Assembly: GCA_946550725.1 (NCBI GenBank)
Contig: CAMNQX010000002.1
Coordinates: 62,001-126,000, forward strand
Source: an uncultured Clostridia bacterium
Lineage (GTDB): Bacteria > Bacillota > Clostridia > Oscillospirales > Oscillospiraceae
Direction of reading: 5' to 3'
DNA length: 64,000 nucleotides
Program-made: the position numbers and the translations under genes
In this document: in pieces, positions 1 through 64,000 of the stretch
Numbering within the stretch: the stretch's first letter is position 1
How the letters are laid out: every line of letters begins with the position of its first letter
Notes under the pieces: generated by a model
Databases searched by the model: none
Told to the model about the DNA's origin: nothing
Seen by the model: the letters and a program-made list of their open reading frames with translations, nothing else

Positions 1-1782
1 GGCAGGACGGATGGCGGGATGGAGGCGGTAATTGAGGGCAAAAATGGCCTCCAGCGTCCCGCTGACGGCGCAGAACACCGCGTTTTTCACCTTCAGCCCC
101 TGGGGCAGCTCAATGTGCATGATCTCCATGAACGCCGCCGACCCTACCAGCACCTGCCGGCCGCCGATGACCCCGGACACGCCCCCCTCGTGGAACATGA
201 CCCGGGTCACCTTGCGGTAGATGGTCCCCTGGGTGCGCAGGAGGTCGGAGAAGGGCTTTTCCATGCCGCTGCCCGTCTCCCGGATGAGGGTGGCGGTATA
301 GGAGGCGGCGGTCTCAATGGACAGCTCGCCGCACAGTTTCAGGCCGTTGAGGGTCACGCTGCCCGGCGGGAACAGGTCGCCGTCGGTGAGCACCACCCCC
401 TGCTCCCCCTTGCCCGGGCGGTAGCCGTCCCAGCCGGCCAGAGCCGCGCCCACCTTCGCCAGACGGCTTGTCACCGCCGAAAAAGGCATGGGAAAGACCA
501 AAAACGCTGAAAATCCACACCCGGCGGTGAGGGTGGCCGATAAGCTCCAGAAAAACAGCTCGGGCTTTTGCTGCCCCACCGACGCAAACAGGGAGCACAC
601 CACGCACAGCAGCAGGATCAGCGGTGCGGCGATGTGCTGGGCGCGGGTGATGCCGTCGCTCCCCTGCACCTGACTGCCGTACCCTGTGCTCTCCCCGGAG
701 CTTTTGGCGTAGGCGTCGGCGTTATCCCAAAATTTCTCTTCCAGGGACACCCGGTAGGGCTGGGTGGCCGACCCGGCCACCCGGCAGCTTTGGCGCAGCG
801 CCCGGCGGCGGAGGAACCGCCCCCACAAAGCGAAGAAGATGGCCAGGGCCGCCACACCGCAGTAGGGCATCTGCCCGCCCCGGTCGCCCAGGGTGGGCAT
901 GGTCAGCGCGTCCCCCACCGCCGCCGCCACGGAGAACAGAAGCACGGTCTCCCACTCCAAATGGAGCTTGATAAGGCACCCCAGGCCCTTGCCCAGCACG
1001 TCCAGCCCCACCAGCGCGCTCACCGCCAGCAGCACCGCGCTGATCTGATAGCGAAGGGGGCCGTTCTGGAGGGCGTCGGTCATGGGAAACGGGATGGGCC
1101 AGCCCTTGGGCAGGGCCAGCATCCAGTAGATCTGCGCCAGCGCCAGCACCAGGGCCAACACCGTGCGGGTATGTAAGAAGCCAAGGCCCTTTTTGTACCG
1201 CGCCGCCAGCTGAATGGGCGGCACGTCGGGCTTGGGGCTGCGGTCCCGGTGCCGCTTCCGGGCGGGGGGCACATGGGTCGGCTCCTCCTCCCAGTCCACC
1301 CCCGGCAGCAGCTGTTCCCGCCGCTCCCGCTCGGGGTCGTCAGGCACGTCGTCGGCAGGGAACATCTGCTCGGCGTACTCGTCCGCCTTCTCAAAGAGCT
1401 TGCCGATGCGCCCGGTCATGGAGGTATCCTCCTCGGGAAACTCGATCACGTTCTCCCCGATGTACTTCACCTCCGGCTTTTTCGGCTCAAAGAGCTTCCG
1501 CCGGGGTTTTTTCTCCTCTTTTTCCTTCTCTTTTTCCGCCGGCGGCTCCGGGACCTCAGCGGCCGGTCCCGCCGGGGTTTCCTCCGGTTCCTCCGCAGAT
1601 CCCGGGGTCTCCGGTCCTGGCTGGGGCCCCGCTTCTTCCTGCTCCGGCTCTGGCTCCAAAGTCTCCGGTCCCGGGGTGGGGCTTTCCTCCTCCGGCTCTT
1701 GCGGCGGCTCCGGCTGAGAGGCCGCGGGGCGAGGAGAAAACTCCGCCAAGATCTGTTCTAAGTCCAGCTCATCCTTGTCCAC
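1..1782 (-). CDS. P-type ATPase-like (A/P-domain fold) multi-TM membrane protein with apparently degenerate catalytic motifs; partial at window edge
   Basis: Open minus-strand frame from a GTG at 1782 (RBS-like GAGGAGG upstream) to the window edge. It reads VDKDELDLEQILAEF..., acidic/proline-rich N-terminus, TM stretches (TRTVLALVLALAQIYWMLALP; YCGVAALAIFFALWG; HIAAPLILLLCVVCSLFA), then FPMPFSAVTSRLAKVGAALAGWDG...GVVLTDGDLFPPG...GVSGVIGGRQVLVGSAAFM...AVFCAVSGTLEAIFALNYRLHPAIRP, resembling P-type ATPase blocks. Not in the ORF track because of the GTG start and no stop. Confidence 0.65.
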   Translation of the reverse strand, partial: MDKDELDLEQILAEFSPRPAASQPEPPQEPEEESPTPGPETLEPEPEQEEAGPQPGPETPGSAEEPEETPAGPAAEVPEPPAEKEKEKEEKKPRRKLFEPKKPEVKYIGENVIEFPEEDTSMTGRIGKLFEKADEYAEQMFPADDVPDDPERERREQLLPGVDWEEEPTHVPPARKRHRDRSPKPDVPPIQLAARYKKGLGFLHTRTVLALVLALAQIYWMLALPKGWPIPFPMTDALQNGPLRYQISAVLLAVSALVGLDVLGKGLGCLIKLHLEWETVLLFSVAAAVGDALTMPTLGDRGGQMPYCGVAALAIFFALWGRFLRRRALRQSCRVAGSATQPYRVSLEEKFWDNADAYAKSSGESTGYGSQVQGSDGITRAQHIAAPLILLLCVVCSLFASVGQQKPELFFWSLSATLTAGCGFSAFLVFPMPFSAVTSRLAKVGAALAGWDGYRPGKGEQGVVLTDGDLFPPGSVTLNGLKLCGELSIETAASYTATLIRETGSGMEKPFSDLLRTQGTIYRKVTRVMFHEGGVSGVIGGRQVLVGSAAFMEIMHIELPQGLKVKNAVFCAVSGTLEAIFALNYRLHPAIRPA

Positions 1783-1813
1783 GACCTCACCTCCTCGTTG
1801 TGTTTCGTAAAAT

Positions 1814-2575
1814 TCAGCCCAGCCGCTGACGCACCGCCTCGTAGAGGACAATGGCCGCCGCCGCGCTGGCGTTCAGGGAGTTCAGCTTCCCCCGCATGGG
1901 GATGGCGATGCGCACGTCGCAGGTCTCCTCCACCAGGCGGCTCATGCCGTCTCCCTCGCTGCCGATGACGATAGCCGCGGGGCCTTTCAGATCGGCGTCG
2001 TAAAGCCGGGTGTCCCCCGCCGCCGTGGCGCCGTAGACCCACAGCCCTTCCTTCTTCAGGTCCTTCAGGCAGGCGGTCAGGTTGGGCACCCGGGCCACCG
2101 GCACATGGCTCACCGCCCCGGCGGAGGTCTTGGCCACCACGGCGGTCAGTCCCGCGCTGCGCCGCTTGGGAATGATGACCCCGTGCGCCCCGGCGCACTC
2201 GGCGGTGCGGATGACCGCGCCCAGATTGTGGGGGTCGCTCAACTCGTCGCACACCACCACCAGAGGCGGTTCGTTCTTCTCTTTGGCGGCGGCGAGAATG
2301 TCGGACACGTCCGCGTACTCCCGCACCGAGGTCACGGCGATGACCCCCTGGTGGGAATGGGTGACGCTCATGGCGTCCAGCTTGCGCCGGTCGCACTCCA
2401 CCACCACCGCGCCCTGGCTGCGCGCCTTGGAGGCGATATGGCCCAGGGCGGCGTCCACCTCTCCCTTCGCCAAGTAGACCTTGTCTATAGGAGTTTGCGC
2501 CCGTAGAGCCTCCAGCACGGCGTTGCGGCCTTCCACGATGCCGTCCTCGCCCTGCTGCTTTTCCTTCCAGTCCAC
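1814..2575 (-). CDS. rlmB: 23S rRNA (guanosine-2'-O)-methyltransferase RlmB / TrmH family
   Basis: SpoU signatures: GIVEGRNAVLEALRA, DELSDPHNLGAVIRTAECAGAHGVIIPKRRS, AIVIGSEGDGMSRLVEETCDVRIAIPMRGKLNSLNASAAAAIVLYE. GTG start at 2575 preceded by AAAGGAGG. Confidence 0.93.
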   Translation of the reverse strand: MDWKEKQQGEDGIVEGRNAVLEALRAQTPIDKVYLAKGEVDAALGHIASKARSQGAVVVECDRRKLDAMSVTHSHQGVIAVTSVREYADVSDILAAAKEKNEPPLVVVCDELSDPHNLGAVIRTAECAGAHGVIIPKRRSAGLTAVVAKTSAGAVSHVPVARVPNLTACLKDLKKEGLWVYGATAAGDTRLYDADLKGPAAIVIGSEGDGMSRLVEETCDVRIAIPMRGKLNSLNASAAAAIVLYEAVRQRLG

Positions 2576-2685
2576 GCCCTTCGCCTCCTTTCGCTTCTTT
2601 AACCGAAATATCATATCACACAAACTTCTGTTTGAAAAGTCCCCTGCGTTCATTTTCTCTCTACGGCAACTTTACAGAAAGTTCA

Positions 2686-2714
2686 TTGTAATAACGGTTA
2701 AACTATGATACAAT
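2686..2714 (+). promoter_or_regulatory. sigma70-type promoter of ftsH (TTGTAA-17-TACAAT)
   Basis: TTGTAA 2686-2691, 17-nt spacer, TACAAT 2709-2714. Overlaps the ATG of the ORF-track call at 2705, so translation probably starts at 2768. Confidence 0.6.
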
Positions 2715-2767
2715 ACCTCTCATCTGCAGCGGAAGGCCCTATTTCTTCCAAAAGGAAGGTCATCATA

Positions 2768-4732
2768 ATGAATTCAAACAACAACAATCCCAACAACTCC
2801 GGCGGCAACAAAAACAACCGCAAAAACACCCTGGGCATCCTCACCATCATCATTTGGGCGCTGATCCTCACCGCCGGGATGCAGCTGCTATTCTCCTCTC
2901 TGCGCTCGGACAAGGTGGAGGAGATCCCCTACTCCACCTTCCGTCAGTGGGTCATGGAGGACAAGGTGGCCACGGTGAAGATGACCAACTCCAAATTCAC
3001 TTTCACCCTGGTGGAGGACGAAAAGGCCGCCCAGGAGCAGGAGGAGACCGCTCAGCAGCGCAACCCCTTCCTCCCCGTGGCCAAGGTGACGCCCAAGCAG
3101 TACGCCACCGCCCCGCTGAGCGACGACGACATCATCCCCCTCATGGAGGAGCACGGCGTCAAGGAGTTCGGCACCGACCTGGTGGACCAGTCCACCTACG
3201 TCTGGTCCTTCATTCTCTCCCAGATCCTCCCCATCGTCCTCATGGTGGCGGCGATGCTCCTGCTGTTCCGCTTCATGTCCAGTAAAATGGGCGGCGCGGG
3301 CGGCATCGGCGGCGTGGGCAAGGCCAACGCCAAGGTGTACGTGGAGAAAAAGACCGGCGTCACCTTCGCCGACGTAGCGGGCCAGGACGAGGCCAAGGAG
3401 TCTTTGGAGGAGATCATCGACTTCCTCCACAACCCCGGCAAATACACCGAGATCGGCGCGAAGCTGCCCAAGGGCGCGCTTTTGGTCGGCTCCCCCGGCA
3501 CAGGCAAGACCCTGCTGGCCAAGGCGGTGGCCGGAGAGGCCAACGTCCCCTTCTTCTCCATCTCCGGCTCCGACTTCGTGGAGATGTTCGTGGGCGTAGG
3601 CGCAAGCCGCGTCCGCGACCTGTTCAAGGAGGCCGCCAAAATGGCCCCCTGCATCATCTTTATTGACGAGATCGACACCATCGGCAAGTCCCGGGACAAC
3701 CGCATGGGCGGCAACGACGAGCGGGAGCAGACCCTCAACCAGCTGCTGGCGGAGCTGGACGGCTTCGACCCCACCAAGGGGGTCATTGTCCTGGCCGCCA
3801 CCAACCGCCCCGAGGTGCTGGACAAGGCTTTGCTGCGCCCCGGCCGGTTCGACCGGCGCATCACCGTAGACCGGCCCAACCTGGCGGGCCGTCTGGCCAC
3901 CCTGCAGGTGCACACCCGCAACATCCGTCTGGCGGAGGACGTGGACCTGAACAAGATCGCCCAGGCCACCGCGGGCTGCGTGGGCGCGGACCTGGCCAAC
4001 CTGGTGAACGAGGCCGCCCTTCGGGCCGTCCGCCACGGCCGCAGGGCCGTCAACCAGCAGGACCTTTTGACCTCCTTCGAGCTGGTCATCGCCGGGGCGG
4101 AGAAGAAGGGCACCGTCCTCACCGAGAAGGAAAAGAAGCTCATCGCCTACCACGAGGTGGGCCATGCTCTGGTGGCCTCCAAGCAGAAAGACGATGTGAT
4201 GCCGGTGAGCAAGATCACCATCGTCCCCCACGTCCAGGGCACCCTGGGCTACACCCTCCACCTCCCCGAAGAGGAGAAGTTCCTCATGACTAAGGAGGAC
4301 CTCTTCTCCGAGATCCGCACCCTGCTGGGCGGCCGCTGCGCCGAGGAACTGGTGTTCGGCACCAAGACCTCCGGCGCGGCCAACGACATCGAGCGGGCCA
4401 CCGAGCTGGCCCGCAAGCTGGTGGCCATGTTCGGCATGAGCGACAAATTCGGGGCCATGGGCCTGGCCACCGTACAGAACCAGTATCTGGACGGCGGCTA
4501 CGGCCTCACCTGCGCCCAGGACACCGCCGCCCAGGTGGACGAGGAGGTCCGCAAGATCATTGAGTCCTGCCACAAGGAGGCCCGGGGCATTCTGGAGGAA
4601 AACCGGGCCGACCTGGACGCCGTGGCCACCTACCTGCTGGAAAAGGAGACCATCACCGGCCAGGAGATGATGGCCATCCTCCACGGCGACGATCCCGCCA
4701 ACACCGACAACTACGGGGCGGACCCGCAGTGA
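2768..4732 (+). CDS. ftsH: ATP-dependent zinc metalloprotease FtsH
   Basis: Walker [45 protein letters not shown], zinc motif HEVGH, N-terminal TM. Confidence 0.97.
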
Positions 4733-4746
4733 CCTGCACTCATATG

Positions 4747-4786
4747 AAAAAAGCGTGCCTCACAGCTTTGTGAGGCACGCTTTTTT
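4747..4786. terminator. Bidirectional intrinsic terminator between convergent ftsH and LysR genes
   Basis: AAAAAAGCGTGCCTCACA-GCTT-TGTGAGGCACGCTTTTTT near-perfect inverted repeat. Confidence 0.9.
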
Positions 4787-4792
4787 GTCCTG

Positions 4793-5662
4793 TTACGTCT
4801 CGCCCCTCAGGATCTCCGCCAAGGCGGCCCGCTCCGGGAGCCGGGGTTCTTTGTAATAGATGCCGTAGGCCACCGCTTCGTCCCATTTCAGCGGCGCAAA
4901 GCTGTAAAAAGGAAACACATTGGTCAAGTTCTCCGTACAGATCATAGCCGCCCGTTTCAGATAGCACTCATTGAAGGTCTTGATGCTGTAATCCGTGATC
5001 TCAAACAGCGCGGCTTGTCCCTCCAGCGCTGTCCAAAGCGCGTCAAACACCCGGCCACGGCCTTTGGTCAGCAGGGCCACAGGCATTCCCGCCAGCGCGT
5101 CCGGCGTCACCGTGCCCTCCACCTTCATCCCCTGGGGAAGCCCTACCCGCAGCGCGTACTGTGATATTTTCCTGGTCAACAGGCCGTGTTCCCGCGCCGT
5201 CTCCTCGTCGTACAGGTCCACGCAGCAGTCGCTGCATGTCCCCACCTCCGCAAACATCCGCTCCATGTCCTTCAGGCTGCTTCCATAATAGACCATGCAG
5301 CTTTGGTTGACGGCGTCTTCTCTGCGCACGCCCCGCCAGGGGGTCACGGTGAAGGAGTCGGCGAAGGTAGACATCATTCCGATCCGCAGAACGTCCGCGT
5401 TGTGTTCCTGCGCCCGTCTCGCCCGCCGCACCGCCAGCGTAAACCGATGCTCCATCCCGCGGCACTCCTCGTAAAACACCTCTCCCGCCGCCGTCAGCGC
5501 GACCCCCTTGCTGCTCCGCGCAAACAATGTCAGCCCTGTGTCCGCCTCCAGCTGGTTCATCCGCCGTTTCACCCCGTTGGGGGTGAGGTACAGCGCCTCC
5601 GCCGCTTTCGAGAAACTCCCCTTCTCTTTGACGCAAAAAAAGGTTTTTATGGCTTCATCCAT
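4793..5662 (-). CDS. LysR-family transcriptional regulator
   Basis: N-terminal wHTH MDEAIKTFFCVKEKGSFSKAAEALYLTPNGVKRRMNQLEADTGLTLFARSSKGVALTAAGE; divergent from an SDR gene. Confidence 0.88.
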   Translation of the reverse strand: MDEAIKTFFCVKEKGSFSKAAEALYLTPNGVKRRMNQLEADTGLTLFARSSKGVALTAAGEVFYEECRGMEHRFTLAVRRARRAQEHNADVLRIGMMSTFADSFTVTPWRGVRREDAVNQSCMVYYGSSLKDMERMFAEVGTCSDCCVDLYDEETAREHGLLTRKISQYALRVGLPQGMKVEGTVTPDALAGMPVALLTKGRGRVFDALWTALEGQAALFEITDYSIKTFNECYLKRAAMICTENLTNVFPFYSFAPLKWDEAVAYGIYYKEPRLPERAALAEILRGET

Positions 5663-5782
5663 ATATTTCACCTGGAACTTCTCGTTCCACCCTTCCGCAC
5701 GAATCAAGTATTCCCATCTTACGCCCTCCGTGTTAGACTGTCAATAGTTTAACAAATTCATTTTTGGGAGGTATTCAGAATC

Positions 5783-6538
5783 ATGGAACGTTTAGACGGC
5801 AAAAGAGTGATCGTCACCGGCGGCACCAGCGGCATGGGCGAGGGTGTCACCAGAGCCTTCCCCAAGCTGGGTGCGAAGGTGGTATTCTGGGGCAGAAACG
5901 AGACGGCCGGGGCCAAGATCCAGGCGGAGAGCGGCGCCACCTTTATCAAAATGGACATTTCTGACGAGGATTCCGTCAAGGCGGCCATGGCGAAGTCTGT
6001 GGAGATCCTGGGTGGGGTAGATGTGCTGGTCAACGCCGCCGGCATTGGTCCTCACTGTCCCGCGGAGGACATCACCAGCGAGTCCTTCCGCCAGGTCTTC
6101 GCCATCAATGTCAATGGCACATTCTACTGCAACGAGGCCGTCTTCCCCCACATGAAGGAGCACGGCGGCACCATCCTCAACTTCTCCAGCGCCAGCGCCT
6201 TCATCAACAGCCCCGGTCAGGCGCATTACGGCGCTTCCAAGGGCGCGGTGAACGTCTGGTCCCGCACCATCGCCCACGAGTGGAAAAAGTACAACATTCG
6301 GGTCAATATGATTGCCCCCTGCATCAAAACCCCCATGTATATGCAGATGCGCCAGATGATGACCCCCGAGCAGCTGGCCGCCCACGACGCCGACATGGCA
6401 AATCTCTGCATCGGCGGTCAGATGGGCGACATGGAGAAGGACTTCCTTCCCCTCATGGCCTTTATGGCCTCCGACGGTGCCCACTTCATCACCGGCCAGA
6501 CCATTTCTGTGGATGGCGGCATCATGATGGTGCGCTGA
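5783..6538 (+). CDS. SDR-family NAD(P)-dependent oxidoreductase
   Basis: VTGGTSGMGEG cofactor motif, VNAAGIGP, YGASK active site, C-terminal GQTISVDGGIMM. Confidence 0.92.
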   Translation: MERLDGKRVIVTGGTSGMGEGVTRAFPKLGAKVVFWGRNETAGAKIQAESGATFIKMDISDEDSVKAAMAKSVEILGGVDVLVNAAGIGPHCPAEDITSESFRQVFAINVNGTFYCNEAVFPHMKEHGGTILNFSSASAFINSPGQAHYGASKGAVNVWSRTIAHEWKKYNIRVNMIAPCIKTPMYMQMRQMMTPEQLAAHDADMANLCIGGQMGDMEKDFLPLMAFMASDGAHFITGQTISVDGGIMMVR

Positions 6539-6686
6539 TCTTCCCTCTTCCAGTTCTCCTCCTTCTTCGTAACGTCGTCGGGCCTTGCGTCCGGCGGCGT
6601 TATTTTTTGCAAACCCCCTTTTCAAGTTCCTGCATTACTGTTATAATATGTACTATCTCCAGCCTAAATAGAGAGGAGCCGTTTCT

Positions 6687-6998
6687 ATGAACCAAGTCAA
6701 GGTCACCATCGCCGAAAAGGAATACACCCTCCTCACCGAGGGCGACCCCGCGTTTACCCACAAGGTCGCCGCCCACGTGGATGAGCAGATCACCCAGCTC
6801 ATGGCCCCCGGCAAGCTCTCTTTGGGCGACGCGGCCATCCTCGCCGCCCTCAACATCACCGAGGAATACTTTCAGGAGGTGGAGGGCGCGGAGAACCTGC
6901 GCCGCCAGCTGAAGGAGTACCTGGACGAGTCCACCAAGCTCAAGCTGGAGCTTTCCGAGACCAAGCGGGAGCTGTTCAAGCAAAAGGGCGCAAAATAA
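6687..6998 (+). CDS. zapA: Cell division protein ZapA
   Basis: MNQVKVTIAEKEYTLLTEGDPAFTHKVAAHVDEQITQLM...LAALNITEEYF; coiled-coil C-terminus. Confidence 0.87.
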   Translation: MNQVKVTIAEKEYTLLTEGDPAFTHKVAAHVDEQITQLMAPGKLSLGDAAILAALNITEEYFQEVEGAENLRRQLKEYLDESTKLKLELSETKRELFKQKGAK

Positions 6999-6999
6999 C

Positions 7000-9045
7000 A
7001 TGGAGCTTCTCTCCCCCGCCGGGTCCCCCGACGCTCTGGTCGCCGCCGTCCAAAACGGCGCAAACGCCGTCTATTTGGGCTGCGGCGACTTTAACGCCCG
7101 CCGCCGGGCCAAGAACTTCTCCCTGGACGATCTGGCCTGGGCGGTGTCCTATTGTCACGTCCGGGGGGTGAAAGTGTACCTGACCCTCAACACCCTTCTG
7201 GCCGATAAGGAGCTGCCCGCCGCCCTGGACACCGCCGCCCGCGCCGACCGTCTGGGGGTGGACGCGGTGCTGGTACAGGACTTAGGGCTGGCCTCACTGC
7301 TCCGCCGCCGCTTTCCCGACCTCCCCCTCCACGGCTCCACCCAGATGACCGTCCACTCCCTGGCCGGAGCGGAATTCTGCGCCCAGCTGGGCATGGAGCG
7401 GGTGGTGCTGAGCCGGGAGCTGGACCGGGACGCCATCGCCCACATCTGCGCCCACAGCCCCATCGAGATCGAGGTGTTTGTTCACGGCGCGCTGTGTATG
7501 TGCTACTCCGGCCAGTGTTTCCTCTCCGCCATGGTGGGTACCCGCAGCGGCAACCGGGGCCTGTGCGCCCAGCCCTGCCGCCTGCCCTACAACGGCGGCA
7601 ATCCCCTGTCCCTCAAGGATATGTCCCTGGCGGGGCATCTTCGGGAGCTGGAGGACATGGGGGTGGCCTGCGTCAAGCTGGAGGGCCGCATGAAGCGGCC
7701 GGAGTATGTGGCGGTGGTCACCTCGGTGTACGCCGTCGCGTTGCGGGAGGGCCGGGAGCCTACCCAGGCCGAGCTGGATTCCCTCCAAAAGGCCTTTTCC
7801 CGCTCCGGCTTTACCCAGGGCTATTTTAACAACAAAAAAGGTCCCGCCATGTTCGGCACCCGGGCCGAGGCCGACGCCCCCGACGAGGGCTTCTACGCCG
7901 CCGCCCGGGCCTCTTACCAAAAGGAACGTCCCCTGGTGGACGTGACCATGACCGCCGCCATCCGCAGCGGGCAGGAGACCACGCTCGCCGTCCGTGATCC
8001 TCAGGGACGGGAAGCCACTGCCCTGGGGCTTCCCCCGGAGGCCGCCCGCACCCGTCCGCTGACGGAGGCAGACGTAGGCGAGCAGCTCTCCAAGACCGGC
8101 GGCACCCCCTACCACGTGGCAGGGCTGACCCTGGACCTGGAACCGGGGCTGTCCGTCCCCAAGTCCGCCCTCAACACCCTGCGGCGGGCGGCGTTGGAGG
8201 AGCTGACCGCCCTGCGCTCCGCGCCGCCCCGGCGGCGGGAGGAAACCGCGTCGCTCCTCCCGCCGGAAAGCGTCTGCGCGGCGGACACGCCCCCGGCCTG
8301 GGCCTTTTCCCTCTCCGATGCGGCGCAGCTTCCCCCCGTTCTCACCGCCGCACCCCACTCCCTCATCGACCTGCCCCTCCACCTGATCGCCGCCCACCCC
8401 GAGGCGGTACAGCAGGCGCTGAACGCCGGGGCGGAGGTGCGGGCGGCTCTGCCCACCATCCTCTGGGACCGGGAGGTACCGGACATTTCCGCCCAGCTGC
8501 GCGCCGCCGCTTCTCTGGGTGTTCACACCGCTCTGGTGAACACCTGGGACGCCGCTTGGCTGGCGAAAGGCGCTGGCTTTGCCCTCCACGGGGACTACGG
8601 CCTGGGCGTTCTCAACGCCCACACTCTGGAGGCCATGGCGGCTCTGGGGTTTGCCCGGGCCACCGTCTCCTTTGAGCAGAAGCTCTCCACCATCCGCCGC
8701 CTTCCTAAGCCTCTGCCGGTGGAGGCCATCATTTACGGTCATCTGCCTTTGATGACCCTGGAGCAGTTCCCCGGCGGCAAGCCCTGCGGCAGTCTGGCGG
8801 ACCGCAAAAACGTCACCTTCCCCGTGGTCCCCGCCCCAGGCGGACGGGCCAGGGTGCTCAACTCCCAGGTGCTTGATCTGGCGGACAAGGAGGAGTGGAA
8901 GACGGCGGGGCTGACCGCCGCCCGGTTCCTCTTCACCGTGGAAACCCCACAGGAATGTGGAAAGGTCATAAAGCATTACGTCGATTCCGTCCCGCCCGCT
9001 CCCGGTTCCTTTACCCGGGGGCTGTATTACCGGGACGTGGAATAA
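7000..9045 (+). CDS. Peptidase U32 family protein (collagenase-like / tRNA hydroxylation-associated)
   Basis: MELLSPAGSPDALVAAVQNGANAVYLG, EVFVHGALCMCYSGQCFLSAMVGTRSGNRGLCAQPCRLPY, SLKDM; long U32 form. Confidence 0.93.
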   Translation: MELLSPAGSPDALVAAVQNGANAVYLGCGDFNARRRAKNFSLDDLAWAVSYCHVRGVKVYLTLNTLLADKELPAALDTAARADRLGVDAVLVQDLGLASLLRRRFPDLPLHGSTQMTVHSLAGAEFCAQLGMERVVLSRELDRDAIAHICAHSPIEIEVFVHGALCMCYSGQCFLSAMVGTRSGNRGLCAQPCRLPYNGGNPLSLKDMSLAGHLRELEDMGVACVKLEGRMKRPEYVAVVTSVYAVALREGREPTQAELDSLQKAFSRSGFTQGYFNNKKGPAMFGTRAEADAPDEGFYAAARASYQKERPLVDVTMTAAIRSGQETTLAVRDPQGREATALGLPPEAARTRPLTEADVGEQLSKTGGTPYHVAGLTLDLEPGLSVPKSALNTLRRAALEELTALRSAPPRRREETASLLPPESVCAADTPPAWAFSLSDAAQLPPVLTAAPHSLIDLPLHLIAAHPEAVQQALNAGAEVRAALPTILWDREVPDISAQLRAAASLGVHTALVNTWDAAWLAKGAGFALHGDYGLGVLNAHTLEAMAALGFARATVSFEQKLSTIRRLPKPLPVEAIIYGHLPLMTLEQFPGGKPCGSLADRKNVTFPVVPAPGGRARVLNSQVLDLADKEEWKTAGLTAARFLFTVETPQECGKVIKHYVDSVPPAPGSFTRGLYYRDVE

Positions 9046-9065
9046 CCTCCAAAGCAGGTGATACA

Positions 9066-9527
9066 ATGGAACTTTCCATCAAACGGCTGTCGGAACACGC
9101 CGTCCTCCCACAATACGCCACCCCCGGCTCCGCGGGGCTGGACCTCTGCGCCTGTCTGGACGCGCCCCTCACCCTGGAGCGGCACGCCGCCGGCGCGGAC
9201 CGGGGCCGCTGGAACTGCGCTAAGGTGCCTACCGGCCTTGCCATGGCCATCCCCGAGGGATATGTGGGGCTGATCTTTGCCCGCTCGGGCCTGGCGACCA
9301 AGCACGGCCTGACCCCCGCCAACTGCGTCGGGGTCATTGACAGCGACTACCGGGGCGAGATCGTGGTGGCTCTGGTCAATCTGGGGGCGGAGGACTATGT
9401 GATCCAGCCCGGCGAGCGCATCGCCCAGCTGGTCATCGTCCCCTGCGCCCAGCCCACCCTGACCGAGGCCGAGACCCTCCCCGAGACCCTTCGGGGCACG
9501 GGCGGCTTCGGGTCTACGGGAAAATAG
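9066..9527 (+). CDS. dut: dUTP diphosphatase
   Basis: ATPGSAGLDLCA, ARSGLATKHGL, GVIDSDYRGEI, PGERIAQLVI, RGTGGFGSTG: trimeric dUTPase motifs I-V. Confidence 0.95.
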   Translation: MELSIKRLSEHAVLPQYATPGSAGLDLCACLDAPLTLERHAAGADRGRWNCAKVPTGLAMAIPEGYVGLIFARSGLATKHGLTPANCVGVIDSDYRGEIVVALVNLGAEDYVIQPGERIAQLVIVPCAQPTLTEAETLPETLRGTGGFGSTGK

Positions 9528-9662
9528 AAGCGTGAGCATAGGCGCGCCGCCGGGGATGGACCGGAGCGAGGGCCGAATTGGTAAGGTGGCGTAGCCGCCG
9601 CGATTTGGCCCGAGACGGAGGGAAGCCACGGCGAGAAGCGCGCCCAATGCGAGCGTGACAGC
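9528..9662. repeat. Structured intergenic repeat element, copy 1 (between dut and maf)
   Basis: Shares a near-identical ~75-nt core (GATGGACCGGAGCGAGGGCCGAATTGGTAAGG..GGC...GCCGCCGCGATTTGGCCCGAGACGGAGGGAAG) with 48131-48264. Flanking arms differ in sequence but are self-complementary in each copy. Confidence 0.85.
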
Positions 9663-9678
9663 AAAAGGAGGTTTCCCC

Positions 9679-10251
9679 ATGGACATCATTCTCGCCAGCG
9701 GCTCTCCCCGCCGCAAAGAGCTTTTGACCCAGCTGGGCCTTTCCTTCCAGGTGCTGGTCTCCGACGCGGACGAGACCGTGGATAAATCCCCGCCCCCCGC
9801 CGACCAGGTGGCCCTGATCTCCCGCCGCAAGGCGGAGGCGGTGGCCTACAAGGCAGGCCCGGACGCGCTGGTCATCGCCGCGGACACCATCGTGGCCCTG
9901 GACGGCCAGGTCATGGGCAAGCCCCACAGCCGGGAGGAGGCGTTCCAAATGCTCTCCCTCATTCAGGGCAAGACCCACCAGGTCTACACCGGCCTCACCC
10001 TCCAAAGGGGCCAACAGACCCAGACCCACGTAGAATGTACCGCCGTCACCTTCCGCCCCATGAGCTGGGCCGAGATCAAAGCCTATGTCGCCTCCGGCGA
10101 GCCCATGGACAAGGCGGGAGCCTACGGCATCCAGGGCCTGGGCGGCGTGTTTGTAGAGGGCATCCAGGGGGACTATTTCAACGTGATGGGCCTGCCCATC
10201 TGCCAGCTGGGCATGGCCTTGAAGTCCTTCGGCGTGGAGGTGATGGGCTGA
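9679..10251 (+). CDS. maf: Maf family nucleoside triphosphate pyrophosphatase
   Basis: MDIILASGSPRRKELLTQLG, DADET, AADTIVALDGQVMGKP, DKAGAYGIQG, GDYFNVMGLPI. Confidence 0.95.
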   Translation: MDIILASGSPRRKELLTQLGLSFQVLVSDADETVDKSPPPADQVALISRRKAEAVAYKAGPDALVIAADTIVALDGQVMGKPHSREEAFQMLSLIQGKTHQVYTGLTLQRGQQTQTHVECTAVTFRPMSWAEIKAYVASGEPMDKAGAYGIQGLGGVFVEGIQGDYFNVMGLPICQLGMALKSFGVEVMG

Positions 10252-10252
10252 G

Positions 10253-11095
10253 ATGAAGAAGTTCTTTCAGAGCAGCGGAGGCCTGGTGGCCCTCATCGCC
10301 CTGCTGCTGGCGGCGCTGACGCTGGTGGTGTCCCTGTTCTTCACCGGCAGCGACCCCATCGCCAATCTGGTGGGGGTGATCGCCACTCCCTTCCGCAGCG
10401 CCGGAGCGAGCGTGGCCGACTGGTTCGAGCACTCGGTGGACCGCCGCTATCAGGCCGATCAGCTGGAGGACGAGGTGGAACGCCTGCGCCGGGAGCTGGC
10501 GGAGATGGAGGCCAACGCCCGGGAGGGCCAACAGGCCATCGAGGAGAACAAAAGCCTCCGGGAGCTGCTGGGCCTGCGGGAGAAGCGGCGGGACCTCACC
10601 GACTTTGAGTCCGCCTATATCACCGCCCACGCCCTGTCCAACTGGGAGTCGTCCTTCACCATCTCCAAGGGCACCCAGCACGGGGTGGAGGTCAACCAAT
10701 GCGTCATCGACGCCTACGGCAACCTGGTGGGTGTGATTTCCGATACCGGCCTCAACTGGGCCACCGTCACCACCCTGGTGGACACGGACCTGGACATGGG
10801 CGGCATGGTGGCCCGCACCGACGTCGCCGCCATTTTGGAGGGAGATTTCTCCCTCATGGAGCAGGGCCGTCTGAAGCTGTCCTATCTCCCCGAGGGCACC
10901 GAGCTGCTGGCGGGAGACGAGGTGGTCACCTCGGGCAAGGGCGGCGTCTACCCCTCCGGCATCGTGGTGGGCACGGTGGAGTCGGTACAGAACGACCCCT
11001 CCGGCATGACCAAATACGCCATCGTGGTCCCCAAGACTGACCTGGACGCCTTAAAGCAGGTGTTTGTCATCAAATCCTTTGATATCGTGGAGTGA
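10253..11095 (+). CDS. mreC: Rod shape-determining protein MreC
   Basis: N-terminal TM, coiled coil, VINKG-type beta domain (VGVISDTGLNWATVTTLVDTDL; GDEVVTSGKGGVYPSGIVVG). Confidence 0.93.
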   Translation: MKKFFQSSGGLVALIALLLAALTLVVSLFFTGSDPIANLVGVIATPFRSAGASVADWFEHSVDRRYQADQLEDEVERLRRELAEMEANAREGQQAIEENKSLRELLGLREKRRDLTDFESAYITAHALSNWESSFTISKGTQHGVEVNQCVIDAYGNLVGVISDTGLNWATVTTLVDTDLDMGGMVARTDVAAILEGDFSLMEQGRLKLSYLPEGTELLAGDEVVTSGKGGVYPSGIVVGTVESVQNDPSGMTKYAIVVPKTDLDALKQVFVIKSFDIVE

Positions 11096-11104
11096 GCATC
11101 CCTT

Positions 11105-11623
11105 ATGCGCCGATCTGACGTTGGAAAATGGCTGTTATACGCTCTGGGCGTGCTGGTGGTGTGGATGGCGGAAACGCTGTTCCTCAACCGCCTGCCCATC
11201 CTGGGCGTGATCCCCGTGCTGCTGCCTCTGGCGGCGGTGGCGGTGGGCCTTTGGGAGAGCGCCCTGCCCGGGGCGGTCTTCGGGCTTTGCCTGGGCATTT
11301 TTGCCGACGCGGTGTACCCCGGCCTCCCCGGGGGCATGACGCTGGGGCTTTGCGTCATCGGCTGGCTCACCGGGGCCATGAGCCAGTACCGGGTGCGCCA
11401 GAGCCTGCCCGGCTACCTCATCTGCGCCGTGGCCGCCATGACCGCGCTGGAGGTCTTTCGGGTCCTGTCCGCCGCCCTGTCCCACCTGGGCGCCCTTTCC
11501 GACATCCTCTCCCTCGGGGGACGGGAGCTGGCCTGCAGCCTGCTGTACGCCATCCCCGTCTATCTTCTCTTCAAGCTCCTCCACCACCTTGTCACCAAGC
11601 CGGTACGGGGGGTGAGACTGTGA
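11105..11623 (+). CDS. mreD: Rod shape-determining protein MreD
   Basis: Small polytopic membrane protein directly after mreC. Confidence 0.85.
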   Translation: MRRSDVGKWLLYALGVLVVWMAETLFLNRLPILGVIPVLLPLAAVAVGLWESALPGAVFGLCLGIFADAVYPGLPGGMTLGLCVIGWLTGAMSQYRVRQSLPGYLICAVAAMTALEVFRVLSAALSHLGALSDILSLGGRELACSLLYAIPVYLLFKLLHHLVTKPVRGVRL

Positions 11624-13650
11624 AGCGGCGCACCCTGTCCCTCCGCCTGGGGGTCCTGGTCATCCTGTTGGCGGTTTTGATGGCGGCCTTTTTCGGCATT
11701 TTGTGGGACCTGCAGCTCAACCGTCGGGACTACTACACCCAACGGCTCACAAAGCCCGTGGGCACCGTGGAGACCGTCCCCGCCGCCCGGGGCGAGCTGA
11801 CCGACCGCTACGGCCGCAGTCTGGTCACCAACCAGGTGGTGTATCAAGTCACCCTCAACACCAATCTCATGGGCGAGCAGCAGAACGACATTCTCCTGGA
11901 GCTGGTCCGCGTGGCCCAGGAACACGACGTGTCCTGGCCGGACACCCTCCCCCTGACCACGGAGGACCCCTGCTTCTTCAACATCGGCAGCGTGTCCGAG
12001 ACCAACCGCAAAAACTACGTCAAGCTTTCCAAGGAGTTGGGCTGGAAGGAGACCAAAGGCCCCGGCCTTCTGGCGGAGCTGCGGCAGTTCTACGGCGTGG
12101 ACGAGGCCGTCTCCGACGCCGACGCCCGGCTGGTGGTGGGCATCCGCTACGAGCTGTCCCTCCGGGCCAAGGAGCTGATCTGGTCGGGGTACGTCTTCGC
12201 CTCCGGCGTGGACATGGACTTCATCTCCGCCGTGCGGGAGCGTTCCCTGGCGGGGGTGGTCATCTCCCCGGTGACCACCCGGAAGTACTCCACCACCTAC
12301 GCCGCCCATATCCTGGGCCGCACCGGCCCCATGGACCGGAACGAGTGGAAGATCTATAAGGAACAGGGCTACGCCATGAACGAGACCGTGGGCAAGGACG
12401 GCGTGGAGCGGGCCTTCGAGTCCCTGCTCCGGGGGCAGGCGGGCAAGCAGCTGGTGGAGCGCAACGCCAAGGGCAAAATCGTCTCCCACTCCTGGACGGA
12501 GGAGCCTGCCCCCGGCGCCAACGTGGCCCTCACCATCGACCTCCCCCTTCAGCAGAAGGTGGAGGACACCCTGGCCGCCAAACTGCCCACCCTCACCGAC
12601 GAGGGCGCGGGCGGCGGCGCGGCGGTGATGATCGACGTGCACAACGGCGACGTGCTGGCCATGGCCTCCTACCCCACCTATGACCTGTCCACCATCTACC
12701 AGGACACGGAGCTTTACAAGGCCACGGCTACCGACCCTCTGGAGCCGTTCCTCAACCGGGCCACCGACGGCCGCTACGCCCCCGGCTCCACCTTCAAGCC
12801 CCTGGTGGCCACCGCCGCCCTGCAGGAGGGGATCATCACCCCCACCACCAAAATACAGGACACCGGCGTATACCGCTACTACTCCTCCCCCCAGCCCGCC
12901 TGCTGGCTGTGGCGGCAGTCCCGGGCCACCCACGGCTGGGTGAACGTTTCCAAGGCCATCGAGGTCTCCTGCAACGTGTTTTTCTACGAGGTGGGGCGGC
13001 TCACCGGCATCCGCACCATCGACGACTACGCCGCCAAATTCGGTCTGGGCCAGCCCACGGGCATTGAGCTGCCCGAAAAGGTGGGCACGGTGGCAGGTCC
13101 CGACTACACCGCCTCCATCGGCCAGATCTGGTACGAGGGCAACGTCATGTCCGCCGCCATTGGCCAGGAGAACAACCAGTTCACCCCCCTCCAGATGGCC
13201 AACTACACCGCCACCCTGGCCAACGGCGGCACCCACTATGCCGCCCATCTGCTGAAGAGCGTGAAGTCCAACGACTACTCCGAGACCTTGGAGACCTACC
13301 AGCCAAAGGTACTGGATCAGATCGACATCGACCCGGAAAATCTCGCCGCCATCCACAAGGGAATGATCGACCTGACCACCACCGGCTCCCTGCGGGGCTA
13401 CTTCCGCGATCTGGACTTCACCGTGGCCGCCAAGACCGGCTCGGTGCAGGTGGCGGGGCAGGACACCTCCAACGCCACCTTTATCTGCTTCGCTCCCGCC
13501 GACGACCCCCAGGTCGCCCTGGCCATCGTGGCCCAGAAGGGCGGCTCCGGCTCCGGGCTGGCCGGGCTGGCCGCGGACATTCTGGACTATTATTTCAACG
13601 CTCAAAACAGTTTTACCACCGCCACTGAGGAAAACACCCTCCTTCGGTGA
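11620..13650 (+). CDS. mrdA: Penicillin-binding protein 2 (PBP2/MrdA-type transpeptidase)
   Basis: GTG start at 11620 overlaps the mreD stop. Dimerisation domain plus transpeptidase motifs STFK (APGSTFKPLVATAAL), SCN (EVSCNVFFYEVG), KTG (AAKTGSVQVAG). The ORF track start at 11128 is a false N-extension. Confidence 0.93.
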   Translation: MKRRTLSLRLGVLVILLAVLMAAFFGILWDLQLNRRDYYTQRLTKPVGTVETVPAARGELTDRYGRSLVTNQVVYQVTLNTNLMGEQQNDILLELVRVAQEHDVSWPDTLPLTTEDPCFFNIGSVSETNRKNYVKLSKELGWKETKGPGLLAELRQFYGVDEAVSDADARLVVGIRYELSLRAKELIWSGYVFASGVDMDFISAVRERSLAGVVISPVTTRKYSTTYAAHILGRTGPMDRNEWKIYKEQGYAMNETVGKDGVERAFESLLRGQAGKQLVERNAKGKIVSHSWTEEPAPGANVALTIDLPLQQKVEDTLAAKLPTLTDEGAGGGAAVMIDVHNGDVLAMASYPTYDLSTIYQDTELYKATATDPLEPFLNRATDGRYAPGSTFKPLVATAALQEGIITPTTKIQDTGVYRYYSSPQPACWLWRQSRATHGWVNVSKAIEVSCNVFFYEVGRLTGIRTIDDYAAKFGLGQPTGIELPEKVGTVAGPDYTASIGQIWYEGNVMSAAIGQENNQFTPLQMANYTATLANGGTHYAAHLLKSVKSNDYSETLETYQPKVLDQIDIDPENLAAIHKGMIDLTTTGSLRGYFRDLDFTVAAKTGSVQVAGQDTSNATFICFAPADDPQVALAIVAQKGGSGSGLAGLAADILDYYFNAQNSFTTATEENTLLR

Positions 13651-13680
13651 CGCGGTCATCATAGTTTACGAGGTGAACCC

Positions 13681-15534
13681 ATGGAAGAGATGAGAGAAGC
13701 GTTCGACCCGAGTTTGTTCCACCCCTGGGACAGCAAATGCAAATCCCCCTTCGGCGCGGTGGCCGCCGGGGAGACCGTCACCCTGTCGGTCTACCCACCC
13801 CGCAGCCTGGGCTTTGTTCAGGCCAGCGTCACCTTCCGCTTCGAGCAGCAGGAGAACCGGGTGGAGACCTACCCCCTCATTTGGCAGGACACCGCCCTGG
13901 GCGTGGACACCTTTTCCGCCGTCATCCCCATCCCCGCGGACTACCAGGGCCTGATCTGGTACTCCTTCCGGCTGGATTTCTCCACGCCCCCCTACCTGAA
14001 GCTGTCCCAGGAGTATCAGCTCACCGTCTACGACGGCTCCGAAGCCGTCCCAGCCTGGTTCGGCGATGGGATGTGCTACCAGATCTTCCCTGACCGCTTC
14101 TGCCGTCTGGGCCTTCCCAAGGAGCTTGGCCCCGGCGACCGCTGGGTCCATGAGAACTGGGCCGACCACCCCGTGTGGCGGCCCGACGAAAACGGCGAGA
14201 TCACCAATCGGGACTTCTTCGGCGGCTCCCTGGCCGGCGTGGAGAGCAAGCTGGACTATTTGGCGGACCTGGGGGTGGAGACCATCTACTTCTGCCCCAT
14301 TTTTGAGGCCATGGAGAACCACCGCTACGGCACTGCCGACTATGAAAAGATCGACCCCATGCTGGGCAGCGGGGAGGACTTTGAGCGCCTGTGCAAAAAG
14401 GCCCACGCCCGCGGCATCCGCATCATTCTGGACGGGGTGTTCAACCACGCGGGATGGGCCAGCAAATACTTTAACGCCACCGGAATCTACGGCGAGGGCG
14501 GCGCTGCCCGGGACGAGAACTCCCCCTACCACGACTGGTTCCTGTGGGACCACTGGCCGGACAGCTACAAGTCCTGGTGGGGCTTCAAGACCCTCCCCGA
14601 CTTCAACAAGACCAATCCCGACTTTCTCAACTTCCTGTGCGGCGAGAACGGGGTCATCCGCTCCTGGCTGCGCCGGGGGGCGGACGGCTGGCGGCTGGAC
14701 GTGGCCGACGAGCTGCCCGACGAGATGGTCCACGCTCTCCATGAGGCCGCCCGGGCCGAAAAAAAGGACGGCCTTATCATCGGCGAGGTATGGGAGGACG
14801 GCTCCATTAAAATGGCCTACGATGTGCGCCGCAAGCATATCTGGGGCGGCCACTGCGACGGGTTGATGAACTACCCCCTGCGCAACGCCCTCATCTCCTT
14901 CCTGCTGGGCGGCACCGCCCGGCAGTTCATGCTGGACATGGAGACCCTGCGGGAGCACTATCCCCCCTTCGCCTTCCACAACGCCATGAACGCCCTGGGC
15001 ACCCACGACACCCTGCGCATCCTCACCTTCCTGGGCACAGGCTCCGACCACCGGGGGGACTGGAGCCGGGAGCAGCGGGCCGACTATGTGATGACGGAGG
15101 AGGAGCTGCAGAGGGGCCTGTGGCGGCTGAAGATGGGCTTCACCCTTCTGTTTGCCTTCCCCGGCGCGCCCACGGTGTACTACGGGGACGAAGCAGGGGT
15201 CACCGGCTTTGAGGACCCCTTCAACCGCAAGACCTTCCCCTGGGGCGACGAGAACAAGGACCTGCAGGCCTTTGTGGCCAAGCTGGGCCGCCTGCGCAAG
15301 ACCACCCCCGCCCTGCGCCGGGGGGATATCGCCTATTTGGCCGCGGACAAGAGCCTGCTGGCCTTTTCCCGCACCCTGGATGGGGAGACGGTCATCGCCG
15401 CCGCCAACCGGGGGGAAAAGTCCGCCATGCTGGACCTGCCCTTCCCTGCCGTGGACGCCCTCACCGGGGACCGCTTCCACGTCCGGGCCTCCATCCCGGC
15501 CCAGCGGGCGGTTTTGCTCCAAAAGGCCCCGTGA
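13681..15534 (+). CDS. GH13 alpha-amylase family glycosidase (neopullulanase/maltogenic-like)
   Basis: MCYQIFPDRF, DGVFNHAG, GWRLDVADE, IIGEVWED, LGTHDTLRIL, PTVYYGDEAG: GH13 conserved regions. Confidence 0.92.
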   Translation: MEEMREAFDPSLFHPWDSKCKSPFGAVAAGETVTLSVYPPRSLGFVQASVTFRFEQQENRVETYPLIWQDTALGVDTFSAVIPIPADYQGLIWYSFRLDFSTPPYLKLSQEYQLTVYDGSEAVPAWFGDGMCYQIFPDRFCRLGLPKELGPGDRWVHENWADHPVWRPDENGEITNRDFFGGSLAGVESKLDYLADLGVETIYFCPIFEAMENHRYGTADYEKIDPMLGSGEDFERLCKKAHARGIRIILDGVFNHAGWASKYFNATGIYGEGGAARDENSPYHDWFLWDHWPDSYKSWWGFKTLPDFNKTNPDFLNFLCGENGVIRSWLRRGADGWRLDVADELPDEMVHALHEAARAEKKDGLIIGEVWEDGSIKMAYDVRRKHIWGGHCDGLMNYPLRNALISFLLGGTARQFMLDMETLREHYPPFAFHNAMNALGTHDTLRILTFLGTGSDHRGDWSREQRADYVMTEEELQRGLWRLKMGFTLLFAFPGAPTVYYGDEAGVTGFEDPFNRKTFPWGDENKDLQAFVAKLGRLRKTTPALRRGDIAYLAADKSLLAFSRTLDGETVIAAANRGEKSAMLDLPFPAVDALTGDRFHVRASIPAQRAVLLQKAP

Positions 15535-16433
15535 GCCGCCGGTTGACCCACATTGTTACACCAGAAGAGGACGGTATCCGGGTGGATACCGTCCTTCGCC
15601 GTGCCCTAGGGCTGACCGGCTCGGTGATCCGGCGGGTCAAATGGCTCGACGACGGCATTTTGCTGGACGGGCAAAAGACCTTCCCCAACGTCCTGGTGGC
15701 CGCGGGACAGGTGCTGGACGTGGCGGTGGACGACCCCGAACGCAGGGCCAACATCCTCCCCGCCCCCGGCCCATTGGACATTGTCTTTGAGGACGACCAC
15801 CTTGTGGTGCTGAACAAGCAGGCAGGCGTGCTGGTCCACCCCGTGGTCCCGGAACAGACTGACACCCTGGGCAACTTCCTGCTTTGGCACTACCAGACCA
15901 CCGGACAGGCCGGAACGCTCTTTCACCCGGTCCACCGCCTGGATCGCGGCACCACCGGCCTGCTGGTGGCGGCCAAACACCCCAGCGCCCAGACCGCCCT
16001 GAAAAACCAGCTCCACACCGACGCCTTCCGCCGGGCGTACCTGGCCGTCACAGTGGGTACGCCCACGCCGTTGGAGGGGACCGTCGACGCTCCCATCGCC
16101 CACGCCCCTGACTCCCCCATCGCCCACCGCATTGACCCGGACGGCCTGCGGGCGGTCACCCATTACCGGACCCTCCGGGCCGGGCCGCTGTCCCTGGTGT
16201 CCCTGCGGCTGGACACCGGCCGCACCCACCAGATCCGGGTCCACATGGCCCATATCGGCTGTCCCCTCCTGGGGGATTTTCTCTACGGGACAGAGGATGA
16301 GCGCATTTCCCGCCCCGCCCTTCACTCCCATCAGCTCACCTTTTCCCATCCCGTCACCGGGGAAGTCCTCTCCTTTACGCAGGAATTGCCCCCGGACATG
16401 GCGAAACTGCTGAACGAAAAATTCCCACCTTGA
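15531..16433 (+). CDS. RluA-family pseudouridine synthase
   Basis: HRLDRGTTGLLVAAK catalytic motif, LDTGRTHQIRVHMAHIGCPLLGD. Confidence 0.93.
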   Translation: MSRRLTHIVTPEEDGIRVDTVLRRALGLTGSVIRRVKWLDDGILLDGQKTFPNVLVAAGQVLDVAVDDPERRANILPAPGPLDIVFEDDHLVVLNKQAGVLVHPVVPEQTDTLGNFLLWHYQTTGQAGTLFHPVHRLDRGTTGLLVAAKHPSAQTALKNQLHTDAFRRAYLAVTVGTPTPLEGTVDAPIAHAPDSPIAHRIDPDGLRAVTHYRTLRAGPLSLVSLRLDTGRTHQIRVHMAHIGCPLLGDFLYGTEDERISRPALHSHQLTFSHPVTGEVLSFTQELPPDMAKLLNEKFPP

Positions 16434-16458
16434 CAGCCCCGCAAAGTTATGCTAGAAT
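16430..16458 (+). promoter_or_regulatory. sigma70 promoter for tRNA-Ser genes (TTGACA-17-TAGAAT)
   Basis: Consensus -35 TTGACA 16430-16435, 17-nt spacer, TAGAAT 16453-16458, upstream of tRNA. Confidence 0.8.
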
Positions 16459-16484
16459 ACTTGCTGTATCTGGGCGGCCAACTT

Positions 16485-16571
16485 GGAGAGGTGTCCGAGT
16501 GGTTTAAGGAGCTGGTCTTGAAAACCAGTGACTCGAAAGAGCCGTGGGTTCGAATCCCACCCTCTCCGCCA
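16485..16571 (+). tRNA. tRNA-Ser(TGA)
   Basis: GGAGAGG...CCTCTCC acceptor stem, long variable arm, anticodon TGA, encoded GCCA. Confidence 0.95.
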
Positions 16572-16600
16572 AACAATTTTATGTGTTTCGCCATCGGCTT

Positions 16601-16692
16601 GCAGAAGTACCCAAGAGGCCGAAGGGGCTCCCCTGCTAAGGGAGTAGGCGGGTAATCCCCGCGCGAGAGTTCAAATCTCTCCTTCTGCGCCA
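16601..16692 (+). tRNA. tRNA-Ser(GCT), prophage attachment site
   Basis: GCAGAAG...CTTCTGC acceptor stem, class II variable arm, anticodon GCT, encoded GCCA; 3' end duplicated at 47885-47911. Confidence 0.95.
16666..16692 (+). repeat. attL core (27-bp direct repeat)
   Basis: AGAGTTCAAATCTCTCCTTCTGCGCCA, identical at 47885-47911. Confidence 0.93.
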
Positions 16693-16694
16693 AA

Positions 16695-16745
16695 AAGAAA
16701 CCCCTTGCAAACGCTAGAAATCCTAGTGATTGCAAGGGGTTTCTT
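16695..16745. terminator. Strong hairpin/terminator at prophage left end
   Basis: 16-bp perfect stem AAGAAACCCCTTGCAA ... TTGCAAGGGGTTTCTT. Confidence 0.8.
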
Positions 16746-16796
16746 CTTGTTTGACATGACGGTTACATACGCTTAAATGTGGTCAATTACGACTAT

Positions 16797-17597
16797 TTAT
16801 GTCGTAAAAATGTCGTAAAATCGCCCCCGTAGCTTGTCCACCATGGCGGCGGTCACCAGGTCCCGGTCGGTGAGGCGGAGCTTTCCCGTGCCGTCCCCGG
16901 TGATGATCCCCTCGGCCATCAGGCGTTCCACCACCGGCTGCGCCCATGCGGGCAGCTCGGCCAGGTTGGTGTATACCTTGTCCTCCAATCCACGGATGGC
17001 CTTGCAAAGGGCCTCGTCCAGCGGCTTTACCGCCTCGTTGACCTTCTCCTCCACAGCGGCGTCCACCAGGGCCTTGATCTCCTTCTCGCTCATTTCGTCC
17101 ATCTCCTTCACGCTCTCATAGTCCGGCCGCGCCACGGCCATGATGACGTTCCACCTGCGGTTGCGGCGCATTACCGCCCCGCCGTTGTCGTCGCTGGTCA
17201 CCGATGTGTTCCCCTCGATAGCCACGATCCCCGTACTCGTCCGTTTCTCCACAATGCCCACGTGGTCAGTGTAGGGGTCCTCGTCGAACTGGTAAAACAC
17301 CACGTCGCTGGGCCTGGCCTCCTTCGCGGGCACCAGCCGCCCCTTGGCCTTAAACCAGTTCATCAGAGTGGTGCAGCCCCCCGTTTTCCGCAGAAGGCCG
17401 AGACACCCCGCCATGTAAAACACCCAGCACACGAAGGCGCAGCACCAGGGGTACGAGGCCCCGGACACCTCCCGGCCATAGAACCACTTGTTGTACTTTA
17501 CCTTGTTGCTGCCGGGGGGATATTCCGTCACGCCGATCTCCCTCCGGGCAACGTCCAGCACCCGTTCAGCCGCCGTCATGGCCCCCGCCTCCTTCAT
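16797..17597 (-). CDS. Phage endolysin (CHAP-type amidase/peptidase)
   Basis: WCCAFVCWVFYMAGC, DHVGIVEKRTSTGIVAIEGNTS: CHAP-type Cys/His motifs; precedes left att. Confidence 0.85.
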   Translation of the reverse strand: MKEAGAMTAAERVLDVARREIGVTEYPPGSNKVKYNKWFYGREVSGASYPWCCAFVCWVFYMAGCLGLLRKTGGCTTLMNWFKAKGRLVPAKEARPSDVVFYQFDEDPYTDHVGIVEKRTSTGIVAIEGNTSVTSDDNGGAVMRRNRRWNVIMAVARPDYESVKEMDEMSEKEIKALVDAAVEEKVNEAVKPLDEALCKAIRGLEDKVYTNLAELPAWAQPVVERLMAEGIITGDGTGKLRLTDRDLVTAAMVDKLRGRFYDIFTT

Positions 17598-18012
17598 CTC
17601 CCTTGTCCCGCAAGGCCTCCAAGGCGTTTTTCAGGAACTTGGGGAAAGGCACGCCCATGAGCCCGATGTTTTCCAGCAGAGACAGTCCCTCGTTGCCGAT
17701 GAAGAAAATACATACCGCCGTGCGGACGTATTGAATGCCCATAGCGGTGTCCAGCATGTTCGCCACCCACACCAGCACGAGCACTACCATCTTGCGGCAC
17801 AGGCCCTTAAAACTGGCCTTGGAATCCAGCGCCCCGGTGTCTGACTTGTTGCTTTTCTTCCACACGGCGGCCACCAGCCACCCGGTGAGGCAGTCCGCGG
17901 CCATCAGGCCGATCAGCACCTGCAGCGACACGTCCCATCCCCCCAGCGCGTTAGTTACGATGCTGGCGACGGTCGCCACCGCCGCCAGGATCATGTTTTT
18001 CATGTGGTCCAT
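17566..18012 (-). CDS. Phage holin (toxin secretion/phage lysis holin family)
   Basis: Multi-TM, GWDVSLQVLIGLMAADCLTGWLVA...SKASFKGLCRKMVVLVLVWVANMLDT; next to endolysin. Confidence 0.85.
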   Translation of the reverse strand: MDHMKNMILAAVATVASIVTNALGGWDVSLQVLIGLMAADCLTGWLVAAVWKKSNKSDTGALDSKASFKGLCRKMVVLVLVWVANMLDTAMGIQYVRTAVCIFFIGNEGLSLLENIGLMGVPFPKFLKNALEALRDKGDEGGGGHDGG

Positions 18013-18075
18013 TATGTACTCTCTCCTTCCTCCGCCTCCATGGCCGCCACCTCTCGTGGCATTTTCGGCCCTGCT

Positions 18076-18207
18076 TTACTTCTCCTTGCTCTTGATGATC
18101 TCATCGGCCTGCTCGGCGGTGATAACGCCCTTCTTCACGGCCACGTTCACCATAGCGGCGGACCAGAGGCCGCGCTGATAGTTCTTCTTGATGGTCTCGT
18201 AATTCAT
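18076..18207 (-). CDS. XkdX-family small phage protein (43 aa)
   Basis: Untracked short ORF: MNYETIKKNYQRGLWSAAMVNVAVKKGVITAEQADEIIKSKEK, between tail genes and holin. Confidence 0.75.
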   Translation of the reverse strand: MNYETIKKNYQRGLWSAAMVNVAVKKGVITAEQADEIIKSKEK

Positions 18208-18208
18208 G

Positions 18209-18568
18209 TCAGATCACCTCCTCGTCGGGGAGACTGTTCAGCGCAAGGAACTCCAGGGCGGACGCCGTACGCTCCTCCACGGTGGGCTCGTTGGCGCCGG
18301 GAGGGTTGTCCTCGAAGTCCTCGATGGCGGCCAGAACCTCCTCGTCGGTCATGTCCTCGGTGATTGCCGCGCCGTTCTGCTTGTAGATCGCCTTGGTCTG
18401 CTCGAACTCCATCGCCGTGCCGCCGTTGATGATCCCCGTGGTGACGATCATCTTGGCGCCGGGGATCTTCACCCAGGGATACATGTTCTCCCACTCCTCC
18501 GCGGTGAAGTGCTCCCCGGAAGGGGTGTATACATCGCTCTGTTTGTCCCAAATCTGATAACGTGCCAT
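18209..18568 (-). CDS. Phage tail-region hypothetical protein
   Basis: MARYQIWDKQSDVYTPSGEHFTAEEWENMYPWVKIPGAKMIV...; conserved gene order with XkdX/holin. Confidence 0.6.
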   Translation of the reverse strand: MARYQIWDKQSDVYTPSGEHFTAEEWENMYPWVKIPGAKMIVTTGIINGGTAMEFEQTKAIYKQNGAAITEDMTDEEVLAAIEDFEDNPPGANEPTVEERTASALEFLALNSLPDEEVI

Positions 18569-18592
18569 TTTACATTGCTCCTTTCAAAATGA

Positions 18593-19972
18593 TTATATCT
18601 GCCCCGAGAGGGTGAACCCACCCCGGCGGATATACCCGGATAGCTTCCCGCTGCTGTTCCATTCCAGAGGTTCGCGGGTGAATTGCTCGGTCGAGTGATA
18701 GCCGGTGAATTTGTACTTGGAAAAGGCGGGGATTGTAAACTTTGTTCCCTCTAATCCACTGTAAGCATCGACTACATCGTAATAAGTGCTGCCAATATCT
18801 CCCCCGCCAAACAGCGCATAATTTCCGACAGACGTTGCGGCAAGATATGTCCTTGCTTGGCTTAATGCGGTTGGAGTAGTGCGGGTTAAGGAGGCGTTAT
18901 AGGCATCAACTACGTTGGAATAGCCTACCTCTCCGCCGCCGTTCCCTCCACCGAACAGCGCATAATTTCCGACAGATGTTGCAGCAAGTAACTGTCTATT
19001 TACGCTTAGTCCTGTCCGAGTGGTACGGGTAAGTGAAGTGCTATAGGCATCGACTACAGTACTGAGACCGCTTCCTGTGCTACCTCCACCGAACAGCGCA
19101 TAGTTACCAACGGACGTTGCTGCAAGATATGTCCTTGCTTGACTTAATGCTGTTGGAGTAGTGCGGGTTAAGGAGGTGTTATAGGCATCAACTACAGCGG
19201 AAGCGCTGCTGCTAGAGGTCCCTCCTCCAAACAACGCATAGTTTCCAACAGGCGCTCCGGCCAGTCTATATCTTGCTACACTTAATGCTGTCGGCGTAGT
19301 GCGGGTTAAGGAGGTGTTATAGGCATCAACTACAGCGGAATAACCACTGCTTTTGTAGTAGCCACCGCCAAACAGCGCATAGTTACCAACAGACGCTGCG
19401 GCAAGGTCTTCTCTCGATTGACTTAACGATGTTTGGGTGGTGTGGGTCAAAGAGGTGTTATAGGCATCAACTGTACCGTATCGATTGCTGCCTTGTCGCC
19501 CACCGCCAAACAGCGCATAGTTACCAACAGACGTTGCGGCAAGACTATATCTCATCTGGCTTAATCCTACTGCCGGAGTAGTGCGGGTCAACGAGACGTT
19601 ATAGGCATCAACTGTGTCTTGACCAGCTCCCCCGTACAGTCCTCCTCCAAATAGTGCGTAGTTGCCAATTTTCGTTGCCGCAAGATTGCTTCTTGCCTGG
19701 CTTAATGCTGTTACCGTAGTACGCCCCAAGGGCGGCTCGGTCCAAACACTATTGAACGTAATATTTGTCGCCGCCCTCAGCGCGTCATCCACGGTCGGGT
19801 CCCCCGTCAACCCAAGCAGGGACGCCGTGGCGTCACTGAGAAACGTGGCCTTGTTCAGCGGCGTGCCGACTTGGGTGGGCTCGTCCGCCCGCTCGAGGGT
19901 GACATACTGCACGCTCCCGTCCGGCATGGTCATTTTGACCCGCCCCGGATAGCGCGGAATTCGGTCTTTCAT
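18593..19972 (-). CDS. Kelch-like seven-repeat phage tail/receptor-binding protein
   Basis: Seven ~46-47 aa repeats of LSxxRxxLAATSVGNYALFGGG-(variable)-VVDAYNTSLTRTTPTA after a VKMTMPDGSVQYVTLERADEPTQVGTPLNKATFLSD leader. Confidence 0.75.
   Translation of the reverse strand: MKDRIPRYPGRVKMTMPDGSVQYVTLERADEPTQVGTPLNKATFLSDATASLLGLTGDPTVDDALRAATNITFNSVWTEPPLGRTTVTALSQARSNLAATKIGNYALFGGGLYGGAGQDTVDAYNVSLTRTTPAVGLSQMRYSLAATSVGNYALFGGGRQGSNRYGTVDAYNTSLTHTTQTSLSQSREDLAAASVGNYALFGGGYYKSSGYSAVVDAYNTSLTRTTPTALSVARYRLAGAPVGNYALFGGGTSSSSASAVVDAYNTSLTRTTPTALSQARTYLAATSVGNYALFGGGSTGSGLSTVVDAYSTSLTRTTRTGLSVNRQLLAATSVGNYALFGGGNGGGEVGYSNVVDAYNASLTRTTPTALSQARTYLAATSVGNYALFGGGDIGSTYYDVVDAYSGLEGTKFTIPAFSKYKFTGYHSTEQFTREPLEWNSSGKLSGYIRRGGFTLSGQI
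18790..19700 (-). repeat. Tandem ~138-141 bp repeats (seven units) in tail gene
   Basis: CAGCGCATA(G/A)TT(A/T)CC(A/G)AC blocks recur about every 140 bp from ~18815 to ~19655. Confidence 0.85.
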
Positions 19973-20307
19973 TGCGTATCAGCTCCTTTCCCGCAGACTG
20001 GAACGTAGACGTGCGCTTTTCTGATCTCCTCGCCGATTCGATAGGTATAGGTGAGGACGTAGTTTGTGGGTCTCTTGGGCTCCAGGAGGGCGGAGAGGAC
20101 ATAGTCCCCCACGTCTCGCCGGATAACGTCACACGGGCCCTGGTCCTCAACTTCCTGGGCGGAGCGGAGGACATAGGTGGCGTCAGTGACGGCGAAGTCT
20201 TGCCCATCTGGGAGCGCCACCTCCAGGAAAACGTTCTTTCTCTCCCCGAGGATGAAAGGGATGGTTTTTGTCGGGGATGCTCCCCACATGGGGATCCCTC
20301 CTTTCAC
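19969..20307 (-). CDS. Phage tail-associated hypothetical protein
   Basis: 112 aa ORF overlapping the next gene start; collinear in tail operon. Confidence 0.55.
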   Translation of the reverse strand: MKGGIPMWGASPTKTIPFILGERKNVFLEVALPDGQDFAVTDATYVLRSAQEVEDQGPCDVIRRDVGDYVLSALLEPKRPTNYVLTYTYRIGEEIRKAHVYVPVCGKGADTQ

Positions 20308-20597
20308 TTAAAGGTCTCCTTGATCTGCGGAGATACGCCGAAGGTCTCCCGGACATCACGGACACTCCAGCGGTCCCCGGTGCATAAAATGAACACCCTG
20401 GTCTGGAGTTTGGTGGGATCGAAGGTCACCAGGACGGTGGCAAAATAGCCCACGTTGCCGGCGGCGTCCTCCGCCCACAGCTCCATGATGTAGGTGGAGT
20501 CAGGAGCCGGTGGGACGGTGGTCACCCACCGTCCCGAGGGCTCCCGATCAAAACTGATCCGGGTCCCGTTACACTGGCCCCACAGCTTGACCACCAT
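20304..20597 (-). CDS. Phage protein with Ig-like/PF13754-type fold (putative)
   Basis: DSTYIMELWAEDAAGNVGYFATVLVTFDPTKLQ. Confidence 0.55.
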   Translation of the reverse strand: MVVKLWGQCNGTRISFDREPSGRWVTTVPPAPDSTYIMELWAEDAAGNVGYFATVLVTFDPTKLQTRVFILCTGDRWSVRDVRETFGVSPQIKETFK

Positions 20598-20601
20598 CGG
20601 C

Positions 20602-21507
20602 TCAGGTATCCGAGACGACCACGGTGACCACGTAGGTCTTGCCGGCGTCCACGGGGTTGGGCACCAGGGTCACGGACTCGATCACAGGGATGGAGGTGTC
20701 CAGGGTCACCGTCCTGGAGACCGTGGTGGTCTTCCCTGCCGCGTCGGTGGCTGTGACCTGAATGGTGTTGGCTCCCTCGCTGAGGGTGACCGAGGTGGAG
20801 AAGCTGCCGTCGGGGTTGACCGTGATGGCGTTCGCGGCGGCGCCGTTCACCGAGACCTTCAGGGTCACGGGAGAGCTGGTGGCGTCGTTGGTGGTGCCCT
20901 CCACCTGGACGGCGCTCTTGTTGGTGATGGTACCATCCACAGGCGCGGCAATGTTCAGGGTGGGCGGCACAGTGTCGATGGTCACCGACACGCTCACGGG
21001 GGCAGCCGCGTTGCCGTCGTTGTCGCTGACGCTGAAGCTGAAGGTGTGAGCGCCCTCACCCAGAGCTGCGGTCGGGGTATACTCACAGGAGTAGCCGTTG
21101 GTGGCCTGGGTCTTGGTGATGCCCGAGGTGATCACGCTGCCGCCATCGATCTTGATGCCGATGGTGGCCGGGTCGATCCCGGAATCGGGGTCGGTGACCG
21201 TCCACTTGATGGTAGGCTGGGCCGACGTGATGTACGCCCCCGCCGTGGGGTAGGTCACGACCACGGTGGGCTTGTTTTTCTCCAGGACGCGCAGGGCTAG
21301 GCCCGGAAACTCGGTCACAGTGCCCGTGGCCTTGTTCCCGGCGGTGTCCTCCACCACTACTGTACCGTGGAATTTGTGGTCGGAGTTCGCGTTCCAGCTG
21401 GTGGTGTTGGGGGCCACCACGGTACCCTTATAAGAGCCAGAGGCACTGTCCAGGGTCAGGTCCACGGTCTGTCCGTTCAGGGTGAATTTAACCGATTTGA
21501 TGGACAT
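20602..21507 (-). CDS. Phage Ig-like repeat virion protein
   Basis: VVTYPTAGAYITSAQPTIKWTVTDPDSGIDP..., LNIAAPVDGTITNKSAVQVEGTTND..., EGANTIQVTATDAAGKTTTVSRTVTLDTSIP: several beta-sandwich Ig-like units. Confidence 0.75.
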   Translation of the reverse strand: MSIKSVKFTLNGQTVDLTLDSASGSYKGTVVAPNTTSWNANSDHKFHGTVVVEDTAGNKATGTVTEFPGLALRVLEKNKPTVVVTYPTAGAYITSAQPTIKWTVTDPDSGIDPATIGIKIDGGSVITSGITKTQATNGYSCEYTPTAALGEGAHTFSFSVSDNDGNAAAPVSVSVTIDTVPPTLNIAAPVDGTITNKSAVQVEGTTNDATSSPVTLKVSVNGAAANAITVNPDGSFSTSVTLSEGANTIQVTATDAAGKTTTVSRTVTLDTSIPVIESVTLVPNPVDAGKTYVVTVVVSDT

Positions 21508-21531
21508 TTTGGGTCACTCCTTTTTCAAAGT

Positions 21532-21705
21532 TTAAGGCCATTCTCCAGCCTCCACTGTGCCGGAATAGGGGTAGACTGGGGAGAGGATCTTGGTGATCTC
21601 CTCCACAGTGACGGCAATCGCGTAAGTCGCACCGGCCGCCACGGTGGTTGGACTGAGGCCTGCGGTTCGGATCACCGGCAGGGTGATCACGGTGGGATTA
21701 TCCAT
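21532..21705 (-). CDS. Small phage tail-region protein (57 aa)
   Basis: MDNPTVITLPVIRTAGLSPTTVAAGATYAIAVTVEEITKILSPVYPYSGTVEAGEWP; overlaps upstream gene end. Confidence 0.5.
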   Translation of the reverse strand: MDNPTVITLPVIRTAGLSPTTVAAGATYAIAVTVEEITKILSPVYPYSGTVEAGEWP

Positions 21706-22219
21706 ACGCCGGCACCTCCCCACACTCCACCTCACCGCTATAGATCCAGGCCTGCTCCATATTCTGGATAAGCTGCTCCACATCGGCCAGGATCTTCTCC
21801 ACGGCGTTGGCGTCCTGCCAGGTGAAGGCCGGCAAGTCGTCTGGCACCTGAAGCGTGTCCGGAAACACGGGAACCACAGAGCGGATCTTTTCTACCTGGG
21901 CCAAGTAGCTTTGGAGCTGGACCATGGTGGGCACGTCGGGAAGTTCTCCCCCCACCCAGTCGGTTTTGACCGACACATCCACCGAGTAGCCGTGGGTCTC
22001 AAACCACTGGGCCAGATACTGCAGCGCAGCCCCCACCCGGTTCAGGTCGGAGGCGTTATAGGCGCCCTTCAGTCCGGCGTCCCACTCGGCCTTCTCGCTC
22101 GGCGTTCCAATAAATATCGGCTTGCCGTCGTTTCCCGGGACCCAGAGCTTGGCGAGGGTGTATACCCGCTCCACGTCGGCGGCGGTGCGGTCGTAGATCA
22201 AGGTATCAATGACGGACAC
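21698..22219 (-). CDS. Phage tail-region protein
   Basis: MSVIDTLIYDRTAADVERVYTLAKLW...; collinear with tail genes. Confidence 0.6.
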   Translation of the reverse strand: MSVIDTLIYDRTAADVERVYTLAKLWVPGNDGKPIFIGTPSEKAEWDAGLKGAYNASDLNRVGAALQYLAQWFETHGYSVDVSVKTDWVGGELPDVPTMVQLQSYLAQVEKIRSVVPVFPDTLQVPDDLPAFTWQDANAVEKILADVEQLIQNMEQAWIYSGEVECGEVPAYG

Positions 22220-22231
22220 GTTTTCCCCTCC

Positions 22232-23824
22232 TTACTGGGCCTCGGCGGGTGGTACTAAAAACTGGCTCTTGCATCCAGCCAGTATCCCGCCGAAGATGTT
22301 CAGGGTCTGGTAGATCCTGCGGCCCTGGGTGGTGGCCTGGGGATTGAGTTCCACCGTGTCCCAGTCGCCGATCTCGCTGGATGGGTCGCCCCGGCCGGTG
22401 GTGGAAATCTTCTGACCGCCATACCAGGAAAGTATCTGCTCAGCCACGGCCTTGGCCTGGGTCTGGGTGTGGACGAAGGGGTTGTTGACGGTGAGGTTCT
22501 GGGAGCTGGACTCCCGCCCGGCGGCGGTGTAGACCGGGGGTTTCTCGCTGCCGTCAAAGATGGTCACGGTGACCGAGGCCATATCCTTGTTGGCTGCGAT
22601 CTGAGGATAGGCGGTCAGGTTGTCCAGAGTGAGCGTGGTGCCCAGATTGGACACCGGCTCCACCACCAGGTCGCCGGTCTGATTCCCCGCCCGGGGCCAG
22701 GCCCCGGCGATCATGCAGGCGTACCGTAGTATGTCCCCACAGCTCAGGCCGGTGATGTCCTCGGCGCTGTTGGCGGTCACCGCCGTGTTGGCGATGGAGG
22801 GGACCACGGTGTACTTGCCCACAAAGTTGACCCCCAACTGGGCCACCACGGCCTCCACCCACCCCCGCAAGGTGGTGGGAAGGGCCTCCGGGAGGACAAA
22901 GCTCCGGCCCGTGAGCAGGCCGATGATGTCCACCATGGTCCACGTCATGGAGAGGGACGCGGCCCCGGTTTTCCAGCCTCCCTGGTACTGGTAGTAGACC
23001 CCTACCGGGAGGAACTCGTCGGTGCCGTCCGGGAGCCGGACCCCCATGGAGATCTGGATGCCCTGCCGGTCCTCCAGGGAGGCGATCAGGCCTCCTGGCT
23101 GCCCCGGGTCAAAGCGGTGGGCGGAGTTGTCCATGGCGATGGTCATAGTGCCGTAAGGCAGCGAGACGCAGGATGGGTCCCCCTGCTGCTTAATGTCTAC
23201 GCTCACCAGGTCGTCATTGTCCCATGTCTCGTAGATGCCCAGGACCACCTCAGACACCCGGGCCATGCGGCCCGGGATGCCGGAGGCCTGAAAGATCACC
23301 CGCAGCGCCGTGGGGTCATGGACCGTAAAATCGTAAAAGCTGACGCTCTTGGCGGTGTTGCCGACGACCTCCCGGCTCCACCCCACCGTCTCTCCGGAGA
23401 GGACCTGCACCGTGAAGTTGGACGGCAAACCGTAGATGGGATCTGTCTCAAAAAATACGGCGCAGGCCTGCAGGATGGAGACCCCGGAAAAGTTGACCTC
23501 CACCCATGGGCCGCTCTGGTATGTACCCTCGCCATCCGAGGCCGCGGCGGAGGTAAACGCCTGCTGGCCCTGGACGGGGCCGTTGCCGTAGATTTCCCGG
23601 CTGCTGTCCAGGGGCCAGGCGTTTGGTTCCAGGGTGGCATAGGGGTGGGATTGGGCAAAGACCTTGTCGGTGAGCTGGGAGAGTTGGGCAAAGGGAGCGG
23701 CGCCGCCGCTGGCGGGGACCCCCTCCACGATATCGGGGGAGATGACCTCCACCACGGCCCGAGCCACCACCCGCCGGGAATCTGCAACCACAGCCTCCCG
23801 GAAAGCTGGCGAGGCGTTAAGCAT
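22232..23824 (-). CDS. Phage baseplate/minor tail protein
   Basis: MLNASPAFREAVVADSRRVVARAVVEVISPD... large structural ORF downstream of Dit-like gene. Confidence 0.65.
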   Translation of the reverse strand: MLNASPAFREAVVADSRRVVARAVVEVISPDIVEGVPASGGAAPFAQLSQLTDKVFAQSHPYATLEPNAWPLDSSREIYGNGPVQGQQAFTSAAASDGEGTYQSGPWVEVNFSGVSILQACAVFFETDPIYGLPSNFTVQVLSGETVGWSREVVGNTAKSVSFYDFTVHDPTALRVIFQASGIPGRMARVSEVVLGIYETWDNDDLVSVDIKQQGDPSCVSLPYGTMTIAMDNSAHRFDPGQPGGLIASLEDRQGIQISMGVRLPDGTDEFLPVGVYYQYQGGWKTGAASLSMTWTMVDIIGLLTGRSFVLPEALPTTLRGWVEAVVAQLGVNFVGKYTVVPSIANTAVTANSAEDITGLSCGDILRYACMIAGAWPRAGNQTGDLVVEPVSNLGTTLTLDNLTAYPQIAANKDMASVTVTIFDGSEKPPVYTAAGRESSSQNLTVNNPFVHTQTQAKAVAEQILSWYGGQKISTTGRGDPSSEIGDWDTVELNPQATTQGRRIYQTLNIFGGILAGCKSQFLVPPAEAQ

Positions 23825-24191
23825 GGGCAGACACCTCCCGGAGGGTGAAGGCGATATTGTGCCAGTATGCCTTGCCGTTTCGGCTGAAAGCAAAAGTGGG
23901 GTTGGTCAGCTGGGTCTTGAGAAACCGGGACGTGACCAGCGTGTCCCCAGTGTCCGGCAAGTAGCTCACCGGGAAGGATCCGCCAGAGCGGAGGACGTTA
24001 AGCAGCGGCCTGCAGAGCTCGTCCCCAAGATAGTCATAGCTCCAGGAGATTATCTGGACCTTGCCCCTCAGCTCGGTCACCAGGCGGGGAGAGATCATCT
24101 CCAGCTGGGTGCCGATGTCCTGCTCATAGCAGCTGTAGCGGTCCCGGCTCGTCTCGGGGAGCACCAGACCGTTGATAATAAGCTGGGTCAT
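23817..24191 (-). CDS. Phage distal-tail-like protein
   Basis: MTQLIINGLVLPETSRDRYSCYEQDIGTQLEMISPRLVTELRGKVQIISWSYDYLGDE; follows tape measure. Confidence 0.6.
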   Translation of the reverse strand: MTQLIINGLVLPETSRDRYSCYEQDIGTQLEMISPRLVTELRGKVQIISWSYDYLGDELCRPLLNVLRSGGSFPVSYLPDTGDTLVTSRFLKTQLTNPTFAFSRNGKAYWHNIAFTLREVSAHA

Positions 24192-24208
24192 GGGGTTATC
24201 TCCTTCCC

Positions 24209-24227
24209 GGTGTCCAAGTTGGACACC
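24209..24227. repeat. Dispersed prophage palindrome, site 1
   Basis: GGTGTCCAA-G-TTGGACACC, perfect arms, between tape measure stop and next gene. Confidence 0.9.
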
Positions 24228-27200
24228 TTACATCGCGTCGCTGGGATCATCCCGCATGGCGGCCCGCAGGTCGGGGAGCAGCCACCGGGCCACGGTCATG
24301 CCCTCCGGGGTCTGGAGCACAATGGTGGCAGACTGGGGGAGGTTGGACCCAGCGCCGGTTACGGCAGTCTGGACACCGTTGACCATGCCAGCCATCAGGT
24401 CGGCAAAGTCAGGCTGGGCGTTGGAGGCCGTCAAGCCGGGCACAGTCAGGTTGGCGGAAACCGCCCCTGCGTCGAAGTTGAGCCCGGACTGAATCTCCCT
24501 CCGCACCTTGGCAAAGTCCTCTTCCCAGCCCTGCGCCAGGCCCAAGGCCATATTGCCGCCGATGGACGCGAACACGGTGGAGGGGGAGTGGATGCCCAGT
24601 GTGTCCTTGGCTGCCGCGATGGTCGCCTTTGCCATCTCCACCGCCGCGTTGATGACGGTGCTGTTGTGGTCCCGGATTCCCTGCGCCAGGCCGTCCACCA
24701 GGGACTTGCCGATGTCGGGGGCGTTAGAATCAAAGAGCTGCTCCAGCGCCTGCATCTGCTCGGTCACCTTTTGGTCCGTCTCGTCCTTCAGACTGGCTAG
24801 CTCCTTCTCCGCCTGGGCCGCCGCCAGCTCGTGCTTTTTGGCGTAGAGGTCGGTGTAGGTCTGGAGCTGGTCGTCGTCCATGTTGAGCAGCGCGTCCAGC
24901 TGTCCGGCGACCTTTGGCCCCATCGCCCTGATCTCCTCGATCAAGTCGTCCGGGACAAAGGAGCGCTCCGCCAGTTGGTCCAGGCCGGCGTAAAAGCTAC
25001 CCAGGCTCTCAACCTGGCTGTCCAGGTTTTTGATCAGCTCTTTGGCGCTGACCTTCTCCGCCTCGGCGGCCTTATTAAACAGACCGTAGATGCCATAGAT
25101 GGACTCCGTCCGCTTAGCCAAGGCATCGTCATATTCCTTCTGGATCGTTTCCGCGGTCGCAAAGATCTCTTTCGCCGAGGCCTCGAACTCGGTCATCACC
25201 TTCTCGCGGAGGCTATATACCTGCTCCTCGGCCTTTTGGTATTGTTCCGATCCCGCCAGGACCCGCTTCTGGGCGTCCTCCCAGATAGCCAGCTGCTCGG
25301 CTGTGGTCGTGCCCTGGAGCTTGACTGCCTTCTGTGCGCTGCTGATGACTGCGTCATCATGCTCCTTCTGGATCTGTTGCCGCAGGTCAAAGATCTGCTC
25401 CTCCGCATCGGCATACTGCTGGGATCCCTTGACAAACTGGCTCTGGATGGTTTCCCAAACATCCACCTGGTCCTGCAGCGATAGCTGCAAATACTTGGTG
25501 TTCTTGTCCAGCCAGTCCTTAGAGGCGGTGTAGACGTTTTTCGCCAGGGCGTCGGCGGCCTTTGTCGCCTTGTTGGAGCTCTTATCGAGACCCTGGGCCA
25601 CGCCAAGCCCCATGTTATAGCCAATCTGGTCCCTGAACAGCGTAGAGGGAGAGTGGATGCCCAGGAAGCTCTTGACGCTGTCCACGATGCCGCCGAAAAA
25701 TCCTGTGACCTTCTCCTTGATCCAGCCCGCCATCCCCGTGATGCCCTCCCAGATGCCGGACACAATGTTTTTGCCGATGTCCATGATCTTAGAGGCATAG
25801 GTGGCAAAGCCATTGACGATGGCGGAGATGATCTGGGGGATAGACTGGACCAGCTGCGGGATAGCCTGGATAAGTCCAGCGGCTAGTTTGACGATCAGGT
25901 CAATTCCCGCCTGGATGATTTTGGGGAGGTTATTGGCAATGCCCATCACCAGGTTCTGGATGATGACGGGGGCCTGCTCCACCAGCCGGGGAAGCCCCTC
26001 GATCAGCCCGTCAGCCAAGGCCATGATCAGACCAATGGCGGAATCCACCATCTTGCCCAGGCTGTCCGGGTCGGTCAGGGTCTCAGCCAACTGCAAAATG
26101 GCGTCGATAGCCACTGGGATGAGCTCCGGGAGCTGCTCGGTGAGGCCGTCCGCCAGCGTGGTGATGATGGTGATAGCGCTGTCCAAGAGCTCAGGCGCCT
26201 TTTCGATCAGACTGGTAGCCAAAGTATTGACGGCGTCCAGTGCCACCGGCACCAGAACAGGAAGCGCCTCCATGAGGCCGTCTACCAAACCATCGATGAG
26301 GGCGGTGGCGGCGTCCAGCAAGGCCGGCACTACATCCTCCACCAGGCCCGGCAGTTCCTCCGCGATCACTGGGGCCAGCTGCTTGATGGCTTCTCCCATG
26401 CCGGACAGAGCCTGCTCCAGCACCGGGAGGATATTCTGACCCAGAGTGACCACGCTGTCCACCAGGTTGGTGATAAGCTGGTCCATGTCGGCGTCCTCGT
26501 CTGCCATTCCGGTAATCAGGTTGCTCCAGGCCGCCTTCATGGCGTTGGCGCTGCCCTCGATGGTGGTGCTGGCTTCCTGGGCCGTGGCACCGGCGATGCC
26601 CATGTTTTCCTGGACCAGGTGGATGGCTTCCACCACGTCGGCGTAGTTGGAGATATCAAATTTGCGCCCCATCGCACTGGGGAGTTGCTCCGCATCTTTG
26701 AGGAGCCGCTCCATCTCGCTCTTGGTGCCGCCGTACCCCAGCTTGAGGTTGTCCAGCATGGTGTAGTTTTGCTTGGCAAAACCCTGATAGGCAAACTGGA
26801 TAGATTCCATGGAGGTGCCCATCTTGTTGGCGTTGTCAGCCATGTCGGTGATGGCGACGTCGGCGACCTGGGCGGCTTTTGCCGTGTCTCCGTCCAGGGA
26901 GGCGATCAGCGCCGCCGAGAAAGAGGTCACCGTCTCCATATAGTCGTTGGCTGAGAGCCCGGCGGTCTTGTAGGCGTCGTTGGCGTTCTTGAGCACCTCC
27001 GCCTGGGCTGTCTCCAGCTGGCGGTAGGTGCTCTCCACTTCGGCAACGGTCTTGCCCTGGTCTGCCGCGTACTCCTGCAGGCTCTTGCCGCCTGCGCCGA
27101 AGAGGGTCTCCACACCGCCCACCAGCTGCTCATATTCCGCATAGCCTTCCAGCGACTGCTTTGCCAGCGCACCGATGGCTGCGCTGGCAGCCGCCAGACC

Positions 27201-27680
27201 GGCAGCGGCAGCCTTGCCCACTGCCGCCATGGCGGACCCCATAGCCTTCGCCGCCCCGCCGACCTTCTCGCCCATGCCGGAGAACTTGTCCCCGGTCTCC
27301 TCGGCAGTCTTGCCGTGGTCTTTCAGGGTCTCGTTGTTCTTCCGGATTTCGGCCTCTGCCTTATTCAGTTCGGCCTGGGTTTCGTTCACCGCCCGCTGCC
27401 ACTTCTGGGTCCGCTCGTCGGTTTCGCCAAAGGCGGCAGCGCTCTCAGCCAGCATCTTTTTCTGGAGGTCCAGCTTGGAGCTCAACTCGGTGACCGTCTT
27501 GCCCAGCACTTGGTTCTGGGCAGTCAAGGCCTTCTCCGAGTTTTCCTGCCCAATGAAAGCGGTGGTGACCACCTTCATTTCGGATCCAAGGGTCTTTAGG
27601 TTGGTGGTGATGCTGGAAATCTGCTTGCGAAATTCAGCCTCGCCGTCCATGCCGATTTTCGGGCCAAGATCATAGGGCAT
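24228..27680 (-). CDS. Phage tail tape measure protein
   Basis: 1150 aa; N-terminal coiled coil, long hydrophobic repeats, FFGGIVDSVKSFLGIHSPSTLFRDQIGYNMGLGVAQG. Confidence 0.95.
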   Translation of the reverse strand: MPYDLGPKIGMDGEAEFRKQISSITTNLKTLGSEMKVVTTAFIGQENSEKALTAQNQVLGKTVTELSSKLDLQKKMLAESAAAFGETDERTQKWQRAVNETQAELNKAEAEIRKNNETLKDHGKTAEETGDKFSGMGEKVGGAAKAMGSAMAAVGKAAAAGLAAASAAIGALAKQSLEGYAEYEQLVGGVETLFGAGGKSLQEYAADQGKTVAEVESTYRQLETAQAEVLKNANDAYKTAGLSANDYMETVTSFSAALIASLDGDTAKAAQVADVAITDMADNANKMGTSMESIQFAYQGFAKQNYTMLDNLKLGYGGTKSEMERLLKDAEQLPSAMGRKFDISNYADVVEAIHLVQENMGIAGATAQEASTTIEGSANAMKAAWSNLITGMADEDADMDQLITNLVDSVVTLGQNILPVLEQALSGMGEAIKQLAPVIAEELPGLVEDVVPALLDAATALIDGLVDGLMEALPVLVPVALDAVNTLATSLIEKAPELLDSAITIITTLADGLTEQLPELIPVAIDAILQLAETLTDPDSLGKMVDSAIGLIMALADGLIEGLPRLVEQAPVIIQNLVMGIANNLPKIIQAGIDLIVKLAAGLIQAIPQLVQSIPQIISAIVNGFATYASKIMDIGKNIVSGIWEGITGMAGWIKEKVTGFFGGIVDSVKSFLGIHSPSTLFRDQIGYNMGLGVAQGLDKSSNKATKAADALAKNVYTASKDWLDKNTKYLQLSLQDQVDVWETIQSQFVKGSQQYADAEEQIFDLRQQIQKEHDDAVISSAQKAVKLQGTTTAEQLAIWEDAQKRVLAGSEQYQKAEEQVYSLREKVMTEFEASAKEIFATAETIQKEYDDALAKRTESIYGIYGLFNKAAEAEKVSAKELIKNLDSQVESLGSFYAGLDQLAERSFVPDDLIEEIRAMGPKVAGQLDALLNMDDDQLQTYTDLYAKKHELAAAQAEKELASLKDETDQKVTEQMQALEQLFDSNAPDIGKSLVDGLAQGIRDHNSTVINAAVEMAKATIAAAKDTLGIHSPSTVFASIGGNMALGLAQGWEEDFAKVRREIQSGLNFDAGAVSANLTVPGLTASNAQPDFADLMAGMVNGVQTAVTGAGSNLPQSATIVLQTPEGMTVARWLLPDLRAAMRDDPSDAM

Positions 27681-27691
27681 AGGTGATCACC

Positions 27692-28257
27692 TCACTTCCA
27701 TTCCAGGAGGCGCCAGAAGTCCTCCTCGGTTTCTTTGTGCTTCTGGGTATAGCCATCCACCTTGATTTGGTCGATGGCTACCAGGTCCAGGAGCTCCCCA
27801 AATGGGAGGCACCTGGTCTCCTGGTAGCCAAGGCCAAGGTGGAGGCCATACCACAGGTACCACGCCGGGCTTATTGGTCCTTCTGCTCTCCGTCCGGCGT
27901 GGCGACGGCGTTTTTTGGCGGTTCCGCCTCTACCTGCCGCTCCGAGCCGTTGGTGATGGTCTCAGCCACCTTGGCCCGCAGCCCCATCAGCTCGCTCAGG
28001 TCGCAGCAGTCACGGATGTCCTCCTCCGAGAGCGCCGGCGCAGCCTCTAGCCCCTTGCGCTTGGCGTAGCTCTCGCCGGCGGTCATCATCCGGGCCAGTG
28101 CCCAGATAACCGTCCGCAGCTGGGTGGCCTGGTCGCCGTCCAGGGCGCTGAAAAAGCCCTCCAGCGTGCCGAACTTGTCGCAGGCGTCCTCCACCACGCC
28201 GGCGGAGAAGCAGAGCATCCGCTCCTGCCCGTCCAGGGTGATTGTTGCCGTCCTCAT
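27692..28257 (-). CDS. Phage tail assembly chaperone with -1 frameshift extension (G/GT-type)
   Basis: Frame 0 (27871-28257) ends ...EPPKNAVATPDGEQKDQ*. A -1 shift at AAAAAAC (27910-27916) stays open and yields ...RRRHAGRRAEGPISPAWYLWYGLHLGLGYQETRCLPFGELLDLVAIDQIKVDGYTQKHKETEEDFWRLLEWK*, ending 12 bp before the tape measure start. Confidence 0.85.
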
Positions 28258-28274
28258 TCAGCGTCCCTCCGATC

Positions 28275-28943
28275 TCACGCCGTCTTGGCGGCGCTCTTAG
28301 CCACGGCAGGCTGGGAGGCGGGCTGAGTGTCGGTAATGTTCATATAGCTCTTCACCAACGCCTCGGCGTCGGCCTCGCTGTCCAGGAGAGAGCTCTGCCG
28401 GAACCAGGGATGCTTGGGGGCGTCGCTACGCATGATGGTCGCCTCCAGCTCAGGGGTCTGCCACTCGATGGTCTCACCCTGGGTAGTGGCCTCGGTGCCG
28501 GGGGTGGTAAACTGGACCTTCTCCAGGATAAAGGCCACCCACTTGATGGCGCCGTCCACCTTCTTTTTCAGAATCCCGCCCACCGAGAGGTAGGGCGCGG
28601 CCTGGTCATCGTCGTAAACGTTCCAGTAGGCGTCCTTGGTCTCCAGCGCAGGGGTGGTCCCGATGGCCTCCTTGGAGACGCCCAGGATGGCCTGGGCGAT
28701 GTCGGGCATCAGCTCGGTGGTGCCCAGAGTGGCGGTGCCGCCGGAGAAGGTGCTGTCGCTCTCCGCGGGGGCGTTGTCTCCGTAGAGAACGTTGTCGTTT
28801 CCGCCATCCAGCGAGATGGAGAGACTGGTGTACTTGCCCATGACCCCGCCGTTTGAGCGGGTCACGGTGCCACCGTCGTTGTTGTAGACGGCGTAATAGG
28901 GTTTGCTAAGACCGATGGTAGCCATAGTTCGTTCTCCTTTCAC
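28275..28943 (-). CDS. Phage major tail protein (phi13-type)
   Basis: MATIGLSKPYYAVYNNDGGTVTRSNGGVMGKYTSLSISLDGGNDNVLYGDNAPAESD. Confidence 0.85.
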   Translation of the reverse strand: MKGERTMATIGLSKPYYAVYNNDGGTVTRSNGGVMGKYTSLSISLDGGNDNVLYGDNAPAESDSTFSGGTATLGTTELMPDIAQAILGVSKEAIGTTPALETKDAYWNVYDDDQAAPYLSVGGILKKKVDGAIKWVAFILEKVQFTTPGTEATTQGETIEWQTPELEATIMRSDAPKHPWFRQSSLLDSEADAEALVKSYMNITDTQPASQPAVAKSAAKTA

Positions 28944-29434
28944 GTTTTCATGATGTTTTTGAGGGACTTATCGACCGACTTTTGCATGGCCACCAGGGCG
29001 AGTTTACGGGTTCTGCCCATGGCCCGCTTGATGAAGGGGTTGGCTGCCATGAACGAGGTGCCCCGCTCCACGGCTCTTGCCACCACTACGTTGGGCTGAC
29101 CCTTGGGCCAGGTCTTGGTCTTGACCTCGTTGTAGCCGTCAAAGCCAAGCCGGACGTCGTAGATGCCGTCATCCTCCCGCATCTTGGTGATGCCGAAGGA
29201 TTCTAGTAGCGCTTTTTTCTGGGCCTTGTTTGGCCCCTGCAGCGGCACCCTGGCCACTGGAGGGCCCAGGCCGCCCTGGGTGGGCAGCGCCTGCAGCTCA
29301 CCCCGGATGGCGTCGGCGGCGATGTCGGCCCCATCGTAGATGGCTGGTCGGATCACCGATTCCTTTAGGCTCCGTTCTAGCCGGGAAAGGGCGGCGGTGT
29401 ACTCATCCAGACCCTTCATTTCGATCCGTGCCAT
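28940..29434 (-). CDS. HK97-gp10-like head-tail/tail completion protein
   Basis: MARIEMKGLDEYTAALSRLERSLKESVIRPAIYDGADIAADAIRGEL. Confidence 0.75.
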   Translation of the reverse strand: MARIEMKGLDEYTAALSRLERSLKESVIRPAIYDGADIAADAIRGELQALPTQGGLGPPVARVPLQGPNKAQKKALLESFGITKMREDDGIYDVRLGFDGYNEVKTKTWPKGQPNVVVARAVERGTSFMAANPFIKRAMGRTRKLALVAMQKSVDKSLKNIMKT

Positions 29435-29755
29435 TCAGGCCACCTCCCAATCCCAACTCCAGTGGTAAAAGCCGGTCTCCTCCTCGTACTCGATCTCCAC
29501 CAGACTCCAGGCGATCCCCGCCCGGTCAAAGCTCTCCCCCAGGGCATCGCCCCATGGGTCAACCTCCAGTTTGGTGTAGAGGTCGCTGGTGCCGGTGACC
29601 GTCTTTTCTGCATGGGCTCCGTCCCCGGTGAGGTCGTTGGCCCCGTCCTCTTGCCACACGATGTAGCGGTCCGACTGGAGTCGCTGGGTATGGCTCACGG
29701 CATCGGTGACAGCCAGGTGGGCCGCGATGATCTGTTCACGCCAGGTCACTTTCAC
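29435..29755 (-). CDS. Phage head-tail connector-region protein
   Basis: Collinear 106 aa ORF overlapping the upstream gene. Confidence 0.6.
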   Translation of the reverse strand: MKVTWREQIIAAHLAVTDAVSHTQRLQSDRYIVWQEDGANDLTGDGAHAEKTVTGTSDLYTKLEVDPWGDALGESFDRAGIAWSLVEIEYEEETGFYHWSWDWEVA

Positions 29756-30137
29756 CCACCTCCTCCATGGGGAGCTGCTCCATCCTGGCCAGGGTCAGGT
29801 CCAGGCTGGAGGGGTATACCTCGTCCACCGTCTGCACCATCTCAATACGGTACTGCCGGGCAGAGCCGGTGACGATGGCGACGTCCTGGGTGCTGACGGG
29901 GATACCCGCCGGGACTCTGACCACCCTCTCCACATCCACCTGGGCCTGCAGCGCGGTATACCGGCGGGTCAGCCCAAGCCGCTGCTCGGCAAAGGGCAAC
30001 TCACCTTTGGGGTGGAGCTGGGGCTTGGGCTTGTAACCCGGCTTAGCCCCGTCGGTCACCGCGCAGATGGTCACCAGCCCGTCGGGATAGCTCTGAGAGA
30101 TGCTATCCGTTCTGGGGCGGTACGGTGCTTTCCACAT
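29736..30137 (-). CDS. Phage head closure-like protein
   Basis: MWKAPYRPRTDSISQSYPDGLVTICAVTDG...VRVPAGIPVSTQDVAIVTGSARQYRIEMVQTV. Confidence 0.55.
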   Translation of the reverse strand: MWKAPYRPRTDSISQSYPDGLVTICAVTDGAKPGYKPKPQLHPKGELPFAEQRLGLTRRYTALQAQVDVERVVRVPAGIPVSTQDVAIVTGSARQYRIEMVQTVDEVYPSSLDLTLARMEQLPMEEVGESDLA

Positions 30138-30429
30138 AGGCCGCCACCCTCCTTCCATTCTGCATGGCAAGGATCCTGTTGGCATTATTGGCCTCGAACA
30201 CGTCCAGGGCGTTGTCCCGCCCGTACCGGACATAATCCATCAGGAGGGCACGGGCGGCCCCCGGGACCGTGTAGTCCGCAGGGGCGCCGTTCTTCTCGTC
30301 CAGATAGGCCATGCCGGACAGGATCAGCTCCGAGACCTTCATATCGGTGGTGACGGAGCTCCAAGTGATGTCAAGGTAGACCTTAACATCCGCCAGCAGC
30401 CCCGCCGGGATCTCGGTCCGGGCCGTCAT
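30103..30429 (-). CDS. Phage head-tail connector protein (DNA-packaging gp6-like)
   Basis: LLADVKVYLDITWSSVTTDMKVSELILSGMAYLDEKNG; directly after the capsid gene. Confidence 0.75.
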   Translation of the reverse strand: MTARTEIPAGLLADVKVYLDITWSSVTTDMKVSELILSGMAYLDEKNGAPADYTVPGAARALLMDYVRYGRDNALDVFEANNANRILAMQNGRRVAAYVESTVPPQNG

Positions 30430-30430
30430 C

Positions 30431-31903
30431 TTAGGACTTGGTGACGGTCACCGTGTAGGACTTGTTGGTGGTGCCGTCCTCGGCGGTCACCTTGACCACC
30501 ACGGTGTTGGAGCCGCTGGACCAGGACAGGGCGGAGCCGTTAGCCACCTCAGTGCCGTTGAGGGTCACCGCCACAGTAGCGCCGGCATCTGCGGGCACCG
30601 CGTTGATCACGTTGGTGGCGTTAGTGGTGGTGGCGGTGTAGGAGGTGGTGTCACCCGCAAAGGCCGGGGACAGGGTAGCGCTGCCAAGGCTCAGTGAGGC
30701 CAGGGTGGCGTCAGAGCTGAGGGCCCGACCGGTCACCGACTGGACCTTGTAGATGGCGGCCTCCAGGTTGGAGATGTCCAGCAACAAGAATGCGTTGTTG
30801 TCCATGGGGAACCCGTTGGCAAAGCCCTTGATCAGGTACACCCGGTTATCCTCCAGGAACTGGTAGTGGTCGGAGTAGTCGATCTGACCGTCCTTGCCGG
30901 AGCCAATGGCGGCGAAGTATCGGTAACCCAGGCCCATCACCGCCTTGCCCAGGGGCACAGCCGGGGTCTGAATGATGTCCATGGGATAGGGCAGCTCCTC
31001 CCGGTAGGTGCCATCGGGGGCCTTGATGGTGATGGCGGGCATGACCCCCTTGTAGTAATCCACGGGATTGACCAGCAGGATCACGTCCCGGATAGGCCGA
31101 GGCTTACCGCCGTCATCGGTAGCCATCAGGCTCAGCAGATTGCCGAAGGTCTGGACGTCCAGAGCGTTGACCGTGATGGGGGTCTTTTCGGGGTAGATGC
31201 CGCCGGTGACGGTGACGCTCTCGCCCACCTGGCGGATCATGCCGATGGGCTGGTCCTTGCCGCTACCCTTGACGATGCCGACCTCCAGGCCGTTGGCATA
31301 GGCCTCGTAGAGAATTTCCCGGACGTACCTGTCCAGCCACTCGGGACCCAGCTCCAGGGCCGCCTTGCAGACGGGAATAAAAGCGGACAGCTTCAGCAGG
31401 CCGGTGTTGGCGACCTTAAAGCCGCTCACCAGCTCCTTGATGATCTCGTCGCACAGCTCGCCCCATGCGGCCTCCTGGTAACCGTTGGCGTTGTAGGTCA
31501 TCTTGATGGCGGCGCCGGTGGGGATAAAATTGATCTTGGAAAGGAGCCGGTGCTCGGTCCGCAGGTCCTCAAAGACCCGCTCGATGACCGTCTCTGGCAT
31601 CACCAGGTTGAGGTCGCTGAGGGCCTGCTTGGGGTTCTTGTCCGCCATGGCGACGGCGAGCTTCTGGTAGTACTCCCGCTCCTCGCTGGTGAGCATAGCC
31701 TCCCCACGGGAAACCCGGACGTTGGTGTCCATGGCCTGCTTTGCCTCGTTCACCCGGTCCTGGACCTCCGCCAGCATCTCGTCTCGAATGCACTGGGAGA
31801 TCTGCCCGAAGGTCTCGCCAAAGGCGGCGGTGTCGCCATCGGAGATGTTCTGCTGGAGCTGCTGCCGCAGCTGGTCGAGGGTCATTCTGTCGTTGTTCTT
31901 CAT
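30431..31903 (-). CDS. HK97-type major capsid protein with C-terminal cadherin-like beta-sandwich domain
   Basis: Capsid core plus C-terminal LASLSLGSATLSPAFAGDTTSYTATTTNATNVINAVPADAGATVAVTLNG...TNKSYTVTVTKS. Confidence 0.88.
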   Translation of the reverse strand: MKNNDRMTLDQLRQQLQQNISDGDTAAFGETFGQISQCIRDEMLAEVQDRVNEAKQAMDTNVRVSRGEAMLTSEEREYYQKLAVAMADKNPKQALSDLNLVMPETVIERVFEDLRTEHRLLSKINFIPTGAAIKMTYNANGYQEAAWGELCDEIIKELVSGFKVANTGLLKLSAFIPVCKAALELGPEWLDRYVREILYEAYANGLEVGIVKGSGKDQPIGMIRQVGESVTVTGGIYPEKTPITVNALDVQTFGNLLSLMATDDGGKPRPIRDVILLVNPVDYYKGVMPAITIKAPDGTYREELPYPMDIIQTPAVPLGKAVMGLGYRYFAAIGSGKDGQIDYSDHYQFLEDNRVYLIKGFANGFPMDNNAFLLLDISNLEAAIYKVQSVTGRALSSDATLASLSLGSATLSPAFAGDTTSYTATTTNATNVINAVPADAGATVAVTLNGTEVANGSALSWSSGSNTVVVKVTAEDGTTNKSYTVTVTKS

Positions 31904-31918
31904 GATGTTTTCTCCTTT

Positions 31919-32734
31919 TCAGTTTTTAGTTTTGTCGGCAAAGAGAGCCAAAATGGCGTTCTGCTTGGGTTTCGGGTCAACCTCCGGCGCAGGAGCGGGC
32001 ACGGGCTCGGTGTCCAACTTGGACACCGGAGCGCTGGTCATATCCCGGAGGTGAGCCGCCAGGGTCCGCTGGAAGTCCAGCCGCTGCTGGGTGTCCAGAT
32101 TGGCCTTCTGGAGAACGGCGGCGGCGCCGCTCATATCGGCGTCTTGTTCAGCCATGCGGTCAGCCAGGCCCAGCTCAATGCACTGCTCTGCAGTGAGCCA
32201 GGTCTCGGCGTCCATCATCTCGACAAGCCGCTCCTCGGTGAGCTTGTCCCCGGCCTTGGCTAGGTAGGCCCCTCTACCGGCTGCACACATCACATCCAGG
32301 TCATCGGCGGCCTTCCGCAGCTCGGCGGCGGAGCCGATGGCGGACATCCAGACGTTGTGAATCATCATCAACGTGTTCCGGGGCATCACCACCTCGTCCC
32401 CAGCCATGGCGATCACCGAGGCGATGGAGCAGGCAAAGCCGTCCACATAGACCGTCTTGTGGGCCGGGTGCCGTTTGAGCTGGTTGTAAATCGCCGTGCC
32501 CTCAAAGACGCTACCGCCGTAGCTGTTGATGTAAATGTTGATCTGGGTGGCGTTGGGGTGGGCCCCCAGGACCTCCCGGAAGTGGTTGGCGCTGTTCTCG
32601 CTGTCCACCCAGTCGCCGTCCAAGAAGCCGCCCTCCCAGACCTCGCCTTCCACGTCGCCGTAGATAAAGAGGTCCAGGATGTTCGGGTCTGCCTGCTGCT
32701 TCAGCTCCCACATGGGCTTGTATTGCTTTCTCAT
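31919..32734 (-). CDS. ClpP-like head maturation protease
   Basis: INIYINSYGGSVFEGTAIYNQLKRHPAHKTVYVDGFACSIASVIAMAGDEVVMPRNTLMMIHN. Confidence 0.93.
   Translation of the reverse strand: MRKQYKPMWELKQQADPNILDLFIYGDVEGEVWEGGFLDGDWVDSENSANHFREVLGAHPNATQINIYINSYGGSVFEGTAIYNQLKRHPAHKTVYVDGFACSIASVIAMAGDEVVMPRNTLMMIHNVWMSAIGSAAELRKAADDLDVMCAAGRGAYLAKAGDKLTEERLVEMMDAETWLTAEQCIELGLADRMAEQDADMSGAAAVLQKANLDTQQRLDFQRTLAAHLRDMTSAPVSKLDTEPVPAPAPEVDPKPKQNAILALFADKTKN
32009..32027. repeat. Dispersed prophage palindrome, site 2
   Basis: GGTGTCCAA-C-TTGGACACC, perfect arms, inside the protease 3' coding region (encodes VSKLDT). Confidence 0.9.
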
Positions 32735-32751
32735 ACTTGGTTACCTCCTTT

Positions 32752-33921
32752 CTACTCCCCCAGGGCGTTGGCTGCCTCGTCCATCTCCGCGATGTTCTTG
32801 GTGAGGTAGTGCTTGTCCGCCCAGGGCTCGTTGATGGTTCCCTGCCCGACCGCCCGGAGGAGGTCGTTGATGCTATACACTCCAGAGCCCACCAACTTCT
32901 CCACGTTGGCGGCCTGGTCGAACAGGTCGTAATGGATGATGGAGGAGCTGTCCACACGCAGGTAGTCCCCGGCCTTCCACGCCTCGTAGCCGTAGCGCTT
33001 GCGGTTGATCTCCTCCTGGAGCTGGTCGCACAGCGGGTCCACAACCAGGGTCAAAAACCGGCTGTTTGCGTCCTCCGTCCCCTCCACCTTGCCGTTGACC
33101 AGCACGGCGGGGATCAAAAAGCCCCGGGCCGTGAAATCAAAGATGTCCGCCACCAGATCCCGGATGTCGGAGGTGGAGGAGCTGCTGCCTGTGGAGCCGA
33201 TTCCCACCCGCTCGAACTTGTAGCCATCGAACTCAGGCAGCACCCCGTTGGGGTCGGTCAGAAATGGCTGCACCTGCTCTTTGATCATCTTGGCAAAGTT
33301 GGTCTCGAAGTTATCGGCGCCGGAGGCGATCTGGTCGATGTGGACCTTCCAGTGCTGCCCCTGGTCCCACTCATAGTGAGCCTTTGCCAGAGAGGTCATC
33401 TTCTCCCAGGCCCTGGCTAGCCGGGCCAGCACCGGCTCCATGCTCGTTTGGTTCAGCCGCAGATGGAGGACGTCGTCCTCCCGGAACCGCTTGGAGAAGG
33501 TGTAGTCGTCCACCGTCACCTCCCGGTACTCGTTCTGTCTGGTCACCTGGGCCTCGCCTTGCTCCCAGCTGTCAGCCACCGCCAGCATCTCGTAGCCGTC
33601 CCGATGTCGGAAGGACACCACCAGGGCCTCGTTATGCCGGTACAGTCGGTCCACCAGCTTGTGGAGGAATACCGTGCTGTTCTCGTTGAGATTTGGCTCC
33701 ACGTTCCAGAGCCACGCTTCCCGGTCCTGCACCTCCTCGCGGCCCCTATAGGTCCGAAACTCGCACCGCCCGATGGCGTTGGCGACCATGTCCACGCAGA
33801 CCGAAAAGGCCAGCTCGTAGGCCGCGAACTCCGCCGCCGCGTCAAAGAGGTCCTTGCAGCTCACTTCCCGGAAGCCGTCCTCCCGCTTGTTGGGGTTGAA
33901 CAGCCAGGCCAAGATACCCAT
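32752..33921 (-). CDS. Phage portal protein
   Basis: MGILAWLFNPNKREDGF...AYELAFSVCVDMVANAIGRCEFRTY...GIGSTGSSSSTSDIRDLVADIFDFTARGFLIPAVLVNG. Confidence 0.93.
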   Translation of the reverse strand: MGILAWLFNPNKREDGFREVSCKDLFDAAAEFAAYELAFSVCVDMVANAIGRCEFRTYRGREEVQDREAWLWNVEPNLNENSTVFLHKLVDRLYRHNEALVVSFRHRDGYEMLAVADSWEQGEAQVTRQNEYREVTVDDYTFSKRFREDDVLHLRLNQTSMEPVLARLARAWEKMTSLAKAHYEWDQGQHWKVHIDQIASGADNFETNFAKMIKEQVQPFLTDPNGVLPEFDGYKFERVGIGSTGSSSSTSDIRDLVADIFDFTARGFLIPAVLVNGKVEGTEDANSRFLTLVVDPLCDQLQEEINRKRYGYEAWKAGDYLRVDSSSIIHYDLFDQAANVEKLVGSGVYSINDLLRAVGQGTINEPWADKHYLTKNIAEMDEAANALGE

Positions 33922-33952
33922 GCTCCTCCGCTCCCTTCCAAACAAAAAATAA

Positions 33953-33996
33953 GCGCCGGGGACCGGGAGATCTAAGATCTCCTCAGTCCTCGGCGC
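33953..33996 (-). terminator. Strong hairpin with T-run (minus strand) upstream of portal gene
   Basis: GCGCCGGGGAC..GGGAGATCT-AAGATCTCCT..GTCCTCGGCGC; on minus strand followed by TTATTTTTTG. Confidence 0.7.
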
Positions 33997-34019
33997 GATT
34001 GCCCTTCCATCCTGTCAAT

Positions 34020-34172
34020 TCAGGGTGTGCGATATATGATTTTTCTGGTCATGACCTCCACCACTACCTTGCCATCGGCAGCCAGGCGGACAGCTACGTC
34101 GTACCCCCTTGACAGGGCCTCCTCGATCTGGGCCCGGGCGGCGGCGTTGAGCCGCGGCGGTTGGCGCTCCAT
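34020..34172 (-). CDS. Small phage protein (50 aa)
   Basis: Untracked ORF MERQPPRLNAAARAQIEEALSRGYDVAVRLAADGKVVVEVMTRKIIYRTP between terminase and portal. Confidence 0.45.
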   Translation of the reverse strand: MERQPPRLNAAARAQIEEALSRGYDVAVRLAADGKVVVEVMTRKIIYRTP

Positions 34173-34179
34173 GGGTCGG

Positions 34180-35847
34180 TCACCAGGTCACAGCCGCCAT
34201 GGGGGGCCGTACCGCCGTCCCGGCGCCAAGCCTGTCCTCCACCGTCATGGCAGCTACCAGGGCCATGAATGGGTCCGTCTTTCTGCTCTTCCCCTCGATC
34301 TTGGCGTAGTAGTAGTTCCCTGTGTCCGCCCCCAACTTTTTGGAGGCACGGACCCGCTTGGTGTTGTTCACACCCCAGCGGAGCGGCGGGCTGTCGCCCC
34401 AGTGGAAGTAGCCCCGGTTAAAACACTCTTGGATCACGGGGTCGGTCTGCATGATGTCGCTGGGCCTCACCAGGTGGACCCGGTCCCTGTCGGTGGCGTC
34501 AAATCCAATCCGGCGGAAGGACTCCGCCACCAGCGTCCAGCGGAAGTGGTCCATGGACAGCATCTTCACGTTGTACCGCCGCCCGGCCTCCTGGACATAG
34601 GCCGCCAGCAGATCAGGTGAAATGGATACGTCGTCCACCACGGTCACCTCCCCATCCTGGGCCCAGGTCTGCCAGGGGGCGTGGATCAAGGGGAGGGTCT
34701 TGCTCTGGGCGCAGATCCAGGAGTGGTGGAGATCGAATCGGTCATTTCCTCTCCTAAAGTGGAGCACCACCGAGGCCCAGTCGCTCAGCTCGGCGTAGTC
34801 CATCCCGGCGATGCAGGACCACCTGGTCATATCAGGCAGGTCCTTCTTGGTCTCCAGCACCTTCTCATAATCGGTCACCGAGATCTCGCTGAAGCCGGTC
34901 CGGAGACCCATCCGCATCGCCATGAAGTCCCCGTGCTCCACCGGGTTTTTGAGCCACCCCTCGTATTCCTTCCGGGTCTCCTGGAGGAGACTGTCCCGGT
35001 AGAGCAGCGACGGGCAGGCCTTGTACCAGTTTGCCTCATCGTGGACCTCGTCCTCGGCGTCAAGCCGGAAAACAAATGGGAGGAAACCACCGTCCGCTTC
35101 CCCCTCGAATAGGATGCGCTTTGCCTGGGCCAGGTAGTCGTCCAAGGGGCCGTCCGAGGTATGCCCGTTGGAAGTGAATATACCACGGCGCGGGTGGGCC
35201 ACCTTGCCAAGCCCAGCTGTGAATACTTTGATGTTGTTGTAGTTCTCGTAGAGGTGGACCTCGTTGAAATAGATCTTCCCGCTCCGAAGGCCGTTGCGCC
35301 CCTTGGGGTTGTTGGTCCGTCCATTGATGGCCCCGCCGTTCTTCCGGCCCCGGACCGTCTCCTGGGTGTGGGCGTAGAACTTGTTGAGCTTGCTCTCGTA
35401 TCCGGGCCGCTCCAGCGCCCTCACCACATCCTGGACCGGCTGCATGGCCTGGTCCTCATTGTAGGCGCAGATGTCCACGTTATAGTCATGGATCGGGTTG
35501 TAGGGACTGACCATGCAAAAAGCGTCAAAGGCGATAAGCCCGTCCTTCCCGGAGCCGCGCCCCAGCATAGCCAGCACGTCGGGCCACCGGGGCAGTCCGT
35601 CCTGGGTAAACACGCAGTTCCAGAGGACTAGGAGGCACTCTTCCCAGGGGTATAGGCGGCTGAAGGGGAAATACTTTTCCAGCCTCAGATAGTTGGCGAT
35701 TAGTTGGGTGTCCACCACCAGGTCCTCGGTCTCAAAGACCCGCCGGAGGTAGGACGCCAGCGCGTGCTGGTCCTTGCAGGCCCTGGGCTCATCCGCCTCC
35801 ACCATCCGCAGATAGTTCTCCACCTGGGGCGGGATGGGGGTACTCAT
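34180..35847 (-). CDS. Phage terminase large subunit
   Basis: LAMLGRGSGKDGLIAFDAFCMVSP Walker-like; IAGMDYAELSDWASVVLHFR nuclease-like region. Confidence 0.93.
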   Translation of the reverse strand: MSTPIPPQVENYLRMVEADEPRACKDQHALASYLRRVFETEDLVVDTQLIANYLRLEKYFPFSRLYPWEECLLVLWNCVFTQDGLPRWPDVLAMLGRGSGKDGLIAFDAFCMVSPYNPIHDYNVDICAYNEDQAMQPVQDVVRALERPGYESKLNKFYAHTQETVRGRKNGGAINGRTNNPKGRNGLRSGKIYFNEVHLYENYNNIKVFTAGLGKVAHPRRGIFTSNGHTSDGPLDDYLAQAKRILFEGEADGGFLPFVFRLDAEDEVHDEANWYKACPSLLYRDSLLQETRKEYEGWLKNPVEHGDFMAMRMGLRTGFSEISVTDYEKVLETKKDLPDMTRWSCIAGMDYAELSDWASVVLHFRRGNDRFDLHHSWICAQSKTLPLIHAPWQTWAQDGEVTVVDDVSISPDLLAAYVQEAGRRYNVKMLSMDHFRWTLVAESFRRIGFDATDRDRVHLVRPSDIMQTDPVIQECFNRGYFHWGDSPPLRWGVNNTKRVRASKKLGADTGNYYYAKIEGKSRKTDPFMALVAAMTVEDRLGAGTAVRPPMAAVTW

Positions 35848-36206
35848 AGCTCATCCTCCTCCATCCGGCGCTCGGCGCCGATCACCAGGCCGAGGGCGGA
35901 CGCCAGAGCGGACATCTGACGGGATGCCTGGATGCCCAGGCTCACGCTCCGGTTCTCCATCAGACGGTCCCGGTCGTCCCGGACGTAGAGCCCCCGCTCG
36001 TCTACATCGTCCTGGAGCTGGTGCCGCAGCACCCAGAAGTCCATGTACTCGTCCACCCGGGAGAGGGTCAGGGCGTCCATGGATTCGGCGGACCCAAGGG
36101 AGGAGAGGATCTCGGCACGCACGGCCTTGAAACTCTTGGACTTTCTCCAGTCCTTGGCTTTGGACTTGTCCTTGGCTTCGCCTGGGTTCTTGCTCTTTGC
36201 TGCCAC
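35844..36206 (-). CDS. Phage terminase small subunit
   Basis: GTG start at 36206: VAAKSKNPGEAKDKSKAKDWRKSKSFKAVRAEILSSLGSAESMDALTLSRVDEYMDFWVLRHQLQDDV; next to TerL. Confidence 0.75.
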   Translation of the reverse strand: MAAKSKNPGEAKDKSKAKDWRKSKSFKAVRAEILSSLGSAESMDALTLSRVDEYMDFWVLRHQLQDDVDERGLYVRDDRDRLMENRSVSLGIQASRQMSALASALGLVIGAERRMEEDEL

Positions 36207-36236
36207 TGCTCTCCCTCCCCGTTGCTCAAATTGGCC

Positions 36237-36255
36237 TGTGTCCAACTTGGACACC
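36237..36255. repeat. Dispersed prophage palindrome, site 3
   Basis: TGTGTCCAA-C-TTGGACACC, about 30 bp upstream of terS start. Confidence 0.88.
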
Positions 36256-36440
36256 GTCGGCTCTTGTCGCGCGGCTCCGACACAGCCAAGACATTTTGGC
36301 GGCTTCACCCGCCTGCGCGGGCGCGAAAAGTCTTGATTTTTCGCGCGCCCAGCACCGCGCGGGCCCGACGCCGCTGTTTTTTCTGCGGCACCCCCGATTA
36401 GCCAGGACGCGACCACAGCCGTTTTTTTGACCGGGGGGTA

Positions 36441-36800
36441 TCAATCCCACCGCTCTGCTGTCACAGGCGGCTTTTTGACGTCCTGGTGTCGCAAGACCTC
36501 CGGATGCTCCGCCTCGTGACAGCTCTTACACACGGTCACCAGCTGCCGCTCTCCCGTGTCTGGGTCCCAGATGCTCAAGGCCAGGTCCGGGCGGTCCTGG
36601 AGGTGCTTGACGTGGTGGACGATGGTCCCTCGGCGATACCGGCCCTTAGCCTTGCAGAGCTGGCACTCGTTGTTGTCCAGTTTGCGAACATAGGCCCGGA
36701 GCCGACGCCAGCGGCGCCAGGAATAGAACGCCGCCTCGTCCCCGGACTCCACCATGGCCTCCAGCCGAGGGAGCCACGCCCCCGTTTGTTTATCATCCAC
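36441..36800 (-). CDS. Phage HNH endonuclease
   Basis: CQLCKAKGRYRRGTIVHHVKHLQDRPDLALSIWDP...LVTVCKSCHEAEH; upstream of terminase. Confidence 0.92.
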   Translation of the reverse strand: MDDKQTGAWLPRLEAMVESGDEAAFYSWRRWRRLRAYVRKLDNNECQLCKAKGRYRRGTIVHHVKHLQDRPDLALSIWDPDTGERQLVTVCKSCHEAEHPEVLRHQDVKKPPVTAERWD

Positions 36801-36878
36801 GGGCTATCACCTCCGGGCCAGGATAAACAAAAAGCCTGGGCCAACATCGCCGCAGTGTTGCGGGTCAGTGGCTCAGGC

Positions 36879-37031
36879 TCAATGGCTCAGGCTCAAATCG
36901 ATATCCAAGAATTGCTCCTTCTTGCAGTGTCGGCACCAAGCGTATGCCTTGACCTTCCCGTCCTCTGGGAGCCGGATCAGCCGCATCTGCCCACACTCGG
37001 GACAGAGGACCCATCCATCCTTTGAGACCAT
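36879..37031 (-). CDS. Cysteine-rich KTR/Com-like zinc ribbon protein
   Basis: MVSKDGWVLCPECGQMRLIRLPEDGKVKAYAWCRHCKKEQFLDI: two CxxC pairs. Confidence 0.75.
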   Translation of the reverse strand: MVSKDGWVLCPECGQMRLIRLPEDGKVKAYAWCRHCKKEQFLDIDLSLSH

Positions 37032-37142
37032 TTTACACGCATCGGGCAAGAAAATCAACCCCTTTATCAAAACGTGACTAAATAACCACTAGATTTCAAG
37101 ATTGTACCCGCGCACGCGCGCGCGATTATTATTGTCTGGAAT

Positions 37143-37913
37143 CTAGCTGACCATCTCGATCCAGCTGCCGTAATAGTACGCGCCCCAGTCGTTCTCGACG
37201 CCGCCACGCCGGGCCCACAGCACCCCGTCCGGAATCTCGATGGCCCCAGTGCTGTCCATCCACCGCTCTGTCTCAGGCACCATGGCGTTGAGGCTCCGGG
37301 AGCAGCTCCAGGGGTGCCGTCCGATGGGGATGATCACCCCGTCGGTCCGCTCCTTGTTGAGGTACTCAGCCAACCGCCGGTAGCCGCCATCTGAGACCTC
37401 TTCCCACCTGCCCGTCTTTGGGTCCCGATAGGACCTGGTCCGCAACACCGGCTCGGCATCAGTGGCTCCCTGCCGCCAGAGCTGGACTACGCTGTCTTGA
37501 CTAAGCTGATCTCCCGAACAACAAAAATGGATGTGGTAACGGTGGTCGCCGTGCAGTCCTTCGATGGCGTAGCAGTAAGGCAAAGGCGGTGCCCGGTCTC
37601 CAAGGTGCCGCTTGACCCTGGATAGAAAGGCACGGAGCGACCGCCGTACTCCGGCAAAGTCCGCCGGCAGATGCTCATCGTCAAAGGTCAAAGTGTAATG
37701 GGTTCCCGTGGGCCCCAGGAGGGCCAGCCGAATTTCCAGCCGGTCCACCTGGCGCCGGTCCACGGCGCTCTTCTGGTAGCGCTTCAGTTCGGACTTCTGC
37801 CGGTGATCCTGGTCGGTATCCTCCAGGGAGAACCGAGGCCGTAGCGCCCGGCACTCTTTCACCAGCGGCCCAGCGCGGATACGGCAGCAGTGCCAGATCA
37901 ACGGGCTAGACAT
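37143..37913 (-). CDS. HUH-type rolling-circle Rep-like protein
   Basis: Motif 1 THYTLTFDD, HUH motif HRYHIHF, putative Tyr motif GYRRLAEYLNKE. Confidence 0.7.
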   Translation of the reverse strand: MSSPLIWHCCRIRAGPLVKECRALRPRFSLEDTDQDHRQKSELKRYQKSAVDRRQVDRLEIRLALLGPTGTHYTLTFDDEHLPADFAGVRRSLRAFLSRVKRHLGDRAPPLPYCYAIEGLHGDHRYHIHFCCSGDQLSQDSVVQLWRQGATDAEPVLRTRSYRDPKTGRWEEVSDGGYRRLAEYLNKERTDGVIIPIGRHPWSCSRSLNAMVPETERWMDSTGAIEIPDGVLWARRGGVENDWGAYYYGSWIEMVS

Positions 37914-38442
37914 TGTCGGTCTCCTGGCGGGTCAGGCGGCCCAGGGCTACAGCGACTTGCACCGTCACATCATGAGCTACGGCGGCGTTTTCCAGAATGG
38001 ACAGCGCCACAGCCGCCACCTGGACGGCCTCCGTCTCCATCTTTCCGTGGTCACCCTGTCCAAAATTCAGATCGTTCAGCTCTTTGCAAAGCTCCCCGGA
38101 CTCCTCGGCAAGAATGGACCCCCACTCGCCGTAGGTGTTCTCCTGCGGGAAACCCCACTTTTGGTCTTGACGCTCCCGCTCGTCCAAAATCGCCTTGATC
38201 CACCGCACTTTGCCCTCCTGCAGCACCACCAGCCGCCCGTCACGGTCGGCCTGGGCAAGCTCCGCTACTCGCCCAGGCGTCAGCCCGGTGGCCCGATACG
38301 CCATCAGTTCTTGCCGCAAGGTCGGCGGGAGATAGGATAGGTTGTCCTCCTCGCACCGGCTCCCTTTGGCGTATGTACATTCCGGCCCTTCACAGTCCGG
38401 GCACTTTGCCATGACGCCAGGCAGACATTTATACTCTTCCAT
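37906..38442 (-). CDS. Phage protein with MazG-like NTP-pyrophosphohydrolase region
   Basis: EWGSILAEESGELCKELNDLNFGQGDHGKMETEAVQVAAVALSILE plus N-terminal Cys cluster. Confidence 0.6.
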   Translation of the reverse strand: MEEYKCLPGVMAKCPDCEGPECTYAKGSRCEEDNLSYLPPTLRQELMAYRATGLTPGRVAELAQADRDGRLVVLQEGKVRWIKAILDERERQDQKWGFPQENTYGEWGSILAEESGELCKELNDLNFGQGDHGKMETEAVQVAAVALSILENAAVAHDVTVQVAVALGRLTRQETDNV

Positions 38443-38444
38443 CC

Positions 38445-38663
38445 TCACGCCTCCTTCGCAAAGTACCCGCCGGTGGAGTAGTCCCAATCAATGGTGCCAT
38501 CGGGGTACACGCCGCAGCCATGAGCCTGCAGGATCCAGCCGCTGGCCGTATTCTGCATGACGGCATCGTAGAGATTCCTCAGCCCCCGCAGGCACCGGAA
38601 CTCCCCGCCGCCATGATTGCGGTAGATCTGGCCCGGTACCGGGGTGAACTTCTGCCGCCCCAT
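38445..38663 (-). CDS. Small phage hypothetical protein
   Basis: MGRQKFTPVPGQIYRNHGGGEFRCLRGLRNLYDAVMQNTASGWILQAHGCGVYPDGTIDWDYSTGGYF. Confidence 0.65.
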   Translation of the reverse strand: MGRQKFTPVPGQIYRNHGGGEFRCLRGLRNLYDAVMQNTASGWILQAHGCGVYPDGTIDWDYSTGGYFAKEA

Positions 38664-40198
38664 CACTCATCCTCCGGGAGCAGAATCCACTTGGTAAACT
38701 GCTGCCCCAGTCCGGTCAGTTCCTTGTCGGGTTTTCCGGGGGCATGGAAGCGGCGGCCATCCCAAACAGCCGGAGTGTACTTGGGCCCAGCGTTGGTAAG
38801 GTCATAGGTAATGATGATCTCACCCTCTGGCGGGGTCTCTCCCCGGCCATGCCACTCCCGGACTTCTTTCTTGATCTCCCGGACTTCTCTGGGATCATCC
38901 GTCCGACAAAGGAGGTAGTCAATGGAACAGCCCAGGGCATCGGCTGTCTTAATCAATGGCCGGATCCGCCACTCATCCACGCCATCGCCACCGGCATAGG
39001 GCAACCCCCCGCTGCTGGGGGTGATTTTCTTGCCCTGCTCAAAATCAGCAATCTTCTTTTCCCGGCGGAAGGCCCGCACGTCCGCTTTTTTTGCGTATTC
39101 CTCAAAGGTCAACCCGGCTCTGGCCCTGGCTTCTCCAAAGCGTTTCCACAGCCGCACAGTGGGGGCACACATGGCCTCGTTCTCCTTCGCCTTTTTAAGT
39201 TTTTCCTTGGATTGCTTTTCCTTGGCGGCGTTTTGGGCCTTCTCGACCTCGCCACTCAGATGGGGGCAAGCAGAGCTGCATATACCTAGGTTAGGGCAAT
39301 CATGGCAGCATTTCCCATCGGCACAATGATCGTCATAGCTACGGCCTCCAGCGACCATACGGGCAAGACGAGCTGCCCCCCAGTCACAGGCCTCGCAGGT
39401 GCCTTTTGGCCCTTTTCGGGGTTTCAGCTCCTTTTTCACTTTCTCGGCGTAATAAGTGACGTTTCCCTCATGCCATTGTTTTGGCTCACTCATCCACGCC
39501 GAACTTTCACGCACCATCCTGGCGGTCAGGCGTTGGGCCTCCGGCGTCAGCTTGGCGAAAGCATAGGCCACGCTCTCATTCAGATCACCCTTTTCCCAGT
39601 ATGGCATCAGTTCATCGATCAGTTTCTCTTTGATCACCTTCAGCCGGGCCAGCTTGGAGGCCGACACCTTACAGGCCTCCGCAACATGATCCCGCATTTT
39701 CCCAGGGAACTCCACCCCGGCCTCCTTCAGCTGGTAGAGAAGCATCTCCACCCGCTCCGCCTGCTTGGAAATATCAGCAGAACTCATGCGGCGGGTGTCG
39801 CTGTTACCGTAGATCAGGCGCAGCTCCTGAAGCCAACCCTCGACTTCATCGGTGGCGCCGCTTTGCTTCTCCACGATACAAGCCACCTGGCGGAACTTCT
39901 CATTGCCCTCCTGCACCAGCTGGGAGAGCGCCGCATGGCGGCGGTGGCCGGACACGATGATATAATGGCCCTCCCGCTCCGAATCGGGCCGGACACGGAG
40001 GGGCTGCTGGAGCCCGGCAAACTCGATATTGGCTGCCAGCTCCGGGATCCCCGGCAGCTCGTAGAAGTTCCGCTCATCCTGATGGAGCCGGTCAATGTCG
40101 ATGTACTCGATCTGCTCCCGGACCTCAATGCCGGTGTCCAAAATGGACACCTCACCCAGCGCGGCGGCCAGGTCAAAACCCTTTTTCTTCTCAGCCAT
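38663..40198 (-). CDS. ParB-like protein with Cys-rich insertion and C-terminal XRE-type HTH
   Basis: ParB/Srx-like EYIDIDRLHQDERNFYELPGIPELAANIEFAGLQQPLRVRP...IIVSGHRRHAAL; CEAC...CADGKCCHDCPNLGICSSACPHL; XRE-like RARAGLTFEEYAKKADV. Confidence 0.85.
   Translation of the reverse strand: MAEKKKGFDLAAALGEVSILDTGIEVREQIEYIDIDRLHQDERNFYELPGIPELAANIEFAGLQQPLRVRPDSEREGHYIIVSGHRRHAALSQLVQEGNEKFRQVACIVEKQSGATDEVEGWLQELRLIYGNSDTRRMSSADISKQAERVEMLLYQLKEAGVEFPGKMRDHVAEACKVSASKLARLKVIKEKLIDELMPYWEKGDLNESVAYAFAKLTPEAQRLTARMVRESSAWMSEPKQWHEGNVTYYAEKVKKELKPRKGPKGTCEACDWGAARLARMVAGGRSYDDHCADGKCCHDCPNLGICSSACPHLSGEVEKAQNAAKEKQSKEKLKKAKENEAMCAPTVRLWKRFGEARARAGLTFEEYAKKADVRAFRREKKIADFEQGKKITPSSGGLPYAGGDGVDEWRIRPLIKTADALGCSIDYLLCRTDDPREVREIKKEVREWHGRGETPPEGEIIITYDLTNAGPKYTPAVWDGRRFHAPGKPDKELTGLGQQFTKWILLPEDE
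40133..40151. repeat. Dispersed prophage palindrome, site 4 (one mismatch)
   Basis: GGTGTCCAA-A-ATGGACACC, inside parB-like CDS ~50 bp after its start codon. Confidence 0.8.
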
Positions 40199-40970
40199 TG
40201 TGAGATCCTCCCTTCATCAAATCACGAACAAACCGGCGATAATCCACACCGGCAGCACTCCGGGGGCTGCTGATCAGCAGCGGCTCCTGGGCAAAGGTCA
40301 TGTCGTCCACCTTGTCGGTGCGGCGAATGTGATCAAAGACCGGCAGGCCGCTGGCCTTCAGGGTCTCCTCCGCCTCCACGATCTGGGGAGAGTTGTACCA
40401 CATGGTGGGCAGGCAACCGGACAGCTTCAAGCCAGGGTTGATCCGGCGCATATTGGAGATCTGGCGCATCATGTTGGTCATGCCTCGCAGACTAAAGGCG
40501 TCCAGCTTGATGGGGATAATGACCTCATCGGCAGCGATCAGAGCGGCCGCACTGGCGGCGTTGAATGCCGGGGGGCAGTCCACCAGACACCAGTCGTAGG
40601 CGTCTACCTCCTCCAGGCTGGTGCGGACGCTCCGCAGCGTCCCCGCCTGCACGCTGCCCAGCTCTACCTTGGTCAGGTCCAGGTCCATCAAAGTCACATC
40701 GGCGGGGATTATATCAACGCCCTTGATGCTGGTGTGATGGATATACTCCTCCACCACGTCCTCCACGCCGGAGGCCGTATCACGGAGCAGGTCGGCCAGA
40801 CTGGGGGCGGCGGCATCCACTCCGAAAAAGTCTGTGGTATTACACTGGCTGTCGGCATCTATCAGCAGTACCCGCTGCCGATAGTCCCTTGCCAGGATGG
40901 CGGCGGTGTTTATGACTGTGGTCGTCTTGCCCACACCGCCCTTCAGGTTGATCACTGCGATTGTCCTCAT
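40191..40970 (-). CDS. ParA-family ATPase
   Basis: MRTIAVINLKGGVGKTTTVINTAAILA deviant Walker A; LIDADSQCNTTDFFG; overlaps parB-like start. Confidence 0.93.
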   Translation of the reverse strand: MRTIAVINLKGGVGKTTTVINTAAILARDYRQRVLLIDADSQCNTTDFFGVDAAAPSLADLLRDTASGVEDVVEEYIHHTSIKGVDIIPADVTLMDLDLTKVELGSVQAGTLRSVRTSLEEVDAYDWCLVDCPPAFNAASAAALIAADEVIIPIKLDAFSLRGMTNMMRQISNMRRINPGLKLSGCLPTMWYNSPQIVEAEETLKASGLPVFDHIRRTDKVDDMTFAQEPLLISSPRSAAGVDYRRFVRDLMKGGSHNG

Positions 40971-40985
40971 GGGTTTGCCTCCTTG

Positions 40986-41192
40986 TCAAAATTTGAACGT
41001 CTCTCTTTGTTGCACACCGTTGATCTCGTATCCAACGGTGAAGTGCCGATGGGGGTAGTTGACCGAGATGATCTCCCCGGTCACGGTGATCTTCGCCTTT
41101 TTGCCCCGGCGGTCTCCCTGGTTCGGGTCGGTCCATGCGTACTCGTAGGCAGGGGTGAAACTGTGCCTGTCTCCGACGCGAGGTGTCTCCAT
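40986..41192 (-). CDS. Small phage hypothetical protein
   Basis: METPRVGDRHSFTPAYEYAWTDPNQGDRRGKKAKITVTGEIISVNYPHRHFTVGYEINGVQQRETFKF. Confidence 0.6.
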   Translation of the reverse strand: METPRVGDRHSFTPAYEYAWTDPNQGDRRGKKAKITVTGEIISVNYPHRHFTVGYEINGVQQRETFKF

Positions 41193-41205
41193 GTCTCTCA
41201 CCCCC

Positions 41206-42522
41206 TCAGAACGGCAGAGGTTCGCCGTCGTTGGGCAGCTCGTGGAATTGCATTTGCTGGTCCGCAGGCTTCTCCTCGGCCTTTTCAGTCCGTTTTCGCT
41301 CAGGAGGCGGGTCCAGCGTGCTGACACAGCGGAAACGCTGGGTCGCTCCATCGAACATCAAGTCCAAATGCCCAACTCGGCCCTCTTTGTTCTTGGCAAT
41401 ATCCAGTTGACGCCCTGGGTCTCGCAGGTCATCTGGATTAGTGCGATACAGCATCATGATGACATCGGCATCCTGCTCATATTGACCAGAATCTCTGATG
41501 TCTGAAATTTTAGGGGTGCTGGTGCAACGGTTGAGCTGCGCCAGGCCCACCACAGTGATCCCGGTTGCTCTGGCCTTGGTGTGCAACGCCGAGCTGATTT
41601 TGGACTGCTTTTCATAGGCGGAAGCCTTTTCGTCTCCTGCGATGATCTGCACATAGTCGATATAGATGACCTGGAGCCGTTTGGATTGTGCGTCCGCAAA
41701 AATGTCATCTACTGTCCACCCGGCGGCGCCTGTCGTATCCAGACTGTGCTTTTCCATCTGGGCCGCCGCCACCGCAAACGCCTCGTAATCGTCCTCAGTT
41801 GGAGACCCAGCCTTGATTCTCTCCATGTCCACCCCAGCCACCCGCGCAAAGGTCCGCTCCGCAATTTGCCCATAGCCGGTTTCCAGGCTATACATGCCGA
41901 CCCGATACTTTTCGGCCTGTGCGTAGGCCGCCATCAAGGCAAAGGCTGTTTTCCCCGCCGATGGCCTTGCCGCGATCAAAATGAAACTCCCCGGCTCCGC
42001 GTAGATCGAACGATTCAAGTCGTAGAGACCCCAGGGCAAGTATTCTTTTGGCTTTTTGAGCCGCTCGTAGAAAATCTCCACGAGCTGTTTCATGGACACG
42101 CCTCTGGAGCGTTGGTTGGTCACCAGCTCCGCGTTGATTCTTGCCGTTACGTCCCGGGCCGCCTCCCCCGTCTGGACAGATATAAGCTCCATGCCCAGGG
42201 CCTGCAAGCGCGCCACTTGTGCGCGCTCCTTGCAGATTTTGATGTACTCGCGATATTCCGTGACGGACGGAACAATTTCCATACACTGCTTGAGGGTTTC
42301 TGCCAGGTCAGGCGATGAATTGACTCTCAGCGCATCGCAAACAGTGACCAAATCAACATGTTTCCCCTCGCTGAACAGAAAGCGGATGGTCTGAAAGATA
42401 TTTCGGTAAACCTCGTCGAGGAAGTCCTGCGGATCCATTTCCGCCAGGACGTGGCCAATGATTTTTTCATCAATCAGCATCGCGCCGATGACGCTGGCCT
42501 GTGAAATAATTCTGTCTGTCAT
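41206..42522 (-). CDS. dnaB: Replicative DNA helicase (DnaB-like)
   Basis: Walker A AARPSAGKTAFALMAA; IDYVQIIAGDEK; SDIRDSGQYEQDADVIMMLYR. Confidence 0.94.
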   Translation of the reverse strand: MTDRIISQASVIGAMLIDEKIIGHVLAEMDPQDFLDEVYRNIFQTIRFLFSEGKHVDLVTVCDALRVNSSPDLAETLKQCMEIVPSVTEYREYIKICKERAQVARLQALGMELISVQTGEAARDVTARINAELVTNQRSRGVSMKQLVEIFYERLKKPKEYLPWGLYDLNRSIYAEPGSFILIAARPSAGKTAFALMAAYAQAEKYRVGMYSLETGYGQIAERTFARVAGVDMERIKAGSPTEDDYEAFAVAAAQMEKHSLDTTGAAGWTVDDIFADAQSKRLQVIYIDYVQIIAGDEKASAYEKQSKISSALHTKARATGITVVGLAQLNRCTSTPKISDIRDSGQYEQDADVIMMLYRTNPDDLRDPGRQLDIAKNKEGRVGHLDLMFDGATQRFRCVSTLDPPPERKRTEKAEEKPADQQMQFHELPNDGEPLPF

Positions 42523-43346
42523 AGCGGCGGTAGGGAGCTCCTCACCGTGTGGGCTTGTCTATCATCCGCAACGTCTCCCAGCTCTGCGGCGTTGCCCAGG
42601 TAGTCGTCCAGGTTGTTCAGGAACGTGGCCACATGAGGGATCCCGATTCCCTTCTGCCATTCCTCGCTGGCCGTCAGCTTTTTCAGGGCCGCGGCCATCG
42701 CGTCGATCACCGCCTTGCTCGGCCGGAGCTTGTCCCAGGCGTTCATGGCCCGCTGCTTGTTGCGCTTCCCCTTCGACGGGTAGAACCGCCAAAGGCCCTC
42801 AAAGCGGGCAGGCTCCCAGTCGGGCGCCTCACGCGGTCCTTTCCTGCGTGTGCGCCCCGTGCCCTTTGTGGGGGGATTATGGGGGGTATTACTGTTAAGT
42901 CTATTATTACTTTGTGGCGAAAAAACCGGCACCGGTTTTTTCGTCAACGGTGCAACCGTTGACGATTTTTCAGGCAACGGTGCGCCCTCCTCGTCCGCAG
43001 GGGGTTCCTCCGGCGGAGTATCCTCACCCGCCGGAATACCTTCCTCGGCGCTGCTGAACACCCGGACGACGTACTCGTTTCCGCCAAAGGTTCCTTTATC
43101 TCCGTGGAGCTGACGGCGGGTCAGGTATCCCGCCTCCTCCAGCTCCACCAGGGATTTGCGGATGGTGTCCCGGCTCAGCCCACAGTAAACCGCTAGGCCC
43201 CGGACCGAGAAGTCCCAGTCCGGGGGACGCGACGCCATCACTAGCAGGAGACCCAGCGTCCGCAGGGAGAGCCGCCGGTCGCACACCGTTTGGTTTGGCA
43301 GCGGCGTGAAGTCCATCCACGGCTCTATCCTGATCACGTCGGACAT
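42519..43346 (-). CDS. Phage replication initiation wHTH protein (DnaD/O-like)
   Basis: N-terminal wHTH RGLAVYCGLSRDTIRKSLVELEEAGYLTRRQL; directly upstream of dnaB. Confidence 0.75.
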   Translation of the reverse strand: MSDVIRIEPWMDFTPLPNQTVCDRRLSLRTLGLLLVMASRPPDWDFSVRGLAVYCGLSRDTIRKSLVELEEAGYLTRRQLHGDKGTFGGNEYVVRVFSSAEEGIPAGEDTPPEEPPADEEGAPLPEKSSTVAPLTKKPVPVFSPQSNNRLNSNTPHNPPTKGTGRTRRKGPREAPDWEPARFEGLWRFYPSKGKRNKQRAMNAWDKLRPSKAVIDAMAAALKKLTASEEWQKGIGIPHVATFLNNLDDYLGNAAELGDVADDRQAHTVRSSLPPL

Positions 43347-43358
43347 CTGACCACCCCC

Positions 43359-43387
43359 TTGCAAAACCCAAACGGGTGTGTTATAAT
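43359..43387 (+). promoter_or_regulatory. Plus-strand sigma70 promoter for a candidate small RNA
   Basis: TTGCAA 43359-43364, 17-nt spacer, TATAAT 43382-43387. Confidence 0.75.
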
Positions 43388-43393
43388 ATTTGC

Positions 43394-43460
43394 GTCCTCA
43401 TGGAGGCTTTGCCTCCTGGCCCCCTTGGTGGTGTACCCGCACCCCAGGGGGCATTTTTTA
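43394..43460 (+). ncRNA. Candidate ~65-nt small RNA antisense to the early-operon direction (OOP-like position)
   Basis: Own promoter, hairpin GGAGGC-TTT-GCCTCC (43402-43416), terminator hairpin GCCCCCT...AGGGGGC + ATTTTTT (43419-43460), no ORF. Confidence 0.7.
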
Positions 43461-43470
43461 TGCTCTGAAA

Positions 43471-43695
43471 TCATGACATCCACCTCGCCAACGCTACCTT
43501 CGGCACCACATAGGAGCCGCCATACTTGCTTTGTCCGCCCACCTTTTTGGCGGGAAAGGTCTTGTCGCCCAGCAGCGTACCCCGGTAAACGCCCAAATAC
43601 GCCGCTACATCTGCGATCTTGAGGGTCTCCCGGCCCGGATAGGCTTCATCCAGACGGGCCAAATTCTCCCGGAATCCCGGTTTCTCCAATGGCAT
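43471..43695 (-). CDS. Small DNA-binding/excisionase-like phage protein
   Basis: ETLKIADVAAYLGVYRGTLLGDKTFPAKKVGGQSKYGGSYVVPKVALARWM: MerR-type HTH helix. Confidence 0.65.
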   Translation of the reverse strand: MPLEKPGFRENLARLDEAYPGRETLKIADVAAYLGVYRGTLLGDKTFPAKKVGGQSKYGGSYVVPKVALARWMS

Positions 43696-43712
43696 GATGC
43701 GTTCCTCCCTTC

Positions 43713-43731
43713 GGTGTTCAACTTGGACACC
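43713..43731. repeat. Dispersed prophage palindrome, site 5 (one mismatch)
   Basis: GGTGTTCAA-C-TTGGACACC, intergenic. Confidence 0.85.
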
Positions 43732-43755
43732 GCTTTTTACGCGCTGTCCGCTCGG

Positions 43756-44223
43756 TCAACATTGTTCATCATCTTCTGATTTGCAGAATTTGAGCTCCAT
43801 GGCGGCCCGGCAGATGTCCTGCAGGTCCTCCATGATGGCGTCATACTCCTGGCGCTCATTGACATCGATGCGCCCGTCAGCTGCCAGCGAGACCAGCCGC
43901 TGGTCGGCATGGCTCCGCCCGAAGGCCGTGACCTTGTCCAGCAGGTTTAGCACTGCCTGGGGCAGAGGCTTGCCCGGCTCAAATTCCGGCATGGAGGCCT
44001 GCACGCTCCCCCGGCTCAGCTCCCGGAGGTACATTCCCGCCAGCCAGGGGGCGTCGTAGCACACCGCCAGGGTGTCCAGGGCCTCCACGGCACACCGCCG
44101 GGTCCCCGCCTCCCAAGCCTGGATGGCGTCCACCGAGTAGCCCGACATTTCCGCGGCCTTCTCTTGGGTGATGCCGGCGGTCCTCCGGGCCCGACGCAGG
44201 GCGTTCTGGGACAGATTGTCCAT
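43756..44223 (-). CDS. XRE-family transcriptional regulator
   Basis: LRRARRTAGITQEKAAEMSGYSVDAIQAWEAGTRRCAVEALDTLAVCYD. Confidence 0.8.
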   Translation of the reverse strand: MDNLSQNALRRARRTAGITQEKAAEMSGYSVDAIQAWEAGTRRCAVEALDTLAVCYDAPWLAGMYLRELSRGSVQASMPEFEPGKPLPQAVLNLLDKVTAFGRSHADQRLVSLAADGRIDVNERQEYDAIMEDLQDICRAAMELKFCKSEDDEQC

Positions 44224-44228
44224 GGTGA

Positions 44229-44438
44229 TCACTCCGTTTCCGTGGTATGGTTATTGTAGAGCTCGTCGATAGTGCAGCCCAGGATCTGGGACAGCCGGGG
44301 CAGGTCCCGAGCCTTGGGCAGAGCCGCCTCGCTCTCCCAGTTACCAACGGCGCCCTGCACAACTCCCATCTGCTCCGCCAAGCAGGCCTGGGACAGCCCA
44401 GCCGCCTCCCGGCGCGTCTTGATGCACATAACGCCCAT
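44229..44438 (-). CDS. Cro-like XRE regulator
   Basis: MGVMCIKTRREAAGLSQACLAEQMGVVQGAVGNWESEAALPKARDLPRLSQILGCTIDELY; divergent from repressor. Confidence 0.85.
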   Translation of the reverse strand: MGVMCIKTRREAAGLSQACLAEQMGVVQGAVGNWESEAALPKARDLPRLSQILGCTIDELYNNHTTETE

Positions 44439-44458
44439 TGCGTCACCTCCCCTCTGTC

Positions 44459-44526
44459 TAACAGTATTTGTGTTAGCACGGCAAGAATAACACAACCTCT
44501 GTTGATTGTCAACAGTAATTTTGTTA
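44459..44526. promoter_or_regulatory. Three-site operator between cro-like and repressor genes
   Basis: TAACAGTATTTGTGTTA (44459-44475), TAACACAACCTCTGTTG (44488-44504), CAACAGTAATTTTGTTA (44510-44526): each YAACA-N7-TGTTR. Confidence 0.75.
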
Positions 44527-44592
44527 TTTTCTTTTTCTCGCCTTGCATAACATCATTAAATCTGATACCATTGTGTCGCTGAGGTGATACAG

Positions 44593-45204
44593 ATGTTCCA
44601 AGTCAAGCTAAAAAACCTGCGGGAGCAGCGAGGGCTATCGCAGGCTGGACTAGCACACCGGCTCGGCGTCGGTCAGTCCGCCGTTGGAAACTGGGAAAGC
44701 GGTCGTTGCTTGCCTTCGACCGCCATGTCGCAAAAAATTGCCTCATTTTTTAACGTGAGCGTTGACTACCTTTTCGGAATTTCACAGGTGAAGGATCCTG
44801 CGAAGCCGAAGTCCATCCGAGTGCCCGTCCTGGGTGATGTGGCTGCCGGTATCCCAATCGAGGCCGTCACCGACATCGTGGACTACGAGGAGATCGACGC
44901 CGCCCTGGCGGCTTCCGGTGAGTTCTTTGGTCTCCGGATCAAAGGGTCCAGCATGGAGCCCCGGATGCGGGAGGGGGACGTGGTCATCGTCCGCAAGCAG
45001 GATGCCGCCGAGACCGGGGACACCGTAGTGGTGCTGGTCAACGGCGACAGCGCCACGGTGAAGAAAATAAAATACGGGCCGGACGGGATCACGCTGATTC
45101 CATCCAACCCGACCTTTGACCCATTGTTTTACAGCGCCCAAGAGGTAGAAAGCCTGCCCGTCCGTGTCCTCGGTCGGGTGGTGGAACTCCGAGCAAAATA
45201 TTAA
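44593..45204 (+). CDS. LexA/CI-like S24 repressor
   Basis: XRE HTH LKNLREQRGLSQAGLAHRLGVGQSAVGNWESGR plus S24 peptidase GEFFGLRIKGSSMEPRMREGDVVIVRKQ...GDSATVKKI. Confidence 0.95.
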   Translation: MFQVKLKNLREQRGLSQAGLAHRLGVGQSAVGNWESGRCLPSTAMSQKIASFFNVSVDYLFGISQVKDPAKPKSIRVPVLGDVAAGIPIEAVTDIVDYEEIDAALAASGEFFGLRIKGSSMEPRMREGDVVIVRKQDAAETGDTVVVLVNGDSATVKKIKYGPDGITLIPSNPTFDPLFYSAQEVESLPVRVLGRVVELRAKY

Positions 45205-45207
45205 AGC

Positions 45208-45226
45208 GGTGTCCAAGGTGGACACC
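45208..45226. repeat. Dispersed prophage palindrome, site 6 (one mismatch)
   Basis: GGTGTCCAA-G-GTGGACACC, flanked by GC...GC extending the arms, just after the repressor stop codon. Confidence 0.85.
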
Positions 45227-45250
45227 GCAAAAATGAAAGGAGAAAGAGAC

Positions 45251-46033
45251 ATGGTTACGATTCCCGCGAAGGTAAAAGACAGGCTGATTGCTGGGGTGAA
45301 GAAGTTCCAGCCCGTGGTGAAGAAAGCTCAAGCCAAGGACATCAACGAGAGCGACACCGTCACCATTGTGTCCGATATCCTATCCGACGTATTCGGCTAT
45401 GACAAGTACAGCGAGATCACGTCGGAGTTCGCTATCAAGAAAACTTTCTGCGACCTGGCCACCCAGATCAATGGGGTAACCAAGCTGCTTATGGAGGTCA
45501 AGGCGGTGGGCCTTGAACTGAAGGATCAGCACGTCAAACAGGCGGTTGATTACGGCGCAAACGCCGGCATTGAGTGGGTCGTGCTGACCAACGGCGTTGA
45601 CTGGCGGGTATACAACATTGTTTTTGGTAAACCCGTCATGGCGGAGCTGGTATATAACTTCAACCTTACCACCCTGAATCCCAAGAAGCAAAACGAGTTG
45701 GAAATGCTGTACTACCTGTCCCGCGAATCCATGGCCAAGGGGAATCGCACGTCCTTGGATGATTTTCATTCCCAACAGCAGTTGGTCAACAAGGTCATGA
45801 TTGCCCAGATCCTGATGGCAGACCCTGTCCTGGACACGGTCCGCAAGACCCTCCGCAAGCTCTCAGCAGACCTGAAAATCTCCAATGACGAGATACAGCA
45901 TATCATTACCGACGAAATCATCAAGCGGGACGTGCTGGACGACGATCGTGCCGCCGACGCCAAAAAGAAGGTCGCAAAGGCCCTCAAGCCCGCTGCAAAG
46001 CCCGCCAAGGCAACGACTGACGTAGGGGAATAA
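45251..46033 (+). CDS. Solo type I restriction HsdR N-terminal-like protein (PD-(D/E)xK-like)
   Basis: DIFGYDKY-type region (LSDVFGYDKYSEITSEFAIKK), LLMEVKAVGLELKDQHVKQAVDYGANAGIEWVVLTNGVDWRVY. Confidence 0.75.
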   Translation: MVTIPAKVKDRLIAGVKKFQPVVKKAQAKDINESDTVTIVSDILSDVFGYDKYSEITSEFAIKKTFCDLATQINGVTKLLMEVKAVGLELKDQHVKQAVDYGANAGIEWVVLTNGVDWRVYNIVFGKPVMAELVYNFNLTTLNPKKQNELEMLYYLSRESMAKGNRTSLDDFHSQQQLVNKVMIAQILMADPVLDTVRKTLRKLSADLKISNDEIQHIITDEIIKRDVLDDDRAADAKKKVAKALKPAAKPAKATTDVGE

Positions 46034-46034
46034 C

Positions 46035-46053
46035 AGTGTCCAAGTTGGACACC
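46035..46053. repeat. Dispersed prophage palindrome, site 7
   Basis: AGTGTCCAA-G-TTGGACACC, directly after the HsdR_N-like stop codon. Confidence 0.88.
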
Positions 46054-46068
46054 GCCTTCTGAAAAAAA

Positions 46069-46097
46069 GAGGCCCCGGAGTTGTGCTCCGGAGCCTC
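46069..46097 (-). terminator. Intrinsic terminator of hicAB operon (and possibly opposing gene)
   Basis: GAGGCCCCGGAG-TTGTG-CTCCGGAGCCTC; T7 run on minus strand. Confidence 0.8.
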
Positions 46098-46102
46098 TGC
46101 TT

Positions 46103-46489
46103 TCACTGAACGCCCAGCTTCTGGCGCAGGCCATCCTGGAGGACCTGGGAGAAGTTGATCGCGGCCTTTTCAGCCAACTCGTTGAGGTAGTTGGGAATGG
46201 TCACATTTTTTCGGACGGTCCTCATGTCGTTGGCCCGCCGATAGGCGTCAAAGTCCACCAGCACGAACGTGGTCATATCCCCATCGGCACAGGCCGGCAG
46301 CTCCGAGGCCGGATGGGGAATCCCCTTCCCCGCGTCCTGGAGAGTAATCCCCATCAGACCGATGGCATCCGCCGCCATATCCAGAGCTTCTTCCAGGGTG
46401 TCACCTTCGGTGTTGATCTCCAGATCCGGGACGTACACAAGATATCCTTTCGTGGTAGGCGTCAAAATAGTGGGGTATGCGGTTTTCAT
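46103..46489 (-). CDS. hicB: HicB-family antitoxin
   Basis: MKTAYPTILTPTTKGYLVYVPDLEINTEGDTLEEALDMAADAIGLMGI...; C-terminal RHH-like RKNVTIPNYLNELAEKAAINFSQVLQDGLRQKL. Confidence 0.93.
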   Translation of the reverse strand: MKTAYPTILTPTTKGYLVYVPDLEINTEGDTLEEALDMAADAIGLMGITLQDAGKGIPHPASELPACADGDMTTFVLVDFDAYRRANDMRTVRKNVTIPNYLNELAEKAAINFSQVLQDGLRQKLGVQ

Positions 46490-46518
46490 GCTCCTGTCCT
46501 CCTCTTGGTGCCGGGGGC

Positions 46519-46689
46519 TTATAGCCCCCGGCGTTTGATGATTGCTTTTGCTAGGTCTTCGCTGACTTCGCTGTGTCGGGGAACTGCCTCGTAGTCGGTC
46601 CCGTTCGTCACGATGGTATGATTTCCTCCTTCTCTCTCTATCCACCATCCTTTTTTCTTGAATCGTTTGATGAGGTCTTTCCGTTTCAT
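46519..46689 (-). CDS. hicA: HicA-family mRNA interferase toxin
   Basis: Untracked ORF MKRKDLIKRFKKKGWWIEREGGNHTIVTNGTDYEAVPRHSEVSEDLAKAIIKRRGL; GGNHTI active-site motif. Confidence 0.92.
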   Translation of the reverse strand: MKRKDLIKRFKKKGWWIEREGGNHTIVTNGTDYEAVPRHSEVSEDLAKAIIKRRGL

Positions 46690-46712
46690 TTTGTCTCCCC
46701 CTTACATTTACT

Positions 46713-46741
46713 ATTATACGCATTGAATACGCATTTGTCAA
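46713..46741 (-). promoter_or_regulatory. hicAB promoter with tandem direct repeats in spacer
   Basis: Minus strand TTGACA-17-TATAAT; spacer/-10 region carries two ATACGCATT repeats (46716-46724, 46727-46735) 11 bp apart. Confidence 0.8.
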
Positions 46742-46800
46742 GGCTTTTTTTGAAAATATTTGTGCCCAAGGAGAGGGCCGAGAGGAAGGAGGGGTGGCAT

Positions 46801-47838
46801 ATGCCGGCCAAAGGCAAATACCATCTGCGCCCGGATGGGCTGCTGGAAACCACCCGCACCGACCCTCACACGCATAAGCGCATCCATTTTTATGGGCACA
46901 CAGCGCGAGAGATCGACGTGCAGATCATGGAGTACGCCACACGCCAAGAGACCGGCCCTTCGTTCGCTGATATCGCAAAAGAGTGGTGGAATCTGCATTC
47001 CCCGATGCTGGCTCCAAACAGCTTAAAGAATTACAGGCCAGCCTATCGCCGGGCGGTGGATGAATTTGGAGACACCCCCATCCGTCAAATTGTCCCCAGA
47101 GATGTCAAGCGGTTCATCACCGCCTTTGCCCGCGGAAATCGTGCTCGAAAAACAGTGTCTACCCAGCTCCTTGTCTGCAATCTGATTTTCAGCTATGCCG
47201 TGGAGAGTGGTGTCATAGAGGTTTCGCCATCCACGCACATAAAAGTCCCCGCCAACCTAGCTGTGACGCACAGGAGTGCTGCCAGCGAGGCCGACGAGGC
47301 CATCGTGAAGAAATCCGCCGGGGTTTGGCTGCTGCCCACGTTCATACTCTACACTGGACTGCGAAGGGGTGAGGCGTTGGCCCTAACCTGGGGTGATGTG
47401 GATTTAGAAAATAACGTGATCCACGTCACGAAGAGCCTATACCATGAAGGAGACCGCCCGCATATCAAAGCCCCAAAAACCGCTGCAGGGATTCGCTCGG
47501 TCCCGTTACTCAAACCGCTCCGAGATGTTCTTCCACCGCCAGGGGGACCAGATGAGTATATCTTTTCTGTTGACGGCGGCGCGTCTCCACTTACAAATCG
47601 GAAGTATCAAACCCTCTGGGAACACTATGTATCTGCCACCGGCATTACCTGCACCGCCCACCAGCTCCGCCACAGCTATGCTACCATGCTCTATGAGAGT
47701 GAGGTGGACATCAAGGAGGCCCAGGACCTCTTGGGTCACTCTACCGCAGCCATGACCATGGATGTCTACACTCACCTGCGGGCGTCCCGCCGCCAAGAGA
47801 CAATCAGCAAAATCAACAAGAAGCTCGAAGTGTCGTAA
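46801..47838 (+). CDS. Tyrosine recombinase/integrase
   Basis: TGLRRGEALALTWGDVD, HQLRHSYATMLYESEVDIKEAQDLLGHSTAAMTMDVYTH: R..HxxR..H..Y; next to attR. Confidence 0.96.
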   Translation: MPAKGKYHLRPDGLLETTRTDPHTHKRIHFYGHTAREIDVQIMEYATRQETGPSFADIAKEWWNLHSPMLAPNSLKNYRPAYRRAVDEFGDTPIRQIVPRDVKRFITAFARGNRARKTVSTQLLVCNLIFSYAVESGVIEVSPSTHIKVPANLAVTHRSAASEADEAIVKKSAGVWLLPTFILYTGLRRGEALALTWGDVDLENNVIHVTKSLYHEGDRPHIKAPKTAAGIRSVPLLKPLRDVLPPPGGPDEYIFSVDGGASPLTNRKYQTLWEHYVSATGITCTAHQLRHSYATMLYESEVDIKEAQDLLGHSTAAMTMDVYTHLRASRRQETISKINKKLEVS

Positions 47839-47884
47839 ATATGTCGTAAAACCTCTGTGTATATTGATATTTCAACGGGCGAAA

Positions 47885-47911
47885 AGAGTTCAAATCTCTC
47901 CTTCTGCGCCA
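47885..47911 (+). repeat. attR core (27-bp direct repeat)
   Basis: AGAGTTCAAATCTCTCCTTCTGCGCCA identical to 16666-16692. Confidence 0.93.
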
Positions 47912-47912
47912 G

Positions 47913-47936
47913 CACCCCTCGCGGCTGCGAGGGGTG
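47913..47936 (+). terminator. Presumed original tRNA-Ser terminator
   Basis: CACCCCTCGC-GGCT-GCGAGGGGTG followed by TTCTTTTTG. Confidence 0.8.
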
Positions 47937-47996
47937 TTCTTTTTGCTCCCGGGCCGAGACCGCGCCCATACAGGTCAAAGGGCGGAAATTTCCCTG

Positions 47997-48025
47997 TTGA
48001 CAAGCGGCTCTTTTTCTGGTAAAAT
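47997..48025 (+). promoter_or_regulatory. tRNA operon promoter (TTGACA-17-TAAAAT)
   Basis: TTGACA 47997-48002, 17 nt, TAAAAT 48020-48025. Confidence 0.8.
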
Positions 48026-48054
48026 AGCTTTCGCTGTTGGACGAGCAGCCGTGT

Positions 48055-48130
48055 GCTGGTGTAGCTCAGTTGGTAGAGCAGCTGATTTGTAATCAGCAGG
48101 TCGGGGGTTCGAGTCCGTCCACCAGCTCCA
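48055..48130 (+). tRNA. tRNA-Thr(TGT)
   Basis: GCTGGTG...CACCAGC acceptor, anticodon TGT in TGATTTGTAATCA, encoded CCA. Confidence 0.95.
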
Positions 48131-48264
48131 GAAGAGCGAGCGTAGACACGTAGGCTCGGATGGACCGGAGCGAGGGCCGAATTGGTAAGGCGGCAAGGCC
48201 GCCGCGATTTGGCCCGAGACGGAGGGAAGCCGAGCCGCGACGTGTCCAACGCGAGCTTGACAGC
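48131..48264. repeat. Structured intergenic repeat element, copy 2 (between tRNA-Thr and tRNA-Tyr)
   Basis: Same core as copy 1; arms GCGT-A-GACACGT-A-GGCTCGG / CCGAGCC-GCG-ACGTGTC-CA-ACGC pair. Confidence 0.87.
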
Positions 48265-48280
48265 CCAAACAATTTCATAT

Positions 48281-48364
48281 GGAGGAGTTCCCGAGTGGCC
48301 AAAGGGGGCAGACTGTAAATCTGTTGCGTAAGCTTCGGTGGTTCGAATCCACCCTCCTCCACCA
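48281..48364 (+). tRNA. tRNA-Tyr(GTA)
   Basis: GGAGGAG...CTCCTCC acceptor, class II variable arm, anticodon GTA, encoded CCA. Confidence 0.95.
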
Positions 48365-48424
48365 TTCGCCGCGAGCCTTGTGCTTGCGGCGAATTTTTAT
48401 TTCTCCCGCTATGCAGCCGGTATC

Positions 48425-48477
48425 TTGTTTTTGAAAATGGCTTGAAGTATAATGAATAAAAGACGTATGTCTTTTAT
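48425..48477 (+). promoter_or_regulatory. Promoter with start-site-proximal palindrome upstream of SLH protein
   Basis: TTGTTT-17-TATAAT (48425-48453) followed by ATAAAAGAC-GTAT-GTCTTTTAT (48456-48477). Confidence 0.6.
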
Positions 48478-48518
48478 CTTTCCATATGGAAGAGCAATTT
48501 TTATAAGGAGTGAGCCCG

Positions 48519-50312
48519 ATGAAGAAGAAAATCACCTCCCTTCTGCTGACCCTGGCCCTCTGCCTGGGCCTGCTGCCCACCGCCGCTCTGGCGGCAGGGC
48601 GGGAATATTACAACCGTTGGCGGGATGAGTATGCGGACTTTGTTCTCTCCGCCGAGGAGGCCGCCAGAGACTACGGCATCACCGTCAGCACCAGCCATAT
48701 CGACTTCGGCTCGATCTATATAGGGGAGGAGTTTGAACCGGTTACTTTTACCCTGACCAACAACAGCGACTATTATATTACATACGGACAACTTGCACGC
48801 ACCAATATGACGTGGTTCAGCCACATGCCGTCCGGCTCGAGTGGCTACGTTCACTTTGATGAGGTGTATATCGCTCCGGGAGAATCCAAGGATATCCAGG
48901 CGCGCTACCTCAGCACTGATCACGGGAGATCCGGACCCGATACAGTAGACCTGTATGTGTGTCTGGATACCAGAGAAAATGTCTTCCTCGATTCGGGCCT
49001 TATCAAACTGTATATTAAGGATATCCTCACCGTAGACTACGAGATCAAAGACCCGGACAAAGAGGTCCCCGCGGGTGACATCCAGTGGGACCTGAGCACC
49101 ACGACCCTGGACCTGGGTGTGTCCAATATCACCAAGCGCTCCAATTATCTCTCAGACGAGTATCTGACCGGGGCCGTCACTGTCACCAACCGCAGCTCCC
49201 GCCCCATGCGGGTGGAAAGCAGGCTGGACACCTCCGGCTGCTCCTGGGAGGCAATCGAATACATCATGAGCGCTGACACAGGCGAATACCTGCGGCCCGG
49301 CGAGTCAACGGATATCAAGATAAGGCTCCAGCGCAGCAGCTGGTATGAAACGGGCGCCATAGAGGGCTGCAAGCTGAACCTCACCGCCTACTATCCCGAC
49401 TATCCCGAGTCCCGGGAGGAGAACACCTTGACCGCTACCATCCCCATCACGGCAAAATTCCTCTCTGACGGCGGACATGTCCTCTATTTTAATAACGACA
49501 ATGTGGACGCCCGCGCCTTTGACGCCCAGGGAAATGAGCTGATGCTGGACGGCCGCGTCCTTGTGGTCAAGGAGGGAGACACCGTCACCTTTGTCGCGGT
49601 CCCGCCCGACGGTTTCTATGTCTCCGAGCTTCTGGTGGACAAGAAGAACGTGGGGGCGGTGGATCACTATACCTTCACCAATATCCAGTCCAGCCACGAA
49701 ATCGGCCACTATGTCGGTCGCGGCCCCGCCCCGTACACCCCCTATGTTCCGGGGCAGCCGCCTGTAACGCCCACCACCCCCGTCCAGCCGCCGGTGGAGC
49801 CTTCCGATGAACTGCCCGCCTGGGCGGAGGGACAGGTGAAGGGGGCCATTTCCCAGGGTCTGGTGCCCCAGGAGCTCCAGGGGGGCTATAACCTGGTGAC
49901 CACCCGCGCCCAGTTCTGCGCCCTGGCCGTCCGGCTGTACGAGAGCGTCAAGGGGGAGATCACCGGGCGGGAGACCTTTACCGACACCGATGACGTAAAC
50001 GTGCAGAAGATGGCCGCTCTGGGTGTGGTCAGCGGCGTTGGCGGCGGGGCCTTCATCCCCGACGGCCCTCTGACCCGTGAGCAGGCGGCCGCCATCCTGG
50101 CCCGGCTGTCCAACGCCATGGGCAAGCCCCTCTCCGGCGGGTCCCACCCCTTCACCGACGGTGTCGCCTCCTGGGCTGACGCCGCCGTGGGACAGGTGTA
50201 CCAGGCCGGTATTATGAACGGCACCGGCAACACCACCTTCTCCCCCCAGGGGGAGTACACCCGGATGCAGAGCATCGTCACCATCATGCGGCTCTATGCC
50301 CTGGTAAAGTGA
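48519..50312 (+). CDS. Secreted protein with ASH/choice-of-anchor-like repeats and SLH domains
   Basis: Signal peptide MKKKITSLLLTLALCLGLLPTAALAA; STSHIDFGSIYIGEEFEPVTFTLTNNSD; C-terminal SLH-type repeats (ALGVVSGVGGGAFIPDGPLTREQAAAILARLS). Start is the second Met of the track ORF or thereabouts. Confidence 0.82.
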   Translation: MKKKITSLLLTLALCLGLLPTAALAAGREYYNRWRDEYADFVLSAEEAARDYGITVSTSHIDFGSIYIGEEFEPVTFTLTNNSDYYITYGQLARTNMTWFSHMPSGSSGYVHFDEVYIAPGESKDIQARYLSTDHGRSGPDTVDLYVCLDTRENVFLDSGLIKLYIKDILTVDYEIKDPDKEVPAGDIQWDLSTTTLDLGVSNITKRSNYLSDEYLTGAVTVTNRSSRPMRVESRLDTSGCSWEAIEYIMSADTGEYLRPGESTDIKIRLQRSSWYETGAIEGCKLNLTAYYPDYPESREENTLTATIPITAKFLSDGGHVLYFNNDNVDARAFDAQGNELMLDGRVLVVKEGDTVTFVAVPPDGFYVSELLVDKKNVGAVDHYTFTNIQSSHEIGHYVGRGPAPYTPYVPGQPPVTPTTPVQPPVEPSDELPAWAEGQVKGAISQGLVPQELQGGYNLVTTRAQFCALAVRLYESVKGEITGRETFTDTDDVNVQKMAALGVVSGVGGGAFIPDGPLTREQAAAILARLSNAMGKPLSGGSHPFTDGVASWADAAVGQVYQAGIMNGTGNTTFSPQGEYTRMQSIVTIMRLYALVK

Positions 50313-50356
50313 GCTCCACAGAGCATCTCATCTATATCGTTCACCAATTCCATCTA

Positions 50357-50388
50357 AAAAGGGCGTTGCCGTCAGGCAGCGCCCTTTT
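50357..50388 (+). terminator. Intrinsic terminator
   Basis: AAAAGGGCG-TTGCC-GTCA-GGCA-GCGCCCTTTT. Confidence 0.85.
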
Positions 50389-50424
50389 CCCATGTCCGGC
50401 CACCTACCTTTGTCCCATTTTACC

Positions 50425-50499
50425 TTGACAGCCCAGCGGGAAAATGTTATCATACACAAGAATGGAGCATTAAAAGCTGTCATTTTTCGTCAAAATGAC
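50425..50499 (+). promoter_or_regulatory. Promoter plus operator-like inverted repeat upstream of the giant glycosidase
   Basis: TTGACA-17-TATCAT (50425-50453), then GTCATTTT-TCGTC-AAAATGAC (50479-50499). Confidence 0.7.
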
Positions 50500-50587
50500 C
50501 ATTTTAGAGAAGGAGGTAGTAGGTCGAGCAAACAGGAAGGGGAAATGTAGGTATTTTATATCTATTTTTTAGGGAGGAATGAGATTC

Positions 50588-53500
50588 ATGAAGAAAAAAT
50601 TCACCAAAGTCGTCAGTTGTCTATTATGTCTGGCTATGCTGTTCAGCATAGCCGCTCCCGCGTTGGCGGTCAACGCCGGCGGGTCGTTCTACGAGGACGA
50701 CGCCATCGCTATCGACGCGCCGGCCGCGGGGGAGGACAGCGACCTGGCCTCCGCAAGCGAGCTTCCCGCGGCGGACCCGGCTGCCGACCCCTTTGCCGAG
50801 ACTGGGGAGTATGAGATCTACCCCACTCCCCACCGCGTTACATACGGCACAAGCACTGTAACGCTGCCCGCCACCATGCAGGTGACCTACGGCGCGGGGA
50901 TCGACCAGTACACCAAGGACCGCGCCGTGGAGGCCTTCCAGCAGGCGGGGGTGAGTCTCATTGAGGGCACCGGCGGCTCCGTTCGTCTCAACGTCTCCAT
51001 TAAGGCGGCCGGAGACGGCGTGACCACTGCCACCACCGACCTCTTTAACAAATATGACGCCTACAAGCTCACCATTGACGCCAGCGGCGTCACCGTGGTG
51101 GGCAAGGACACCGACGCGGCGTTCTACGGCCTGACCACCGTGAAGCGCATCCTCCAGCAGGTACAGAACCGCCAGGTCAAGCACCTCACCGTGGAGGACT
51201 ACGCCGACGTGCCCTTCCGCGGCTTCATCGAGGGCTACTACGGCAACCCCTGGACCACTGAGGACCGCGTCTCCCTCATGAAGTTCGGCGGAGACTACAA
51301 GCAGAACATCTACTTCTACGCCCCCAAGGACGACCCCAAGCACAACGCCAGGTGGCGCGAGCTGTATACCGATGAAGAGCTGGAGACTAAGATCAAGCCT
51401 CTGGCCGAGGCGGGCAACGAGAGCAAGTGCTACTTTGGCTTTGCCCTCCACCCCTTCATGTACAACGCGATCCGCTTTGACAATAACTACGCCGCCGATC
51501 TGCAGCTCCTGAAGGACAAGTTCGAGCAGGCCATGGAGGTGGGCGTGCGGCAGATTGCCGTTTTGGCTGACGACGCGGGCGTTCCCGGCGGCAACGCGGC
51601 AAACTACGTGACCCTGATGAACGACCTGACCGAGTGGGTCTCCTCTGCGGAGATGCAGGCGAAGTACCCCGGTCTCAAGACCTCTATCCCCTTCTGCCCC
51701 AATGACTACATGGGCGACGGCAGCTCTGCCCAGATGCAGACCCTGAAGAATCTGCCCGACAGCGTTCCCGTCATCCAGACCTGCGGCACCATCTGGGGCA
51801 CGGTGAACAACAACTATTTGAATGCTTACCGTAACAACATGGGCGATAACGGCCCGTTCCTCTGGATCAACTGGCCCTGCACCGACAACGACAAGACCCG
51901 CCTTGCCATGGGCGGCCACGATCTGGTGCTCAAGTCTGAGATCACCGACGAAAACGCCGCTTACCTCAAGGGCATCATGCTTAACCCCATGCAGCAGTCC
52001 GAACCTTCTAAGGCCGGCATCTTCTACAATGCCGACTACGCCTGGAACGTCTGGAACGGCGACGATGCCGCTGAGCGTCAGGCCAATGTTTGGAGCGACT
52101 CTTTTAAATATATCGACCACGACGGCCCCAACGAGACCGCCGAGTCCACTGCCCTGCGTGAGCTGTCCAAGCACATGATCGACCACAGTCAGGCCGGCGG
52201 CGACCACATTTACGAGGAATCCGTGGAGCTGGCTCCCAAGCTCACCGAGTTCCGCAGCAAGCTGAACGCCGGGACGCTGACCGCGGCCGATATCGCGGAC
52301 ATGCGGGCGGAGTTCGTCACGCTGAAAAACGCCGCCACTACCTATAAAAATAAGACCACGGGCAACACCCGCATCCTGGGCCAGCGGACCGCCGACGGCT
52401 ATGTCAGCAACCAGGAGCAGATGGCCCCCTGGCTGGACTGCTGGGAGGACTTTGCCCAGGCCACCGTGGATCTGCTGGACGCACTGGCTTCCGACGACAG
52501 CAACACCATCGTCACCAAGTACCTCTCCGGCCAGAGCCTGTTGGCCGCCTCCAAGACCCATTCCTTCCAGTACTCCTCCGAGGTCAAATCTGCCCGTGTA
52601 GGCGGCCGCTATCTGGAGCCGTTCGTCAACGCGCTGATGACCAAGGTGGCGGAGACCGCCCAGACCATCATCGACCCCTCCCTCCTGATCGAGACCGTCA
52701 TCACCAGCCGTGAGGACACGCCGGAGGGCGGCCTGGCAGCCGTCCGCGACGGCGACGACAACACCGCCGCCGTATTTAAATCCCCCAACAGCGTTTCCGA
52801 AGGGACTTACATCGGCGTGAAGTACAACAAGCCCATCTCCCTCAACAGCGTTCGCTTTGAGATGGGCCGTCCCGGCAACGCCAACGACCGTTTTTCCGCC
52901 AGTAAGCTCCAGTACATGGATGCGGACGGCCAGTGGCAGGACATCCCCAACGCCACCTTCGGCGACGTGGCCTCCGTAGAGAAGACCGGGCTTAACCTGA
53001 CCGCCAAGGGCGTCCGTCTGGTCGCCACCTCCGCGCGCAGCAACGTCTGGCTGGGCGTCAAGGAGATCTACATCAATGGCCAGTCCGGCGGGACGACGGA
53101 AGACCCCGGGACGTCTACCGATGCGGAAAAGCTCACCGTTTCCGCTATTACTAAGTCCGACAACATGAGCATTCAGTCCGGTACTCTCAGTAACGCCACT
53201 GATGGCAACACCTCCACGGAAGTTTGGTTCGCCGAGAACCCCTACAAGGGCGGCGAGACGTCCACCTATGATAAGGTCCCTGCCGACGCTTGGGTTCGTG
53301 TGGACCTGGGCAGTGAAAAGGCCATCGGGCGAATCGTCATCGTCCAGGACAGCCGCTCCGCTGGTGCCGACCGGATGAAGGACGCCATTTTGGAGTATTC
53401 CACCGATGGCTCGACCTTCACTCAAATTGCCAGCAGCCTCAACACGAATACCATTGACCAAGAGGTAAGCATTACCGCCCGCTACATTCGTTTGAAAAAC

Positions 53501-56500
53501 GGGCCTGCAGCGGCTAATGGCTGGGTGCGCCTGGCCGAGATTTCTGTCTACGGACCCCCTCCCGCGCGCAACGACGCCGACAAGCTCCTCTATCAGAGCG
53601 ATGCGGTGAAGCGGATCACCAATCCGTTCGGTACGCTGGCTGACGACGCCGCCTCCCTCGCCGCCGACAACGTGATGCTCCGTCCCGGCGAGTTTGTGGG
53701 CATCGCCCTGCCCGGTATCTGCTCCATCACCAAGCTCATCGCCGACTACACCGTCCAGCCCGACCTGGCGCTCCTGGTGGGCATGAACGAGAGCGAACTG
53801 ACGGAGATCACCCCCGCCTCCGCGGCCCAGCTCTTTGCCGCCGGTGACAACGTGACGGACTTCACCGGTCTGGCCCGTTATGTCCGTCTGGAGAATGTGG
53901 GCACCCACACCCTCTCCTTTGTTCTGGACGGGCTGTCTGTGGAGTTTGACCCCATCAACTCCGGCGAGGGCATCGCCTATGTGGACGCCAATAACTGCCG
54001 GCCTGAGTCCTCCAGCGACGACCCCCTGGCCTGGTTCGACGGCGACGTCAACACCCGGGCAAAATTTGCCGCCGCTCAGCGTGAGGGCAACTGGGTCCTG
54101 TTCGACCTGACCCAGCCTCTGGAGTTCCGCTCCCTGCGGGCCACCATCAACAACACTGATAACGACTATCCCCGTAACGGCGTCTGGGAGGTCTCCGACA
54201 GTCAGGACGGCCCCTGGACCACTGTGCTCACCATCACCACCACCCTGGGCGAGGGACAGGCCGACTACAACAACCCGCCCAGCACCAACGGCAGCACCGA
54301 GTGGCAGCACGACACCGCCAACTACTTCTATCAGGAAAACATTCTGCAGACGCCGGTGAGCGGGCGCTACCTGCGCTACCGCGTCACCAGCAACAGCGAC
54401 AACTACCTGCGCTTTAACGAGATCACCATCAACGGCGGGGAATATGTCTCCACCTTCTTTGACCCCACCTTCGTGGCCGATCCCACCGAGGCCGGCGGGG
54501 ACTTCACCCCCGACAAGCTCACCGACGGCGACCTCACCACCGGCTTTAAGCCCAACATGGACGGCGAGACCTCCGGCAGCCTGATCTACCGCGTGTCTGA
54601 CGACACCTCCATCGGCCAGATCAACCTGGTCCAGGATGAGACCAGCGGAGTCAAGGTCTCCGTCCGTCCCACGGGGTCGGACAGCTTCGTCGATCTGCAA
54701 ACCCTCACCGGCGGCTTCAGCCAGATCGCCGTGCCCGAGAGCATTACCGGCGTGGCCGAGATCAAGCTCTCCTGGGGCAGCGTCACCCCCACCCTCTATG
54801 AGCTGGTCACCGTTTCCCGCGCCGCCGTGGCCGAGAGCGGCGGGCAGGCTCCCTCCGAGGTGGAGACCATCCCCATCAACAGCTACTCCGGCGACGCGCG
54901 CAAGATCAACTTTGACGAAAACTGGAAGTTCAATCTGGGCGACGTTTCCGGCGCAGAGGCGCTGGTCTTTAACGACGCCGCCTGGCGCACCCTGAACCTC
55001 CCCCACGACTTCAGCATCGAGCAGGAGTACAGCAGCGCGTACGAGGCGGAAAGCGGCTACCTCCCCGGCGGCACCGGCTGGTACCGCAAGAGCTTCACCG
55101 TCAGTCCCGACTGGGAGGATAACAAGGTCGTCTCCATCGACTTCGGCGGCGCGTACATGGAGACCGACGTCTACCTCAACGGCCACAAGCTGGGCGAAAA
55201 CAAGAACGGCTACAATCCGTTCTCCTTTGTCCTGCCCGCCGAATATTTGAACTACACCGGCGAGAACGTCATCGCCGTCAAGGTAGTCAACACCATCCCC
55301 TCCAGCCGTTGGTATTCCGGCAGCGGCATTTACCGCAGCGTGAACCTCACCGTCACCAACCCCGTCCATGTGGCCCGGTACGGCACTTTCGTCAACCCCG
55401 TCAAGGGCAGCGGAAATGACTGGACGGTGAACATCAAGACCGACGTGCAGAACGACACCGCCTCCGCCGCCAACGTGACGGTGGAACAGGCCATCTACGA
55501 GCTGGACCCCACCACCTATGAAAAGGGCGCGAAGTTCGCTGAGACCTCCTCCGCCACCGCCGCCAACCCCGCGGCCGGAGCCACCGCCTCGGTGACGCAG
55601 ACCATCAGCGTTCAGAGTCCCAAGCTCTGGAACTCCTGGGACCGCGGCACGCCCAACCTCTACGTCCTGGTGACCACCGTCAAGCAGAACGGCACAGTGG
55701 TGGACACCTACGAGACTGAGTTCGGCTTCCGCACCATCGAATTCACCGCCGACGTAGGCTTCAAGCTCAACGGCGTGAACACCAAGCTCAAGGGCGTGTG
55801 CCAGCACCACGACCAGGGCGCGCTGGGCGCGGAGGCCTGGTACCGGGCTATGGAGCGGCAGGTGGAGATCCTCATGGACATGGGCTGCAACTCCATCCGC
55901 GTCACCCACAACCCCGCCGATGACGGGCTGATCGAGATCTGCAACCGCAAGGGCGTCCTCATCATCGACGAGGCCTTTGACTGCTGGGACCGTTCCAAGA
56001 ACGGCAACCGTTACGACTTCGCCCGCTTCTTCAACACTGAGATTGCCGACGACAACACCATCGTGGGCGGCGAAGGCCGGGTCTGGTCTCAGCTCGTGCT
56101 GGAGACCATGGTGAACCGGGACAAGAATGCCCCCTGCGTCATCATGTACTCTCTGGGCAACGAGATCCTGCAGACCAGCCCCCACGAGGGCTTCGTGACC
56201 TATGCCCAGAACCTGACTAACTGGGTCAAGGCCATCGACACCACCCGCCCCGTCACCATGGGCGACGATACCCGCACCACCACCACCGGGAATACCGGCA
56301 TCGCGGAGCGGGTCAACGCCATCATCGCGGCGAATGGCGTGATCGGCTTCAACTACTGCAATACCCGTCCCAATTCCGGCCGTGACAAGATGCCTGCCGC
56401 CCACAACAACGGCTGGCTCACCTACGGCTCTGAGACCGCCTCCCACGTCAACTCCCGCGGCGTTTACAACATCAAGAGAGACCAGACATTGAACAGCGAC

Positions 56501-59500
56501 AAGCTCCTCACCTCCTATGATAAGAGCCGGGTGGGCTGGGGCGACACCGCCGCGGGCGCCTGGTGGTACACCGTCCGCTTTGACTACAACATGGGTGAGT
56601 ATGTCTGGACCGGCTTCGACTACATCGGCGAGCCTACCCCCAACAACGGCACCGATCCAGGCTGGAAAAACGGCGAGGATTCCCCCAAGAGTTCCTTCTT
56701 CGGCATCATCGACACCAACGGTATTCCCAAGGACAACTACTATCTCTACCGCTCCATGTGGAACGAGACCGACACCACCCTCCACGTCCTGCCCACCTGG
56801 GACGAAGAGGACCTGGTGATCAGCAACGGTAATGTGGAAGTCGTGGCCTACACCAACGCCCCCGTGGTGCGCGTGTACCTCAATGGCGTGGAGGTTGGCG
56901 CGGCCAAGGCCAACGAGACCACCACCGCCGCCGGTCACAAGTACCGCACCTATGAGGCCACGGCGCTGCAGAACGGCGGGACCAACACCTTTACCCCCGG
57001 TTCTACCGACCACGGCGGCGACCTGACCGGCACCGCCATGTACTCCACCTTCAACGTTCCCTATGCGGCGGGCACCCTGGAGGTCAAGGCCTTTGCCAGC
57101 GAATCCGCCACCACCCCCATCTCCGGGACCGTGGGCCGCAGCGTGGTCCGCACTACCTCCGGGGCCTCCAAGCTGGTGGCCACCGCCGACCGCCAGACCA
57201 TCAAGAACGACGGCCGCGACCTCTCCTACGTCACCATCGACGTGGTGGACGCCAAGGGCGAGATCGTCAACGGCGCGACCCCGGAGATCAAGGTCTCCGT
57301 CACCGGCGACGGCGTGTTCATGGGTCTGGACAACGGTGTGCAGCCCGACCACACCTCCTACCTCTCCGACACCCGCAAGGCGGGCGCGGGCCGTCTGGTG
57401 GCCATTATCCAGTCCACCAAGGAGAAAGGCTCCTTCACCGTCACCGCCACCTCTGCCGGCCTGACCCCCGCCGCCGTCACCGTTTCCACCGGCGGCGCGG
57501 TCGCTGACACAGGCAACGACGCCCCCGTGAGCTACGACCTGTCCAAGACCATCTACGTCCAGCTCAACACCGAACCCGACCTGCCCGAAACCGCCACTGT
57601 TACCCTGGGCAACGGCACGCAGGTGGAACGGGCGATCACATGGAACGCATATGACAAGGGCCTCCTGGCCACGCCGGGCGCGGAGTTCGCCATCACCGGC
57701 ACCATCCAGGGCTACAACATCCCCGTTTCCGTGGGCGTTGTGGTGCTGGACGACGTGGTGGCCCTGCTCAACTACTCCGCCGCTGTTCAGGTGGGGCAAG
57801 CTCCCTCCCTGCCCGCCGCCCGTCCCGCTGTCATGGCGGACGGCACGGTGGTCGCCGCCCAGTTCGCGGTCACCTGGGATGAGCCGGACGCCAAGGTCTA
57901 CAACAAGGCCGGCAAGGTGATCGTCAACGGCACGGCGGAGGTCTTCGGCGAGACCTACAACGTCACCGCCACCATCCGCGTGGCCGCCCCCAGCTATGTG
58001 GACGGCGGCGAGGCCACCAGCGGCACGATCTATTACGAGGCTGGTCAGTCTGTGGGCAGCTCCGCCAACGGCACCCGTCCCAACTGGGCCGACGGCGACG
58101 CCTCCACCGTTTGGACCGGCTCCGGCGCGCTGGGCTATACCTTTGACACCGCCCAGAACGTCCACAAGATCGCCCTGACCTATCAGGGCACGCCTCCCAC
58201 CGGCGGCGTCACCTTCGCCGTCTCCGGCACGAGCTATGCCAACACCGAGACTGCCAACAGCTGGCAGACCGTCCGCGTCACCCGCACGGTGAGCGGCAGC
58301 ACCGTCACCTACCAGATGGATCAGCCCTTCTCCGCCGAGGCGGTGAAGCTCACCTTTGCCAACGAAGTGCATCTGGCCGACGTTGTGCTCACCACCGGCC
58401 TGGCCGTGTTCGACATCGGCTCCACCGCCGAGCTGGATGACATGAAGGTCAACGGCCAGAGCGTCAACGCCTCCCAGCTGGCCGCCAAGAGCATCAAGAC
58501 CACCGCTGTCAACGGGGTCATCAACCCCATCAGCGACCACAACGTGGCCGTGACCATCCTGCCCGAGAACAAGAACAGCCAGATCGTCATCGTCACCGAG
58601 TCGGAGAACCACGCCCAGCGCGCGGTCTACACCGTCCAGCTGGACGCCGGCTCCAACCCCACGGCGGACGACGACTCCATGGACTATCCCTACACCAAGA
58701 CCACCGCCTCCGCGCCCAGCCAGCAAACTCCGGCCAGCGGTAACGAAGGTCCTATTACGTTTGCCGTGGACGGTGACGAAAGCACCTACTGGCACTCTAA
58801 CTGGAACGAAGACCTTTCCAGCAGTCCCAACAGCCGTTATATCCAGCTTACGCTGGACGAGGCGACCGAGCTTGTCGCCCTGCGCTATAAGCCCAGACCC
58901 TCTGTCGCCAACGGCATCGTCACCAAGTACCGCGTGGAGGTCAGCACCAACGGTACAACCTTCACCCCTGTGGCTGAGGGCGATTGGGCGCATAACACGG
59001 TTTGGAAGCTCGCCACGTTTGACGCCGTTACCGCCAAGTATGTCCGTCTGTACGGCGTGGAGACCCGGGGCGGTTCCGGCGACACCCCCAACAAGTTCAT
59101 GTCCGCCGCTGAGGTCCGCTTGGTCAAGGCTCCCGACACCTCCAAGATCGACCTCTCCGAGGCCACCATCACCGTGGAGCCCAACGTCTTCGAGTGGAAG
59201 AACGTGGGCATCCGTCCGGGCACCGGCACCGAGGGCGCGACGGTCACCGTCACCCTGCGGGGCCAGGTCCTGACCCTGCACCAGGACTACGAGCTGGGCT
59301 ACGAGAACAACATCGACCCCGGCACGGCCTACATCTACGCCCGCGCCAAGGACGGCACCAACTATCAGGGCGCGGCGGCGGCCACCTTCACCATCGTGAG
59401 GACCGACGCCCTGATCACCTCCTTCCGTCCCGTCACCATCCCCGTCCAACCGGGCATTGACCCCACCGACGACCTGCCCAAGACGGTCATGGCCTTTACC

Positions 59501-62359
59501 GACTCCGCGGATGGCCAGCCCATGGAGGTGGAGGTCACATGGGATGAAGTGCCCGCCGAATGGTATAACTTCCCCCAGGAAAAGACCCGCGTTCTCAACG
59601 GCACGGTGGATCCCGACCTGCTTTCCGATCCCACCCTCCAGCCCACCGTCACCCTGAAGTTCGCCTACTCCCAGTCGGTGGACACCATTTCCATGGTCAC
59701 CGCCGTGAGCGTGCTCCCCGTTCTGCCCGAAACCGTCACCGTTCAGTTTGACGACGGCACCAGCGGCCAGCGCACCGTCTCCAAGTGGTATGTCAAGGGA
59801 GACGACGCAAAGACCACCCTCACCGCCGCTAACTTTGCCACGCCGGGCATTGTGGAGCTTGAAGGCGACATCGTGGGCATCGACCGCGTCAAGGCTTCCG
59901 CCTCTGTCCGCGTGGCGCAGGCGACCTCCAGCAGCACCAACCTGGCTCTGAACACCAACTCCACCGCCAACATCTTCCCCTTCGCGCTGGCTTTCTGGAG
60001 TTCCGGCGACAACAACCCCTATCAGGCCATCAAGGGCCAGACCAGCGCCAGTACCGCCAAAACAGACCGCTGGAGCGACTGGGAGAGCGGCACCTACCAC
60101 ACCGATCCCAAGCCGTGGATCGGCGTAGCCTTTGAAACCAGCACCGACGGCGTGACTCGTCAGGCCGGACAGGTGCTCACCCTGGTCCCCCACATGGTGA
60201 ACAAGGCCAAGGTCATGTTTGTGGATGAAAACGGCGACACCACCGGCGCCGTCACTCTCCCGCAGGACTACAAGCTCCAGTATTACACTGGCCCTGTGAC
60301 GGATCTGACCTTCGACACCAGCTTGACCATTGAGGGCGACGCGACTAAGATCAATGGCAACGGCCGCGTCCGTAAGTGGACCGGCAGCCCCCTGCTCAGC
60401 GACGCCAACTGGGCCGATGTGACCGTTAAGGGCACTCAGCCCGCCGCTCCTTCCGCCAACGGCCAGATGCTGGAGGTGGAGTTCGAGCCGGTCAGCACCG
60501 CCATTCTCCGCGTCCTGGCCACCCCCAAGTCCAGCAAGTGGGTGGGCGTTCAGGCTCTGGAGGTCTACGGTCTCAATCCTCCCACCGCCAACAGCAACTT
60601 TACCGCCACGGTCAAGCTGGGCGGTGAAGACGTGAAGTCGCAGTTCACCACCCAGACCATCGACGGCAAGGAGGTCAAGGTCCTGGAGCGCACCCTGCCC
60701 GCCAACAGTGACGCCACCGCGGACATCCCCCAGCTGGCTGTTACCGCCACGGACAACGCCTCCATCTCCGTGGTCCAGGCCGTGCGCGTGCCCGGCGTGC
60801 CTGAGGCCGGACGGGCCTGGGCCCAGGCCGTGGTCACCTCCGAGGACGGCTCCAAGACTGAGACCTACATCGTCAAATTCACCCGCGAGGGCGCGGCCGC
60901 CGGCTTCTTCATCGAGCTGGACGAGAAGTTCCCCACTGACAAGCTGCAGCTGGTGGACGCCTCCGGCCACCCCGTCACCGGCGGCACGCCCAACGCCGAG
61001 ATCACCATTCAAACGGCCAGGGGCTATCAGAGTCAGGTCTGGGTGGAGATCACCGAGGGTGACCGGCTGGGTCAGCTGGTCACCGTCACCAACAACAAGT
61101 TCCTGATGCCCGCTGCCAGCGTGCATGTGTACGGCAGCGCCATGGCCATCACCTACAAGATCCAGTACCTGCTCAACGGCGGCAACTTCACCGGCGATCC
61201 CCGCGTCACCTACAACGTCGAGACCGCCACCTTCTCCGTCAACGATCCCACCCGTCCCGGTTACACCTTCCAAGGCTGGATCGGCGGCGGCTTGACGCAG
61301 CCCACCAAGGGCCTCACCATCACCCAAGGCTCCATCGGTGACCGCACCTACACCGCCGTGTGGGAGGCCAACGCCACCATCGGCGGAGGCGGCGGCAACA
61401 ACGGCGGCGGCAGCGTCTCCGTCCCCGTGGGCGACGTGACCGTCACCACCAAGAACCCCGACGGCTCCACCACCGTGACTACCACCACCTCCGGCGGCCT
61501 GGTCTCCGCCGTCACCACCGCGCCCGACGGCACCCAGAGCGCCGTCATCCAGATCCCGCAGAACAGCGGCTCCCGCGTGGACGCCGTCATGCCCGCGCTG
61601 AACGTGGACGGCGAGAACACCCCTGAGGTCTCCGTCCAGAACAACACCGGGCGGCCCCTGTCGTTGACCGTTCCCGTGAGCGGCGCCAACACCATTGTCG
61701 CCGTCCGTCAGAACGCTGACGGCAGCGAGACCGTGATCCCCTACTCCATCGTGAACGAGAACGGTCTGCGGATCAAGATCGAAGCCGGCGATCACACCCT
61801 CCGGCTGATCGACAACAAGAAGTCCTTCGACGATGTGTCCGACGGCCACTGGGCCTCCAACTCCGTGGACTTCGTGTCCAGCCGTGAGCTGTTCAACGGC
61901 ATGGGCAGCACCGCCACCTTCGCCCCCACCGCTCCCATGGACCGCGCCATGATGACCACCGTCCTGTGGCGGCTGGCTGAAAAGCCCGACGCCGACGCGG
62001 TGGAGCTGTTCCACGACGTGGTCGCCGGCTCCTACTACGAGCAGGCCGTGGCCTGGGGCGTGGCCGCCGGCGTGGTCAAGGGCACGGACAACGGCTTTGA
62101 GCCCAACGCCCCCATCACCCGGGAGACTCTGGCCGTCATGCTCTACCGCGCCGCGGGCAGCCCCACCGTGGTGGACGAGATGCCGCGCCGCTTCACCGAC
62201 GGCGACCAGGTGGCCGTCTGGGCGCAGGAAGCCATGATCTGGTGCATTCAGAACGACATCATCAAGGGCTATCCTGACAACACCCTCGGCTCTAAGGCCG
62301 TCGCGACCCGCGCGGAGGTCGCTACCATGCTCCAGCGGTTCGTTGACCATCAGATCTGA
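50588..62359 (+). CDS. Giant secreted multidomain glycosidase: GH84-like + CBM32/F5-8C modules + GH2 (DUF4982-like) + Ig/Big-like modules + Listeria-Bacteroides repeat + 3 SLH
   Basis: Signal peptide; GH84 [26 protein letters not shown] with catalytic-type LADDAG; several discoidin-like segments; GH2 [51 protein letters not shown] and [75 protein letters not shown] etc. Confidence 0.93.
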   Translation: [3923 protein letters not shown]

Positions 62360-62379
62360 TCTGGAAGGAGGACAAACCC

Positions 62380-64000
62380 ATGAATAAACGTTTCTTGTCC
62401 CTGCTTCTCGCGCTTTTGATGTTAGTATCCATCGTCCCCACCGCCGCCTTTGCGGCGGTGGGCGACGGGGAACTCCCCGTCGAAGCCCCCGCGGCTGACG
62501 AAGACGCCCTGTCGCAGTCCGCCCCCATGATCGCAGATGAGGACGCCCCCGCCGCGCTGGCGGCAGACGACACCCCCGACGGCAATCTTTGCCGTCAGAC
62601 TGGTGTGACCGCCACCGTCTCTAATGTCGAAGCCAACACCAGCTTCACCGCAGACAAGGTCATTGATGGTGACCAGACCTCCCGTTGGTCTACCGACCAA
62701 AACGCGGCTTCTCCTTGGGTGACCATCAACTTAGGCGCGCCGCGCACCGTTTCCAGCGTCGTGACCCACTGGTGCGGCGATGACGCCACCACCGCCATCA
62801 GCGGCTATACCATTTCCGTCTCTGACAGCGGGACCGACGGTTCCTGGACCACTGTAAAAACGGTGAACAATGCTGTTTCCTGCCAGAAAAACGGTGTAAC
62901 GGCAGACAATCCTGCCCCCGCCATTGTTGACAATTTTGACCCTGTGGCCACCCAATACGTCAAAATTCAGGCCACTGGCTATCGTGATAATTGTTGGGCC
63001 TGCATGGCACTCTGGGAGGTAGAGATCTACCGCGACCACCAAACTCCCGCCGCGGCTCCGGAAAACCTCGCCCGTCTGGAGGGCGTGACCGCCACGGCCG
63101 GCAACTCCGACAGCTCTGCCCACCAGCCCGAAAAGGCGATCGACGGAGCTAAGGACAACAATTCCCGCTGGGGTACGGAGCAAAATGACCAGTGGTTCCA
63201 GCTAGACCTCCACCGGCTGTGCAGCGTTGACCAGATCAAGCTGTATTGGGAGCTGTGCAGCGTCGTTAGTTATACCGTTGAGGTCTCCAGCACCGGCAGA
63301 GATGACAGCTGGACTACCGTCTATACCCAGTCTGAACGCGTCCCCGCCTCCAAGGAACAGACGATTTCCATTACAGGGAGCAACAGCGAAAATGTCCGCT
63401 TTATTCGCTTGAAAAACATCCACTTCAGCCGCGATAATTTCGACAGCTCCATTTACGGGACCTATTACAACAGTGCCAGTCTCTGGGAGTTTGAGGTCTA
63501 CGGCGAAGCCGGAGAGCTGATCCCCAGCGCCTCCACCGTTCTTTCCAGCCTGGCCCTCACCGCCGATTCCTTCGAGATCACCGGGGGCAAGCTGGCGCTG
63601 AAGAGCAGCGTTCAGGTCCCCGCCGGCTTTACCGTCTCCTTCGCCGCCAACCTGGAGCAGGTGGTGGGCGCGGACCACACCGTCTACACCCCCCTGGTGA
63701 ACACCGTCGTTGACCTGGACGTGACTGTCTCCAATGACGACGGCTCGGACACCGCCTCCAGCGCCGCCAATTCTCCCGTCCGCGTCACCATCCCCGGCGC
63801 ACACACGGCAAACGAGGGCAACCCCAAGCCCGCCGTCATCCCCGAGATCATGGAGTGGTACTCCTCTGCTGCGGACCAGGACATGGAGTTCACCCTCACC
63901 GCCGACAGCCGCATTATCCATCGCTACGGCGCGCAGGGCAACTTTGACGCCGTGGCCAACGAGCTGACCGACGACATCAACGACCTTTTCGGCCTGGGCA
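62380..64000 (+). CDS. Secreted CBM32-containing glycoside hydrolase (possibly GH20-like), partial at right edge
   Basis: ATG at 62380 with GGAAGGAGG RBS; signal peptide MNKRFLSLLLALLMLVSIVPTAAFA; two discoidin-like domains; VIPEIMEWYSSAADQDMEFTLTADSRIIHRYG resembles a GH20b-type N-terminal domain. Not in ORF track because it runs off the end. Confidence 0.78.
   Translation, partial: MNKRFLSLLLALLMLVSIVPTAAFAAVGDGELPVEAPAADEDALSQSAPMIADEDAPAALAADDTPDGNLCRQTGVTATVSNVEANTSFTADKVIDGDQTSRWSTDQNAASPWVTINLGAPRTVSSVVTHWCGDDATTAISGYTISVSDSGTDGSWTTVKTVNNAVSCQKNGVTADNPAPAIVDNFDPVATQYVKIQATGYRDNCWACMALWEVEIYRDHQTPAAAPENLARLEGVTATAGNSDSSAHQPEKAIDGAKDNNSRWGTEQNDQWFQLDLHRLCSVDQIKLYWELCSVVSYTVEVSSTGRDDSWTTVYTQSERVPASKEQTISITGSNSENVRFIRLKNIHFSRDNFDSSIYGTYYNSASLWEFEVYGEAGELIPSASTVLSSLALTADSFEITGGKLALKSSVQVPAGFTVSFAANLEQVVGADHTVYTPLVNTVVDLDVTVSNDDGSDTASSAANSPVRVTIPGAHTANEGNPKPAVIPEIMEWYSSAADQDMEFTLTADSRIIHRYGAQGNFDAVANELTDDINDLFGLG

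What the first reader, a model, noticed from the sequence alone, without database searches (positions are those of the whole stretch)
24209..46053. Seven dispersed copies of a 19-bp palindrome GGTGTCCAA-N-TTGGACACC confined to the prophage
Sites: 24209-24227, 32009-32027, 36237-36255, 40133-40151, 43713-43731, 45208-45226, 46035-46053. Most have perfect or one-mismatch arms. They are both intergenic and intragenic (encoding VSKLDT/VSILDT in the head protease and ParB-like genes), and I saw none outside the prophage. They are not the repressor operators: the cro/repressor region carries a different motif (YAACA-N7-TGTTR) and no copy of this one. Candidate roles are parS-like sites for the encoded ParA/ParB-like pair (one site lies inside parB), dispersed stoperators, or sites for another phage regulator.
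Basis: partly seen in the sequence, partly recalled or inferred. Interest (0 to 1): 0.78.

Follow-up and report, generated by a model that had tools for sequence, protein, structure and literature searches.

The report
Dispersed parS sites of a prophage
The repeated palindrome is very probably the DNA address (parS) read by the prophage's own ParB protein, part of a DNA-segregation system; unusually, the copies are scattered along a chromosome-integrated virus and one is built into the reading frame of the parB gene itself.

Summary
All seven sites are where stated and an eighth lies at 22637-22655. All eight fall inside a 31.2-kb prophage bounded by 27-bp att repeats in tRNA-Ser. Chance predicts 0.06 sites; the rest of the 1.76-Mb assembly has one weak match.

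The sites are very probably parS centromeres of the prophage's own ParA/ParB pair. Among 78 non-redundant ParB relatives collected by protein sequence alone, 67 carry the same palindrome class at the start of parB. In 64 of these it sits in frame inside parB, and the codon choice there shows selection on the DNA rather than the peptide. Each element has its own symmetric site variant, shared between its parB copy and its dispersed copies. That variant covaries with two ParB recognition-helix residues. ParB is modelled as a ParB/Noc/KorB-type CTPase clamp.

The partition role is inferred. KorB-like silencing by the same protein, or action during lytic replication, is not excluded. Terminators, repressor operators and stoperators are rejected or disfavoured.

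Known kinds: ParABS, N15 and RK2 KorB. New: this parS family, its in-frame embedding in parB, and its dispersal in prophages that also carry an integrase.

The parts
24209..24227 (.). parS-like site, perfect arms, in the 36-nt gap between the tape-measure gene and the next gene
32009..32027 (.). parS-like site, perfect arms, in the 3' part of the head protease gene (encodes VSKLDT)
36237..36255 (.). parS-like site, 1 mismatch, about 31 nt upstream of the terminase small-subunit start; Flavonifractor phage Cormatin has one at the equivalent place
40133..40151 (.). parS-like site, 1 mismatch, in frame within parB codons 17-22 (VSILDT)
43713..43731 (.). parS-like site, 1 mismatch, 18 nt upstream of a 74-aa HTH gene
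45208..45226 (.). parS-like site, 1 mismatch, 4 nt after the S24 repressor stop codon
46035..46053 (.). parS-like site, 1 mismatch, 2 nt after the stop of the HsdR_N-like gene
38663..40198 (-). parB: ParB/Noc/KorB-type CTPase-clamp protein, 511 aa; HTH at 168-192, Cys-rich region, long helix and extra C-terminal domain
40191..40970 (-). parA: Walker-type partition ATPase, 259 aa, KGGVGKTT
41206..42522 (-). DnaB-like helicase, same operon as parAB
42519..43364 (-). replication initiator (O/DnaD-like)
37143..37913 (-). second replication initiator (ORF2/G2P type)
44584..45204 (+). S24-type repressor (divergent from the early operon; not the likely reader of these sites)
46801..47838 (+). tyrosine integrase
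16666..16692 (.). attL, 3' end of tRNA-Ser(GCT)
47885..47911 (.). attR, identical 27 bp

Best explanation
The palindromes are parS sites (core GTGTCCAA-N-TTGGACAC) bound by the ParB-like protein encoded at 38663-40198. Inferred mechanism: a ParB dimer uses its helix-turn-helix to dock on a site, closes as a CTP-dependent clamp and slides off along the phage DNA. With eight entry sites, the whole 31-kb genome can be decorated. ParA (40191-40970), bound to the host nucleoid, then moves and separates the ParB-coated DNA. Because the prophage is integrated and has its own integrase, two replication initiators and a helicase, the system most probably acts when the genome is excised and circular, after infection or induction, keeping the replicating or carrier-state molecules from being lost or clumped. 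Shown here by comparative evidence: the sites belong to and co-evolve with this ParB. Inferred: CTP clamping, ParA-driven segregation, and the stage at which it acts. My confidence is about 0.93 that ParB reads the sites and about 0.6 that partition is the main job.
For: (1) Of 78 non-redundant ParB relatives selected by protein only, 67 have a site of at least 14/16 class matches near the parB start and 60 have at least 15/16. Random stretches of the same loci reach 14 in about 5%, and those include the dispersed sites. (2) 64 are in frame in parB. There Leu is TTG in 29 of 37 (background 8%), Asp GAC 43/43 (62%), Val GTG 64/64 (49%) and Ser TCC 45/46 (34%). One element has the palindrome one base out of frame and others have it upstream of parB, so the DNA and not the peptide is kept. 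(3) Palindrome arms covary, and the parB-embedded variant predicts the variant of the other sites in the same element (rho 0.81 and 0.67, n=51). (4) Apart from site-encoded residues 18-21, the protein positions that covary most with site position 4 are 184 and 180, in the recognition helix (180-192). With the tree taken into account, residue 180=K ranks first of 480 residue states. (5) De novo repeated palindromes in most ParB elements are this class. (6) 69 fetched loci without ParB (782 kb) hold 2 sites, both on contigs that end at the par region, against 188 sites in 1125 kb of ParB elements. (7) The ParB model (pLDDT 88) matches ParB, Noc and KorB structures, the CTP-motif residues GHRR are invariant, and a ParA is adjacent. 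(8) The host has its own, different parS, TGTTTCACGTGAAACA.
Against: No binding, CTP or stability data exist for this family. ParB_N and TIGR00180 scores are below their curated cut-offs, the consensus ParA-binding motif is absent by inspection, and the canonical C-terminal dimer domain is not recognised. The prophage is integrated, so partition is not needed in the lysogen. parAB lie in the early lytic operon. Sites sit preferentially at gene borders, which a regulatory role would also predict. Phylogeny-corrected tests for single residues are suggestive (median p 0.06-0.125), not significant alone.
Confidence: 0.8

Rival explanations
1. KorB-like use: the same ParB binds the same sites, but its main job is genome-wide transcriptional silencing or coordination, sliding from distal sites to promoters, rather than partition.
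For: Sites are dispersed as KorB OB sites are on RK2; KorB is among the best structural matches. 43% of sites are intergenic against 20% of random positions, several end 10-30 nt upstream of start codons, and sites are dense around the repressor/integrase module.
Against: An adjacent ParA is kept throughout the family (nearly all loci). Many sites lie inside genes near their 3' ends or directly after stop codons rather than at promoters, and which genes carry sites changes between phages. Sites are depleted over repO-dnaB-parA, where autoregulation would put them.
Confidence: 0.2
2. Lytic-phase organisation: ParB on dispersed sites (with ParA or host SMC) condenses or spaces replicating phage genomes during induction, aiding replication or packaging rather than inheritance.
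For: parAB sit downstream of cro, repO and dnaB in the early operon, divergent from the S24 repressor. A site lies next to terS in two phages and near terL in others.
Against: No clear preference for the terminase region; no direct evidence of expression timing.
Confidence: 0.2
3. Sites of another phage regulator (S24 repressor or XRE proteins), that is stoperators.
For: Distribution in gene gaps resembles L5 stoperators (PMC9283540).
Against: Repressor region carries a different motif. L5 sites are asymmetric and oriented with transcription; these are symmetric. Site variants follow ParB recognition-helix residues. ParB-less loci lack sites.
Confidence: 0.04
4. Intrinsic transcription terminators or other RNA hairpins.
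For: Two window sites are flagged as terminator-like and 22 of 55 co-directional intergenic sites follow a stop codon within 10 nt.
Against: A sense-strand U-tract follows only 2 of 55 such sites (random 5.7%). Sequence, not only pairing, is conserved. One copy is inside the parB coding start.
Confidence: 0.02

Closest known systems
RK2/RP4 KorB-OB system (IncP-1)
   Same: ParB-family protein with sites dispersed round the element; odd-length palindrome (from memory, TTTAGCSGCTAAA); KorB structures are among the top fold matches
   Different: RK2 is a plasmid, KorB works with KorA on promoters (PMC11790492); here the element is an integrating prophage, the site sequence is different and no KorA partner was identified
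Phage N15 SopAB with centromere sites IR1-IR4
   Same: temperate phage with ParAB and several dispersed single palindromic sites (four IR sites: PMC7205306; the dispersal is from memory)
   Different: N15 prophage is a linear plasmid needing active partition (PMC7205306); this one has att repeats and a tyrosine integrase; site and ParB are unrelated in sequence
Chromosomal ParB-parS and Noc-NBS
   Same: CTPase clamp fold, HTH reader, symmetric site; residue 180 here appears to correspond to specificity residue R173 of Caulobacter ParB (PMC7383237). A parS inside the parB gene has a precedent in B. subtilis spo0J (from memory)
   Different: site is 17-19 bp with an odd centre, versus the 16-bp TGTTTCACGTGAAACA that the host itself carries
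Cluster A mycobacteriophage parABS (RedRock)
   Same: temperate phage parABS
   Different: there parABS replaces the integration cassette and parS is arrays of 8-bp direct repeats (PMC7157519); here integrase and parABS coexist and sites are dispersed palindromes
Partition functions of integrative elements (SXT/R391 srpMRC; SGI1 parS)
   Same: an integrated element uses partition to protect its transient circular form (PMC4489591, PMC10954446)
   Different: R391 uses an actin-type system; SGI1 borrows a helper plasmid's ParAB

Membership tests
ParABS (type I partition) | ParA with deviant Walker A, next to parB | tested here: met
   KGGVGKTT; AAA_31 E 2e-40; ParA phrog_164
ParABS (type I partition) | ParB CTPase fold with conserved nucleotide motifs | tested here: met
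   GHRR invariant in 92 sequences; profile hit to Noc/Spo0J E 4e-14; fold hits to ParB/Noc/KorB E 2e-7; single-sequence Pfam/TIGR scores below cut-off
ParABS (type I partition) | central HTH that reads parS | tested here: met
   helices 168-176 and 180-192 modelled; residues 180/184 covary with the site; mapping to known ParB numbering made by eye
ParABS (type I partition) | palindromic parS near parAB | tested here: met
   67 of 78 relatives
ParABS (type I partition) | consensus ParA-binding motif (L/F/I)G(K/R)G(L/F/I) in ParB N-terminus | tested here: not met
   N-terminus MAEKKKGFDLAAALG does not fit the pattern given in PMC12704722; that paper notes mobile-element ParBs usually lack it, so this is not a defining feature of them
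ParABS (type I partition) | canonical C-terminal dimerisation domain | tested here: inconclusive
   C-terminal half is Cys-rich plus long helix plus a beta domain; no Pfam match there above cut-off; dimerisation not modelled
ParABS (type I partition) | site binding, CTP hydrolysis, stabilisation of a replicon | not testable with these tools
   needs experiment
KorB-OB | dispersed ParB-family operators | tested here: met
KorB-OB | repression of promoters with a clamp-locking partner (KorA) | not testable with these tools
   no KorA homologue recognised in the genes scanned; regulation needs experiment
N15-type plasmid prophage | linear plasmid prophage, no chromosomal integration | tested here: not met
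   tyrosine integrase, 27-bp att repeats in tRNA-Ser
L5-type stoperators | asymmetric 13-mers bound by the immunity repressor | tested here: not met
   symmetric sites; repressor region has another motif

The most novel reading that the evidence does not exclude
In these gut-bacterial phages ParB has become a genome-wide organiser or silencer of an integrated prophage: dispersed parS sites let CTP clamps coat the whole prophage and control its folding, expression or replication, with segregation secondary. The parS-parB embedding, in which the DNA site dictates a piece of the protein that reads it, would be part of a self-contained selfish module passed between phages.
Probability: 0.22. Interest if true: 0.78.

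Novelty: new variant of a known kind. Interest (0 to 1): 0.56.

Why it matters
It gives a concrete site sequence and reader for a widespread, mostly unannotated ParABS family in phages of Oscillospiraceae and related gut bacteria. Natural, matched site and reader variants supply a test set for how ParB specificity evolves. It also raises a testable question: why do phages that integrate keep a centromere system? An active, laboratory-held relative (Flavonifractor phage Cormatin) carries it.

Tried and rejected
Terminator hairpins: sense U-tract at 2 of 55 sites; an antisense A/U bias remains unexplained. Peptide conservation (VSxLDT) as the cause: rejected by codon use, an out-of-frame copy, upstream copies, P/G co-changes (VPxxGT) and low modelled order of residues 17-21. 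Even spacing: gaps somewhat more regular than random (CV 0.69 against 0.89) but largely set by the par-to-lysogeny-module distance; no claim made. Related-phage controls through DnaB and TerL fetched mostly distant phages, useful only as ParB-less negatives; the Rep query gave few relatives. Megablast against named phages: none. Library search for the site sequence found no paper describing it in phages (open-licence papers only). PDB search with the HTH segment alone: none. The gene caller used for site context was home-made and rough.
Full report
Observation. The seven sites are exact and an eighth (22637-22655, two mismatches) belongs with them. Shuffles predict 0.06. The host assembly has no other copy at 0-1 mismatch and one at 2. 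The prophage runs between 27-bp identical att repeats at 16666-16692, in tRNA-Ser(GCT), and 47885-47911, with a tyrosine integrase next to attR. All sites are inside it.

Setting. PHROGs and Pfam give a siphophage: tail, capsid, protease, portal and terminase on the minus strand, then Rep(G2P), ParB, ParA, DnaB, RepO and XRE/cro, with an S24 repressor divergent. parAB are therefore in the early operon. Host segregation uses a different site, canonical parS TGTTTCACGTGAAACA, two copies on C8.

The site follows ParB. A pattern scan of viral contigs for the 17-bp core brought up loci with divergent parAB homologues and a site at the parB start. To avoid circularity, relatives were then collected by protein alone. 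In 78 non-redundant cases, 67 have a site of the class GTG[TC]CC[AG]A-N-T[TC]GG[AG]CAC near the parB start, 64 in frame at about codon 17. A de novo palindrome search finds the same class as the repeated palindrome in most elements. ParB-less loci are essentially empty: 2 sites in 782 kb, both on contigs that end beside where parB should be, against 188 sites in 1125 kb.

DNA is what is kept. The embedded copy encodes VS(N/K/D)(L/S)DT, and its codons are strongly biased to those that complete the palindrome (Leu TTG 29/37 against 8% background; Asp GAC 43/43; Val GTG 64/64). When the palindrome changes to GTGCCC..GGGCAC the peptide changes to VPxxGT. In L164 the palindrome is one base out of frame, and in several elements it is upstream of parB. 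The model gives residues 17-21 pLDDT below 50.

Variants are concerted within elements (rho 0.81 and 0.67, n=51). Outside the site-encoded residues, positions 184 and 180 covary best with site position 4. Both are in the modelled recognition helix. On a tree built without those columns, 180=K goes with the C variant in 4.75 independent pairs and against it in 0, the best of 480 states. By eye, 180 corresponds to Caulobacter ParB R173, an established specificity residue (PMC7383237). The fold is ParB/Noc/KorB and the sequence profile hits Noc and Spo0J.

Placement. Apart from the parB copy, sites sit in gene gaps or gene ends: 43% are intergenic against 20% for random positions, and 22 of 55 co-directional intergenic sites start within 10 nt of a stop codon. 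They peak at parB, just after it, and 6-10 kb upstream (repressor/integrase side), and are rare over parA-dnaB-repO. The host genes of dispersed sites differ between phages, though close relatives share some: L038 keeps the pair that brackets the HsdR_N-like gene (827 and 840 bp apart). Cormatin, an induced, chromosomally located, cos-packaged prophage of Flavonifractor plautii (PMC10197239), has four sites, one in parB and one before terS.

Mechanism. Best supported: ParB docks on parS, clamps with CTP, spreads, and is moved by ParA. Because the element integrates, partition would matter for excised or carrier-state molecules, as argued for integrative elements (PMC4489591, PMC10954446). In mycobacteriophages parABS replaces the integrase (PMC7157519); here both occur together in the window and in 18 of 50 longer loci, counting only integrases like the window's. 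KorB-like silencing or a lytic-phase role with the same reader are live rivals. Terminators and repressor operators are not.

Membership. It meets the structural and genetic criteria of ParABS. It lacks the consensus ParA-binding motif, and its C-terminal half is unusual. CTP use and segregation are untested. It is a new variant of a known kind.

Noticed in passing
45208-46053: Two sites bracket a single HsdR_N-like gene (45251-46033) exactly; the same bracketing pair is seen in L038 (sites 1531 and 2371).
   Followed up: partly
50579-62359: A 3926-aa open frame on the + strand is matched by a 3908-aa open frame on the - strand over nearly the same 11.7 kb, outside the prophage.
   Followed up: no
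18593-19972: Tail-region gene with about seven repeats of 138-144 nt (D1/D2 families), perhaps a variable receptor-binding protein.
   Followed up: no
all dispersed sites: Co-directional intergenic sites often have an A-rich stretch just upstream on the sense strand (antisense U-tract at 20 of 55, sense at 2 of 55); unexplained.
   Followed up: partly
related loci, 1-5 kb upstream of parB: Sites are strongly depleted over parA-dnaB-repO (9 sites in about 310 kb), although dense on both sides.
   Followed up: partly
L207:10049, L223:4882, L264:9740: Rarer site variants (GTGTCGGAAACCGACAC; GTGTCAAAGTCTGACAC) suggest further specificity classes.
   Followed up: no
38663-40198: ParB carries a nearly invariant Cys-rich region (about 263-311) and a C-terminal domain not recognised by Pfam; a metal site is likely.
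   Followed up: no
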